A stretch of 40,764 bases of DNA from a virus. Where the stretch lies: the IMG/VR virus record IMGVR_UViG_3300049460_000379, positions 1 through 40,764 of that record; one strand, given 5' to 3'. Made by a program: the position numbers and the translations under genes. Positions 1 to 40,764 of the stretch are shown here, in pieces. The notes under the pieces were generated by a model, which saw nothing but the letters and a program-made list of their open reading frames with translations, did not search any database and was not told the origin of the DNA. Positions within the stretch are counted from its first letter, which is position 1, and every line of letters begins with the position of its first letter.

Positions 1-270
1 CTAAGCCTTGCCCTCATGCGGCATCCGATGCCTACCCTTGGCCGGTGCGATCCGCTGGTGGTTGACCTCGGCCCAGCGCTCAACGAACTTCTTGGCCAGG
101 GCCTCGGTAGCGACCATGGCGTCCACCGCATGCATCGACTCGCCATCGGGGAAGACCCCTATGCGCCACTGGCCATCTGCCATCTTCCGGATAAGGGCAA
201 AGGTCGCCCCTTCCCACTCGGCGAAGGTGGCGGCTCCGGGGATGCTTGGCGGCTTCCAGATGACGGGCAT
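1..270 (-). CDS. Hypothetical 89-aa protein downstream of the tailspike
   Basis: Small soluble ORF starting at ATG 270, 17 bases after the tailspike stop, so it is the last gene of the late operon in this window. It is rich in Trp and charged residues (WKPPSIPG near the start, AEWEG, a basic C-terminus). I do not recognise the family. It ends at a TAG at positions 1-3. Because TAG is read as sense in the neighbouring late genes, this may not be the true end. If the sequence is circular, read-through would add about 12 residues and stop at a TGA inside attP. A position next to the tailspike would fit an assembly or host-range accessory role, but that is inference. Confidence 0.6.
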   Translation of the reverse strand: MPVIWKPPSIPGAATFAEWEGATFALIRKMADGQWRIGVFPDGESMHAVDAMVATEALAKKFVERWAEVNHQRIAPAKGRHRMPHEGKA

Positions 271-287
271 GGAGCATGATATCCACC

Positions 288-2174
288 TTACGGATGGTCG
301 GCGCGGTAGGCGTCGAACTCCCGCTTAAGATCCTGGATAGCGGCGGTAAGCAAGGGGACCATCTTCGAGTGATCGACCGTCTGGTATCGCGGTTCGATGA
401 CGCCGGTTTCTTCGTTTGCGCCCGAACCGTCCTTCTCTCCACGGACAGCATTCGGGACGAAAGGCTGAAGCTCATGCGCAAAGAAGCTATCGATCGTCTC
501 TCCCGGCTCGACCTTGAAGTTAAGCCTGTACGGCTTGAGTTGCATGATCCGGTCCAGTCCATCCGGTATAGGGACCTAGTTTTCCTTGAGGCGGTAGTCC
601 GAGGAAGTTGCGTATGTCGTTGCCGATGCCGTAAGGCTGATGGCCCCGACCAAGGTCGGCGATGTGCCGCCCTTCCAGAAATTCATGATCGCGCCATCCG
701 TGCCCTGCCGCCGAACCTCTAATACGGATCGGCTGGTCTGACTAGCGTACGTGTTAAACCCCTGGAGGAATGACCAACCGTCGTTGCCGTTCGTGCCGTC
801 GCAACGAGCGATGGCTCCGATATGGAACTGCGTAGCTCCAGATCCGCTAACTGTCGTTCCGTTGGCTCCTGCGTTCGAACCAGATCCGTTTATGTAGATA
901 TATCCGGCATCTGTTCCGCCAACCTGCGAATCCACAACGAGGTGGTCTGTGTACGCCGACGTAGACACGTTGTAGCTCTGGAGTCGAACGGAATTGGCAA
1001 TAGCAATATCGGGGGAAATCTGGAAAGGATTGGATTGACTTGCGCGATACACACCACCTGTGCACTGCCGTCCCGCGATACTGCCTGGCAAATTTGGGAA
1101 CGCCGGATGGGCATCGATAATGCCGCCCTTGTGCGCCAGATAGCGAGGGCCTGTTACGGCCGTGCTTGTGAACGTGCAGTCCTTGACGACTACGGTCCCC
1201 TGCGCAACACCGATGAAGTACGCCGAGAACGAGAGTCCCGATCCCACCGTAGCAGTGATCACACCCGTGAAGATCATGCCAGGAGAGCCCACATGCAAGT
1301 GGCTCTGAGCGCTACCGCTTATCGTATAGTCGGAAGAAAGGTAGACGGAACCGCTTGCGCCAGCCGTTACCTGAGAATTCAGGCAGGCTCCGAACTCCAT
1401 CTGTCCGCACTGAATGAAACCACCAGTCGTGGCGTATACGCCCTCACCGGCTGTTGCGATGACCTTGAAGCCAGCGATGAAGTACGTGGCCCCCTTTTCG
1501 GCGTAGAAGCAGGCAACGGCAGCCGACGTGACCACACAGGCGGACGGATTGGTCGTATTCCCAATGAAATAGACCTAACCCTCTCCAGTAAATGGTGCGG
1601 ACTAAGAAGCCCCAATGGAGTAACTTCCATCAGCGACGTTCACCGTCACATTGTGGCCGTTGAGATCCAGTGTCGATGAGATGACATCGCAAGCATGCTG
1701 GATGGTCTTAAAGGCCCCTGCTGCCGTGTTAGAAAGTCCGTTATTGTTGTCGTTGCCATCTGTGCGAACGTAGAAGATGCGGTCAGTACCAAGCCTTTCC
1801 TTGACGACGGCCTGAAGCGTGGCTGCGGATCCATCGCCGCGCTGGAAAGCTACGAGAGTCGCCCCAAGACCAGGGCCGACCGCCGCTAGGTCGGCTAGAT
1901 CAGCAGACGGGGAAACATTGTCACGGGTCCACACAACGGAATTCAGGGGGTCGCGAAGCTCGTACCGGTACTGCTGAGGCTGTAAGTACATGATAGCCTC
2001 GCCACGCGCATCCAGGGTAAGGGGATTGGCGTTCGCGATGGTCCCGGCCTTGTCAGAATACGTGGCAAGGGGCGTAGACGTACCAGTTTGGTAGGTATAG
2101 AGCCTGTAGCCCGCTGCGGGCTGGCCGACATTGTTTAGAAAGAGCTATTTAGCGCTAGGCGAAAGAGTTGCCAT
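288..2174 (-). CDS. Tailspike/tail fibre with C-terminal S74 intramolecular chaperone; four in-frame TAG
   Basis: 628-codon receptor-binding protein. The N-terminus (MATLSP, then GYRLYTYQTGT and LDARGEA) is the virion-anchoring head typical of podophage tailspikes. The middle (about residues 150-500) is Gly/Ser/Thr-rich and looks like a beta-helix. The C-terminus has the Peptidase_S74 self-cleaving chaperone: SSDYRLKEN, then LKPYRLNF, FFAHELQ and VDHSKMVPLLTAA. Under the standard code it is cut into four pieces by TAG at codons 10 (2145-2147), 191 (1602-1604), 200 (1575-1577) and 533 (576-578). The last lies directly inside the chaperone motif after RLKEN, and the frame continues in register, so it is read through rather than mutated. 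It ends at TAA. The TAG at codon 10 falls in the K-x-x-F segment where related tailspikes commonly have Gln. Confidence 0.93.
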
Positions 2175-2205
2175 AACCACCCTTGGATGATATGAGGTCG
2201 TTGGG

Positions 2206-2406
2206 ATGAACCAAGACAATCACACGTTGTTTCGAATCTTCATGGGGGTAGTAACTACCCCCGCCATTGCGTTCGTTTTGTATGGCATCGCCAGATTGGT
2301 GGCCATGGCCTTGGTCAAGTGGATGCCCGAGTCAGCGTTGAAGCGAAGACTTCTTACTGACACCGATACTGGACGCCTGGCCTACCGTCCCAAAGATCGG
2401 GCCTAG
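2206..2406 (+). CDS. Small membrane protein on the opposite strand inside the late region
   Basis: 66-aa ORF on the plus strand, starting at ATG 2206 with a GAGG-like ribosome site upstream. One hydrophobic segment (about residues 13-34, FMGVVTTPAIAFVLYGIARL) is followed by a basic tail (LKRRLL). It is divergent from the tailspike gene, and its last 75 bases overlap the 3' end of the 695-codon ejection gene on the other strand. The stop is TAG (2404-2406); read-through would add only two codons before TGA. Such a lone reversed gene between tail genes is the usual look of a moron expressed from its own promoter, for example a membrane protein acting in the lysogen. That role is inference; I see no clear promoter. 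Confidence 0.6.
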   Translation: MNQDNHTLFRIFMGVVTTPAIAFVLYGIARLVAMALVKWMPESALKRRLLTDTDTGRLAYRPKDRA

Positions 2407-4419
2407 CTGTGATTCGATGGCAGGTCGCATGAGTTTCGGGATGGACTGAAGGATCTGCTGGGATTCGGCTGAGGTAGGGTCGAGTAGCGCCTTACCCAGC
2501 TTGGCCTTAATCTCGTCCGGCACGCCGAATAGCTTGTATGCCGCGTTGACCGGAGCAACGAGACGCTGGAGGGTGGAGTTTTCGGCAAGCCCGGGCAGAC
2601 CAAGACCCTTCGTCGTCTGCGAGAGGATGTTCTGGCTGGCAAGGTTCTAGACCGTGTTGGATCCCGCCGAGCGACCCACGTTCTGTGCCTGTTTCACTCG
2701 GCTAAGGTCCTCCATGAGAGACTTTATCCCATCCGACTGCTGCGGATTAAGGTAGTCCGCTGCCGACGCGACTTTCTGACCAGTGACCTTCCTAGCAATC
2801 GAGTCCAGTGAACCCACAGCACGTCCAAACTCATCCGGGCGGAGATTTGGATTCCCCAGCGTGTCCACGTCAACGGGATTCTTCGTCACCTTGTCTACAA
2901 GGCCCTGTGCAATCTCCATTCGGTTAGCCGGAGCACTCATCGTACGGAAGCTGTCTCGGGCATCCTTGTAAGCAGGATTCTGGCGTTCCAGCTCTGTCAC
3001 GAATTCCTTTTTCGCCGAGGCAATAGCTGACTGCTCGGTCTTGCCGATACCCATCTGCGGCGCAGTGTTCAACTGGTCGTCCAAGGCCATCTTGATGTAA
3101 TGCTGACCCTTCAGAGACGTCATCGGGTCGCCGATATCGATCCCCTGATTGGCTGCAATGATCTTGGCCTGTTTTGCGGCCTGCTGGATCACTGGGCGCT
3201 GGCCTAGCTCCTGCATCTTTGGCGACGGGGCCAGTGTGCTATCAGCCGCCTTCTGGGCGTCGCTCAAAGCCTTGGCCGCATCATCCTTCCAATATTGCGA
3301 GTTTGCGTTGTTCTTCCCGTCTGCAAGCTGGGCATCCGCGTTCGACTGCCGAGCAACCTGCTGCGATCTGTCATCGTCGAATGCCTTCCCGTACTTTCCG
3401 CCGGCAACCTGATCCCGCCATGCCTTCGCGCTGGCTACATCCTCAGGCGTACCGGCTAGGGTGCGAAGGAAGTTGATGCGGGACGCGTTGTTCTGCGACG
3501 CCTGATCGACAAACTTACCTGCTATGGCAGGATCGGAGTCGGTAACGGCACGCTGAAGCTGGGCAATGCCGGGGCTACCCGTTGCCTCTGCAAGTGTCGG
3601 TTTAACGCCAGGAATGGAAGACGCCACGGTGTTCGGCTGGCCGTCTGCGAATCGAGCGATGGTGTTGGCGACGATGTCTCTCTGCCCGGAATTGGTCAGC
3701 GGGGCCACGAGAGACCTGATACCACGTACCGCCGCACCGCCGAGATTGACAAGGGCCTTGCCGCCAACGCCGCCTGCTGCGCCTATACCAGTATTGATGA
3801 GGCGCTGTCCTTCACCCTGATCGGTAGCAATGGGCTAGATGGCACCCTATATGCCACCAGAGGCCGCCGCACCGGCATAGCCCTAGGGAAGTATGCTTCC
3901 GCCTAGTCCAGCCGCCTTGAGAGCCGTACCGCCAGCTACGGCTTGCGCGCCCTGACCCACGATGTTGCCGGCGATGCCAGCCTTCGTGTTCATCAGTGGA
4001 GCGTCTTGCGCGTTAACCTGCGACTGATCGTCCTTTAGCTGGGCATACTTGTTCCCAAGACTGTCCAGAGCATCGGTGACAACACCCTTGTTGCCGACAG
4101 CTTTCTCAATCATATTGGTCGGCGACATAGCCACGTTAGCCAGGCCCACGCCAGCTTGAGCCATGCCACGTGCATTGTCGTAGACCGACTTGCCCATGCC
4201 TGCTAGCGCATTCTCCGTATTCGACCCGAGACCCGTCTCCGCAGGCTGACCATTCGGCCCCGCGTTAGCGTCGATCAGCTGATACAGCCCCGCCTTCTTG
4301 TAGAACTCGGTGGGGTCCATGCTGGCGTAGTACTTGGTACGGATCGCCGACGCTAGCTTGCCGTCAGGGATGTCCTTGTACTGCGGGTATTTTTGGCGAA
4401 AGTCGTCAAGTACCGTCAT
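2332..4419 (-). CDS. Large DNA-ejection-type protein (about 695 aa); four in-frame TAG
   Basis: Begins MTVLDDFRQKYPQYKDIPDG, a head common to podophage internal/ejection proteins, overlapping the transglycosylase stop by ATGA. Residues 160-225 are Gly/Ala-rich and hydrophobic (GAAASGG, GAAGGVGG), which fits membrane insertion. The rest is a long Ala/Lys/Gln-rich helical region. TAG occurs at codons 179 (3883-3885), 191 (3847-3849), 195 (3835-3837) and 591 (2647-2649); three sit within 17 codons, yet the frame is intact on both sides. The family often has a G-A-L-Q-P motif here and this protein has G-A-I-TAG-P, which points to Gln. It ends at TGA 2332. By position it is the gp16/gp20-like partner of the two upstream ejection proteins. 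Confidence 0.85.
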
Positions 4420-6224
4420 TTAAGGAGTCCGAGGGGGTCATGGTCCGGAGGCGTCGATGCACTGCCCTATCCGGTAGTAGTCGAGCCAAACTGCTTCATG
4501 CCGTCCATGATGATCTTCTTCTGTGAGTCCACCGCATCCTGTTGGCCCTTGATATCGACGTGGAGTACGTCGGCGACGGCGTTGAGGGACTTGTCAGACA
4601 GTTCCTTACGAAGCAGCTTCTTCGCTTCCTCAGCCGTGGAGATTGGCGTACCGCCCGCGCCGGTCTGGCCCGACATAATGCGCGCGTAGTCGGTTGATGC
4701 CGTCGTGATCGCCGCATCAAGCGCCGCCACATCCGGATCGCCCAACGCGGCCTGTCCGCCGAGCAGCCACTTGTTGATGAGCGGCGAGCCAGTGCGGTCG
4801 AGCTTGGCCGACAGTGCAAGGGCCTGATCCATGTTGTTCTGGAAGCCCTTTTCCGACTTCTGCATCATATCGGACTGCGACTGAAGCTTAGTCAGCGAGG
4901 TTTGCAGTGCCTTGTTACGACCCTTCGTCGTAGCGAGTTCCTGTGGTGTTACACCGGCATCCTTGGCGATCTGGGCCTTGATATTGGCGACCTGGGCACG
5001 CTGTCCCGTAGCCTCCTTACCGTACCCCTTGATGCCACTGTCACCGGTAAGGATGTCTGCCCACGCGGCATTGTGCAGGGCGTCGTCATTGAGGCCCTGA
5101 TTCACGCCGGAACTCTTGTCGGCCGGACCACCGGGGATTGGCTCAAGGGTCTGCCCGTCCGCCTGATATCGGTATCCGCTCGGAGCGCCGGACGTGCTCG
5201 TTTTCTTACCCATCACGCGTTGTCCACCGCCTGCCTTGGCGAGGACGGACGGCACATACGCCTGAGTCTCCGCAGGAAGCGACGATAGGGCAGCCGCTGG
5301 GTCGCCGTTGGCATCCTTTAGGGCCTTCGACACACGGCCAGGGCCGGCGTTGTACGCAGCCAGGGCGAGTGTGTTGTTGCCGCCGAAATAGTTCTGCATG
5401 GCGCCCAGATAGTCCTTGCCCACGCGAACATTTTCGGCAGGTGAGCCATCCTTAGCCGGGGCGACACCGAAGCCCGGATCAGCGGCCGTTCCAGGCATGA
5501 GCTGCATGAGGCCCTGAGCCCCAGCCGAAGACACGGCGTTCGGGTTGCCACCAGACTCCTGCTACATGACGGCCCCAGCGAGGCCAGTCGGAGCCGTCGC
5601 ACTGCCCTGCGACGGATCGGAAGCATAGTTCAGAGGCGAGGCAGTTCCCTTCGTCGGATCGACCATAGCCCAGCCCTGATCGGTCTGGATAAGCTGCGGT
5701 TTAGCCGGAGCAGCCGGTGAGGAATAGACCTGCTTGCCGGTCGCCGGATCGATAAGCGTGCTGCCGGGAGTGACTTGGATGAGGTCTTTCTTTGTCTGCG
5801 GGTCGATGGAGTTGGCGATCTTGCGCATGTTTTCGACCATGGACGGGTCGAACTGGGCGGGAAGGTTCGGCCCGAGGATCTTCGACGCCTCCGGGTAAAT
5901 CGTCTTGTAGACGTTCGCAGCACCTTCAGTGTCGCCAGCATCGGCGAGTGCCGTCACGAGGCGAGCATGCTGGCCGAGGCGTGCAAGGTCCTTATCCCCA
6001 ATAGACTTCTGCTGCTCACCCATCGCCGTGGACTGCTGCTGAAGCTTCAGGCCAGCGCTCGGGTCGGACTGATAAATCTGCGAGAGCGCATTCTGATCGC
6101 CACCTACGGCACTCTGGGCATACTGGGCAAGAATCGAGTTCTTGCGCTGATCCTGCCCACGATCAAAGCCGGAGTTGACTGCCCCTAGGATGTCAGGCTG
6201 GAGAAGGCCGCTAATCGTTGCCAT
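4416..6224 (-). CDS. Lytic transglycosylase-type ejection protein; two in-frame TAG
   Basis: 602 codons from ATG 6224, overlapping the upstream gene by ATGA. About residues 220-310 form an SLT/goose-lysozyme-like domain: QESGGNPNAVSSAGAQGLMQ (the Glu of ES is the expected catalytic acid), LMPGTA, and LAAYNAGPGRV. The flanks are Ala/Gln-rich and helical. It is expected to travel in the virion and open the peptidoglycan during DNA injection. TAG at codon 221 (5562-5564) falls immediately before QES, splitting the catalytic motif under the standard code. A second TAG at codon 586 (4467-4469) is followed by 16 more codons ending at TGA 4416, which overlaps the next start as ATGA. Reading through both gives the usual gene spacing of this operon. 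Confidence 0.92.
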
Positions 6225-7201
6225 CAGATGCCACCCCAAAGGCCGTCAGACAAGGTCGCATTGGAGCCGCCTGGGTTGTACTGGCTGCCAAGGTACTGGC
6301 CTGCTGCGCCCGCAACCTGCTGCGCACCGTTCGCCCACGAGTTAGCCGCACCGTAGATGCCGTTAGCCGTAGCCGTGCCAGCGTTCGTCAGGTTGTTCCC
6401 CACTGCGTTGGCATAGCTCGTTCCATTCGCCACCATCTGGTTGGTAGCCGTCTGGGCCACGCCTGCGAGAGAGGCAAGGCGGTTAGCGTAGGGCTGGTAG
6501 CCCTGCTGATCCGCATAGTCGTTGCCGAACTTGGTGAGTGCCTTCAGCGTAGCTCCGGAGTTGAGCCCACCGCGAGCAGCCGCCGAAGCTTGAACAGACT
6601 TGTTGCCTTCATCGAGGCCGAACTGGTAGCCCGGAGTCGCCCGGAACGCTGCGAACGCGTCCTACTGAGCCTGAGCCGTGGACTGTGGTGTAGATGCCTG
6701 CGTGGCCTGCTTTCCACCGCCGTACTGGCTATAGAGCGTATTCAGTCGGCTATTGATGGCCGAGAGGCTTGAGTCCGTCTGGTAGTCCTTGTGGAATCCA
6801 GCGTAATGCTCGGCGACGGCCTGATCCCACGCCTGTTTATAGGCCGGGTCAGACTGGTACAGGGCAGAGTTGACCGTGGGCACACCCTGGTCATCCAGAG
6901 ACACGAATGGATTCGATGTGGAGCCTGCACCGTTAGATGCCGTGCCGCCACCGTACTGGCCCGAGCCATCCGTGGGGAGGCCAAGTAGCTTCATGTACTG
7001 ATTAAGGCCAGTCAGTCCCGCATCGCGGAACGGAGCCTGATCGGCCCTCTGCTGGTTGAAGATTTGTAGCTGGGTGGCGTTAGCCGAATCAGCGGCGTCC
7101 GTCTGGGCTTGCCCCGCCTTCTTCGCTGCCTTTGCCTACTTGCTGGAGGCGTAGACTGCACCGCCTGCGGCTACGGCTGCCGCCGCCACACCCCACGGCA
7201 T
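6224..7201 (-). CDS. DNA ejection/transfer protein, P22 gp7-like; two in-frame TAG
   Basis: 325 codons from ATG 7201 (TAATG overlap with the cupin gene). An Ala-rich hydrophobic N-terminus is followed by a Gly/Ser/Gln-rich middle. The C-terminal domain has TPGYQFGLDEGNKSVQ, AARGGLNSGATLKAL, and NRLASLAG, the signature of podovirus internal virion proteins that are ejected ahead of the DNA. TAG at codons 22 (7136-7138) and 180 (6662-6664); the second lies just before the DAF-x-x-F-x-x-TPGY block, so without read-through the conserved half is lost. It ends at TGA 6224. Confidence 0.88.
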
Positions 7202-7614
7202 TAGACGCCCTCCACGATCTGGTGTTCGTCGCGCACTTCAACGCTACCCGTTCGGGACACGTTGTGAATGCAGAGGACGAGGGTATCGTCTTCGAGGGAC
7301 TCGAACATGTGTTTCACTCCGGCCTTGATGTAGATAGGAAACGGGGCGGTGTAAGTCTTGCCTTCACAGGTGACGGAGCCCTTTGCGACAAACGAGGTGT
7401 GGTCGTACTCGTGCGAATGCTACGGGACAAGCGTATGCGCCTTCGGGATGCGCATTTCCTTGATGAACACGCCATCGGCAGCGGTATACTCGGCCCCGTA
7501 GGGCTGGCACTGGGCGCGGACTGTGCAGGTATCGCAAGGACTGGCCTACTTGGCGATATGCGCTGCAACCATCGACATCGCCGGTCCGCCAGCCATAAAT
7601 AGTTCTGCGCTCAT
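7201..7614 (-). CDS. Cupin-fold metal-binding protein; two in-frame TAG
   Basis: 137 codons from ATG 7614. The core reads H-S-H-E-Y-D-H, then AKGSVTCEG, and AGVKHMFESLEDDT with a further His: a small double-stranded beta-helix with cupin-type metal ligands. An upstream CDTC and a QC may be extra cysteine ligands. TAG at codons 23 (7546-7548) and 65 (7420-7422). The second sits in L-V-P-TAG-H-S-H, where similar phage cupins commonly have PQH. It lies between a 2-oxoglutarate oxygenase-like gene and the ejection genes, an arrangement seen in some podophages. The substrate is unknown. It ends at TAA 7201. Confidence 0.82.
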
Positions 7615-7618
7615 TGGT

Positions 7619-8182
7619 TCACCGTATGCAGATAATGAGGGTGATGCGGTCGCTATCGGAGTCGTTCTTGACCCAGTGAAGGCGACTATTGTCGAAAGTG
7701 TAGAGGTCTCCCGGTTCCGGCCTTAGTTCCTCGCCTTCGAAGTGGAAGGCCTGGTCCTTGTTACCCTTCACCTGAATCGCGTACTTCCGGTAGTGTCCGG
7801 CGTGCCAGCCCTGATCGATATGCGGACGGACTTCACCACCGGGGGGAATCTTGGTGATGAGGACGCCGCCGAGGTATTCGCCACCGACACGATGCAGGAC
7901 CTTTCGGGATAGTGACCACGCGGCGGGGATATTCTTAATCACCGGATACCACGATGACACGTGCTCGGCATTGAACGCCTGGATATCACCCGTGAAGTTA
8001 GCCCAATCGTTGTAGCGGACCCAGATGTCGGAAACAGCCTTGTGTGGCGTCTCGTAAGCATCAGTCCGCATCCGGTGCGTATTCCATACCTGCGGATTCT
8101 CGTCGAGCTACCTGACCAAGGCCGACACGTCGTATCCTGACTCAATGTGGCTGATAGCCTCTCCCTTATGAAACCTGCTCAC
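7619..8182 (-). CDS. Aspartyl/asparaginyl beta-hydroxylase-like 2-oxoglutarate/Fe(II) dioxygenase; one in-frame TAG
   Basis: 187 codons. The start is GTG 8182, in a GTGA overlap with the upstream stop; the alternative ATG at 8071 would drop a coherent N-terminus. The double-stranded beta-helix shows the H-x-D facial-triad part (RPHIDQGWHAG), then AIQVKGN, PGDLYTFDNSRLHWVKN and a DRITL segment that supplies the distal His and the Arg for 2-oxoglutarate. TAG at codon 25 (8108-8110) lies before LDENPQVW. It is expected to hydroxylate a protein side chain; whether the target is a virion protein or a host factor cannot be told. Its place among tail and ejection genes suggests late expression. Confidence 0.87.
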
Positions 8183-8661
8183 TGATTGTCCAGTAGTTGC
8201 TGCTGCTTGTACGAGGGCAGCTTGGATATCTGAGAAGCCCCGGAAAGGTTGTTCTATTGAGACACCTGAGTCTGTGTATTGACGACATCCGTGACTGCCG
8301 AAACCTGCGATGCCACCGACTGGATGTTGCTTGCCACACTCAACACCTGATCCTGAACCTCTGTCTGCGTCGTGGCGATGTCCGGAAGCGTGGCTGCGTC
8401 GATCCCGCCAAGACGCCTATCCGCAACCTCGCGGAAGAACTTGTACCAAACCTGCGACATGCGCCCGCTGCTATCGGTAAGGGGAACGTTGGGCTGCGGT
8501 AGCCAATCCACCTGCTTACGCGTAGCCTAGCTTCCCGACCATGCGACACGACCCGTGGCAGACCCGACGCCCGAAACGGTGGCGCATACTCCAGAGGCAA
8601 ACTTGATGGGCAGTGAACCGGATCGCGTCCCCGCAACGGTTAGGCAGGATGCGGTAGCCAT
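8179..8661 (-). CDS. Small virion/tail-associated protein with coiled coil; two in-frame TAG
   Basis: 160 codons from ATG 8661 (TAATG overlap). The first 45 residues are Gly/Ser/Ala-rich. The block QVDWLPQPNVPLTDSSGRMSQ and the following WYKFFREV are typical of a phage structural protein encoded near the tail genes. Residues 95-135 form a Gln/Ser/Val heptad-like helix (QSVASQVSAVTDVV). TAG at codons 45 (8527-8529) and 136 (8254-8256). The stretch after the second TAG ends QQQLLDNQ at TGA 8179, which overlaps the next GTG start by four bases. The exact role is not known. Confidence 0.75.
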
Positions 8662-9239
8662 TAGTTAGGAAGACCGATGATCCATGAATTTATCGTGTGC
8701 GTCCCGCCACCTGCATACACCTCCTCAGTGATGCCAGAGACCACGCAGCCGCTACCTCCTACGGTTGTCAGATCGATCGCCGAACCGCCAGGCGACGCGG
8801 CCAACTGGAAGTTGTTCGTCGTTGCTGCGGAAACATAGTATACCGTGCCCTCTGTGAGTCCAGACGGAACGGTATCGCCATAAATGACGACCTTCTGGCC
8901 GTTGCTGAACCCGTGAGCCGTGCAGGTAATCGTGTCGGCTGTCGTGTCAGCGATGAATTCCTTTGGGCTTCCGGCATTTGGCGAGTATCCGAGGTAGGTT
9001 CCTCCGTTCCACAGGCCAAGCCACCGCACCGTCTGTCCAACAGGCACAGTGATGTTCGCCGAAGCCGTGATCGACCTCTAGGCAGAGGCAGATGCCCCAA
9101 AGGTGACGGCCGGCCTAGCGTATCCGCCGCCCGTGAACTCGTTGGCACCAGTTCCAGCAGGGAACCCGCTGTGGGCACTGATTGCAGTGATCGTAAGCGC
9201 ATTCAACATCGCGTCTTTAGTAGTGGTTGCGAAGCTCAT
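8661..9239 (-). CDS. Tail/head appendage protein; one in-frame TAG
   Basis: 192 codons from ATG 9239 (ATGA overlap with the gp10-like gene). The N-terminal half carries the ANEFTGGGYARPAVTFG motif found in many small phage tail or decoration proteins. The C-terminal half is a Thr/Gly-rich insert (TCTAHGFSNGQKVVIYG, GLTEGTVYYV) resembling an immunoglobulin-like or adhesin-type beta domain of surface proteins. TAG at codon 54 (9078-9080) separates the two halves. It ends at TAA 8661. Confidence 0.78.
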
Positions 9240-10648
9240 TTCACACCCTTTGTAGCGTCTAGATTTGCCCCGTATACAGCAATCTTAACGGGCTCTGTTG
9301 TGCGAAGTCGGTACACGCGACGGCGTGACAGACCTAGCCGTCTGACGATACCCCGCATCCGATAGTCGCCAATCTGTCCCATCTATATGTCGCGCTCATT
9401 GCTAAAGTTACGACATCCATCGTCAGACCAAGAAAGTCGCCACTTGGGATCACCGCCAGACGTTGGAGCAACATCGCCGTTCAGGCCAACGCCCATTTCT
9501 CCGATGAGTTCCAGGCTGGAGTGACGTAGCCACTTGCTCTCGTTCTCTATCACAGCCCACGCCCTCTCACGTTCGATAATATTTCCGTTGTCGGTGAACG
9601 TGTCGAGGTCGAGAACGTACAGGTTGCCGTTGACGTAATCACCCGTCACATGCATCCCGCCGATGAAGAAATAGGCGTTGTCACGCTGTTGATCACGAAT
9701 GCCCGTAATGGGATTCCGATAGGTAAGCTGTGTCCATCGTCTGGCCGAGGCATCCCATGCCCATGTGGCAAATCCAGGGAACGTAAGGATGTAGAACGTG
9801 TGTCCGTTCTGCTGGTAGGTGTAACCCCACGTCTCCGTGAGGTCGCCGTATGTCCCAATCGCTGTCTCCAGGGCATGAGTGGAGATGCGTTCAGGGCTGT
9901 AGCCATCGGCTTGGTACACGATGCCCGTTCCGCTCTCATTCTGTCCAAGCCAGAACACTGTGTTGTTGGACTTGGCCGGGGTGTAGCGAGCACAGCACCC
10001 GTATTCCATCATGGCCGTGCGGGTGAAGACTAGGTCTGCATCACCCGAAGTCTGGGCTATCTCAATCGTCTGCGTGCCAAACAGCCACAATTCACGGTGG
10101 TCGCTGAGTACTGAGATAATCGGGTCGGGCTGTGCTTCTGCTGAAGCGAAACTAAGGGTATCAAGTGTTGATGCGTCGTCGATATTCGACCAGCCGTAGG
10201 TCCCGTTTTCATTAGGGAACACGATATAGCTGTCCTGAAACGTCCCCTATGCCGTCGTTGGAGCCCCGTCTACATCAGATAGGGCCAGGGTAGTCAGGTC
10301 ATACAGGCTCCATCCTGAGCTGTGCATGACGGCGACCTGCGTATCGTTGTGCTGGATGCATACACGGCCCGTGCCTGGAATCGTCCCGAGTAGAGTAGGT
10401 TCGCCCGAACGGCTAACCTGATACAAAGTCGCGCCCGACACAACATAACCTGTTCCGTTGACAGTGTGGGCTCCACGGATGGGTCCTGCGCCCACCGTAG
10501 CGAACAAACGACGACCCGGAGCCCCGTAGAACATGCCTTCTTCGGACGACCCGGGTGGTGCAGGCTCAAAGAACAGGTTGACCAGCGTCTATGCGGCCAG
10601 CGGAAGGGACCGAGAGGTGTAGGAGGCACCGAGAAAGTCGGTCTTCAC
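9236..10648 (-). CDS. P22 gp10-like packaged-DNA stabilisation (tail hub) protein; three in-frame TAG
   Basis: 470 codons. The start is GTG 10648, directly after the TAA of the connector gene. The N-terminus has the family pattern Y-x-SRS...VNLFFE...GAPGRRLFATVG. The middle contains repeated Gly/Trp beta-propeller-like strands (GTQTIEIAQTSGD, YRNPITGIRDQ). The C-terminus has RRLGLSRRRVYRL and EPVKIAVYGA, as in phage stabilisation proteins. It should sit under the portal and close the head. TAG at codons 20 (10589-10591), 134 (10247-10249) and 422 (9383-9385). The first lies in A-A-TAG-T-L-V-N-L, where relatives often have Gln before the (R/T)-x-VNL. Confidence 0.88.
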
Positions 10649-11302
10649 TTAGCGAGCCCGCATCGTTAGGCGAGAACCTGAGGCCGCCCGCAATCGATCG
10701 TTGCGATTAGCCTGCAACACGCGAGCCTTGTACTGCTGCTTCCACATCGCTAGCCTGGAGTCCTCACCAATAAACGGGGCGGATTCGGCCAACGCTGCGT
10801 AGAGCCACACGTCCGGGTAGCGATTGAAGGCGGCATTGAGCGTTCCAAGGCCGATATCTGCCTGCTTCTTGTAGTATCTACCAGCCACCGTCGTTCCATT
10901 GCTAAGTGCCGGCCAGAACAGGAGGCTCGTGCCCTACTGCGTATACTGACGGGCTGACCCGCCCGACCCGCCCTGCTTCAGGCTGCGCAACAATCCTTCC
11001 TCGGCCACATAATCGACCGGATACTCTCCGGCGACCTGTACCCGGATGACCTCAAGGCAGTCGGCCGGCAGTGGGGCCAGATTGGACGCCACAGTGGCGC
11101 TCAGTGGCGACTCAAGCTCAGCGCAGCGAAGCCCTGGCACAGCCTCGCCCTATGGGCCGAACGTGCCGTAGTAGACCGTCTGCTCTCCCTGAGCGATAAG
11201 CATGTCTAGAGTGGTCTGGTTGATGCTCCCCGAGTTGGCATCGTCGCCGTCAATCATGGTCAGGACGGCGGTGCGGAAGGCGGCATAGGTTGGATACTGC
11301 AT
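10649..11302 (-). CDS. Head-tail connector (gp4-like adaptor); two in-frame TAG
   Basis: 217 codons from ATG 11302 (ATGA overlap). The helical N-terminus (TYAAFRTAVLTMIDG, LDMLIAQGEQTVYYG) and the pattern LPADCLEV, then SARQYT, LLFWPAL, YYKKQADI, YPDVWLYAALAESAPFIGED match the podophage adaptor that binds the portal. TAG at codons 51 (11150-11152) and 123 (10934-10936). The second is inside the conserved Q-Y-T-Q-TAG-G-x-x-L-x-F-x-P segment, so without read-through the C-terminal alpha-helical docking part is lost. It ends at TAA 10649. Confidence 0.85.
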
Positions 11303-11592
11303 CAGACCTTCCCTTCCCAGATTCGAAACACTTTATTGTCAGGGTCATCGAGAAACTTGTCCACGATATCGTTATCGCTCCAGAACTTGTGGTACGGGAT
11401 GCCCCACTTGTTGCACCAGTTCATGATGGTGAAACTGTCGGCTGTCATCACGTACTTGTCATCCTTATTGCCCGTCATGCCCGCGCTACGAAGCGCCTGG
11501 CAGTGGTCGGCCACGATCTGGATGTCTTCCTTGTCCACCTCGTGAATGTGAACGTCATGGTCTGCGTCAAGCTCTAGAATGCGTCCGCGCAT
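11302..11592 (-). CDS. Hypothetical 96-aa late protein
   Basis: Intact ORF without TAG between the capsid and connector genes, ending TGA and overlapping the next start by ATGA. It is acidic and rich in His, Asp and Trp (DADHDVHIHEVDKED, WCNKWGIPYHKFWSD). The position suggests a head-completion or small decoration role, but no domain is recognised. The start at ATG 11592 follows the hairpin after the capsid gene by about 20 bases. Confidence 0.72.
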   Translation of the reverse strand: MRGRILELDADHDVHIHEVDKEDIQIVADHCQALRSAGMTGNKDDKYVMTADSFTIMNWCNKWGIPYHKFWSDNDIVDKFLDDPDNKVFRIWEGKV

Positions 11593-11611
11593 GGCGTCCT
11601 CAGAAATAGGT

Positions 11612-11637
11612 GGAGGGCCAGCCTAAGCCAGCCCTCC
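11612..11637 (-). terminator. Hairpin after the major capsid gene
   Basis: On the minus strand GGAGGGC pairs with GCCCTCC across a 12-base loop, six bases after the capsid stop. No U-run follows, so it may be a partial terminator or an mRNA-processing or stability hairpin that raises capsid expression over downstream genes. Confidence 0.5.
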
Positions 11638-11643
11638 GGTGGA

Positions 11644-12609
11644 TCAGCCAGCCGCCAGGATATCGGCGATGACGTACAACGGCTTCTCGTCGCGGACAAG
11701 CAGCGACACTTCCGTACGAACCTGCCAGTTCTCGGCATCGCCAACCGTCGCCATCTGCTCCTTTTCAAACGGGCGGAGCTGCGCAAGAGCCAGTTTGTCC
11801 GTGTCGAGGATGTAGATGGTGTCGTTCAGGCCAGTAACAGCGACAGTCTGCACGCGGTTCGGGACGACCTTGGTAACGCCGAAGTCAGAGCGGTAGAAGT
11901 CGAACGCAGCATTGAGAACCGCAGCCGCCTTCGTGCCCACTTCGTTGGTACGCTGCACGTTGCCCGTGAAGGTAGAAATCTTGACCTTGTGAGCAGGCGA
12001 GCACATCACGATGGAACCGCTGCCGCCGTTCTGGTACGCGGTCTGGAGGCCGGTCTTGAGCATGGCCTCGGTGACCGAGACGTCCGTGCCATTGACGGGG
12101 GCCGTGTTGGTGGTCGGATCGGGAGCCGCACCGGTTGCGCCGAACACACGGTTGGTGACGAAGCCATTCAAGCCGCGGAGTTTTCCGGCAACGCCGGACG
12201 TACCCGTGACCGTGGCGCCCCCAGAGAGCGCGGCCGCCTCGATGTCACGCTTAAGCTCAATCATCTTCTTGGTGCAAAGACGACGGGCTTCCTTGGCACG
12301 GCCATACTTCTTGACGCGCTCGGCCGTGTTGGACACCGAGACCGTATCCTGGAAAATCTGGGTACGGTTGTTCAGGAGACCCGGCTGGGTCTGTGCAGCG
12401 TAGGAAGCGTCAGCACCTTCGATAGCTGCACGGGTCGGGTCGGGCGTGCGGTAGCTGTCACGCTGCCACTCGAAGTAAACGTTGTCGATGTCCGTGCGCT
12501 CGATCATCGAGAGCAGCGGGGCGTCGTCCGGGTTGAAGTTGAAGATCTAGTCGAGGACGTTTTCCTTGACCTTGACGATACTCGGGGTGATGAGGGTATT
12601 TGCGGGCAT
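11644..12609 (-). CDS. Major capsid protein, HK97-fold (DUF5309/SU10-like); one in-frame TAG
   Basis: 321 codons from ATG 12609. The family head reads F-N-F-N-P-D-D-A-PLLSMI, then WQRDSYRTPD, and AIEGADASY. Further blocks are VSNTAERVKKYGRAKEA, LKRDIEAAALSG, MCSPAHKVKISTFTGN, FYRSDFGVTKVVPNR and the C-terminal WQVRTEVSLLVRDEKPLYVI. TAG at codon 21 (12547-12549) precedes IFNFNP, so under the standard code only a 20-residue peptide would form (or a late re-start at ATG 12507 missing the N-arm). Since this is normally the most abundant virion protein, its dependence on amber reading is notable. It ends at TGA 11644. Confidence 0.92.
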
Positions 12610-12621
12610 TACAGTGAATCC

Positions 12622-13548
12622 TTAGCCAATGAGATCTGCGAGCGCATCCACTGACGGTTTGGCCTTGTAGCGTTTCATCGCATCGGCCTCCTTCACGGTT
12701 GCGTGGTTGGTTTGGTTGCTGGCTCCAGGCTTCTGTACCTTCGCCAACGGTGCGGCGGGCTTCATCTTGGCCTTATCGGCCAGGAGCGCGTCATAGGCTT
12801 TCGCCTTGGCCGCAAGCTCCCATAAGCCCTTCTGCACGTATCCCGCCTCTGAATTCTTGGGGGTGATTCCCACCTTGCCCAAGTAGACCGCGAGGTCGTC
12901 GATAGTTTTCTCACCAAAACCCGGCAGGGTGTCTCGCAGCGCCTTCTCCGTCGCATCGGCTTGCTGAGCGATCCACTCTTGGCGTTTCCGCTGAGTTTCA
13001 CCCTGAACATTCTCGATGGCGGCAAGTGCCCGGTCCAACTGGCCCTTACGTGCTTCGTACTGCTCCTTCTGTGCCACATACAAGCCCACGTCCTGCTGGG
13101 CCAGCGTCACGGGCGGCGGTGCTCCCACCTGAGTTCCCATGAACTCCACGAAAGCGTTTAGGCGGGCCAGGGTGTTCTCCAGCGCCTTCTCGTTGTGTTC
13201 GCGGTATTCGTTAGCCTGAGCCTGTGCAGCTTCGACCTGCTTACGTTCCTCGGCGACCGCCATAGTCTTCTGCGAGTAGTCGAATCCCTTCTGTGCCAGC
13301 TCGATGACCTCGGACTGCTTGAGGGGGATCTCCTTGCCATCGTGCTTGAGCGTGATGGTGGGATCATCCTCAGCTTCTTCCTATTCCTCGGCCTCCTCGC
13401 CTTCAGGGGCTTCCTCGCCCTCGGTTTCGGTCTCCTGACCTTCGTCCAGATCCTCTACGCCTTCGTCGGCCTCGTCGTTCATCATCTCGGCCAGATCGGA
13501 GAGCGTATCAACGCTATCGACCGGCTGCGTTACCGCGTCACCTGTCAT
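12622..13548 (-). CDS. Scaffold/capsid assembly protein; one in-frame TAG
   Basis: 308 codons from ATG 13548 between portal and capsid genes, the usual scaffold position. An extremely acidic N-terminus (residues 20-65, EGEEAPEGEEAEE) is followed by a long coiled-coil-like helix rich in Gln, Glu, Ala and Lys (EERKQVEAAQAQANEYREH; RALAAIENVQGETQRKRQEW) and a basic C-terminus (KRYKAKP). This acidic head, helix and basic capsid-binding tail is typical of scaffolds. TAG at codon 56 (13381-13383) lies in E-E-TAG-E-E; Gln would fit there. It ends at TAA 12622. Confidence 0.85.
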
Positions 13549-13577
13549 AAATCACCATAAGTGTGGATAAGCGCGGA

Positions 13578-13862
13578 TCAGGCCCCGCGCAACGCCTTGC
13601 CAATCTTCGACAGCCTGCTTTGCTCAATCTCAATCTGCTTGGCACGGAGCTGGCCCGTCACCATTGTCTGTTCGAGCACCTTTTCAAGCCGCTTACTGGC
13701 CCGAATCATCGACCACAGCCACTCGCGCTGCTCGGCATCCGTCTCGTTCTGCCACTTCGCCAGGATTTCGTCCTGAAGCTGTGTCATTGATTCTTGGTAG
13801 ACCTCATTATCGAGGACTTCCTTGGCTAGCTGGGCGCGTTTCAGTTCCTCGGTCGCACTCAT
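13578..13862 (-). CDS. Hypothetical 94-aa helical protein after portal
   Basis: Intact, TAG-free ORF overlapping the portal stop by ATGA. It is almost entirely amphipathic helix (EELKRAQLAKEVLDNE; RLEKVLEQTMVTGQLRAKQIE), Gln/Glu/Lys-rich, with no Cys. Many podophages carry a small protein like this between portal and scaffold; function not known. Confidence 0.75.
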   Translation of the reverse strand: MSATEELKRAQLAKEVLDNEVYQESMTQLQDEILAKWQNETDAEQREWLWSMIRASKRLEKVLEQTMVTGQLRAKQIEIEQSRLSKIGKALRGA

Positions 13863-16012
13863 TCGGCTTCACCTTGTGCTGGCTCGGCTGAAGCCGCCTT
13901 CAGTTCGTCGATCTGCTGCTGCAACGCGTCAATCTTGGCATTCTGCTCGGCGTCGATATCGGCATGGGCCATACCGTGGGCCGTTTCCACACCCTTGATG
14001 TGCGTCTCGCGGTCCTTGCGGACCATATCCGCCTGACGAAGCGCGATATCGGCCTCTGTCGAACGCTGCTTGAGGTCCATCTCCTGCGCCTTCTGCTCAA
14101 GCTGAGCCTGCTTGAGTGCATTGTCCTGCTGCGACTGGACCGACTGCTGTTTGAGCTGCTCATTCTCCTGCGAGGTCTGCTCAAGCTGCTGCTGCATTTG
14201 CTGCATCTGTTCCATAGCCTGCTGCTTCTCGGCCTGGTACGCCTGCGGGTTAGGCGGCATACCTGTCGGCTGAGGGCTGACGAAGCGTTCGGGGTTCTTG
14301 AACTCGTTGGCCTCGGCGAACAGGCGGATGGACTCGGCGATGTTCTCCGGCCCCACTACGCCCATCGGGACACCAAGCTGCTGGGTCTGGATAAGGGCCA
14401 TGATGCGTGCCGCCTGCTGCTCCTTAGAGCCTGTCCCCAAGCCAACCTTGATGCTGACGTTGAGCTGGTCTTTCCACTCGGACGGGTCGATGGGTGTCCA
14501 CGCCCCATTTAGCTTGAGCATTTCCGGCTGGTTCTGGTGCTGAACGGTTAGCTTCAGCATCTTGGCGAACAGCTTGCGCATACCCACGGCACAGAAGCGG
14601 GCGATAAGCTCCATGCGCGCATCGGACTTCTGCGTGATGATGCTTACGCCGGTCGCCGTCTTGTTCAGTGAATTGGCGTCGGTGCCCTGGGAGTATCGGG
14701 TGAAGCCGGTGCGGTTCTCCTTCCACCCCTCAAGCCACTCGTTGAACTCGTAGGCAGGGGCGGCCAGGCTGGGCTGTACGATGGTCTGGAATGCGTTAGC
14801 GGGCGCTCCGCGACCACGCACGACACCACCCGGACGGTTCTCCAGCCAATCGGCAATGTTCACGTCCGCATCGGTGTTCAGATACGTGCGCTGGTTGACC
14901 GACAGATACAGGTTATCGACGATGGCCCGGACGACGTTGGTCCGGAGCTTCTGGGGCTGCAACGCGAGGTCTGCGGGGCAATCGCCGTAGAACGCATGAG
15001 GGCGAGGAATCGGGCAGATCCAGACAAACGGATGATCGTCAACCTGCTCTACGGCACCCTTGCCATCGGCATACATCGCCAGGGTTTCCTCGATCATGCA
15101 CGCCTTGACCCACTCCGCCACACCGTCACCATCGCGGTCTGCCTTGATATAGACCTCGGCACAGTTGTACAGCTGATGCGACTCGGCTGGGGTCGTGTAA
15201 CCGTCCTCTACCGCGTCGCCAAGCATTTCGATGGACTCGGCGTCACTCGGATCGCCTGAGCCCGTGCCCACGTCGGACAGGTCGTAGCCGTCTTCCTCCA
15301 GCTCGAACCGACGCTTGCGGAACACATGGGCGATCATCGCCGGCTCGTCACCCCATCGGGCGTTCGGGTCAACACGGACCTCATGCGGGGCACACACGGC
15401 GACCTTGATGCACACCTTTCGGTCATTCTTGACCACGGTGAAGGTGAGGCCCTGCTCGTCCTGCTCGGGATCACCGGCAAGCTGCCAGCCGTCCTGCATG
15501 AGCATGAGCAGCTGCTCAGGTGCCTGCCCTTCGAATGTCTGCCGGTCGTCCTCGCTGTCTTCCTCGGCCCAGACCTTGACGAATCCTACCTTCTGGATCA
15601 GCGCGTCCTTGAACCAGTCGTAGATGATTTCTACGCCGTCATTCCGGACGAAGAACAGGTGATTGATGTAACCCGTAGCTTCCTTGGCTACGCCCTCCGA
15701 CTCTGGGCGACGTTCCTCGAACTCCACCGCGTTGTCACCGGACACGAAGATCCGCATCAGCTGCGGCAGCATCCACTCGATAGTGTCAGCGACGTCCGTG
15801 GCCACGAAGTCAGAACGGTCGTCAATCTCAGGCGGGGCGAACTCACCCGTGGCCTCGGCGTTGTAAGCCTCCAGGTTGCGCAGGCGGGCACGGCCAACGT
15901 CACTGTCAGGACCGCCGATAGCCGAACTCAGGGCCTAGCGGCACATCGCCTGGATAGCGTCGTCCGACAGCTTCTCTCGCTTGGTCGTGCTTACGGATTG
16001 CGGATCAGCCAT
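13859..16012 (-). CDS. Portal protein, P22-type; one in-frame TAG
   Basis: 717 codons from ATG 16012 (TAATG overlap with terminase). The motif DVADTIEWMLPQLMRIF, then HLFFVRNDGVEIIYDWFKDAL, YGDCPADLALQPQKLRTNV and RYSQGTDANSLNKTATGV are characteristic of P22-like portals. The last 170 residues form a long Gln-rich helical barrel (MEQMQQMQQQLEQ). It forms the dodecameric DNA gateway at one capsid vertex. TAG at codon 26 (15935-15937) leaves an internal ATG at 15805 as the only standard-code start, which would remove about 70 residues including the N-terminal helices. It ends at TGA 13859. Confidence 0.93.
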
Positions 16013-17325
16013 TAGCGAGTAAGCCTTCGGTAGTTGATGGGCGCATGGGCATCAGCCCCTGGCCTGGATACGTGATCGATGGCCATGAGGCCAAAGGCGT
16101 CAGCGGCGTGACTTGACCAGTCGTGATTAGGTCCAAGGCCAATACCGCGCTCTTGATCCTTCTTCTCGTGATACCAGCCCAGCGCGTCACGGCCTGCCTC
16201 GGTTGTCTTCTCATTGAAGAACATCGACGGGAGTAGCCGCCTGACCGCCTCGATGCGCTGTGTAGCGGCACCGGCACCCATGTTGGGGATAACCCTTACG
16301 TCGAAGCCAGCGTCTCTCAGGGCGCTCTGGTAGCTGACGGAGTGAACCTTGTCGTTCGTGGCTCCGTCATGCGGCAGGATGATCTGCACCTTGCCCGGAC
16401 CGTAGCCGCTGTGCGTCAGCCACTGAATGTGTGTGGCGAGTGGCTGGCCCACGGCCTCGTAGTAGTTTAGGTTGCGGATTTCCTTGCCAACGAACTACAC
16501 GATCCAGATAGCGCAGGCGTCAGCCTTAGCCCCCGTGCCACCAATGTCCCAGTAGGCCCTTGTGGTCATCAGAGGGTCGCCGGCCACAAACCCTATCCGA
16601 CCCTCAGCCTTGGCCTGCGTGAGCCCTGCTGCGAAGTAGGCGCCATCCACGACGGCCAGGTAATCGCCCTCCCAGATATGCGGATACTGGTCGGGTCGCT
16701 CCGCCATGTCTCGTTGGCGATCACGCTCCAGCTTGGCCGGAAACTTCGGGTTGTCCCTGTAGTTGAGCTGGACGACCTTGGTGCGCGGGTCTTTCGAATG
16801 CCGGAACCGTGACTCAACCGGAGCCGTCTTGCGCTTCGGGTTCCAGGTCACCCACAACTCGGCGTTCCAGTCCGACCCCTCTTCACGAAGCGTGGGGATC
16901 AGTGTAGACCATGCCTCGTCGGTTACTGGCTCAGCCTCGTCCACCCAGCACAGCAGCAGACGACCCTTTGACTTGATGCTGGCAATGTTGCGATCAAGGC
17001 CCGAGAACGCGAACGAGATCCTCCCGTCCTTGCTGCGTATCGTCTTCTCACCGACATCGTAGTAGTCGGCGAGGAATGGCTCGTCCTCAATGGCCCGCTT
17101 GATTTCCTCCAGCGAAGAGTCGGCCAGGGAGTTCATAAACTGGCGAGCGCATAGGAGAATCCCGCTTATGCCTGCCTTGCCGAACATGTAGCCCTTGACG
17201 CAGGCCATCTTGGCAAAGCTACGAGTCTTGCCAGACCCCCGGCCGCCATGGGCGCCACGGACGTCAGCCTCACCCTCAAACACGGGTATCAGCTTCTCGG
17301 GCAGCTAGATCTTAGCTGTCGCCAC
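16012..17325 (-). CDS. terL: Terminase large subunit; two in-frame TAG
   Basis: 437 codons. The best start is GTG 17325, the only start in frame after an upstream TGA; it gives VATAKI-TAG-LPEKLIPVFEG, matching the usual head of this family. The ATPase has Walker A GGRGSGKTRS and Walker B-like LLCWVDEAE. The nuclease half has AYWDIGGTGAKADACAIWIV and the C-terminal block NHDWSSHAADAFGLM with the expected acidic and His residues. TAG at codons 7 (17305-17307) and 277 (16495-16497). The second, in W-I-V-TAG-F-V-G-K-E-I-R, falls where relatives characteristically have Gln (A-Q-F-V-G), and it separates ATPase from nuclease under the standard code. It ends at TAA 16012. Confidence 0.94.
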
Positions 17326-17683
17326 TAGACACCATGGTCACAAGCTCGACTCTCGTCACGCCGTCGATTGACCCGCTATGCTTCTGCTCAACAGAGTCAG
17401 ACCAGCCCTGGTTCTTCAGCCAGAAGATGGCCCCCGTAGGACCGGTCTCTGCCAGCCGCTCTTCCCAAGCCATTTCCAACCGAGTCCTCGCCCTTTTTAT
17501 AGCGTCGGAAAACTCGGGCTTCTTTGCGTACTCCCACAGGGAATCGCGGCAACAACCCAGAGCGAGACAGAGACCATTGACCGTTGGGATCTTCCTGTGG
17601 TCAGGGTCTTCACATACGACAAAGTACGCCTCTGCGGCGTCCTCAAACTCTTGCGGGGTTGTCCATAGTGGTGGCCTAGCCAT
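17312..17683 (-). CDS. terS: Terminase small subunit
   Basis: 123 aa, TAG-free, ATG 17683, overlapping the terL start by 14 bases. The family pattern is TPQEFEDAAEAYF, then KIPTVNGLCLALGCCRDSLWEYAKK, FSDAIKRARTRLEMAWEERL and TGAIFWLKNQGWSD. The middle part is a helix-turn-helix that binds the packaging site on phage DNA. It is the first gene of the packaging/head operon, preceded by about 340 bases without a gene that carry paired palindromes. Confidence 0.9.
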   Translation of the reverse strand: MARPPLWTTPQEFEDAAEAYFVVCEDPDHRKIPTVNGLCLALGCCRDSLWEYAKKPEFSDAIKRARTRLEMAWEERLAETGPTGAIFWLKNQGWSDSVEQKHSGSIDGVTRVELVTMVSSGDS

Positions 17684-18024
17684 TATTCATCCTGGGGGCT
17701 GCCTTAGCTTGGCCCGTACTCATGCGGAAACTCTATTCACCACTTCGCCACTAGCCCTTGGGCCGCAACGAATACTCTATTCATAATCTATGCACGTTCA
17801 CGTCACGCGAACAGGCTAAACCGCACTAACTTGTCTAACCCGACAACTGAAGCGGCCTCACTGTTCACTTATGACTAGATTTCACGTTACGTGAACAGAT
17901 ATGCCTTGGGATGACTCGGAATAGAGAAGATCAAGTTATTGCAGGGCATGCGATGATCTGTGACCCACAGGGCATGGAACTCGGATATGTCCTGTAGGGC
18001 TTAGCCGCTTGCTGGGAATTCGGC
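17684..18024. promoter_or_regulatory. Late-operon control region with two palindromic sites and repeated CTCTATTC
   Basis: No gene is seen here. Two 17-bp near-perfect palindromes, core TTCACGTnACGTGAA with one mismatch in one copy, lie at 17796-17812 and 17880-17896. Their centres are 84 bp apart, close to eight helical turns. CTCTATTC occurs at 17731-17738 and 17775-17782 (the latter inside the palindrome GAATACTCTATTC, 17770-17782) and inverted at 17919-17926. The region sits directly upstream of the terminase genes, so it is a likely binding site for a late activator or repressor and probably holds the promoter. I cannot place a convincing -35/-10 pair. Confidence 0.6.
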
Positions 18025-18147
18025 TCAGATGCCAGGAGACCACCAACGTACATAGCGGACTACCGGCTTTCCATTCTTCTCTCGGTCAGTACGCCGCCAG
18101 CTAAACATCCACTGCGGACGGCAAACCTCAGCTACCAGATCCCACAT
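18025..18147 (-). CDS. Small 40-aa basic/aromatic protein
   Basis: Short ORF starting at ATG 18147 with a strong AGGAG seven bases upstream, ending TGA. The product starts MWDLVAEVCRPQWMF, is rich in Trp and Arg and ends VRYVRWWSPGI. No family is recognised with confidence. The start codon overlaps, as TGATG, the stop that the upstream tRNA-containing ORF reaches if its TAG is read through. Confidence 0.6.
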   Translation of the reverse strand: MWDLVAEVCRPQWMFSWRRTDREKNGKPVVRYVRWWSPGI

Positions 18148-18182
18148 CAGCTATCTCCTGGCCACCACGACTCACTTACTTC

Positions 18183-18461
18183 CTAGCCGGTGGCATCGTC
18201 GATGTAGATGGCGTTCCCGGAAGGATTCGAACCTCCGACCGACGGGTTAACAACCCGCTGCTCTACCTCTGAGCTACAGGAACGTGTGGCGGCGGCTGTT
18301 GGATTCGAACCAACGTTGGCGACGGTTAAATCGCTGCTTGGGTTAGAGCCAAGCCCAATCGGCCTCTCTGGCAAACCGCTTGAAAAGATCCGCTCCCAGT
18401 TATCCGAGAACGTCTTGGCGTCCACCTGAGTGGGCCGCTGAATGTCACCCTTGCCGTTCAT
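18183..18461 (-). CDS. Small conserved-looking ORF whose 3' part runs through both tRNA genes
   Basis: ATG 18461 overlaps the o-spanin stop by ATGA. The first 27 codons (MNGKGD, then RPTQVD, NWERIF) resemble a short, about 30-residue, phage protein found near lysis genes. After that the frame enters the CUA tRNA at 18380 and stays open through both tRNAs to TAG 18183-18185. Read-through of that TAG would add 11 codons and stop at TGATG over the next gene. The likely history is that the tRNA cassette was inserted into the 3' end of this gene. Whether the long tail is translated is doubtful. Confidence 0.5.
   Translation of the reverse strand: MNGKGDIQRPTQVDAKTFSDNWERIFSSGLPERPIGLGSNPSSDLTVANVGSNPTAAATRSCSSEVEQRVVNPSVGGSNPSGNAIYIDDATG
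18209..18283 (-). tRNA. tRNA-Asn (GUU)
   Basis: 75 nt including encoded CCA. The acceptor stem GTTCCTG/CGGGAAC has seven pairs (one G-U). D arm TAGCTCAGAGGTAGAGC, anticodon loop TTGTTAA (anticodon GUU) on a five-pair stem, T loop TTCGAAT, G73. A normal class I tRNA, three bases from the CUA tRNA, so probably made from the same transcript. Confidence 0.93.
18287..18380 (-). tRNA. Amber-reading (CUA) class II tRNA, probable code-15 tRNA
   Basis: 94 nt including encoded CCA. Acceptor AGCGGTT/AGCCGCC: A1xC72 mismatch, G2-C71, C3-G70, G4-C69, G5-C68, U6-G67, U7-A66; G73. Positions 8-9 are UG; D stem CCA/UGG with a GAGAGG-CCGA D loop. Anticodon stem CTTGG/CCAAG, loop CTCTAAC, anticodon CUA at 18344-18346. 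Variable arm 22 nt with a GCGA/TCGC stem; T arm GTTGG-TTCGAAT-CCAAC. The body is closest to serine tRNAs, but the open 1-72 pair, G73 and U35 match known requirements for glutaminyl-tRNA synthetase to charge amber suppressors. This explains the 33 in-frame TAGs in the late genes. Confidence 0.93.
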
Positions 18462-18685
18462 GGACTAGCCTTATACTTGCCCCAGCCGCAGATGGCCTTG
18501 CCAGTCTCGTCGTGGGTCAGGATTTGCTTAGCCGTACCATCGGTCAGAACGTCGTCTTGGGATACGTAGATGGGCTTGGCCCAGTCACACTGGTCAGTCG
18601 CGGGACCAACCGTCGCGCAGCCGCTTAGCAGCAGAGTCGTCAGGAGCATCGTGTACAGACACAGTCGGGGCGGGTGGTAATGCAT
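18458..18685 (-). CDS. Rz1: o-spanin (Rz1-like outer-membrane lipoprotein)
   Basis: 75 aa. The N-terminal signal LYTMLLTTLLLSGC ends in a clear lipobox, giving an outer-membrane lipoprotein. The mature part (CDWAKPIYVSQDDVLTDGT, then KAICGWGKY) matches a common o-spanin-like type. It overlaps the 3' end of the i-spanin gene in another frame, the classic Rz/Rz1 overlap. With the i-spanin it should fuse inner and outer membranes in the last step of lysis. There is no in-frame TAG, so unlike holin and endolysin it does not depend on the phage tRNA. Confidence 0.85.
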   Translation of the reverse strand: MHYHPPRLCLYTMLLTTLLLSGCATVGPATDQCDWAKPIYVSQDDVLTDGTAKQILTHDETGKAICGWGKYKASP

Positions 18686-18851
18686 CTACGGTGTCCTCGA
18701 TCTTCTGGCGTTTCTTCTTATGCTGCTTAGTGACCTTCTCGACCTTCTGAGCCTGTGCCTGTCTCTCGCTGGTCGCTCCGGAGTGGTGAGCCCATAGCAG
18801 GCTGGCACTCCACAGAAGAACGACGCCTAGGGCGATGTAGGCGCATTTCAT
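18594..18851 (-). CDS. Rz: i-spanin (Rz-like inner-membrane subunit)
   Basis: 85 aa from ATG 18851. One N-terminal membrane segment (ALGVVLLWSASLLWA) is followed by a basic coiled-coil-like periplasmic part (RQAQAQKVEKVTKQHKKKRQ) and a Pro-rich stretch. Size, topology and overlap with the o-spanin support the call. TAG-free. Confidence 0.82.
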   Translation of the reverse strand: MKCAYIALGVVLLWSASLLWAHHSGATSERQAQAQKVEKVTKQHKKKRQKIEDTVDALPPAPTVSVHDAPDDSAAKRLRDGWSRD

Positions 18852-18943
18852 TCGTCGCCCTTGCCCCAGCCCACAAGGCCAACCATCACCAGCACAACGG
18901 ATGCTAAAGCCAGGGTGAGTAAGTTAACGGCTAGCTGACACAT
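18848..18943 (-). CDS. 31-aa single-pass membrane peptide in the lysis cassette
   Basis: ATG 18943 to TGA 18848, overlapping the protease stop upstream and the i-spanin start downstream. The sequence is MCQLAVN followed by about 20 hydrophobic residues (LLTLALASVVLVMVGLVGW) and GKGDE. It could be a lysis regulator such as an antiholin-like peptide; that is inference. A longer start further upstream would lie inside the protease gene and is less likely. Confidence 0.5.
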   Translation of the reverse strand: MCQLAVNLLTLALASVVLVMVGLVGWGKGDE

Positions 18944-19547
18944 ATCCGGCCTCTTGATACTGCGCAGGCGTGAAGATGATCGGAATGGAACCCATGAGCT
19001 TGAATTGTGTGTCTTGATAGTTGATGACAACGGCGTAGCTCGTCACCGCAACCACCTACCCTGACTCGCTGAAGATCCCCGACCCGGAGTCGCCATAGAA
19101 CCCGTTGATGTCGTAGATCGTCGTAACAACACCTTCCTTCTCGTCGTACCCGGCGACATGGCCTTCGCGGTAGAGGAAGTTGAGGAACGCCGGCTGTCCC
19201 CAAAGGCAGATGAAGTCACCAGGCTTAGGTGCCTCCCCCAACTTGGCCCACGAGGTGAAGGTGGTATCCACGACCAGCATCGTGTGGTCGTTGCCATCCT
19301 CGATCTGCTGCTAGACCTTGGCGTCCTTACCATTGACCGTGAGCGCCTTCATCCCCACGAAGCAATGTGTCGCCGACAGGATCAGGTGTGGGCCAATGGA
19401 CGTACCGCTACACACCCCGTTGCCGTTCATTTCAAGCCGGAGGGCGACTGCTCGACTTCGACTTAGCAAGTCCTCTCGCGGTGAATGCGTAGCGCAAGAT
19501 GCCGTGGCCAAGATAAGGACGAGGTAGAACGCGATACGCAGCTTCAT
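18924..19547 (-). CDS. Trypsin-like (S1/V8-like) secreted serine protease; two in-frame TAG
   Basis: 207 codons from ATG 19547. The N-terminal hydrophobic signal (FYLVLILATASC) has a weak lipobox, so the protein is exported and perhaps lipid-anchored. The catalytic residues are visible: His in LILSATHC, Asp in DGNDHTMLVVD, Ser in YGDSGSGIF; GTSIGPHLILSATH is the usual strand before the His. TAG at codon 79 (19311-19313) separates His from Asp and Ser. TAG at codon 164 (19056-19058) directly follows GDSGSGIFSESG. Only read-through gives a complete triad and the following strands (VVAVTSYAVV). It ends at TAA 18924. Its place among lysis genes suggests action on periplasmic or envelope proteins late in infection. 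Confidence 0.85.
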
Positions 19548-19553
19548 GTTTCG

Positions 19554-19733
19554 TTACTCTGGGTCGATGGCTTTCTGGAGTGAATCCAGCGTTGCCTTCA
19601 GATGGTCTCCCGTATAGGACTTTGGCCTATCGGTGAGGACTCCGCCCATCGTCACGGCGTCGGCAACCATTGCTACCGGTGCAGTGACCACGCCAACGGC
19701 GGCCTTGGCGAGATTGGTTAGCATTCCGAACAT
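19554..19733 (-). CDS. 59-aa late protein of the lysis cassette
   Basis: ATG 19733 to TAA 19554. The N-terminal half is hydrophobic (FGMLTNLAKAAVGVVTAPVAMVADAVTMGG), the C-terminal half soluble (SYTGDHLKATLDSLQKAID). Small proteins of this pattern are common beside phage endolysin genes; no function is assigned. TAG-free. Confidence 0.65.
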   Translation of the reverse strand: MFGMLTNLAKAAVGVVTAPVAMVADAVTMGGVLTDRPKSYTGDHLKATLDSLQKAIDPE

Positions 19734-19735
19734 GC

Positions 19736-19921
19736 TTATCCTTGAGTAGCGTTCTTAGTGACTGCCGCCTCAGCGACGTTCGCTGAACAGTACAAACCTA
19801 GTACCCAAGTAGTCGTGCTCGACCATTGGGCTGAGTCGATGAGGTGGAATATCAGCAGGCCAGTTGCGGTAAGGAACGCAGCACAGGCGAGCTGGAACTT
19901 CGATTGGAGGAATCCGCTCAT
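19736..19921 (-). CDS. 61-aa two-pass membrane protein
   Basis: ATG 19921 to TAA 19736. Two hydrophobic segments (LACAAFLTATGLLIFHLI and TTWVLGLYCSANVAEAA) separated by DSAQWSS. The place between endolysin and spanins suggests a second holin or antiholin, but similar proteins also occur outside lysis cassettes. TAG-free. Confidence 0.65.
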   Translation of the reverse strand: MSGFLQSKFQLACAAFLTATGLLIFHLIDSAQWSSTTTWVLGLYCSANVAEAAVTKNATQG

Positions 19922-19957
19922 AATCCAGTCAATTTGGCAGGATTCGGAAGTATCCAG

Positions 19958-20434
19958 TCACGGCGTCATACAGAGTCGATACTCAGCATTGCGGCGATTG
20001 ACCAGCCCCTGAATCTTTCGTCCGCCCGCGTAGACCCACATAAGAAGGGCCTTGCACGAGCCGGCACGGTCGCCCTCGTTAGCCTTGCGCGCCATCGTAG
20101 AGCCGCAGAAGGCGGACACTCCGATGTTGAACGTGGTGCTCGTGAAGCTCGCGGCCTGGTTAACCGTCATCCGTTCCGCTGGTACGCAGGATAGGACGCC
20201 CTAAGCCGAAATTCGGATATCGCGCTGGAACCAGAGGTTGCACTGGTAATCGTCGTAGTGCTTACCCAGCACCACCTCGGGTCCCGTATGCCCAGTGCAG
20301 GCCGTCGTAACCCCTACAACGTCCGAGTAGCCCTCGTAGACCGTACCCTCCCATGGCTGGGTAAAGGCTGCGGCTGCGGCGACTACGGCGGCAGTGAAGG
20401 CCGCAAGTGCTTTAGGGCTTAGGCGTAACGACAC
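19958..20434 (-). CDS. SAR endolysin, GH24 lysozyme; one in-frame TAG
   Basis: 158 codons. Start GTG 20434; the gene overlaps the holin 3' end by 23 bases. The N-terminus is a weakly hydrophobic Ala-rich signal-anchor (ALAAFTAAVVAAAAAF), as in P1 and phage 21 SAR endolysins. The catalytic triad is E29, D38, T44 (PWEGTVYEGYSD...T), with T4 lysozyme spacing. The C-terminal half has FNIGVSAFCGSTMARK, GDRAGSCKALLMWVYAGG and GLVNRR. TAG at codon 78 (20201-20203) cuts the protein after the triad, so the standard-code product would lack the substrate-binding lobe. It ends at TGA 19958. Confidence 0.92.
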
Positions 20435-20621
20435 TCTTGCGCTCCAAGAAGGGACGAACCCACTTTCGCCAGAGGAAATCCACGATCATAAGCCCTGAGT
20501 ACACGCAAGCGAGAATGCTCGCCAATGTGCCCCACTACACCCCAGCGACGGTCGATCCGACGTACGCTACTGTTGGGGCAACCTTTGCTGCATCCACGAC
20601 GTGATCCTGCCAAAGCATCAT
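20412..20621 (-). CDS. Holin; one in-frame TAG inside the membrane region
   Basis: 69 codons from ATG 20621 (tandem ATG ATG). Two hydrophobic segments (about residues 14-30 and 33-52: APTVAYVGSTVAGV, then LASILACVYSGLMIVDFLW) are followed by a basic tail (RKWVRPFLERK). Size, topology and place directly before the SAR endolysin support a holin or pinholin. TAG is codon 29 (20535-20537), between the two membrane segments. Read as a stop it yields only 28 residues; read as sense it gives the full protein, ending TAA 20412. Confidence 0.83.
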
Positions 20622-20821
20622 GGATGCCTACCCCTGTTAGTTGAGTGTGCGACACGTCCCCGTATCACAGTAAGTTCGCAGTCGTACGCCTCAAAAATGG
20701 CTTTAGACCGCTTCATCCGGACGCCGACGTATTCGCCATCCCTGTATTCCACCGTCCCAGTAACGTCGCCGCCACGAAGCCTATAGGAAAGGCGCACGTG
20801 GGCACCTACGCTTACTCTCAT
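20618..20821 (-). CDS. 67-aa small beta-rich protein
   Basis: ATG 20821 overlaps the HslV-like stop by ATGA; it ends TGA over the holin start. The pattern VGAHVRLSYRLRGGDVTGTVEYRDGE resembles a short SH3-like barrel, rich in Arg and Gly. Not recognised further. TAG-free. Confidence 0.62.
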   Translation of the reverse strand: MRVSVGAHVRLSYRLRGGDVTGTVEYRDGEYVGVRMKRSKAIFEAYDCELTVIRGRVAHSTNRGRHP

Positions 20822-21252
20822 ACGGCAATGGTGCGCACTGCACCGCCTGTATAGACATCGAGCTTCGAAGCAATCTTCACGGCCTCAGCCGGAGTCTTAC
20901 CGCAGGCCATCGCGGCCATAGCGAACTTGCATCCCGATCCGATAGCGAACGTCTTGCTTACTTTGTACGGGATCATCTTGTCCGCCTCCAGGCAGTAGAC
21001 CTTGGACTTGCCGACCAGCAGGTAACTGCCGCCGTCAGGGTCATCCGTGGCGCACACCGGGGAGAACTCCCCCGACAAGACCTGAGCGAAAGCCACATGG
21101 ACGTAATCGAGTCGGCCCGCAGCGCAGAAGATCCATCCTGCCCATGGGCCACTCTTGACCATCCGGACCTTCTCGCCCCACGGAAACTTGAAACTGCCCG
21201 TGGCCTGACTGTCAGCGGCAACCACCCCGTCCTTCGTAGCAATGGTCGTGAT
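20818..21252 (-). CDS. HslV-like Ntn-hydrolase (proteasome-fold) protein with probable AUC start
   Basis: 144 codons ending TGA 20818. The family begins Met-Thr-Thr-Ile, the Thr being the nucleophile. Here the matching codons are ATC ACG ACC ATT, giving xTTIATKDGVVAADSQAT. No ATG, GTG or TTG lies between the upstream in-frame TGA and this point, and a GAGG sits nine bases before the ATC, so initiation at AUC (21250-21252) is proposed. An internal GTG at 21225 would remove the Thr. Later blocks are WAGWIFCAAGRLDYV, SYLLVGKSKVYCLEAD and FAIGSGCKFAMAAMACGKTPAEA, as in HslV beta subunits. Some phages carry such proteins; the role is not settled. Confidence 0.8.
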   Translation of the reverse strand: MTTIATKDGVVAADSQATGSFKFPWGEKVRMVKSGPWAGWIFCAAGRLDYVHVAFAQVLSGEFSPVCATDDPDGGSYLLVGKSKVYCLEADKMIPYKVSKTFAIGSGCKFAMAAMACGKTPAEAVKIASKLDVYTGGAVRTIAV

Positions 21253-21276
21253 GACAGCGATCCTCGGTGGGTAAGT

Positions 21277-21301
21277 TTGAATAACGGTTCAGGTTATTCA
21301 A
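21277..21301. repeat. Perfect 9-bp inverted repeat upstream of the HslV-like gene
   Basis: TTGAATAAC and GTTATTCAA separated by seven bases, in the 104-bp gap between the phosphoesterase stop and the HslV-like start, 25 bases before the AUC. No U-run follows. It may be an operator or an mRNA hairpin that controls the unusual start. Confidence 0.6.
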
Positions 21302-21356
21302 GGATAAGTACGCTTCGTGGTACGTAAAGCTGGTTATGGCATCAGGTAGCGGACAT

Positions 21357-22181
21357 TTAGGCCACGCGTGCCAGTGAGAACCGGATCTCTGCATTCTTGT
21401 ATTGGCGCTTCAGGTATGAGGCCAGCGAACGGTTTTCGTACTTTCGGCAAAGGTAGTCGAGCGTGAGAGGCATTTCGCAGAACGTTCCATCGCGAACCTC
21501 GTTGAGCACCACAATGCCACGCCAGTGCGAGTTAGCCATGCCCTTGTAGGGCTCGTCGTGGAGATAGCAACTGCCAGCGACGATACCGTGACGCATCTGG
21601 CCTGTGGCGTACTGTACGGAGCCCTGCTGTAGACCCTGGACGTGCCCTTGCACGAACGTCGTGCCGATCTTGGCGAGCCGGTTGCTGATCGTCCCACTGA
21701 TCGGCTTACCTGTATTCGGATTAGCGAAGTAGTGGGCGTAGGTCACGCCATCAATAACCACTGCGCCGGGCGAACCGTGGACGTAGTCGATGACTTCCCA
21801 GCCTAGCTTGCGATCTACAAACTGATGCGAGCCAACCGCCCCAGCCCACTTCGGGCTGGCCGAGATAGCGCGCTCAAGCCTCCATTCGTGGTTGCCGCGA
21901 AGGATGACCTTGCGACCTTTGTAGCCAGTCATGGCATCGTGAAGGCGGATCAGGGCCTCGTTGCCGGCATCAAGGTCGTCCTGATAGCGCAAGCCCTCAA
22001 GGTCGATTGACCCTGGCGAACTCCACGAGGACAGACTTTCGAAGTCCCAATGGTCGCCTAGGTGGACAACCACATCCGGCTTGTAGTCCTGAATCGCACG
22101 ACCAACCCACTCAAGATGATCGGTCGGCGCTCCTGGCTTGATCTGTGTGTCGGGTAAAATCAAATGGCGACGCGGTTTCAT
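21357..22181 (-). CDS. Calcineurin-like metallophosphoesterase
   Basis: 274 aa, TAG-free. Metal-binding motifs in order: LPDTQIKPG (D-x-Q/H), VVHLGDHWDFE (GD), LRGNHEWR (GNHE), then AHYFANP and VQGHVQGLQQG (GH-x-H-like). The usual target is a phosphodiester or nucleotide. Start ATG 22181 in a TAATG overlap with the preceding gene, end TAA 21357. It closes the middle operon before the lysis cassette. Confidence 0.87.
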   Translation of the reverse strand: MKPRRHLILPDTQIKPGAPTDHLEWVGRAIQDYKPDVVVHLGDHWDFESLSSWSSPGSIDLEGLRYQDDLDAGNEALIRLHDAMTGYKGRKVILRGNHEWRLERAISASPKWAGAVGSHQFVDRKLGWEVIDYVHGSPGAVVIDGVTYAHYFANPNTGKPISGTISNRLAKIGTTFVQGHVQGLQQGSVQYATGQMRHGIVAGSCYLHDEPYKGMANSHWRGIVVLNEVRDGTFCEMPLTLDYLCRKYENRSLASYLKRQYKNAEIRFSLARVA

Positions 22182-22558
22182 TAATCACCATCCGGGTCAG
22201 CCAAGGGGAATGCGTAATCTTCATCCCGCCAGTTGCGGGCGTTTCGCGGGACCGGTGCGCCTGCATCACGCATCAGCTCCTCTTGGAGCTGCGCCAGTGC
22301 TCGCCATGCAACTTTCGCGCTATGTCGCTGTCCGTCGCTGTCTAGCGTGCCCGCGTCCATCTGATGCCGAAGAATCTTGTTCGCGTGATCCGTGGACTTG
22401 TTCATTGCCCAGTGCATCGGCTGGCCGGCGTTATGCTGCTCGTTGCCCACCTTGCTTACTCGCGCCACTTCCGCCAGGGCAGCGGGGAAGTAATACAGCA
22501 GACCATCAGCTAGCGGGTAGTCGTTTCGGCTTTCGGCGTCGGATGGAAGGCAGCTCAT
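22181..22558 (-). CDS. dATP/dGTP pyrophosphohydrolase-type (DUF5664-like) protein
   Basis: 125 aa. The pattern YPLADGLLYYFPAALAEVARVSKVGNEQHN, then MHWAMNKSTDHANKILRHQMD, and RHSAKVAWRALAQLQEEL is that of an all-alpha phage protein annotated as a dATP/dGTP pyrophosphohydrolase domain. It may trim host nucleotide pools or feed modified-base synthesis; here no base-modification genes are seen. TAG-free. Confidence 0.8.
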   Translation of the reverse strand: MSCLPSDAESRNDYPLADGLLYYFPAALAEVARVSKVGNEQHNAGQPMHWAMNKSTDHANKILRHQMDAGTLDSDGQRHSAKVAWRALAQLQEELMRDAGAPVPRNARNWRDEDYAFPLADPDGD

Positions 22559-22791
22559 GCTTTAGCCTCCGTATTACCGAACCGGAGTCCGTTGAACCAC
22601 CGACGCAAGATGTACTGGCGGACAAGCGAGATAGCTGTGAACACGATACCGATACCGAACGCCTTGGCGGCCGTCAGGCCATTGAAGCCAAACAGCGGCA
22701 GGATGATCATGTTCGCGGACCAGTTGATTGCGAAGCCAACGGCGATATTCGCCCAAGCCTCAACAAACGATCCCATCTTTGTCTGCGCCAT
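22555..22791 (-). CDS. 78-aa phage membrane protein (DUF7220-like)
   Basis: Start ATG 22791 (MAQTKMGSFVEAWANI) chosen over a longer upstream start that adds a low-complexity head. Two or three hydrophobic helices (ANIAVGFAINWSANMIILPLFGF; AFGIGIVFTAISLVRQY) and the C-terminal LRRWFNGLR match a widespread small phage membrane protein. Function unknown. TAG-free. Confidence 0.75.
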   Translation of the reverse strand: MAQTKMGSFVEAWANIAVGFAINWSANMIILPLFGFNGLTAAKAFGIGIVFTAISLVRQYILRRWFNGLRFGNTEAKA

Positions 22792-23009
22792 ACCGCCTCC
22801 CGAAAGGCTTGTGTAGGGTGCCGGTGCCCAGATTCGGGGCTGGGCGGGCTGTACGCCTCGACCGGCATAACTGAGGCGGCGACCGGGTTCTCCCAATCCA
22901 AACCGCGTAAATGGTCACGGTTACCGTTATCCGTGTCGTCCCGCCAGACGAGGCTCCGTCGTTGCGACGGCAATCCCGGAACGTTCTGGCTTGCCATAGC
23001 ACCGGCCAC
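22707..23009 (-). CDS. Possible 100-aa hypothetical protein in the 22.8-23.1 kb gap
   Basis: Between the GIY-YIG-like gene (ends 23101) and the membrane gene (starts 22791) this is the most gene-like frame, starting at ATG 23009 or 22997. It is basic and Arg/Pro/Trp-rich and overlaps the next gene by 85 bases in another frame. There is no recognised domain and no clear ribosome site, so it may not be real. The 90 bases 23010-23100 show nothing else. Confidence 0.35.
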   Translation of the reverse strand: MAGAMASQNVPGLPSQRRSLVWRDDTDNGNRDHLRGLDWENPVAASVMPVEAYSPPSPESGHRHPTQAFREAVWRRQRWDRLLRLGRISPLASQSTGPRT

Positions 23010-23100
23010 TTTGACCGTGTTGGTAGAGGCTTCCGGGAATATCAGGCGTGTAATCCGCCCTCGATGCCTAGGGTAGGGGTGGATTTCGACGTAGTCACAG

Positions 23101-23595
23101 TCAGGAAGGAAAATAATTTCCGGTCATGGATGCGTGCCTTGCTTCAGCTGCACGCTTCGTCAGCTGAGACTGATTCGGCTTGTATCCCCTGGGCCTTACA
23201 TGACGCTGTGCCGCCAGTGAGATTGCCTCTACTGGCACGTTTTCTAGATCATCTTGTGCCCGCAAATCACCGGCTCCGGCATAAAACCACTCGCCCAAAC
23301 ACTGGTGCCTAATCAGGGCGGCATGAACGCACCGCTCGGCGAGCTTAGATTCTTGGACACTAGCCAGGCAGAAATACCTGCACCTTCGTATCGGGAAAGG
23401 ACAACTCGTCTAAATGTCTGAGACCCGGCTCTTCAGCCGACTGCTACGGCCGACCTTCATGTACCTATTTCCACTGATATCGAAGCATTCGAGCAGGTAG
23501 ACAACGGGGAACATAGAGAACCTATATTTGCTAGGAGTAGGTTCAGGGTAAGCCCGTATTTCGCATTGCCGGCAGTCCTCCTTTTGCCCATTCAC
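23101..23595 (-). CDS. GIY-YIG-type endonuclease-like (T5orf172/MUG113-like) protein; one in-frame TAG
   Basis: 164 codons from ATG 23595. The core reads VYLLECFD...YMKVGRSSRLKSRVSDI-TAG-TSCPFPI, then ERCVHAAL and LGEWFYAG. This is the V-x-K-I/V-G-R-x-x-x-x-x-R-x-x-x-x-Q-T-x-x-P layout of T5orf172-like GIY-YIG domains, and the TAG (codon 62, 23410-23412) takes the place of the usual Gln before T-x-x-P. The C-terminal part is basic (RPRGYKPNQSQLTKRAAEARH). It is the only gene upstream of the lysis cassette with an internal TAG. It ends at TGA 23101. Confidence 0.72.
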
Positions 23596-23602
23596 CTTTC
23601 GT

Positions 23603-24094
23603 TTATGCAGTCATGCGGGTGTCGCGAAGGGCGTAGTAGTACTGGTGCCGAAGCTCCACGGAATAGCACTCAAGGCCCTCGGCCATCAGGACTCCGAGTT
23701 CACCCCTGACCTTGGCGTAGATGGCGTGGTGAATGCCCAGTCTAGCTTCGGCATCCCATGAGTTTTCCTCGTGCCGACCGGTTAGCACAAACTCCAGTGC
23801 ATCGATCCCAGCCTGCGCAACCCAGTCGTTCCGACGCCCCCTAGGAGCCACCACAGCCTGACCGTTAGTCTTCCGGGTACGTGTGTGCTGCCTAGCCATG
23901 CCGATGGCCCACGCGGCTAGCTGGCGGTCGTAGACGGTGTCTCCACGAACCACGCGCGAGTAAAGCTGCCATCCGGGGTAATGGGCATCAAACAACTTCG
24001 CCGTCCGGTTCGCCGCGTCGATACAAGCATCGGACAGTTCCGGCATGGCAAAGGCTTCGTCCGTATCGCGGCCTAGGATGTCGTGGGTGGTCAT
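23603..24094 (-). CDS. Hypothetical 163-aa protein
   Basis: TAG-free ORF overlapping the upstream stop by ATGA. Mainly helical, with Arg/His-rich segments (GMARQHTRTRKTNGQ; RHEENSWDAEARLGIHHAIYAKVRGE) and a Tyr-rich tail (RHQYYYALRD). No domain recognised. It belongs to the leftward early/middle operon. Confidence 0.72.
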   Translation of the reverse strand: MTTHDILGRDTDEAFAMPELSDACIDAANRTAKLFDAHYPGWQLYSRVVRGDTVYDRQLAAWAIGMARQHTRTRKTNGQAVVAPRGRRNDWVAQAGIDALEFVLTGRHEENSWDAEARLGIHHAIYAKVRGELGVLMAEGLECYSVELRHQYYYALRDTRMTA

Positions 24095-24423
24095 GGCGTC
24101 ACCTTCTTACCCTTCGCGACTTTCGGCTTTGGGGAGACGTTGACGCGCTCAACCTTTAATGAGCTTAGATAGATGTCACCAACCCGCCACAGTGTCCGCT
24201 TCTTCACCGGCAGGTCGGGGTTCGCATCCATCGCTTGTTCGCATGTGTGGTAGTAGCCGACAACCTTCTCGTATGGGATAGAGAACCAAATGCACGATTC
24301 CCAACCGGTCTTGATGGACGCGTATAGATCAACCTTAACGGGCGTTCCTAGAATGGTTTCGGTGACCGTCTTCTCGACCTTCACCTCAACTTCAATGATC
24401 CGCTCACGCTTAAAGAAACTCAC
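24091..24423 (-). CDS. Hypothetical 110-aa protein
   Basis: Start GTG 24423 in a GTGA overlap; an upstream in-frame start would overlap the previous gene further. The N-terminal strand is basic and valine-rich (FFKRERIIEVEVKVEKTV), followed by aromatic segments (WESCIWFSIPYEKVVGYYH) and a Lys-rich tail. Unrecognised. TAG-free. Confidence 0.7.
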   Translation of the reverse strand: MSFFKRERIIEVEVKVEKTVTETILGTPVKVDLYASIKTGWESCIWFSIPYEKVVGYYHTCEQAMDANPDLPVKKRTLWRVGDIYLSSLKVERVNVSPKPKVAKGKKVTP

Positions 24424-24827
24424 GCCGCCTCCTTCATCTTCGTGTAGTTGATGGCCGTCTGGATCTGGGCCCATGACCATGCTGGAGAGATATCCAGAAG
24501 AACCAGGATGTTCATCTGATTGCCGTTGGACAGGGTGATATTCCCCGTCTCGGCAGTGTCGTTTCGGTAGGCCGGGTTATTGCCAAACCGTTGCTTACCC
24601 GTCCCCATACCAACGTAGTCATAGACGGCCCGCTCGTAGATGTGCCAAAGCAGATTGGCCTCTGGTGAGCTCCACTCGCTCGTCATCCACGGCGAGTTGC
24701 GTTCCATTTCCTTGCTGGCGTCCTTGCTCGCTTCATTCAGCATCGTCCGCCGCTGCAAGGATGATGCGCAGGCAATCCGATATAAGGTGACTTTGATCGA
24801 TCGCTCGAATTCGGTTCCGTATCTCAT
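24420..24827 (-). CDS. Hypothetical 135-aa protein
   Basis: Start ATG 24827 chosen for its TAATG overlap with the resolvase stop. The N-terminus is helical and basic (RYGTEFERSIKVTLYRIA), the middle rich in Asn and Tyr (YDYVGMGTGKQRFGNNPAYRND). No domain recognised. TAG-free. Confidence 0.7.
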   Translation of the reverse strand: MRYGTEFERSIKVTLYRIACASSLQRRTMLNEASKDASKEMERNSPWMTSEWSSPEANLLWHIYERAVYDYVGMGTGKQRFGNNPAYRNDTAETGNITLSNGNQMNILVLLDISPAWSWAQIQTAINYTKMKEAA

Positions 24828-25282
24828 TAGCCTTCCCTCGTGGAGATTGCGGTTAGTGCCACCCCGAGGGCTGACCATGCGTGTGACTTCACGCCGTAGG
24901 TCGGGCCGGGAGATTTCTTGTTTCCTACGGGTCCGACCATGGCGATAAGGCCATCGCGAACCTGCGGATCCTTTGCCTTGCCAGTTCCACAGACGTGCTT
25001 CTTCACAGCCATGCGGGGCACGAGCACCACTTCGCTAGGCGTCGGCCACACCTGGGTCATGCGGCCTATCCAGACACAGGTATCAAAAGTTTCCTGTCCT
25101 ACCGCTACGCCGTAGTTCACGATCTTCTCAATCGCCAGGAGGTCCGCATCGGTCGAGCGGATCAGGTCGAGAATGTCTTCATTCGCAGCCACACCAGCGG
25201 ACAACACCCCGCCGCCGTGGACGTAGTGCGCGTAACCCGACTCATGGGTTCCGGGATCGATGCCGAGCACGGAGGTGGTCAT
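24827..25282 (-). CDS. RuvC-like Holliday junction resolvase
   Basis: 151 aa. RNase H-fold acidic residues are visible: LGIDPGTHESGYAH (first Asp), LLAIEKIVNYG (Glu), and late SHAWSALGVAL with a His in place of one usual Asp, as in several phage RuvC-like proteins. KHVCGTGKAKDPQVRDGLIAMVG is the usual basic DNA-binding part. It should resolve branched DNA before packaging or during recombination, working with the Erf/SSB pair of the other operon. TAG-free. Confidence 0.87.
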   Translation of the reverse strand: MTTSVLGIDPGTHESGYAHYVHGGGVLSAGVAANEDILDLIRSTDADLLAIEKIVNYGVAVGQETFDTCVWIGRMTQVWPTPSEVVLVPRMAVKKHVCGTGKAKDPQVRDGLIAMVGPVGNKKSPGPTYGVKSHAWSALGVALTAISTREG

Positions 25283-25554
25283 ACCGTCTCCCGAAGATGC
25301 TCGGGGCACCAAAGGCACTCATTCCACTCAACCATGTCGTTTGAATCCGTTGCAGGCTCTAGTTCATCCGAGTTTGCGATGATTTTTTCGCAGGTCTCTG
25401 AACGGAGTCTCCACGTATAAAGGCGGCCACTGTTCGGTCCGATGAACTCACCAGGGCCCTCAAGGATTGTTGCTTCCTCTCCGGTTCGGCTATGGCCCTT
25501 ACCCTCCCACTTCCCGACGAGACGAACGTGTTGTCCGATATAGAACTTAGCCAT
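25279..25554 (-). CDS. Hypothetical 91-aa protein (SH3-like N-terminus)
   Basis: Start MAKFYIGQHVRLVGKWEGKG at ATG 25554, preferred to upstream starts. The beta-strand pattern HVRLVGK, then ATILEGPGEFI, and YTWRLRSE suggests a small SH3-like barrel. The C-terminus has a CLWCPEHL motif that could hold zinc. TAG-free. Confidence 0.68.
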   Translation of the reverse strand: MAKFYIGQHVRLVGKWEGKGHSRTGEEATILEGPGEFIGPNSGRLYTWRLRSETCEKIIANSDELEPATDSNDMVEWNECLWCPEHLRETV

Positions 25555-25837
25555 AGTCGCGTTCCTCGCCCGGTGCATTGCCGTAACGACCAGTGATCCA
25601 GATCGTCACGAACGGAATAAAGTTGATGCAGGCCCTACGGTTGTACGAGGACCAGTGAATGCCGACCCAGAAGCTGCCGGGACGGATCAGTACGCCGGCA
25701 CGAATCCCATGCCACCAACGTAGCTTGGGGGACTTCCCTATATACGCAGCGTCCCATACGAAGAATTCGCGACCTTCGTCAAGTGGTGACAGTTGCGAGA
25801 GGATTGGCGAGTCGATTGGCGTAAAGTTGTAAGTCAT
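25547..25837 (-). CDS. Hypothetical 96-aa aromatic-rich protein
   Basis: TAG-free, ATGA overlap upstream. It contains RWWHGIRAGVLIRPGSFWVGIHWSSYNRR and FIPFVTIWITGRYG, a pattern seen in small conserved phage proteins of unknown function. The FIPFVTIWI segment could touch the membrane. Confidence 0.7.
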   Translation of the reverse strand: MTYNFTPIDSPILSQLSPLDEGREFFVWDAAYIGKSPKLRWWHGIRAGVLIRPGSFWVGIHWSSYNRRACINFIPFVTIWITGRYGNAPGEERDYG

Positions 25838-26070
25838 CAGTGCACCCTCAATTCTTCACCAGCCCATCCCATGGCTCGCTGTCCGATAAGGCGGCTGTAG
25901 GCTTCCTGCGCATCCTGAAGTTTCACGCGCAGGTCTACGTTGTCGGAGGCCATGCCGAAGTAGCGTTCCTCAAAATCCTCTGCGCGTTCACGGTGAAACC
26001 TGACGCGGAACGACGAGTAAGCCAAAGTACCTGCCCCGATGAGGGCGACAATCAAAACTAGAATCACCAT
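25837..26070 (-). CDS. 77-aa single-pass membrane protein
   Basis: Start MVILVLIVALIGAGTLAY at ATG 26070, shortly after the nuclease stop; the longer upstream frame lies inside that gene. One N-terminal membrane helix, then a basic and coiled-coil part (RFHRERAEDFEERYFG; LRVKLQDAQEAYSRLIG). Unknown role. TAG-free. Confidence 0.65.
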   Translation of the reverse strand: MVILVLIVALIGAGTLAYSSFRVRFHRERAEDFEERYFGMASDNVDLRVKLQDAQEAYSRLIGQRAMGWAGEELRVH

Positions 26071-26354
26071 TTCAATACCCTCTCGTTGGCAAGAAGAGCG
26101 ATCGTTCGTAGGACGCCCTCGTAGAACCACCGACGTACGTCCTCGGTGGCAAGAAGTTGTGTTCGGCGGTCGCATTCCGCGTGACAGTCGCTGCACCCGT
26201 ATGCGCCAAGGATGTCCGGGGCCTTCTGCCCTGCCCCAGTGATCCCGGCAAGGCGTACGTGGCAGAGCACGACCGTCTCCGGGTTGTGGTTACACACCGT
26301 AGGCAAACGGATTAGGCACTCCCGGCCCCTGGCGGCTTTGCGGAGGTCGGTCAC
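26064..26354 (-). CDS. DUF1364-type putative nuclease (HNH-like)
   Basis: 96 aa from GTG 26354 in a GTGA overlap. LRKAARGRECLIRLPTVCNHNPETVVLCH, then GAGQKAPDILGAYGCSDCHAECDRR match the DUF1364 (YbcO-like) zinc/HNH-type fold of lambdoid nin-region proteins. It is expected to cut nucleic acid or aid recombination. TAG-free. Confidence 0.85.
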   Translation of the reverse strand: MTDLRKAARGRECLIRLPTVCNHNPETVVLCHVRLAGITGAGQKAPDILGAYGCSDCHAECDRRTQLLATEDVRRWFYEGVLRTIALLANERVLKW

Positions 26355-26611
26355 TGGACATCCTCCGGTAGAAGTGGCAGGCCGAGTCGTTCGCACTCCC
26401 AATCGGAAAGTTGGCGAACGGTCGGACGAAAGGCGTTCTGGGCTCCAGCCAGCGATACCAGGGAATTAGCTTGACCCGAGGCATAACGAGCCAGCTGCTC
26501 GGCCGACTGAGCCTGCTGGGCGTTTAGGCGGGACATTTCTCCTGAACTCATCTGGCAGGACGGGCCAAAGAAATCGCCCAGTGCCTGAGGTGCAGCGTCG
26601 AAGATGTTCAT
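26351..26611 (-). CDS. Hypothetical 86-aa protein
   Basis: ATG 26611 overlaps the NinB-like stop by ATGA. Helical, Ala/Gln/Ser-rich (SRLNAQQAQSAEQLARYASGQA), ending WECERLGLPLLPEDVQ. No domain recognised. TAG-free. Confidence 0.68.
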   Translation of the reverse strand: MNIFDAAPQALGDFFGPSCQMSSGEMSRLNAQQAQSAEQLARYASGQANSLVSLAGAQNAFRPTVRQLSDWECERLGLPLLPEDVQ

Positions 26612-27027
26612 CAAGACACCTCATTGGGATCAGGAATGAAAACGCCGTGCTGTGCTCCGAACCGCTGGACGAACGCCACGTAATCGGAGAACTCTTGGGT
26701 CGTCAGGACGGATCGTTTACCGAATGCGTCCGTCGTCGTGGTGCGAAGCGGGACAGTCACCGTGCGCTTACCCGGCACCCTCTTTTCCTTGCCTCCGAAA
26801 AACTGGATGCAGAGGTACTCGCTGATATCGTCCCGCTCGTAGCCGGTCGCGTCGCTCAGGAGCTTGTAGGCCACGCCGTTGAGAAAGCGACACTGCGGGC
26901 TGCTGCGCTCCTTGCGGAACTCCTTAAACTCGACCTTGACCCGCTTCCCTGGCAGCGCTGCCAGCAACACGGCAGCTAGGCGGCTGATATCCGACTCCCT
27001 ATCCGTGGCTGGCAGCACTGCGATCAT
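26611..27027 (-). CDS. NinB-like recombination protein
   Basis: 138 aa from ATG 27027. KRVKVEFKEFRKERSSPQCRFLNGVAYKLLSDATGYERDDISEYL, then KRTVTVPLRTTTTDAFGKRSVLTTQEFSDYVAFVQRF and the end GVFIPDPNEVS follow a phage family related to NinB/YbcN, which binds single-stranded DNA in lambda recombination. The place next to the DUF1364 nuclease supports a nin-like cluster. TAG-free. Confidence 0.65.
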   Translation of the reverse strand: MIAVLPATDRESDISRLAAVLLAALPGKRVKVEFKEFRKERSSPQCRFLNGVAYKLLSDATGYERDDISEYLCIQFFGGKEKRVPGKRTVTVPLRTTTTDAFGKRSVLTTQEFSDYVAFVQRFGAQHGVFIPDPNEVS

Positions 27028-27212
27028 GCGAAGGCACCCACCAGAGCAGCGAGGACGAGAATCGCCAGAACGACCGCGAGGGGAATCCAGAATGCCGCCA
27101 GGACCCACCACCACGACCACGCAATGACGCCGGTCAGCTTCAGCGTGATGAAGACGATGGTCAGTAGACCGCCGAAACCGATACCGCCGGACTTGCTTGC
27201 TTCGTTACTCAT
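27024..27212 (-). CDS. 62-aa two-pass membrane protein
   Basis: Start ATG 27212 in an ATGA overlap. Two adjacent hydrophobic segments (GGLLTIVFITLKLTGVIAWSW and LAAFWIPLAVVLAILVLAALVG) after a short Ser/Gly-rich head. A type of small membrane protein common in phage early operons; function unknown. TAG-free. Confidence 0.7.
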   Translation of the reverse strand: MSNEASKSGGIGFGGLLTIVFITLKLTGVIAWSWWWVLAAFWIPLAVVLAILVLAALVGAFA

Positions 27213-27427
27213 CAGTGAGCCACCTCGTAGGTCACCGAGTGAACCTTGGCGATGCGCTCGCCGTCCTCGTGGCTGGCAAACTGTCGCGCCCATTCGCGGG
27301 TATTGGCAAAAGTCACGACCTTACCAGTGTTCTTGTCCACGACGGCCCAGTGGGGCACGTTCTTGCCGTTGGCCTCGACGTAATCGCCGGTGCGGAGTTT
27401 CGGGGTGAAATTGGTGGGCTGGTTCAT
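27212..27427 (-). CDS. Hypothetical 71-aa protein
   Basis: MNQPTNFTPKLRTGDYVEANGK, then NTREWARQFASHEDGERIAKV: a small beta/alpha protein of SH3-like look. TAG-free, ATGA overlaps on both sides. No function assigned. Confidence 0.68.
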   Translation of the reverse strand: MNQPTNFTPKLRTGDYVEANGKNVPHWAVVDKNTGKVVTFANTREWARQFASHEDGERIAKVHSVTYEVAH

Positions 27428-27711
27428 TTGCGTACCCTCTTTTTCAGTAGGTTGACGGTGCGTTCGAACTGGTCGTGCATCGCTACTAGTCGGTCGCCGT
27501 CCAGGCTGTCGGTGGTGCTTGGCTTCTTCCCGATGGATCGTCCGTTTTCTTCTGCGTAGATCAGCTTTGGATCGAACTCCGCGAACTGGTCCATTAGCTC
27601 GGCGGCGTAGGGGAACTGTTCGCGGTTACGATTCCGGGCGGCCTCCCGCTTGGCGATTTGCGAAGCCGCCAAAGCGGCCACTCGTTCGACGGGGTTCGGG
27701 ATCGGGGACAT
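27424..27711 (-). CDS. Hypothetical 95-aa basic protein overlapping the helicase end
   Basis: Start chosen at ATG 27711 (MSPIPNPVERVAALAAS). It overlaps the last 86 bases of the helicase gene in another frame. Basic and helical (KREAARNRNREQFPYAAELMDQFAEFD; RTVNLLKKRVRK). It could be a helicase-partner protein by position; that is inference. TAG-free. Confidence 0.62.
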   Translation of the reverse strand: MSPIPNPVERVAALAASQIAKREAARNRNREQFPYAAELMDQFAEFDPKLIYAEENGRSIGKKPSTTDSLDGDRLVAMHDQFERTVNLLKKRVRK

Positions 27712-28999
27712 TCGGCAGGTACTCCGCATCGGCGAAATGCATCTGGCTCAACTTGGCAAAAAGTGGTTCCATGCCGGTCTCACCATCACGGTTCTTGCGG
27801 AACAGAAGCTCGGCATAGCCCTTATGTGGGCTGTCGGCGTGGTAGTAATCGTCTCGGTAAAGCATCGCGACAATGTCAGCGTCTTCCTCAATAGCTCCTG
27901 ACTCTCGAAGATCCGAGAGCATCGGGCGCTTGTCCGTTCTCGACTCAAGAGACCGGTTAAGCTGGACGAGGCACATGACCGGTATGCCGAGACCCTTGGA
28001 AAGGCTCTTGAACGCCTTCGTAACCTGCCCTGTCTCAAGATCCGGACGCCCCTTTCCGGGTAGGCGGACCAGGCCAAGGTGGTCGATGACGACCAAAGAC
28101 AACGGTTCTTGCATGTGTAGCTGCCGGATGCGGGCGATGATCGCCTCGCACGTCTGTGCCGGCGTCTCGTCGATGATTAGCCCGGAGTCGTTCAGGAGGT
28201 GCGTAGCCCCGACGATTCGCGGCCAGTCGCAATCCTGCAAGGACTTCGGCTTACGGATCAGACCGTAGTCAACGCCGGACAGATAGGAGATAGCCCGTTC
28301 CGTAAGGCCAGATCCTGTCATTTCCATTTCGGCGACGAAGACCCGGCGCTTGCGGGATTTGCCTTCCGGATGGACAAGACGGGAGTCCACCTGATTCGAC
28401 ACGTTGACCGCGACCTGCATCCCTAGTGTGGTCTTGCCCATCGACGGACGACCCGCAACTATGATCAGCGTTCCGTCGTGCATTCCGGAGGTGCGTTTGT
28501 CGTAGTTGCCTAGGCCCGTGGAGGTGCCCGTGATCGAGCCATCCTGATCAAGCCTTGTCTGCATGGCATCCATGACTTCGTTGAGAAGCCCTGAGACGTG
28601 TTTTGCGGCCTTCTCGTTACGGGGCGCTACCTGTGCCAGGATAGCTTGCGCCTCGTTGAACGTAGGAGCTTCCAGAGCCATCCTGCGACCTGCGGCGACT
28701 ACCTTCCGGCGCTCACTGTCACTGCGCACCACTTCGGCGTACGCACGAGCGTTCGCGGCAGAGGCGGCGTTGTTCGTCACCTCCATGGCGTACGCGGCCA
28801 TCTGGTTATCGCCGAACGACTCGCCCACCACGAACACGTCTACCGGCTGGGCGGCGTCGCAAAGTTCCTTAAGCTTCGCGAACAGTCGGGCGCACCGCTG
28901 ATCGCCGAAGTCCTCAACGCCAACCACGTCCGCAACCTGCCAGTACGACGACGGGTCGAGGAAGATCGCGCCAATCACGGCCTGCTCGGATGCGCTCAT
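27626..28999 (-). CDS. dnaB: Replicative DNA helicase, DnaB family
   Basis: 457 aa, TAG-free. The N-terminal helical domain is MSASEQAVIGAIFLDPSSY. The RecA-like domain has Walker A AGRPSMGKTT, VFVAEMEM, Walker B LSLVVIDHLGLV, QLNRSLE and the H4-region signature LRESGAIEEDADIVAML. A hexameric ring motor for phage DNA replication. The upstream O-like protein is the likely origin binder and loader. The last 86 bases overlap the next gene. Confidence 0.95.
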   Translation of the reverse strand: MSASEQAVIGAIFLDPSSYWQVADVVGVEDFGDQRCARLFAKLKELCDAAQPVDVFVVGESFGDNQMAAYAMEVTNNAASAANARAYAEVVRSDSERRKVVAAGRRMALEAPTFNEAQAILAQVAPRNEKAAKHVSGLLNEVMDAMQTRLDQDGSITGTSTGLGNYDKRTSGMHDGTLIIVAGRPSMGKTTLGMQVAVNVSNQVDSRLVHPEGKSRKRRVFVAEMEMTGSGLTERAISYLSGVDYGLIRKPKSLQDCDWPRIVGATHLLNDSGLIIDETPAQTCEAIIARIRQLHMQEPLSLVVIDHLGLVRLPGKGRPDLETGQVTKAFKSLSKGLGIPVMCLVQLNRSLESRTDKRPMLSDLRESGAIEEDADIVAMLYRDDYYHADSPHKGYAELLFRKNRDGETGMEPLFAKLSQMHFADAEYLPNVPDPEPRRTSGRFGGFANRQAGGRPES

Positions 29000-29211
29000 G
29001 CGGCAATCCCCAGTAGGCGACGGGCGGTCATGCGGCCACGCTGGTCAGCCGTGCAGGCAAGGCACTGGCCGAAGTGCAGCCTCCGGCCGTGCATCGGCCA
29101 GAACTCAACCGTGGCCGGGTGCCAGGAATCGACGCCAAGGCCAATCTTCGTGCAGCGTGGGCACTGGGCGTATTCGCCGTCGAATCGGCTTCGGAAGTTC
29201 GGGGCGTTCAT
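28996..29211 (-). CDS. 71-aa Cys-motif (zinc-ribbon-like) protein
   Basis: CPRC near residue 17 and CLAC near residue 50 suggest one zinc site. Basic C-terminus (RGRMTARRLLG). It sits between the O-like and DnaB genes with ATGA overlaps, so a replication accessory role is plausible. TAG-free. Confidence 0.7.
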   Translation of the reverse strand: MNAPNFRSRFDGEYAQCPRCTKIGLGVDSWHPATVEFWPMHGRRLHFGQCLACTADQRGRMTARRLLGIAA

Positions 29212-29954
29212 GCAGACACCTGCATGGCAGCGATTGCCGCATCCATAATTTCGGCGAAGCGGTCTTCGCGGATCAGAACATCAAGGTTCTGCTTCCACTT
29301 CGGGCTGTTCGGGTTGGGCGTGTCGCCACGTAGCCAGGGGTCCATCGAGCAGTGTTCGAAGTAGCCAGCCCAGAACTGAGCGGGGTCGTAATCCCACCCC
29401 TGTGACTTGCAGACCTGACGAGCGAGTTTCTCGACAGCAGCAATCCGACGCTTGCGCTTCGGGTTGAGTACCGAAATCTTTTGGCAGCGAGGAAGGATTG
29501 AGTGATACGAATCCAGCAGGACGGACGCAGGCACCGCGATAGCGGAGCTCTCTGTCTCTGTCTCTGTCTCTGTCTCTGTCTCTGTCTCTGTCTCTGTCTC
29601 TGTCTCTGTCTCTGTCTCTGTCTCTGTCTCTGGGGTAGCAACTTGCAAGCAGTCTGCTAGCAACGTGCTAGCAACTATCACAAATCCCTTATCAATCAGT
29701 GGGGTTAGGCCTGCCTCGATGTCGGAGACATTCCAGCGAAGGCGGAAGGCCAACCAGTCGGTATCCACCCTCACCGTACCATCCACCTCCTCGCTTGCTA
29801 GCAACCAGAGCAATGGTGCTAGCGCCTTGCTAGCAATCGGCAAGCAAGTGAATTCGTAGTCGTCAAGGAGACGCTTCTCCAGCTTGATCCAAGGCGGAGA
29901 ACGATCCTTGTAGTGCTGGAACTTTGCCCAATTCTTGATGACGCCGAGGGTCAT
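29208..29954 (-). CDS. O-like replication initiator with internal ETET tract
   Basis: 248 aa, TAG-free. The N-terminal winged-helix-like part reads IKNWAKFQHYKDRSPPWIKLEKRLLDD and LRWNVSDIEAGLTPLIDKGF, similar to the DNA-binding half of phage O-type proteins. A 14-unit Glu-Thr repeat is a flexible acidic linker. The C-terminal domain (AQFWAGYFEHCSMDPWLRG; NLDVLIREDRFAEIM) is of the type that contacts the helicase. Iteron-like repeats lie inside the N-terminal coding part, as in lambda O. It is followed directly by a zinc protein and DnaB. Confidence 0.8.
   Translation of the reverse strand: MTLGVIKNWAKFQHYKDRSPPWIKLEKRLLDDYEFTCLPIASKALAPLLWLLASEEVDGTVRVDTDWLAFRLRWNVSDIEAGLTPLIDKGFVIVASTLLADCLQVATPETETETETETETETETETETETETETESSAIAVPASVLLDSYHSILPRCQKISVLNPKRKRRIAAVEKLARQVCKSQGWDYDPAQFWAGYFEHCSMDPWLRGDTPNPNSPKWKQNLDVLIREDRFAEIMDAAIAAMQVSA
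29549..29632. repeat. 14 tandem copies of the hexamer TCTCTG
   Basis: 84 bp of perfect TCTCTG repeats inside the O-like gene, encoding alternating Glu and Thr. The unit is two codons, so slippage changes the linker length but never the frame. Confidence 0.97.
29655..29837. repeat. Iteron-like TGCTAGCAA repeats, candidate replication origin
   Basis: TGCTAGCAA at 29655, 29666, 29796 and 29828, plus a degenerate copy at 29817, all in one orientation and each containing the palindrome GCTAGC. A locally AT-richer stretch (29676-29700) lies between. The position inside the initiator gene mirrors the lambda origin inside O. No duplex-melting assay or family match is available. Confidence 0.55.
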
Positions 29955-30019
29955 ACCGAATACCTGCTGTGGACGTTACTTTGACAATTGATTTGCGATG
30001 CTTACGGACGCTGGGGGAG

Positions 30020-30580
30020 TTATGCCGCTGATTTACGGCGAGCCCGAAAAACGTAGCCTTCCTTGATGTTTTCGCTGGACGTGCAGATGTGGACATTCCA
30101 AAACACGTACGGGCCGTCATCGTTGTTTCGGCCCATCACGTAGCCGTCTCCCCTACCCCTTTCGGAAAGGTGCCCGGAATCGACCCAGACCTGATGCCAT
30201 TCCGGGTAGTTGAACTGCCAGGGGATTGAGCGGCGAATCGCGTTGCGCCTCTGCATCGAGTACTTCTTGGAGAGGGCGCCCTTGTTCCACGGAGTAAGCC
30301 CCTCATTCAGAGCCACCACGGTCGCGTAGTCACAGCCGAACATCGCGGCGCACCGAGCATCCCTAGCTGCTGCGGACTGCTCCTCTCGTTCGGCCCTGCG
30401 CTTGGCACCGCGGATTCGATTGCCACCATGCTTCCCGTTGAAGCCATGGCGACCTACCAGTTGCCTGACGCGTTCTCGGTTAATTCCATAGATAACCCCG
30501 ATTTCTTCCAGCGTCGATCCATCCGCGTACAGCTCGCACATATCCGCTTCGCGCTGAATATTTCTTGCCGTCGAGTTCAT
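30020..30580 (-). CDS. DNA-binding protein with N-terminal HTH and HNH/AP2-like C-terminus
   Basis: 186 aa. The N-terminus has a sigma-4-like helix-turn-helix (DGSTLEEIGVIYGINRERVRQLVGRHGF). The C-terminus has W-x-x-W-x-DSGHLSERGRGDGYVMGRNNDDGPYVFWNVHI, the layout of a phage HNH/AP2-like DNA-binding module (GY-x-x-R...GPY...NV) without a clear HNH catalytic set. It lies between the CII-position regulator and the O-like gene, so it may act in early control. TAATG overlap at the start. TAG-free. Confidence 0.65.
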   Translation of the reverse strand: MNSTARNIQREADMCELYADGSTLEEIGVIYGINRERVRQLVGRHGFNGKHGGNRIRGAKRRAEREEQSAAARDARCAAMFGCDYATVVALNEGLTPWNKGALSKKYSMQRRNAIRRSIPWQFNYPEWHQVWVDSGHLSERGRGDGYVMGRNNDDGPYVFWNVHICTSSENIKEGYVFRARRKSAA

Positions 30581-30948
30581 TACGCTGCCCTCGCCTTCAA
30601 CTCCGCGTTCTCGGCCTCAAGGCGGGCCATGCGTTCTTCGGGAGACTCGCTGCGCTGCACGAGGTCCATGCCGCAGGCGTGAGCAACCCACTGCGACCAG
30701 CCCCAGTTACCGACTGCATGGGCAAACGCCACCGACTTGTCGGCAGGCATGTGGGCGTTGCCGCAGATGATTCGCGCAAGCTGGGACGGCTCGATGCCGA
30801 CAGTTCCGGCTACCTGCCGCTGGGTCTTATGTCCGTAGCGGATCGCCAGAAGAACGGCTTCGCCAGAGGTCCGGCACAGGCTTACAAGGTGCGCCGGGAC
30901 TCGCTCCGGCTTCTTTACTGCCCCCATCAGTGACAATTCGCGTTGCAT
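30580..30948 (-). CDS. CII-like transcription regulator
   Basis: 122 aa (or 114 from the second ATG, 30924). Helix-turn-helix KTQRQVAGTVGIEPSQLARIICGNAHMPADKSVAFAHAVG. The C-terminal helix (PEERMARLEAENAELKARAA) is suited to oligomerisation. Its position, second after cro in the leftward operon and beyond a terminator, is that of lambda cII. TAG-free. No strong ribosome site is seen before either start. Confidence 0.65.
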   Translation of the reverse strand: MQRELSLMGAVKKPERVPAHLVSLCRTSGEAVLLAIRYGHKTQRQVAGTVGIEPSQLARIICGNAHMPADKSVAFAHAVGNWGWSQWVAHACGMDLVQRSESPEERMARLEAENAELKARAA

Positions 30949-30984
30949 GGTGTGGTCTCGTGTAGATGGTTGGATTCGGGGTGG

Positions 30985-31013
30985 AATAAAAGCCGAGGGG
31001 GTAGCCCCGGCTT
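30985..31013 (-). terminator. Rho-independent terminator overlapping the cro stop
   Basis: On the minus strand AAGCCG pairs with CGGCTT around an inner GGG/CCC, followed by TTTTATT. It lies right after cro and before the CII-like gene, like lambda tR1, so the rest of the leftward operon needs read-through or antitermination. Confidence 0.75.
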
Positions 31014-31197
31014 ACTGAGAGAGAAATTCTTTGGGCATACGGCTGATAAGGACCAACACGTACTTAGAGGGGAGCGGTCCTTCAGGGAGCTTCTGGACGG
31101 CCTGACGGCTCACACATACAAAGCGAGCGAGGCTCGACTGGTTTCCCCCGAAGGCGGCCAGTGCCTCGGCCTTCGTGATCGATGGAATGCTGGTCAT
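31012..31197 (-). CDS. Cro-like repressor, probably leaderless
   Basis: 61 aa, MTSIPSITKAEALAAFGGNQSSLARFVCVSRQAVQKL: a Cro/YdaS-type helix-turn-helix with TKAEALAAFGGNQSSLARF followed by the recognition helix SRQAVQK. ATG 31197 lies six bases after the -10 GATACT, so the transcript should begin at or near the ATG. Divergent from the repressor gene, with a shared 70-bp control region. Confidence 0.82.
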   Translation of the reverse strand: MTSIPSITKAEALAAFGGNQSSLARFVCVSRQAVQKLPEGPLPSKYVLVLISRMPKEFLSQ

Positions 31198-31203
31198 GGG
31201 GCT

Positions 31204-31232
31204 AGTATCGCAAAGGAGACTACTGGTGTCAA
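31204..31232 (-). promoter_or_regulatory. Cro promoter with embedded operator
   Basis: Minus-strand TTGACA (31227-31232), 17-bp spacer, GATACT (31204-31209). The -10 is one half of an 18-bp operator AGTATC-N6-GAGACT (31204-31221). The same arrangement recurs at 32283-32311. Confidence 0.85.
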
Positions 31233-31267
31233 CCGCAGTTGCCCCTCCTTCAACAACAATAGTTGCC

Positions 31268-31798
31268 ATGAATACGACGGGCGAACGACTTAGAGCGACA
31301 CGAGAGCGTGCTGGTGAGAGCCAGGACGATGCGGCGAGAGCAGCAGGCGTGAAGAAACAGGCGATATCCAAAATCGAGCTGGATCACACCGTGGATCCGG
31401 GGGCCAGAACGATGTCCCGCCTTGCCAGGCACTACGGCGTCAGCGTGGAATGGCTACTCGATGGTGCGGATTCACCCTCGATCTCATTGGGGTCTGAGAC
31501 AATGAGACTTATCCCAGCTAAGGTCGCTGAAACGGCCAAGGCACTACGGAAGCATTACGAGCGACGGAATCTCGTCTTCAACATAGAGTCTGAGCCGGAA
31601 CGATTTGTGCTTGCCTATGCGGCACGTACGGAGTTGCCCTCGGAGCCGACGGAGGACAACTTGATCGAGTTCGGCAGCAAGCTAGAGGCGATTGCGCCTC
31701 TGTCGGAGGGACGAGGGGATGGACGAGCGAATGGTGTGCCGGCTGATGGCAAAGCTGGAGGAAATGTGGCCGGAGGACGGTCCAGCAATAATGCCTAA
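31268..31798 (+). CDS. CI-type prophage repressor (no protease domain)
   Basis: 176 aa. HTH_3 domain in the first 65 residues (GERLRATRERAGESQDDAARAAGVKKQAISKIE; MSRLARHYGVSVEWLLDG). The C-terminal part is helical and acidic, then Gly/Asn-rich, with no S24 auto-cleavage Ser/Lys pair, so induction must differ from LexA-like cleavage. ATG 31268 is the first good start after the divergent control region; no Shine-Dalgarno is visible. Its likely targets are the two AGTATC-type operators. TAG-free. Confidence 0.83.
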   Translation: MNTTGERLRATRERAGESQDDAARAAGVKKQAISKIELDHTVDPGARTMSRLARHYGVSVEWLLDGADSPSISLGSETMRLIPAKVAETAKALRKHYERRNLVFNIESEPERFVLAYAARTELPSEPTEDNLIEFGSKLEAIAPLSEGRGDGRANGVPADGKAGGNVAGGRSSNNA

Positions 31799-31922
31799 CC
31801 TGCGACTGGTTGGGCAGGGGGACGAACATCCCGCACCGCAGGAAAGGGCCTGGCGGACGAGGCGACCGCTACCCGGGTCCCATCGTGCCGCACGTATCAA
31901 CCTAGGGGAGGAAGTGGCATGA
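31719..31922 (+). CDS. 67-aa protein overlapping the repressor 3' end
   Basis: ATG 31719 with GGAGGGACGAGGGG upstream. It overlaps the last 80 bases of the repressor gene in another frame and ends in an ATGA overlap with the lipoprotein. MDERMVCRLMAKLEEMWPEDGPAIMPNLRLV, then a basic tail. Translational coupling suggests expression in the lysogen. Unrecognised. Confidence 0.6.
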   Translation: MDERMVCRLMAKLEEMWPEDGPAIMPNLRLVGQGDEHPAPQERAWRTRRPLPGSHRAARINLGEEVA

Positions 31923-32203
31923 GGAAGGTTTTGGGCTTACTTGGCATCATCCTTTTGTCGGGATGTGCGAGTGGCGGGCCAGTGCCAACCGGCAACGGGA
32001 GCTACTACCTAACTAAAAAGTCCGCTGGTTGCGGCTTTTCAGGTGGCGAGGGATCGAAGGCGGATCTACTTCGGGAGGCCAATGCCTTCTGCGCCAAGAG
32101 AGGCCAGAGGGTGAAGACTAGGGAGGCCATATCTCACGATGGCGTTCCCTTCGCGCGGTGTGCCAGTGCAGAGGTGGAGTTCATCTGCGAAACCACTAAC
32201 TAA
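31919..32203 (+). CDS. Small lipoprotein expressed with the repressor
   Basis: 94 aa. Signal MRKVLGLLGIILLSGC with a clear lipobox. The mature part has paired cysteines (GCGFSGGEG, AFCAKRG, RCASAEVEFIC). Directly downstream of the repressor and before a terminator, it is probably made in the prophage state; superinfection exclusion or envelope change is a fair guess, not shown. TAG-free. Confidence 0.75.
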   Translation: MRKVLGLLGIILLSGCASGGPVPTGNGSYYLTKKSAGCGFSGGEGSKADLLREANAFCAKRGQRVKTREAISHDGVPFARCASAEVEFICETTN

Positions 32204-32226
32204 TTCATCTATCAGAACTCACCACT

Positions 32227-32254
32227 AGCCCGCCATGAGCGGGCTTTTTTATTT
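32227..32254 (+). terminator. Rho-independent terminator after the repressor operon
   Basis: AGCCCGC-CATGA-GCGGGCT, a perfect seven-pair stem, followed by TTTTTATTTA. It separates the lysogenic operon from the early promoter at 32283. Confidence 0.92.
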
Positions 32255-32282
32255 ACTAGGAAAAATTCTTAGTCAACTCTTG

Positions 32283-32311
32283 TTGACAGCCGCAGTATCT
32301 TTTGCGATACT
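32283..32311 (+). promoter_or_regulatory. Rightward early promoter with embedded 18-bp operator
   Basis: TTGACA (32283-32288), 17-bp spacer, GATACT (32306-32311). The perfect palindrome AGTATC-TTTTGC-GATACT (32294-32311) overlaps the -10. Its core matches the cro-promoter operator in 16 of 18 positions in the other orientation, so one repressor should control both early operons. Confidence 0.88.
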
Positions 32312-32348
32312 TTCTCCCAAGCCAGAAAGCGGCGGGCGGAGACAGATC

Positions 32349-32549
32349 ATGCAGGACCAAGTGTGGGGTTCAGATGCCATCCAGATCGATGCAGACACAT
32401 GTGTCGATGTGAAAGCCAACAGCCAGGGCGTCGTCCTCGGCCAGCTTGGTGGGGTCTGGTTCCACGACCTGCATATCTCTCCTGATCAAGCAAAGCAGAT
32501 TGCAGAAGCCCTGATCCAAGGCGCCAACGAATCTCTCGCCGGGAACTGA
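32349..32549 (+). CDS. 66-aa first gene of the rightward early operon
   Basis: ATG 32349 with GGAG upstream; an earlier in-frame ATG lies before the promoter and is rejected. MQDQVWGSDAIQIDADTCVDVKANSQGVVLGQLGG is a beta-rich pattern, then a helix (SPDQAKQIAEALIQGANESL). As the first early gene it is a candidate anti-host or anti-defence factor; no family recognised. Confidence 0.68.
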   Translation: MQDQVWGSDAIQIDADTCVDVKANSQGVVLGQLGGVWFHDLHISPDQAKQIAEALIQGANESLAGN

Positions 32550-32601
32550 CACCACACGCCGCCCACCCCGCCACTCTCGGCGAAGCGGCTAGGAGATACA
32601 G

Positions 32602-32751
32602 ATGAACTTCCTCTACTCGATCATCGACGCTAGCGCTAAGGCTCAGGAAGAAGGCACGGAGTTTGTGTGCCGCCTTGAGGCTCGCAACCAGGCAGAGGTG
32701 AATCGCCTCGCACGTCGCTACGGCGATTGCTGCTATGCCGTGGCGCTCTGA
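32602..32751 (+). CDS. 49-aa early protein
   Basis: ATG 32602 with AGGAG eight bases upstream, ending TGA. MNFLYSIIDASAKAQEEGTE, then FVCRLEARNQAEVNRLARRYGDCCYAVAL. Unrecognised. Confidence 0.62.
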   Translation: MNFLYSIIDASAKAQEEGTEFVCRLEARNQAEVNRLARRYGDCCYAVAL

Positions 32752-32754
32752 GCC

Positions 32755-32997
32755 ATGGACCTCATCACCGGTCACGAAATCTTCGACACCGCGATTGAGT
32801 ACGTCGTCGAAGCCAACGCTTCCGCTGCTCGCAAGTGGGCAGACGAGAACGCACAGAAGAACGCGATGCTTCGTCTTCTTGAGACGGCTCAGATCATTCT
32901 TTCGAGCATGTCCATCGTAGACCAGCCGTCCCTACATGCCCGCCTCCGCAGCGACATAGAGGCCCTGAATCGACTCGGTTTGGAGACCACGCCATGA
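32755..32997 (+). CDS. Hypothetical 80-aa helical early protein
   Basis: Three bases after the previous stop. MDLITGHEIFDTAIEYVVEANASAARKW, then LRLLETAQIILSSMS. All-alpha. Ends in an ATGA overlap. Confidence 0.65.
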   Translation: MDLITGHEIFDTAIEYVVEANASAARKWADENAQKNAMLRLLETAQIILSSMSIVDQPSLHARLRSDIEALNRLGLETTP

Positions 32998-33167
32998 GCG
33001 CACAGATCATCCAGTTTCCGATCTTCTATTGCCGGATCGCCCGTCTGCGTGACGGCAAGTACGAAACGAAGCTTCACGCCGGGACGTGGGATACGGTGCC
33101 GCCCGGTTGGTCCCTGGTGATGCGCAATGCGGCACGGACTCCGTCACAGCGCGGGTGGTTGGCATGA
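32994..33167 (+). CDS. 57-aa early protein
   Basis: ATG 32994 overlaps the previous stop by ATGA and ends by ATGA at 33167. MSAQIIQFPIFYCRIARLRDGKYETKLHAGTWD is beta-rich with a basic tail. Unrecognised. Confidence 0.62.
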   Translation: MSAQIIQFPIFYCRIARLRDGKYETKLHAGTWDTVPPGWSLVMRNAARTPSQRGWLA

Positions 33168-33490
33168 GCGCCCAACCCGACTACGCAGCGTGGGCCGTCG
33201 CTCAGTACCTAGAGCAGCAGGCCGAGGCCGAAGCCGAACGTGATCGCCTCAACAAGCAGATCGCCACGGAACTCCGCAGCCGCGAGACGTGGGAGCTGGG
33301 CGCCTACGAGGCAACGATGGAGCGCCCAGGTCGTCCCAATCCGATCCTCGATCTTCTCATGGCCGAAGACTTCACCGAGGCCGGTCGGATGATCCACCAC
33401 TACATCACCACGGTCTACGCGAAAGACCAGGCCGAGGTTGCCATCCACCGACAGGACGAGGACGCGGCCAATGACTTCGCTATCGGTTAG
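33164..33490 (+). CDS. Hypothetical 108-aa early protein ending at a genuine TAG
   Basis: ATG 33164 in an ATGA overlap. Long helix with coiled-coil character (AVAQYLEQQAEAEAERDRLNKQIA), then ILDLLMAEDFTEAGRMIHHYI. The stop is TAG 33488-33490; six codons later comes TAA. If the phage tRNA were active, a six-residue tail would be added, harmless by length. This is the clearest early gene that uses TAG as its stop. Confidence 0.68.
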   Translation: MSAQPDYAAWAVAQYLEQQAEAEAERDRLNKQIATELRSRETWELGAYEATMERPGRPNPILDLLMAEDFTEAGRMIHHYITTVYAKDQAEVAIHRQDEDAANDFAIG

Positions 33491-33534
33491 CTACTGGAAG
33501 GGTCCGGCTAAGGCTTGCGGTATCGCGCTGTCCA

Positions 33535-33564
33535 TTGACCTTTTCGTCTTCTTCGTAATACGAA
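33535..33564 (+). promoter_or_regulatory. Possible promoter with palindrome before the 33.6 kb gene
   Basis: TTGACC (33535-33540) and TAATAC (33556-33561), spacer 15, or ATACGA with spacer 17. The palindrome TTCGT-AAT-ACGAA (33552-33564) covers the -10, and AAGGGG follows as a ribosome site. Moderate match only. Confidence 0.42.
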
Positions 33565-33582
33565 TCTTTTAAGGGGTATCGC

Positions 33583-34227
33583 ATGGCTAAGAAAAATGAC
33601 GCACCGGCACCGACCATCGTCGCCTACAAGGGCTTTGACGAGAACATGAAGTGCCGTGGCTATCAGTACGAGGTCGGTAAGTCGTATGAACACAAGGGTG
33701 AAGTTGCGGCGTGCTCGGGTGGATTCCACGCCTGCGAATACCCGTTGCATGTTCTCCAGTACTACAAGCCTGGAACATCGCGCTTCGCCATCGTCGAACA
33801 GAGCGGCGAACTGTCCCGCCACGGCGATGACACGAAGGTCGCCAGCTCCAAGATTACGGTCAAGGCCGAAATCAATCTCGCTGGCCTCATCAAGGCGTCG
33901 ATTGATTACACGACCAGCCGCGCAAAACCCGCTACTGGAAGTTCGTCCAAGGCTAAGAATGGTTCGGCCGTTAACTCGGGCGACTCCGGTGCAGCGACCG
34001 CCTCGGGCGACTCCGGTGCAGCGACCGCCTCGGGCGACTACGGTGCAGCGACCGCCTCGGGCTACTCCGGAAAAGTCCTAGGCAAAGAAGGTTGCGCCCT
34101 GTTCCTTGTCGAGCGGAACACCAGTAACGCCATCGTCGCCGTGTGGGCCGGAATTTCCGGACGTGACGGCATCAAGCCGGACACATGGTATCGGCTCAAA
34201 GACGGTAAGCCGGTCGAGTTCAACTAA
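33583..34227 (+). CDS. DUF7666-like protein with SGDxGAATA repeats
   Basis: 214 aa. The N-terminal domain reads IVAYKGFDENMKCRGYQYEVGKSYEHKG and CSGGFHACEYPLHVLQYY, a phage domain of unknown role. It is followed by three GDSGAATAS/GDYGAATAS nonapeptides and a C-terminal strand region (GCALFLVERN, GIKPDTWYRLKDGKP). Preceded by AAGGGG. Similar repeats with the same N-terminal domain occur in many phages. TAG-free. Confidence 0.78.
   Translation: MAKKNDAPAPTIVAYKGFDENMKCRGYQYEVGKSYEHKGEVAACSGGFHACEYPLHVLQYYKPGTSRFAIVEQSGELSRHGDDTKVASSKITVKAEINLAGLIKASIDYTTSRAKPATGSSSKAKNGSAVNSGDSGAATASGDSGAATASGDYGAATASGYSGKVLGKEGCALFLVERNTSNAIVAVWAGISGRDGIKPDTWYRLKDGKPVEFN
33979..34059 (+). repeat. Three tandem 27-bp coding repeats
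   Basis: Units at 33979, 34006 and 34033 encode GD(S/Y)GAATAS; a partial fourth follows. In frame within the DUF7666-like gene. Confidence 0.95.
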
Positions 34228-34336
34228 CGCAACGGTAGCTGGTGCCGTACTCCTGGGTTCCCGCGCGTGTCCTCACACCAGTAACGCGCAACTTATTCCA
34301 ACACGGAGCAGGCCCGTCAGTCCTGCGGAGACACAG

Positions 34337-34408
34337 ATGCCATCCGATAGCGAGCAATACGCCGCTGAGCAGTATCCGGACGATGAAGAAGCAATAGACG
34401 AGGGCTAG
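34337..34408 (+). CDS. Possible 23-aa acidic peptide before the erf gene
   Basis: ATG 34337 after a GGAG, MPSDSEQYAAEQYPDDEEAIDEG, stop TAG 34406-34408. Read-through would add two codons and stop in an ATGA overlap with erf. Very short, so uncertain. The bases 34228-34336 show no other feature. Confidence 0.35.
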   Translation: MPSDSEQYAAEQYPDDEEAIDEG

Positions 34409-34410
34409 AA

Positions 34411-35082
34411 ATGAACCTGCAAAGTGAAAGCATTGACCAGATCGTACCGGCACTCATTAAGGCCAAGGCGTCGTTCAAGGCGGCTGTAAAGGACGCCAGT
34501 AACCCGCACTTCAAATCCAAGTATGTGTCTCTGGATGGCGTGATTGATGCCATCGACGGGGCGCTGCTTGAGAACGGTATTTTCCAGACTCAGCCGACCG
34601 CGATGCCCGAGGGCGGGAAGACCGTCCTGCATACAAGGCTCCTGCATGTGTCGGGACAGTGGCTCGGTGGAGAGTATCCGATTCACCCGATCAAGAACGA
34701 CCCTCAGGCCGAGGGTTCGGCACTCACCTATGCCCGACGCTACGCTCTCATGGCGTTGGCAGGAATCGCGCCAGAGGACGACGACGGCAATGCCGCCAGC
34801 AAGGCATCTGGGAAGCCGCAGGCTAGACAGGTAGCTGGTACGCCTACCGAGGGCGCGTGGGAGGCCATGGGCGAGGAAGAACAAGCCTTCCTGGCGGATA
34901 TCGCCAAACAGGCTATCGGTCTCCTCGCGAGCGATGACGCTATCGCCGCGCATGACCACATCCAGTCACAGAACCTCAACTCCGACGAGAAGATTGCCCT
35001 GTGGACCCGCTTTGATAGCAAGCAGCGTAGTGCACTCAAGCGTGCTGACGCTGCCGCTAAAACTCAGAAGGAAGCCGCCTAA
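34411..35082 (+). CDS. erf: Erf-family single-strand annealing protein
   Basis: 223 aa. IVPALIKAKASFKAAVKDASNPHFKSKYVSLDGVIDAI, then YPIHPIKNDPQAEGSALTYARRYALMALAGI and EDDDGN are the ERF-family signatures. It anneals complementary single strands in phage recombination and in circularisation of terminally redundant DNA. Directly followed by SSB. TAG-free. Confidence 0.92.
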   Translation: MNLQSESIDQIVPALIKAKASFKAAVKDASNPHFKSKYVSLDGVIDAIDGALLENGIFQTQPTAMPEGGKTVLHTRLLHVSGQWLGGEYPIHPIKNDPQAEGSALTYARRYALMALAGIAPEDDDGNAASKASGKPQARQVAGTPTEGAWEAMGEEEQAFLADIAKQAIGLLASDDAIAAHDHIQSQNLNSDEKIALWTRFDSKQRSALKRADAAAKTQKEAA

Positions 35083-35513
35083 TGTCTATCAACTTTTCAG
35101 ATTGCGGTCGCGTCGGAAAAGACGCCGTAACACGCCATACCGGCAACGGCGAACCGGTTACGGGCTTCTCCGTAGCCATCGATTCCGGCTTCGGCGACAA
35201 GAAGGTAACGATATGGCTGGACTGCTCCGCTTGGGGTAAGCGCTATGAAGGCGTCGCACCGTATCTCGTCAAGGGTTCGCAGGTGTTCGTCCAGGGCGAA
35301 CTCGGGACGCGTGAACATGAAGGCAAGACGTACATCACACTGCGCGTGGCTGATCTGAAGCTGGTTGGCGGAAAGCAGACGAGTGAATCGTCCGAGCCTC
35401 GCCAGGCACGTCCTACCCCGCAGCGCTCGGCACCCTCTCGTGACGCCAGCTACGCCGACGTGGACTCCGACGAGATTCCTTTCCTGTCATTCCGCCGCAA
35501 GTCTTACTACTGA
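35082..35513 (+). CDS. ssb: Single-stranded DNA-binding protein
   Basis: 143 aa, starting in a TAATG overlap with erf. OB-fold pattern NFSDCGRVGKDAVTRHTGNGEPVTGFSVAI, WLDCSAWGKRYEGVAPYLVKGSQVFVQGEL and TYITLRVADLKLVG. The acidic tip DSDEIPF is not at the end but is followed by nine more residues (LSFRRKSYY), unlike bacterial SSB. TAG-free. Confidence 0.92.
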   Translation: MSINFSDCGRVGKDAVTRHTGNGEPVTGFSVAIDSGFGDKKVTIWLDCSAWGKRYEGVAPYLVKGSQVFVQGELGTREHEGKTYITLRVADLKLVGGKQTSESSEPRQARPTPQRSAPSRDASYADVDSDEIPFLSFRRKSYY

Positions 35514-35523
35514 GGACACCCCA

Positions 35524-36057
35524 GTGAGCGAGAGGAAATGGACGAGGGGGCCGTGGAAAGTCACCTACGACAAAAACGGAACGGTTCGCATTGGACCGTC
35601 CCATAACTGCACGGTTGCAGTGGTCTGGTTTGCGCCGCATGGAGACAGTAACGCCAACGCCCGCCTAGCAGCCTCCGCGCCCGACCTTTACGAGCAGCTG
35701 AAGCACCTCTATCGCGGCTACGTCAACTTGCTCGAAACGGCCCGTGACAAGATTGTTGAACTCGGTGGTCCATGTGACCGGCTGGAAGAACTTGAAGTAG
35801 CCGACCCCTATCTAGCCAAAGCCCGCGCCGCCCTCCAGCGTGCCGAGGGGGGAAGTATGAGCGCGGATGTGATGGTCCCGGACGGCGGCGTGTGTTCATG
35901 CGGTGACCCCGAATGCATGCACTACAACGATGTCCCTGCCTACTGGTTATCTGACCAGAGCGGCGGTTCGTTCGATGAAATGACGGCTGGGCAGGCATAC
36001 CGTAAAGGGTGGAATGACTGTCGCGACGCCAAGATCGCCGCCAGGGAGACGAAGTGA
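35524..36057 (+). CDS. Phage protein with ANARLAASAPDL motif and C-terminal GWN motif
   Basis: 177 aa from GTG 35524. TRGPWKVTYDKNGTVRIGP, AVVWFAPHGDSNANARLAASAPDLYEQLKHL is a common phage early-protein head. A CSCGDPECMH segment may bind metal. The end, AYRKGWNDCRDAKIAA, is shared with two later operon genes. An internal ATG at 35858 may also be used. Function unknown. Confidence 0.7.
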   Translation: MSERKWTRGPWKVTYDKNGTVRIGPSHNCTVAVVWFAPHGDSNANARLAASAPDLYEQLKHLYRGYVNLLETARDKIVELGGPCDRLEELEVADPYLAKARAALQRAEGGSMSADVMVPDGGVCSCGDPECMHYNDVPAYWLSDQSGGSFDEMTAGQAYRKGWNDCRDAKIAARETK

Positions 36058-36058
36058 A

Positions 36059-36481
36059 ATGAGCATTGATGAGTTCAGCGAAGGCGACATCCTGTACCGG
36101 ATCAACTCGCAGTGCCTCGTTGGTGGAATATCCGACGAGGATTTCCGGAACAACGCTCAAAGCCTACTTGAGGACATACGCGGCTATTTCATGGGCCGCT
36201 ATGAAGTGATGGCCGAGTTTCGTCCTCCGCAGATGGACGGATGTATCGCATGCCACGACGACCTCAACGCCCGCATTGCCGAACTCACCTCAGAATTAAG
36301 TGCAACATTACTGGCACTTGAGGTTTGCCAAGATAGCAGGACCGAACTCACCGCCGAGGTGGCCCGGTACAAGAAGGCTCTTGAAATCATTGCCCAGTAC
36401 GACGATGGGTACGCCATCCCAGCTAACGACGGCTCGACGCGTATCGACATCGCCCGCAACGCGCTGAAGGATGGGGTGTGA
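36059..36481 (+). CDS. Hypothetical 140-aa coiled-coil protein
   Basis: ATG 36059, one base after the previous stop. The middle has CIACHDDLNARIAELTSELSATLLALEV and ELTAEVARYKKALEI, a coiled coil, and the end DGSTRIDIARNALKDG is typical of small phage early ORFs. Unrecognised. Confidence 0.68.
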   Translation: MSIDEFSEGDILYRINSQCLVGGISDEDFRNNAQSLLEDIRGYFMGRYEVMAEFRPPQMDGCIACHDDLNARIAELTSELSATLLALEVCQDSRTELTAEVARYKKALEIIAQYDDGYAIPANDGSTRIDIARNALKDGV

Positions 36482-36684
36482 ATACTTGGCCTGATGGTAA
36501 GCGGCGTGCGATGGAGCAGTCCGAGCATGAGTCTTGGAATGCATCGAACTATCCCGGTACTCGTCAGGTATGCCACCAGTGCAGTGAGCCGACTGGTCGC
36601 TGCGAGGAAGATGGGTTGTGGAACGACGATGGCGAACCTCTCTGCGAGGAATGCTATGCCAACCAGATTGAGGTGGACGAATGA
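36478..36684 (+). CDS. 68-aa zinc-finger-like protein
   Basis: GTG 36478 overlaps the previous stop. CHQC and CEEC pairs near residues 32 and 57 fit one zinc site in an acidic context. Ends in an ATGA overlap. Confidence 0.66.
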   Translation: MNTWPDGKRRAMEQSEHESWNASNYPGTRQVCHQCSEPTGRCEEDGLWNDDGEPLCEECYANQIEVDE

Positions 36685-37031
36685 ACGACACGAAGGTGGT
36701 TAGGTACGAGCCAGAGATCAAGTACGAAGGTCTCGGCCATATGTCAAAGTCCACGATGATGGAATACAACAACGGCGCCTACGTCACCCACGCCGACTAC
36801 AGGGCGCTTGAGGAAGACAGGGACATGTGGTTCCGCGATCACGGAATCGTTGAGACCGAACTGCGAGAAGCACGGGAAGAACTTGCGGCGCTGCGGGTTA
36901 GGGTTGGGCAGCTTCCGGACGCTCGGCCTGAGTCGGAAGACATAAACGAAGATACTCTCGCATCCGGATATGACGCAGGTTGGAACCGTTATAGAGAGGC
37001 CGCTCTAGTCGCGCTTGGAGAAGTGAAGTGA
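36681..37031 (+). CDS. Hypothetical 116-aa coiled-coil protein with C-terminal GWN motif
   Basis: ATG 36681 (ATGA). Coiled coil RALEEDRDMWFRDHGIVETELREAREELAALRVRV, then LASGYDAGWNRYREAALVAL at the end, the same motif as in the genes at 35524 and 37485. Unknown role. Confidence 0.67.
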   Translation: MNDTKVVRYEPEIKYEGLGHMSKSTMMEYNNGAYVTHADYRALEEDRDMWFRDHGIVETELREAREELAALRVRVGQLPDARPESEDINEDTLASGYDAGWNRYREAALVALGEVK

Positions 37032-37222
37032 TCGCTGAAGGTTACTCGATGGACCTCTACTGTCGTAATGAAGACGTAGACCATCCGTTTAACTACTTCC
37101 CCCACAACTTCTATGGACGAAATAGGGCGGAGGTTAGGCGCGATGCGCGGGCTATGGGCTGGGTATTCCACAAGGATCGTGAAGTGACCTGCCCGCTTTG
37201 CAACCCACGGAGAAAGTCATGA
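37028..37222 (+). CDS. 64-aa protein with CPLC motif
   Basis: GTG 37028 in a GTGA overlap. Aromatic N-terminus (DHPFNYFPHNFYGRNRAEVRRDARAMGW) and CPLC at the end. A small zinc-ribbon half is possible. Confidence 0.63.
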   Translation: MIAEGYSMDLYCRNEDVDHPFNYFPHNFYGRNRAEVRRDARAMGWVFHKDREVTCPLCNPRRKS

Positions 37223-37488
37223 CCCACTACCCGCCCAACCAGCTACGGAAGATGGCCGACGATCTCGCTCATGACCTTGGCGGCGATGGCATGTATTCCG
37301 AAGCCCTCCGCCAAGCGGCCGACGACTGTGAGCGGTTGGATTGGATCGCTCGCAACTTCCGTACTTGCTCATTGGATATGGGAGGTCAGCATCGATACGG
37401 ACCATCCGCCGAAATCGGGAATCTTCGAGGACCGACATTCATCGAAGCGGTAGACACCGCCCGCACCCCCAAGGAGCAGAAGAAATGA
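37219..37488 (+). CDS. Hypothetical 89-aa early protein
   Basis: ATG 37219 (ATGA overlap). LRKMADDLAHDLGGDGMYSEALRQAADDCERLDWIARN is a helical phage-type pattern, followed by DTARTPKEQKK. Unknown function. Confidence 0.66.
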   Translation: MTHYPPNQLRKMADDLAHDLGGDGMYSEALRQAADDCERLDWIARNFRTCSLDMGGQHRYGPSAEIGNLRGPTFIEAVDTARTPKEQKK

Positions 37489-37913
37489 TAGACGTAGATT
37501 CGCTGGCGAACGAGATTCGCCGAGTTGACGGAGCGCATTCTCTTGGCGCTGGTGCGCTTGCTGAGGCGCTGATGCCATTCGTCACCGCCCACCTATCCCA
37601 ACCCCAGCCCGTTGCGCATGGGGAGGCTGTGGCTTGGCAGTTCCGTAACGTCATCAAGGGTGAGGTTGGCGGATGGCACGATATTGATCGCCAATTCGCT
37701 GAAGACCCGAAGCATGACGACGACCCGACTATAGAGATTCGCCGACTGTACGCAGCCACGCCCACCATCCCCGCCGGCCGCAGGGTCGTGCCTGACGCCC
37801 TTCCTGACGATGCGGTGATCTTCGGAGACGATGACGACGACGGTTATCGTATGGGCTGGAATGCTTGCCGTAACGCCATGCTCGCCGCATCACCTTCCGC
37901 CGGGGGTGTGTGA
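37485..37913 (+). CDS. Hypothetical 142-aa protein with C-terminal GWN motif
   Basis: ATG 37485 (ATGA overlap). ANEIRRVDGAHSLGAGALAEALMPFV at the start; middle AVAWQFRNVIKGEVGGWHDIDRQF; the acidic run DDDDDGYRMGWNACRNAMLAA carries the GWN motif. Related heads and tails occur in many phage early proteins. Confidence 0.68.
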   Translation: MIDVDSLANEIRRVDGAHSLGAGALAEALMPFVTAHLSQPQPVAHGEAVAWQFRNVIKGEVGGWHDIDRQFAEDPKHDDDPTIEIRRLYAATPTIPAGRRVVPDALPDDAVIFGDDDDDGYRMGWNACRNAMLAASPSAGGV

Positions 37914-38212
37914 TGGACGGAACGTGGATCATCTGGTTCGCCTCGGTTCTCATCGCTGGCATGGTCGGATACAGCATGGCGGCTGAGACGAAGAAGGAAA
38001 AGCAGGCTCGCGGGTGGACCGTTCTTGAGACGCTATCCAACGGTCACAACCGTACCGCTTGCCGTCTCCTTGGCGAAGCGTTGGAGATTCGCAACGACGG
38101 CGACGACGTTGGAGAGTTTGTGGAGTGGGCGGTCAATGAAGCCTATGTGGCCGAGAAGAAGCTGGACCTTGCATACAGGGCGCAAATCCTCGACCGGAGA
38201 CTGAAGCCATGA
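37913..38212 (+). CDS. 99-aa single-pass membrane protein
   Basis: ATG 37913 (TGATG overlap; GTG 37910 is the alternative). One membrane helix WIIWFASVLIAGMVGYSMA, then a soluble helical part (HNRTACRLLGEALEIRNDGDDVGEF). Function unknown. Confidence 0.66.
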   Translation: MDGTWIIWFASVLIAGMVGYSMAAETKKEKQARGWTVLETLSNGHNRTACRLLGEALEIRNDGDDVGEFVEWAVNEAYVAEKKLDLAYRAQILDRRLKP

Positions 38213-38487
38213 CCACCAGCGTCACAGATGATCAAGTCCGAGCCGCTTTCGAAGAATGGAAGGTACGTTGCGGTCTGACCAAAAAATCAAACAGCCTCGA
38301 CTCGTATAAGAGTTCATTTTCTGAGGGATACAAAGCCGCCCTCCGCAGCCAGGGCAAGGTGGTGAATCTTGGCGACCTTCTCGCACTACGCGAAGAAGTC
38401 CGGGTGCAAGCAAGCCTGAAAGACCACTACGCCGATTGGGAAGAAACCGAGCGCATGTTTACCGCCATCATCGGCGAGGGGGATTGA
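38209..38487 (+). CDS. Hypothetical 92-aa early protein
   Basis: ATG 38209 (ATGA overlap). VTDDQVRAAFEEWKVRCGLTKK, YKSSFSEGYKAALRS, a pattern often seen in phage early ORFs. Unknown. Confidence 0.66.
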   Translation: MTTSVTDDQVRAAFEEWKVRCGLTKKSNSLDSYKSSFSEGYKAALRSQGKVVNLGDLLALREEVRVQASLKDHYADWEETERMFTAIIGEGD

Positions 38488-38488
38488 G

Positions 38489-38656
38489 GTGAGTGAATAC
38501 AAGATCGTCGAATCTGACTCACCCTCGCATTTGGGGTTCAAGGTTGAGTCCTATCTCCGGAGCGGTTGGAAGGTTGCTGGCGGAATGACTGTCGTTGGCA
38601 ATCGATATATGCAGGCAATCGTTTACGAAGAACCGCCGAAAGGAGGTGGTCAGTGA
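38489..38656 (+). CDS. 55-aa DUF1737-like protein
   Basis: GTG 38489, one base after the previous stop. YKIVESDSPSHLGFKVESYLRSGWKVAGG and RYMQAIVY match the DUF1737 pattern (Y-K-I-V...G-W...G-G...Y-x-Q-A-x-V). Function unknown. Ends GTGA with the next start. Confidence 0.72.
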   Translation: MSEYKIVESDSPSHLGFKVESYLRSGWKVAGGMTVVGNRYMQAIVYEEPPKGGGQ

Positions 38657-39045
38657 GCATGAGTGAATTCCGGAAGCACGGCGAAATGTTGCGCGATGAG
38701 AGGCGCGGATCACCGGCTATAAAGCGTCAGACTGACGCCGCAAAGAAGCTATTTGCAACCCATTCGGAGGTGTCCATGAGCATGGTTGAGGAATTGAAGG
38801 AACTCCAAGCGATGATCCGCATTCAGGGTCACATCGATGCGTGCGCTATTGCCGCATTCGACTTCCTTCGCAACCACGGCCAGGCGCTGGTTGAGGCTAT
38901 TGCCGATGCGGAGCGTTATCGGTGGCTGAGGGACCTTGCTGGCAATGACATCCTTGAGGAACTAAAGGTGAAGTTTCATCCCACCGAGTTCGATTCCACC
39001 ATCGACCTCGACCGAACCAAGGCCGGGGCGGGAGGTGGGGCGTGA
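38653..39045 (+). CDS. Hypothetical 130-aa protein
   Basis: GTG 38653 (GTGA overlap) or ATG 38659. Helical, with AIADAERYRWLRDL, a recurrent block of phage early proteins, and a Gly-rich end. Unknown. Confidence 0.65.
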   Translation: MSMSEFRKHGEMLRDERRGSPAIKRQTDAAKKLFATHSEVSMSMVEELKELQAMIRIQGHIDACAIAAFDFLRNHGQALVEAIADAERYRWLRDLAGNDILEELKVKFHPTEFDSTIDLDRTKAGAGGGA

Positions 39046-39263
39046 ACGGACCCATCAAGACCTTTCGAATATCCGGCGAAGACCTTGCCATCCTTGAGCG
39101 AGCCGTCCCCGTCATGCACGAAGCGATATCGAACATGCCAGCCGTTTACTTCCGCCCCGACGTTCAGGTAGCCATGGAGGAATCCAAGCGGATACTCAGC
39201 GATGTCAGGTGGGACAATGGGCTTTTTCTTGAGATCGAGACGAATGTGGGGGGTGGGGCGTGA
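39042..39263 (+). CDS. Hypothetical 73-aa protein
   Basis: GTG 39042 (GTGA overlap). IKTFRISGEDLAILERAVPVMHEAI, then VQVAMEESKRILSDV: one sheet and two helices predicted by eye. Unknown. Confidence 0.64.
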   Translation: MNGPIKTFRISGEDLAILERAVPVMHEAISNMPAVYFRPDVQVAMEESKRILSDVRWDNGLFLEIETNVGGGA

Positions 39264-39418
39264 TGGGTATGGCATTCATGATCGCTGGCCTCATTACCTG
39301 CCTGTGCGGGGGCGTCCACGCAGCAATCAACTTCGACAACAGCGGCGGTGACATCTACTGCTCCGGGGCCGGTCTAGTGGCCATCTCCTTCATTCCACTT
39401 TTCGTGTGGAACATCTGA
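39263..39418 (+). CDS. 51-aa two-pass membrane protein
   Basis: ATG 39263 (or GTG 39260). MGMAFMIAGLITCLCGGVHAAI and AGLVAISFIPLFVW form two hydrophobic segments around an acidic loop. Unknown. Confidence 0.6.
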   Translation: MGMAFMIAGLITCLCGGVHAAINFDNSGGDIYCSGAGLVAISFIPLFVWNI

Positions 39419-39427
39419 GGACTTCCC

Positions 39428-39766
39428 ATGGGTGCTGCAGAGAAGCTACCGCAGTTGCATTCCGAAGCCGAGGCGGCTGAATACCTTGGCGTGACCGAGC
39501 TGACCATCTACCGGTGGCGTAAGCGCGGGCTCATCGCCTGCATCATGGTAGGCAAGTCGCCCCGCTACACCGACCAGCACATCACTGACTACCTCAAGGC
39601 CCGCGAATGCCAAGCTTCAAACTCGGCCCCTATTCCATTGAACGGCGCAAGGGCACCGCGAACTGGCAACGGGCATGGCTCGACGACCGAGGGGTCAAGC
39701 AACGCGCTTCTCTTGGCACACCAGATTTTGAAGAAGCGAAAGGAAGACTCGCAGAGTGGTTCGTAG
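39428..39766 (+). CDS. Excisionase-like MerR/HTH_17 protein
   Basis: 112 aa. Winged helix-turn-helix SEAEAAEYLGVTELTIYRWRKRGLIACIMVGKSPRYTDQHITDYL is the HTH_17/Xis type. The C-terminal 53 residues overlap the integrase start in another frame and look like a Ser/Gly-rich tail. Likely directs excision together with the integrase at the attP beyond it. TAG-free. Confidence 0.78.
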   Translation: MGAAEKLPQLHSEAEAAEYLGVTELTIYRWRKRGLIACIMVGKSPRYTDQHITDYLKARECQASNSAPIPLNGARAPRTGNGHGSTTEGSSNALLLAHQILKKRKEDSQSGS

Positions 39767-40764
39767 AACACGGCCGCATAAGGAACCAGGCACCGGCTGA
39801 CACGCCGATCGCCATGGTGCTGGAGAGATACCTAGCCCGCCATGGACGCAGCATCCCGAGCAGGGACACGGCGAAGCGCGCAGTGGCGATCTGGGGAGAG
39901 TTCTGGGGTGACCGAATGGTGACGGACTTGACCGTCGACGCGCAGGAAGAATTCCTCGCGTGGCTTCGGGCGAAGGACTACTCCGAAGGGTATGTGCGTC
40001 GGGTGTTAGGCGTCGGCCAAGCTGCGCTCAACCGCGCGTGGAAGCGCCAGGAGGTCACCGATGTTCCATGGGTAGAGTTGCCGCCCATCGGCGAGCCCTA
40101 CCCGCATACCGCCAGCCGCGAGCAGCTTGTGGCGTTCCTCAGCGCGATCCCGGCTAACTCGCACCTGTGGGTCTACTGCCTTATCCGGATGGCGACCGGT
40201 TGCCGTGGTGATGCCGCGCTGGATCTTCAACCTTTCCAGATAGATTGGGCAGCTAACCTCATCCGGCTCAACCCAGAAGGCCGTCAGCAGACGAAGAAGT
40301 ACCGCCCTGTCGTACCCCTGACCGCGCGCCTGCGTCTCGAACTGGAGTCGATTGACGCGGCCTACTACGTGAATTGGCATGGCCGGCGCATTGCCTCGAT
40401 CAAGAAGGCATGGGCGAAGGTCAGGATATCGGCCAAGCTGCCGGCATGGTTCGCGCCCAAGGTGCTCAGGCACACGGTGGCCACGGAGCTACGCCGTCGA
40501 GGTGTTCCGCATTGGGAGGTGTCTGGTCAGATCGGGCACAAGAAGGCCGGGACCAGTGAGATCTACGCGAAGTTCGACCCCGATTACCTGGGGGCTGCGC
40601 GTACTGCACTTGACGCATGGCTTGATGATCTTGCCCGGAGTGTCCCGCGCTTACAGGGTCAGTCCGGGGTCAGTCACATGCGAAAAGTGGTGGGCGGTAC
40701 AAGGATCGAACTTGTGACCCCTACCATGTCAAGGTATGGGAAGAAGGGCAAAATCAATGACTAA
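39607..40764 (+). CDS. int: Tyrosine-family integrase
   Basis: 385 aa. SAM-like arm and core-binding part up to residue 170. The catalytic half shows Arg in RMATGCRGDAALDL, the H-x-x-R box as K-V-L-R-HT (Lys in place of the first His), GHKKAG with the second His, and the Tyr in SEIYAKF. The C-terminus continues through the tRNA-derived attP, encoding GTRIELVTPTM, and stops at TAA at the window end, so part of the coding sequence is imposed by the att site. TAG-free, so it can be made before any amber-reading tRNA. Confidence 0.93.
   Translation: MPSFKLGPYSIERRKGTANWQRAWLDDRGVKQRASLGTPDFEEAKGRLAEWFVEHGRIRNQAPADTPIAMVLERYLARHGRSIPSRDTAKRAVAIWGEFWGDRMVTDLTVDAQEEFLAWLRAKDYSEGYVRRVLGVGQAALNRAWKRQEVTDVPWVELPPIGEPYPHTASREQLVAFLSAIPANSHLWVYCLIRMATGCRGDAALDLQPFQIDWAANLIRLNPEGRQQTKKYRPVVPLTARLRLELESIDAAYYVNWHGRRIASIKKAWAKVRISAKLPAWFAPKVLRHTVATELRRRGVPHWEVSGQIGHKKAGTSEIYAKFDPDYLGAARTALDAWLDDLARSVPRLQGQSGVSHMRKVVGGTRIELVTPTMSRYGKKGKIND
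40688..40737. other. attP: 3' half of a tRNA-Val (GAC) gene
   Basis: On the minus strand the region reads as anticodon arm with GAC (40728-40730), variable loop, T arm ACAAG-TTCGATC-CTTGT, acceptor ACCGCCC, A73 and CCA. The expected 5' half does not follow to the right, so this is a phage attP and not a host-joined att. The host target is then probably a valine tRNA gene. Confidence 0.8.

Follow-up and report, generated by a model that had tools for sequence, protein, structure and literature searches.

A temperate podophage whose late genes very probably read TAG as glutamine and which encodes its own amber suppressor tRNA

The DNA analysed here, referred to as the window, is an IMG/VR virus record of 40,764 bases (IMGVR_UViG_3300049460_000379) with a GC content of 58%. 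Its late genes lie on the minus strand, from 23595 down to 288. The replication genes are found on the same strand, further upstream of the late block, and the plus strand carries a repressor, ERF, SSB and an integrase, up to 40764. The early, replication and lysogeny genes (DnaB, resolvase, repressor, ERF, SSB, integrase; 23603-40764) contain no in-frame TAG; one of them (29208-29954) has an internal run of Thr-Glu repeats (TETETE...). The integrase, repressor, ERF and DnaB, together with an SU10-type capsid and portal and the ejection proteins, identify the phage as a temperate podophage, as the original prediction had stated. Its description as 'P22-style' held only in part: the capsid and portal are of SU10 type (Pfam), and the head-closure and ejection families are P22-like. 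No DNA similarity to known phages was found.

The late genes, all on the minus strand, are interrupted by TAG codons at the following places. The tailspike with its S74 chaperone (288-2219) has TAG at codons 25, 206, 215 and 548. It is followed by a putative ejection protein, assigned through its relatives (2332-4419; codons 179, 191, 195 and 591), an ejection protein with an SLT transglycosylase domain (4416-6239; codons 226 and 591), a DNA ejection protein (phrog_598; 6224-7201; codons 22 and 180), a short tail fibre-like protein (7201-7614; codons 23 and 65) and a protein of unknown function, g8179 (8179-8661; codons 45 and 136). The head genes encode a head protein-like product (8661-9239; codon 54), the head closure Hc3/stabilisation protein g9236 (9236-10648; codons 20, 134 and 422), a virion structural protein (10649-11302; codons 51 and 123), the SU10-type major capsid protein (11644-12609; codon 21), the scaffold (12622-13548; codon 56) and the SU10-type portal (13859-16012; codon 26). 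The large terminase (Terminase_3; 16012-17325) has TAG at codons 7 and 277, and the small terminase, terS (17312-17683), has none. Further upstream are a trypsin-like protease (18924-19547; codons 79 and 164), a lysozyme-type endolysin (19958-20434; codon 78) and a T5orf172/GIY-YIG-like protein (23101-23595; codon 62). Besides terS, the late-region genes g7619, g11302, g13578, Rz, g20818, the phosphoesterase, g22181 and g22555 are free of TAG.

In total, we counted 32 in-frame TAGs across 17 minus-strand open reading frames (288-23595) and not a single in-frame TAA or TGA, all late genes terminating at TGA or TAA. The TAG at base 18688 is located just ahead of the likely true start of Rz1, and the safe count is therefore 31 TAGs in 16 genes. 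The original prediction of 33 TAGs in 18 genes was thus slightly too high, while its statement that only TAG occurs in frame was confirmed. Under a single-mutation null, the chance that 32 of 32 in-frame stops are TAG is 3.6e-7. Relatives of the phage likewise use TAG exclusively as in-frame stop. When the frames downstream of the first TAG were compared with L450, the differences amounted to 146, 81 and 581 at codon positions 1, 2 and 3, respectively, indicating that purifying selection acts on the sequence past the first TAG. As had been predicted for S74 and the transglycosylase, conserved domains cross TAG sites, namely S74 (residues 540-592, TAG at 548), SLT (219-312, TAG at 226) and T5orf172 (32-105, TAG at 62). 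The in-frame TAG recoding is therefore real. None of the 26 late genes of the window uses TAG as a terminator, but this is not significant by itself, since non-recoded relatives end only 11 of 215 late genes with TAG; for this reason we did not retain the missing TAG terminators as proof of recoding.

The recoding is limited to the virion and lysis genes. Late genes contain 32 TAG versus 374 glutamine codons and early genes 0 versus 177 (Fisher p = 1.1e-5), leaving the early and lysogeny genes TAG-free. The same split was found in 12 recoded relatives, in which late-type alignments contained 236 TAGs versus 4 other stops, and early-type alignments no TAG in 10,555 codons (in this tally, loci of one contig that overlap entered twice).

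The residue encoded by TAG was inferred by aligning the late proteins with homologues from fetched relatives and scoring every TAG column for all 20 residues, with a home-made column score that is not Codetta itself. Over 29 scorable columns, glutamine reached +22.8 nats, followed by alanine (-9.5), serine being at -12.7. As a control, the same scoring correctly named 61 of 61 sense codons, also when reduced to 28 columns, and the glutamine call was recovered in 1999 of 2000 bootstraps. At terminase codon 277, all 132 relatives had either Gln (129) or TAG (3), and at codon 20 of g9236 nothing but Gln (9) or TAG (11) was observed. Where the window has TAG, relatives most often have CAG (98), followed by TAG (23), as expected for a CAG-TAG exchange. 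Glutamine also ranked first in each of 16 recoded genomes scored separately, with antisense columns included, though only weakly in the Rhodanobacter prophage described below (+1.6). Counting against this reading, the TAGs of capsid codon 21, terL codon 7 and g8179 stand in columns where relatives seldom carry Gln. Most TAG positions are not conserved between relatives, and TAG is a minority glutamine codon, accounting for 32 of the 406 late ones. We have no proteomic data, and the meaning of TAG is inferred from sequence alone; nonetheless, it is very likely that TAG is read as glutamine in the late genes. The prediction that TAG is a sense codon, as in code 15, thus held.

What the original prediction had missed is a tRNA able to read this codon, as well as the existence of a recoded clade and its presence in bacterial genomes. 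A 94-nt amber suppressor tRNA with a CUA anticodon is encoded inside the late gene block (18287-18380, minus strand), as found with ARAGORN, with Rfam (tRNA, 41.1 bits for a cut-off of 29) and in the sequence itself. Its variable arm is long (type II), and it shows an A1.C72 mismatch, G2-C71, G73 and an encoded CCA. ARAGORN labels it as a pyrrolysine tRNA; we rejected this identity because the label rests on the anticodon only and the TAG columns call glutamine. The closest non-CTA tRNA is a tRNA-Ser that is only 70% identical, so that the origin of the tRNA body remains open. Within this block, some TAG-bearing genes (the lysis genes and the GIY gene) are located upstream of the tRNA, which therefore does not strictly precede them. 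A promoter scan around the tRNA disclosed no promoter-like site, and its time of expression is consequently unknown. Directly after it comes a tRNA-Asn (GUU) of unknown role (18209-18283, minus strand), whose place is taken by a tRNA-Gln (UUG) in the relative G004 (L437). The approximately 525 bases between the tRNA-Asn and terS (17684-18208) have no assigned gene.

Relatives fetched with the terminase, portal and ejection protein showed the same recoding and carried a CUA tRNA close to their terminase genes, so that tRNA and recoding co-occur; this includes related phages with short-arm tRNAs, which display the same TAG-Gln pattern. A natural control was provided by L459, a non-recoded phage whose capsid, portal and terL are 88, 66 and 67% identical to those of the window: neither in-frame stops nor a CTA tRNA were found in its 22 kb.

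A scan of bacterial genome contigs with a tRNA pattern led to Rhodanobacter glycinis S10, a named gammaproteobacterial strain whose record is not marked as a MAG; the scan disclosed no host for this exact phage. The integrase of the S10 prophage adjoins a host tRNA near 252.8 kb, and its CUA tRNA (273969-274043) has U1.C72. About 35 in-frame TAGs occur in the genes downstream and none in the replication genes. R. glycinis S10 carries prfA (release factor 1) and glnS, and 10 of 56 sampled open reading frames (about 18%) end in TAG. The host of this related prophage thus uses the standard code with RF1, a conclusion that cannot be transferred to the window's own host. Portal searches covering 398 genomes from the order of R. 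glycinis and 369 from its class yielded one more recoded prophage, G234, in a genome of this order, with 8 TAGs in its portal and 6 in its terminase. Its CUA tRNA, which is reduced and was missed by ARAGORN, also has U1.C72. By inference, the host of the phage studied here is probably a gammaproteobacterium as well.

We then considered which synthetase could charge the suppressor tRNA. It meets the GlnRS features U35, G73, a weak or open 1-72 pair and G2-C71. Canonical tRNA-Gln also has G3-C70 and G36; the window tRNA has C3-G70 and A36 instead, the latter being unavoidable since the tRNA must read UAG. It does not meet the serine hallmark of a paired 1-72 (A1.C72, versus G1-C72 in the four R. 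glycinis tRNA-Ser that were read). In all 22 CUA tRNAs listed for the clade, position 1-72 is unpaired and G2-C71 and G73 are present; the mismatches are of five kinds, and the bodies form five clusters at 75% identity. As some of them were found with a pattern requiring C72 and G73, this set is biased. A fair sample comprised nine distinct CUA tRNAs, from the window and from loci fetched by protein similarity alone; all nine were mismatched at 1-72, compared with 39 of 1020 other tRNAs (p = 5e-13), the latter being mainly initiator Met (16) and Gln (10). Among CUA tRNAs sampled from IMG/VR without such conditions, 12 of 67 were mismatched at 1-72, all with G73. Another 27 of these 67 have G1-C72 with A73, which does not fit Gln, and may insert another residue. 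CUA tRNAs with a much reduced D arm, missed by ARAGORN, were also seen in L529 (17270-17340) and L091 (2812-2890, minus strand), and both look mismatched at 1-72.

In E. coli, an amber tRNA-Ser was made to accept Gln by changes at 1-72 and 3-70, and some amber tRNAs accept Gln by virtue of their central anticodon U (PMC9976931). From this precedent and the shared 1-72 mismatch, we infer that the clade tRNAs are built for the host GlnRS. Charging of the window tRNA with Gln by this enzyme appears likely, although no charging assay was performed; similarly, the tRNA probably works like a canonical tRNA-Gln without being one, its acceptance of Gln being inferred. We found no report of an open 1-72 pair shared by phage CUA tRNAs in the literature searched, which did not cover Borges 2022.

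The explanation that best accounts for these data, and that we hold to be very likely as a whole, is that late-gene TAG means glutamine and is read by the phage's own late-region CUA tRNA, probably charged by GlnRS; the charging, the dosage-dependent timing and the host are inferences. In this model, the phage would write part of its late-gene glutamines as TAG and make its own amber suppressor from the late region. The body of this tRNA is serine-like, while its acceptor end (unpaired 1-72, G2-C71, G73) and U35 match the identity of GlnRS, by which it would probably be charged. The lysogen and the early infection would need only TAG-free genes, which can be translated by the standard machinery of the host. 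Late transcription would then yield the suppressor along with the messages that contain TAG, and the capsid, terminase, tail and lysis proteins would reach full length only once the tRNA has accumulated and outcompetes RF1. Other authors have suggested such a timing role of recoding in gut phages (cited in PMC10746230); in the present phage it is inferred without expression data. A bolder reading, towards which we lean without much assurance, is that phages repeatedly build amber Gln tRNAs from unrelated bodies, the first acceptor pair being opened (A.C, U.C, C.C, C.A, C.U) while G2-C71 and G73 are kept for the host GlnRS; in temperate phages that infect ordinary Gammaproteobacteria, this would act as a translational lock on the late genes.

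Several other explanations were weighed. That the TAGs are nonsense mutations of a decaying prophage, or sequencing or assembly errors, is all but excluded: we found no evidence supporting it, only TAG is affected, selection is strongly purifying past the first TAG, and the same situation, with a matching tRNA, recurs in many independent contigs and in two bacterial genomes. We rejected it on the basis of this selection and of the relatives. Programmed or leaky readthrough, in which TAG would still terminate and the short and extended proteins would both be functional, is very unlikely. The presence of RF1 in a related host means that some termination at TAG is to be expected, and the sequence does not exclude it; however, the TAGs are scattered, mostly non-homologous and for the most part unconserved between relatives, and truncation at capsid codon 21, portal codon 26 or terL codon 7 would leave no usable product.

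A reading of TAG as serine, through recognition of the tRNA by SerRS, is suggested by the type II body, by the combination of long variable arm and G73, which SerRS recognises too, and by the tRNA-Ser at 70% identity. Column conservation led us to reject it (-12.7 for Ser versus +22.8 for Gln), as did terL codon 277 and g9236 codon 20, where relatives have only Gln or TAG. The broken 1-72 pair and the short-arm tRNAs of related phages with the same TAG-Gln pattern also argue against it, making it very improbable. Finally, the unpaired 1-72 might serve something besides GlnRS (resistance to peptidyl-tRNA hydrolase, blocking of other synthetases or an initiator-like role), Gln identity resting on U35 and G73 alone. 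In favour of this, initiator tRNA-Met is the other 1-72-mismatched class (16 of 39), and the central anticodon U is the route by which some amber tRNAs take Gln (PMC9976931). Against it, the other mismatched non-CTA phage tRNAs are mostly tRNA-Gln (10 of 39), the amber tRNA-Ser required the 1-72 and 3-70 changes to accept Gln (PMC9976931), and the three G-C pairs that initiators have in the anticodon stem are missing from the window tRNA. We consider this possibility unlikely and retain a role of the open pair in recognition by GlnRS as the likelier inference.

Recoding of TAG to Gln by means of a suppressor tRNA has been described before (PMC9523058, PMC11210395, PMC10879173). Code 15 has been described in crAss-like and Lak phages of gut Bacteroidota (Peters 2022, PMC9523058; Cook 2024, PMC11210395; Borges 2022, via other papers), with which the present phage shares TAG as Gln, a phage-encoded CTA tRNA, the concentration of TAG in late genes and a standard-code host (here that of the related prophage). 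It differs from them in being a temperate podophage of about 40 kb and 58% GC with an integrase, in having relatives integrated in Gammaproteobacteria, and in using TAG as a minority Gln codon. The suppressor-tRNA phages with theta ribozymes (PMC10879173) are also recoded Caudoviricetes with CTA suppressors, mostly predicted to be of Gln isotype; in contrast, no ribozyme was found in the window at the Rfam gathering threshold, and its tRNA has a serine-like long arm and a broken 1-72 pair. The laboratory amber tRNA-Ser (PMC9976931) is similarly a type II CUA tRNA given Gln identity by acceptor-end changes including 1-72, whereas the present one is natural and phage-borne, with an outright mismatch that recurs on several bodies. 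In a survey of jumbo phages, alternative codes amounted to 0-0.65% outside rumen, pig and human gut (PMC13037316). New is that this recoding occurs in temperate podophages with small, GC-rich genomes, a family that has members integrated in Gammaproteobacteria, including a named strain; new as far as the literature was searched is the open 1-72 pair common to the family's suppressor tRNAs that were checked, on varied bodies. Why and how phages switch code is unresolved, in part since most recoded phages known so far are gut viruses that have not been cultivated; the integrated relative in R. glycinis S10 should make the change testable at the bench. The open 1-72 pair also offers a simple sequence rule for Gln amber suppressors that automatic tools mislabel as tRNA-Pyl. 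In the phages of this family, standard annotation splits the capsid, portal and terminase genes.

On a terminase tree, the recoding label needs two to three changes. A single origin of recoding is thus unsupported for terL, and phage mosaicism makes this tree a poor guide. L460/L467 (IMGVR_UViG_3300037418_000758) has far fewer TAGs per gene than other relatives, which could possibly reflect an early stage of recoding or a partial reversal. The phosphoesterase (21357-22181) has 98-99% identity to those of L434 and L439, which are also recoded but show merely about 30% identity in the portal; this contrast points to recent exchange inside the recoded group.

Follow-up and report, generated by a model that had tools for sequence, protein, structure and literature searches.

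Results

Organization of the CUA tRNA locus

The window analysed here, meaning the whole stretch of DNA under study, is the entire IMG/VR virus record IMGVR_UViG_3300049460_000379 (40,764 bases). This 40.8 kb record has a GC content of 58% and podovirus-like head genes, and since it holds an integrase gene (39607-40764) the phage is probably temperate. On the minus strand lies a tRNA gene of 94 nt including its CCA, a class II length, whose anticodon is placed by ARAGORN at 18346-18344 (Table 1). It scores 41.1 bits against the Rfam tRNA model RF00005 (gathering score 29; E = 1.8e-5 for the window), and its variable region measures 22 nt, as the initial annotation had reported from the letters alone. 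The two acceptor strands read A1 G2 C3 G4 G5 U6 U7 and A66 G67 C68 C69 G70 C71 C72, with the pairs 2-71 to 7-66 formed and A1xC72 open. The anticodon CUA, the A1xC72 mismatch, G2-C71 and G73 that had first drawn attention to this gene all proved real in ARAGORN, the acceptor fold and Rfam, and alignment to the covariance model with Infernal left 1-72 open as the sole non-standard pair of the molecule.

Table 1. Features of the window that bear on the CUA tRNA and on in-frame TAG codons
Feature	Position	Strand	Source
Amber (CUA) tRNA	18287..18380	-	ARAGORN; Rfam RF00005; body comparison
A1, unpaired against C72 (18291)	18380..18380	-	acceptor fold, Infernal, CUA tRNA comparison
Discriminator G73, followed by encoded CCA (18289-18287)	18290..18290	-	
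Variable arm, stem-loop GCGAU/GUCGC plus CAAC ahead of the T stem, Tyr-type geometry	18315..18334	-	
tRNA-Asn(GUU), 3 nt downstream of the CUA tRNA	18209..18283	-	ARAGORN, Rfam
Terminase large subunit (TerL), 2 in-frame TAG (codons 7, 277; codon 277 = 16497-16495)	16012..17325	-	
Portal protein, 1 in-frame TAG	13859..16012	-	
Scaffold protein, 1 in-frame TAG	12622..13548	-	
Major head protein, 1 in-frame TAG	11644..12609	-	
Head closure (Hc3) protein, 3 in-frame TAG (codons 20, 134, 422)	9236..10648	-	
Other late genes (head/tail, ejection, lytic tail protein, fibre) with in-frame TAG	288..9239	-	
Spanin, protease-like and endolysin genes, in-frame TAG in each	18458..20434	-	
Recombination, DnaB, replication, Erf, SSB and integrase genes, no in-frame TAG	26611..40764	.	

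The adjacent tRNA-Asn(GUU) gene is probably co-transcribed with the CUA tRNA. A terminator-like hairpin with a T-rich tail (18412-18391, minus strand) lies just upstream, between the spanin and tRNA genes, and a promoter scan found none. Neither ARAGORN nor the Rfam tRNA model found a second CUA tRNA across the 40,764-base record, and beside this one no theta ribozyme or other RNA exceeded its Rfam gathering score. ARAGORN labels the gene 'Pyl'. The variable loop of tRNA-Pyl is very short, and the 22-nt variable arm contradicts that label.

The tRNA body resembles tRNA-Tyr

The body of the tRNA, including its D arm, had initially been described as serine-like, a view that comparison with host tRNAs does not bear out. 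When the whole CUA tRNA was searched against 240 alphaproteobacterial and 250 Burkholderiales-order genomes, matches appeared in 11 and 16 of them, respectively, and the 20 of these 27 matching places that were fetched hold 17 distinct sequences, every one of them tRNA-Tyr(GUA) by ARAGORN. Positions 8-11 of the phage tRNA read TGCC and its T arm is GTTGGTTCGAATCCAAC; the former is found in 16 and the latter in 17 of 18 host tRNA-Tyr, and both are absent from all 47 tRNA-Ser and all 46 tRNA-Leu, bearing in mind that 17 of the 18 tRNA-Tyr compared had been chosen for their similarity to the phage tRNA. Two genomes (G001 and G003) were taken solely for holding a related TerL gene. The tRNA-Tyr of each (L273 and L317, respectively) begins its D arm identically to the phage tRNA, and the same T arm is present in L317 and differs by one base in L273. 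The spacing between the variable-arm stem and the T stem, 4 nt in the phage tRNA, is 3 nt in host tRNA-Tyr, 1 in tRNA-Ser and 1-2 in tRNA-Leu. A body-only HMM gave 18.4 bits for Ser and 16.6 for Tyr when the similarity-picked Tyr genes were withheld, and 25.3 for Tyr against 18.4 for Ser when they were included. The D-arm start, the T arm and the variable-arm geometry all argue against a serine origin, and we consider it highly likely, from these sequence comparisons, that the body derives from a tRNA-Tyr of alpha/betaproteobacterial type.

What sets the phage molecule apart from bacterial tRNA-Tyr is the absence of the GUA anticodon, A73 and G1-C72, in place of which it has CUA, G73 and A1xC72. 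From bacterial tRNA-Ser it differs by the absence of G1-C72 and of a variable arm with 1 nt 3' of its stem. A plasmid-borne source was also sought, and no match to a plasmid-borne tRNA was found. Two related phage loci carry tRNA-Tyr(GUA) genes about 3 kb upstream of TerL (L025:880-963 and L026:6960-7048), in which the D arm is unusual, as is the T loop (GGATCGTTACC). Their bodies are clearly different from that of the CUA tRNA, and direct descent from them is not supported.

TAG is a sense codon in the late genes

Taken as a stop, TAG breaks the terminase, portal, head, head-closure and tail genes; read through, these give whole families that end in TAA or TGA. Coding density in the late region rises from 0.78 to 0.96 with TAG as sense, compared with 0.87 for TGA and 0.80 for TAA as sense. 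There are 34 in-frame TAG codons in 20 late genes (6,318 codons) and none in the 25 others examined (11 middle and 14 early; 4,510 codons). Two of the 34 belong to the gene at 7622-8506 (codons 12 and 30), at a place where its frame overlaps the next gene, and may be non-coding, so that 32 is the safer count. Set against Gln codons, TAG numbers 34 to 353 in the late genes and 0 to 155 elsewhere (Fisher p = 1.3e-5). As their own stops, these 20 late genes use TAA (8) or TGA (12) and never TAG. The recoding is confined to the late genes. One early-region frame (33086-33490, plus strand) ends in TAG, and would gain 7 codons once the CUA tRNA is present.

UAG is predicted to encode glutamine

Codon 277 of the terminase large subunit, a TAG, aligns with Gln in 83 of 83 relatives. 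The main codon inference covered 27 TAG sites, with each site given a single vote from no more than five relatives and recoded relatives kept as subjects, and here Gln leads Glu by 14.7, Arg by 16.8, Lys by 19.4, Ser by 23.8 and Tyr by 33.6 nats. The same procedure assigned 61 of 61 sense codons correctly. Sites drawn from Ser codons never reached the observed Gln-Ser score (0 of 20,000 draws; highest -1.7), and Gln-codon control sites gave 12.9-28.4. A stricter run, limited to 117 non-recoded subject loci, still ranks Gln first at 13 sites of this phage, by just 1.2 nats over Glu and 3.0 over Ser, and in the recoded relatives (115 TAG sites) Gln leads Glu by 19.0 and Ser by 32.7 nats. That UAG stands for glutamine in the late genes of this phage is thus well supported by alignment. 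The initial suggestion of a class II amber tRNA acting for glutamine finds backing here, as late-gene TAG sits where relatives have Gln and not Ser.

Two other charging schemes have to be weighed against these data. A serine-charged tRNA, with UAG read as serine, would account for the class II form, the G2-C71 pair, and the long variable arm and G73, which are Ser determinants according to PMC9976931; SerRS could recognise the latter two. However, the codon scores and the Ser-codon draws speak for glutamine, the variable arm does not have Ser-type geometry, and G1-C72, conserved in most bacterial tRNA-Ser (PMC9976931), is gone. As G73 and G2-C71 occur in tRNA-Ser too, they alone cannot separate Gln from Ser. 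Taken together, we regard a serine reading as highly improbable. Continued charging with tyrosine, as in wild-type su+3, might be expected of a Tyr-type body with U35, but A73 and G1-C72, both required for bacterial Tyr identity (PMC9976931), have been lost and Gln outscores Tyr by the widest margin of all, leaving this scheme hardly credible. Glutamine therefore remains the preferred reading of UAG.

Recoded relatives share the open acceptor end

In 11 of 128 related loci the aligned genes contain TAG in frame (106 TAG, 4 TAA and 2 TGA). A CUA tRNA is present in seven of the 11, the other four being short fragments, and none was found among the non-recoded relatives in the DNA examined around the related loci. 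The seven tRNAs comprise six distinct sequences with class I bodies, and all seven have an open 1-72 (UxC, CxC or CxA), G2-C71, G3-C70 and G73. The proposal that an open 1-72 with G73 constitutes a Gln acceptor end is strengthened by this finding, as recoded relatives display the open 1-72/G2-C71/G73 combination on other bodies. In three recoded relatives (L039:205-275, L083:2561-2631 and L088:2561-2631) the CUA tRNA is 71 nt long, with a much reduced D arm.

The CUA tRNA lies upstream of the aligned TerL start, by 349-779 nt in the seven relatives and by 1,055 nt in this phage. In several non-recoded relatives the neighbourhood of TerL, mainly its upstream side, holds other tRNAs (Tyr, Thr, Pro, Met, Trp, Gln), which indicates that this is a common place for tRNAs. 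In a 102-row TerL tree, four changes are needed to account for the recoded state, at least three of them by well-supported branches, and the bootstrap has not settled. Given at least three changes on the tree, the constant position of the tRNA a short way upstream of TerL and four types of mismatch (AxC, UxC, CxC and CxA), the broken 1-72 itself appears to have been selected.

The TerL relatives sit in alpha-, beta- and gammaproteobacterial genomes. Homologues of the Hc3 protein in 369 gammaproteobacterial and 385 alphaproteobacterial genomes were distant only (26-37% identity, in 5 genomes of each group), and an integrase search for the host matched only three phage contigs. One phage contig, L301, has a 91% identical integrase (DNA 85% identical over 1.5 kb) and no tRNA found in its record, and is a mosaic relative.

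The open 1-72 pair in a wider set of CUA tRNAs

A pattern scan together with the relatives yielded at least 69 CUA tRNA genes, and the counts that follow are among the matches listed. The 1-72 pair is unpaired in 15 of the 69, all 15 with G73, and the unpaired counts at 2-71 to 7-66 are 1, 0, 0, 1, 0 and 1. This concentration at 1-72 marks the mismatch as a patterned feature. Fourteen of the 15 have G2-C71 and the other a G-U pair, and eight of the 15 belong to the family of this phage. Among the 54 listed with a paired 1-72, G73 is found in 12.

A lone 1-72 mismatch occurs in only 16 of 638 other tRNAs, namely Met(CAU) 9, Gln 4, Trp 2 and Ile 1. The preponderance of Met(CAU) could be taken to mean that the open pair serves initiator-like formylation or resistance to peptidyl-tRNA hydrolase, with Gln identity coming from other positions, and G2-C71, C3-G70 and G4-C69 of the phage tRNA resemble the acceptor stem of an initiator. 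We consider this very unlikely, since the mismatch is accompanied by G73 in every listed CUA tRNA that has it, the anticodon stem (CUUGG/CCAAG) is without three G-C pairs, and an internal UAG needs an elongator. The acceptor end is better read as one that favours glutamine.

Recoding was assessed in 15-kb stretches of eight records with a Gln-type end (six open, two with a weak A-U pair) and in shorter or equal stretches of 14 records with another CUA tRNA, G1025 and G1038 being left out of the 24. By a criterion chosen after the data had been seen (in one stretch, a gain in coding density of at least 0.13 with TAG as sense that is also at least 0.10 above the gain with TGA as sense), seven of the eight were TAG-recoded, the eighth (G1023) being weak, compared with none of the 14. 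CUA tRNAs of class II length are present in six of the eight, so this phage is not alone in having a long variable arm on a Gln-type amber tRNA. When the other long CUA tRNAs were classified by body alone, no clear isotype emerged. We lean, by a small margin, toward the view that recoding phages have repeatedly turned unrelated class I and class II bodies into Gln acceptors by a broken or weak 1-72, G2-C71 and G73, in which case this end would predict TAG = Gln whatever the body.

Seven phage records, most of them large (L147, L196, L207, L228, L240, L168 and L250), have CUA tRNAs 86-92 nt in length, in which the variable region is long and always contains CTGA and the end is Gln-type or has a weak 1-72. 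Most of the seven look TAG-recoded. L196 (6,475 bases), which has a CUA tRNA, shows its biggest density gain with TAA as sense (0.36 to 0.86); this may be chance in AT-rich non-coding DNA.

Discussion

How the CUA tRNA could be charged with glutamine

From the acceptor end and body of the tRNA, the late-gene recoding and the Gln meaning of UAG, all computed from the sequence, we infer how the tRNA would be charged and by which enzyme, as well as its expression and timing. It is quite likely that the phage reads late-gene UAG as glutamine through its own tRNA of tRNA-Tyr descent, with an altered acceptor end and charging by the Gln system, most simply GlnRS. Read from comparison with present-day host tRNA-Tyr, three point changes would have been involved. 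G34C would have turned GUA into CUA; G1A would have opened 1-72 and removed G1-C72, a Tyr and Ser determinant; and A73G would have cost a Tyr determinant and gained a Gln determinant. A Gln-system synthetase of the host, most simply GlnRS, would then charge the tRNA, reading U35, G2-C71, G73 and an easily opened 1-72 with no dependence on the variable arm, and the charged tRNA would compete with release factor 1 at UAG. The replication and integration genes, having no in-frame TAG, would be readable before the CUA tRNA accumulates.

The 10-25 pair in the E. coli Gln set is G10-C25. The phage tRNA agrees with the E. coli GlnRS set at U35, G2-C71, G73 and a weak or open 1-72, and departs from it in having C10-G25, C3-G70 rather than G3-C70, and A36 rather than G36. 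The broken 1-72 may offset the A36 anticodon, which is poor for GlnRS, and may also compensate for C10-G25 and C3-G70, which like A36 are non-optimal for the E. coli enzyme. According to PMC9976931, changes in the 1-72 and 3-70 pairs give amber tRNA-Ser a Gln identity, and the amber tRNA-Asn suppressors whose 1-72 is weakened all insert Gln. An engineered amber tRNA-Tyr with C1xA72 is Gln-charged in E. coli (PMC8576571).

The identity of the enzyme depends on the host. GlnRS scored above the curated cut-off in 5 of 12 genomes with a related TerL and was absent by that measure from 7, including all 6 alphaproteobacteria. A host without GlnRS would need another route, in which a non-discriminating GluRS or GluRS2 adds Glu and an amidotransferase converts it to Gln, and Glu is indeed the second-best residue at the TAG sites. 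This route fits the class II body poorly: GluRS relies on features of the D arm and on nucleotide 47 being absent, neither of which a class II body of Tyr type offers, and the specificity of the amidotransferase uses U1-A72 (both enzymes as described in PMC9976931), which neither the phage nor its relatives have. We therefore consider it unlikely, and favor direct charging by GlnRS.

Relation to known systems

Mutants of the su+3 (supF) amber tRNA-Tyr can insert glutamine. The parallel with su+3, drawn initially for a supposed serine body, holds more closely than was claimed, as su+3 is itself an amber tRNA-Tyr and the phage body is Tyr-like. Like those mutants, the phage tRNA has a Tyr-type class II body, CUA by G34C, an open 1-72 and/or G73, and a predicted Gln at UAG; unlike them, it is natural and phage-borne, would read tens of UAGs in essential late genes, and has C3-G70 and a longer variable arm. 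The laboratory conversion of an amber tRNA-Ser to Gln, as described in PMC9976931, likewise moved a class II amber tRNA via its acceptor end, but is a construct on a Ser body.

Phages with code 15 (TAG = Gln), such as crAss-like phages, have mass-spectrometric proof of the reassignment (PMC9523058, PMC11210395). They share with this phage late in-frame TAG, a CUA tRNA and Gln, here deduced from sequence, whereas this phage is small, probably temperate and of 58% GC, with Pseudomonadota-linked relatives and a Tyr-type class II tRNA. Gut-phage suppressor tRNAs with theta ribozymes have predicted isotypes that include Gln (69.4%), Trp, Ile and Tyr (1.1%) (PMC10879173), and these too are CUA tRNAs from recoded phages, a number of them on bodies other than Gln; the phage tRNA differs in having no ribozyme or other Rfam match beside it. 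In the open-licence PMC literature we found no account of a phage suppressor that is Tyr-type and inserts Gln, nor of the open 1-72 as a signature in phages, a weak absence. Late-gene recoding of TAG to Gln is itself known; this phage adds what is apparently nature's version of an amber tRNA-Tyr shifted to Gln identity.

Amber tRNA-Tyr and tRNA-Ser with Gln identity served in the laboratory to establish the rules of tRNA identity, and evolution seems to have reached the same solution. The case shows how few point changes in a spare tRNA can give a phage a new decoder. Body-based and automatic labels mislead for phage suppressor tRNAs, as both the 'Pyl' of ARAGORN and the serine of the initial annotation illustrate, and the acceptor end offers an inexpensive way to test for TAG = Gln recoding from sequence. 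Finally, these observations assign recoding of late genes to a family of temperate phages whose relatives include Pseudomonadota prophages.
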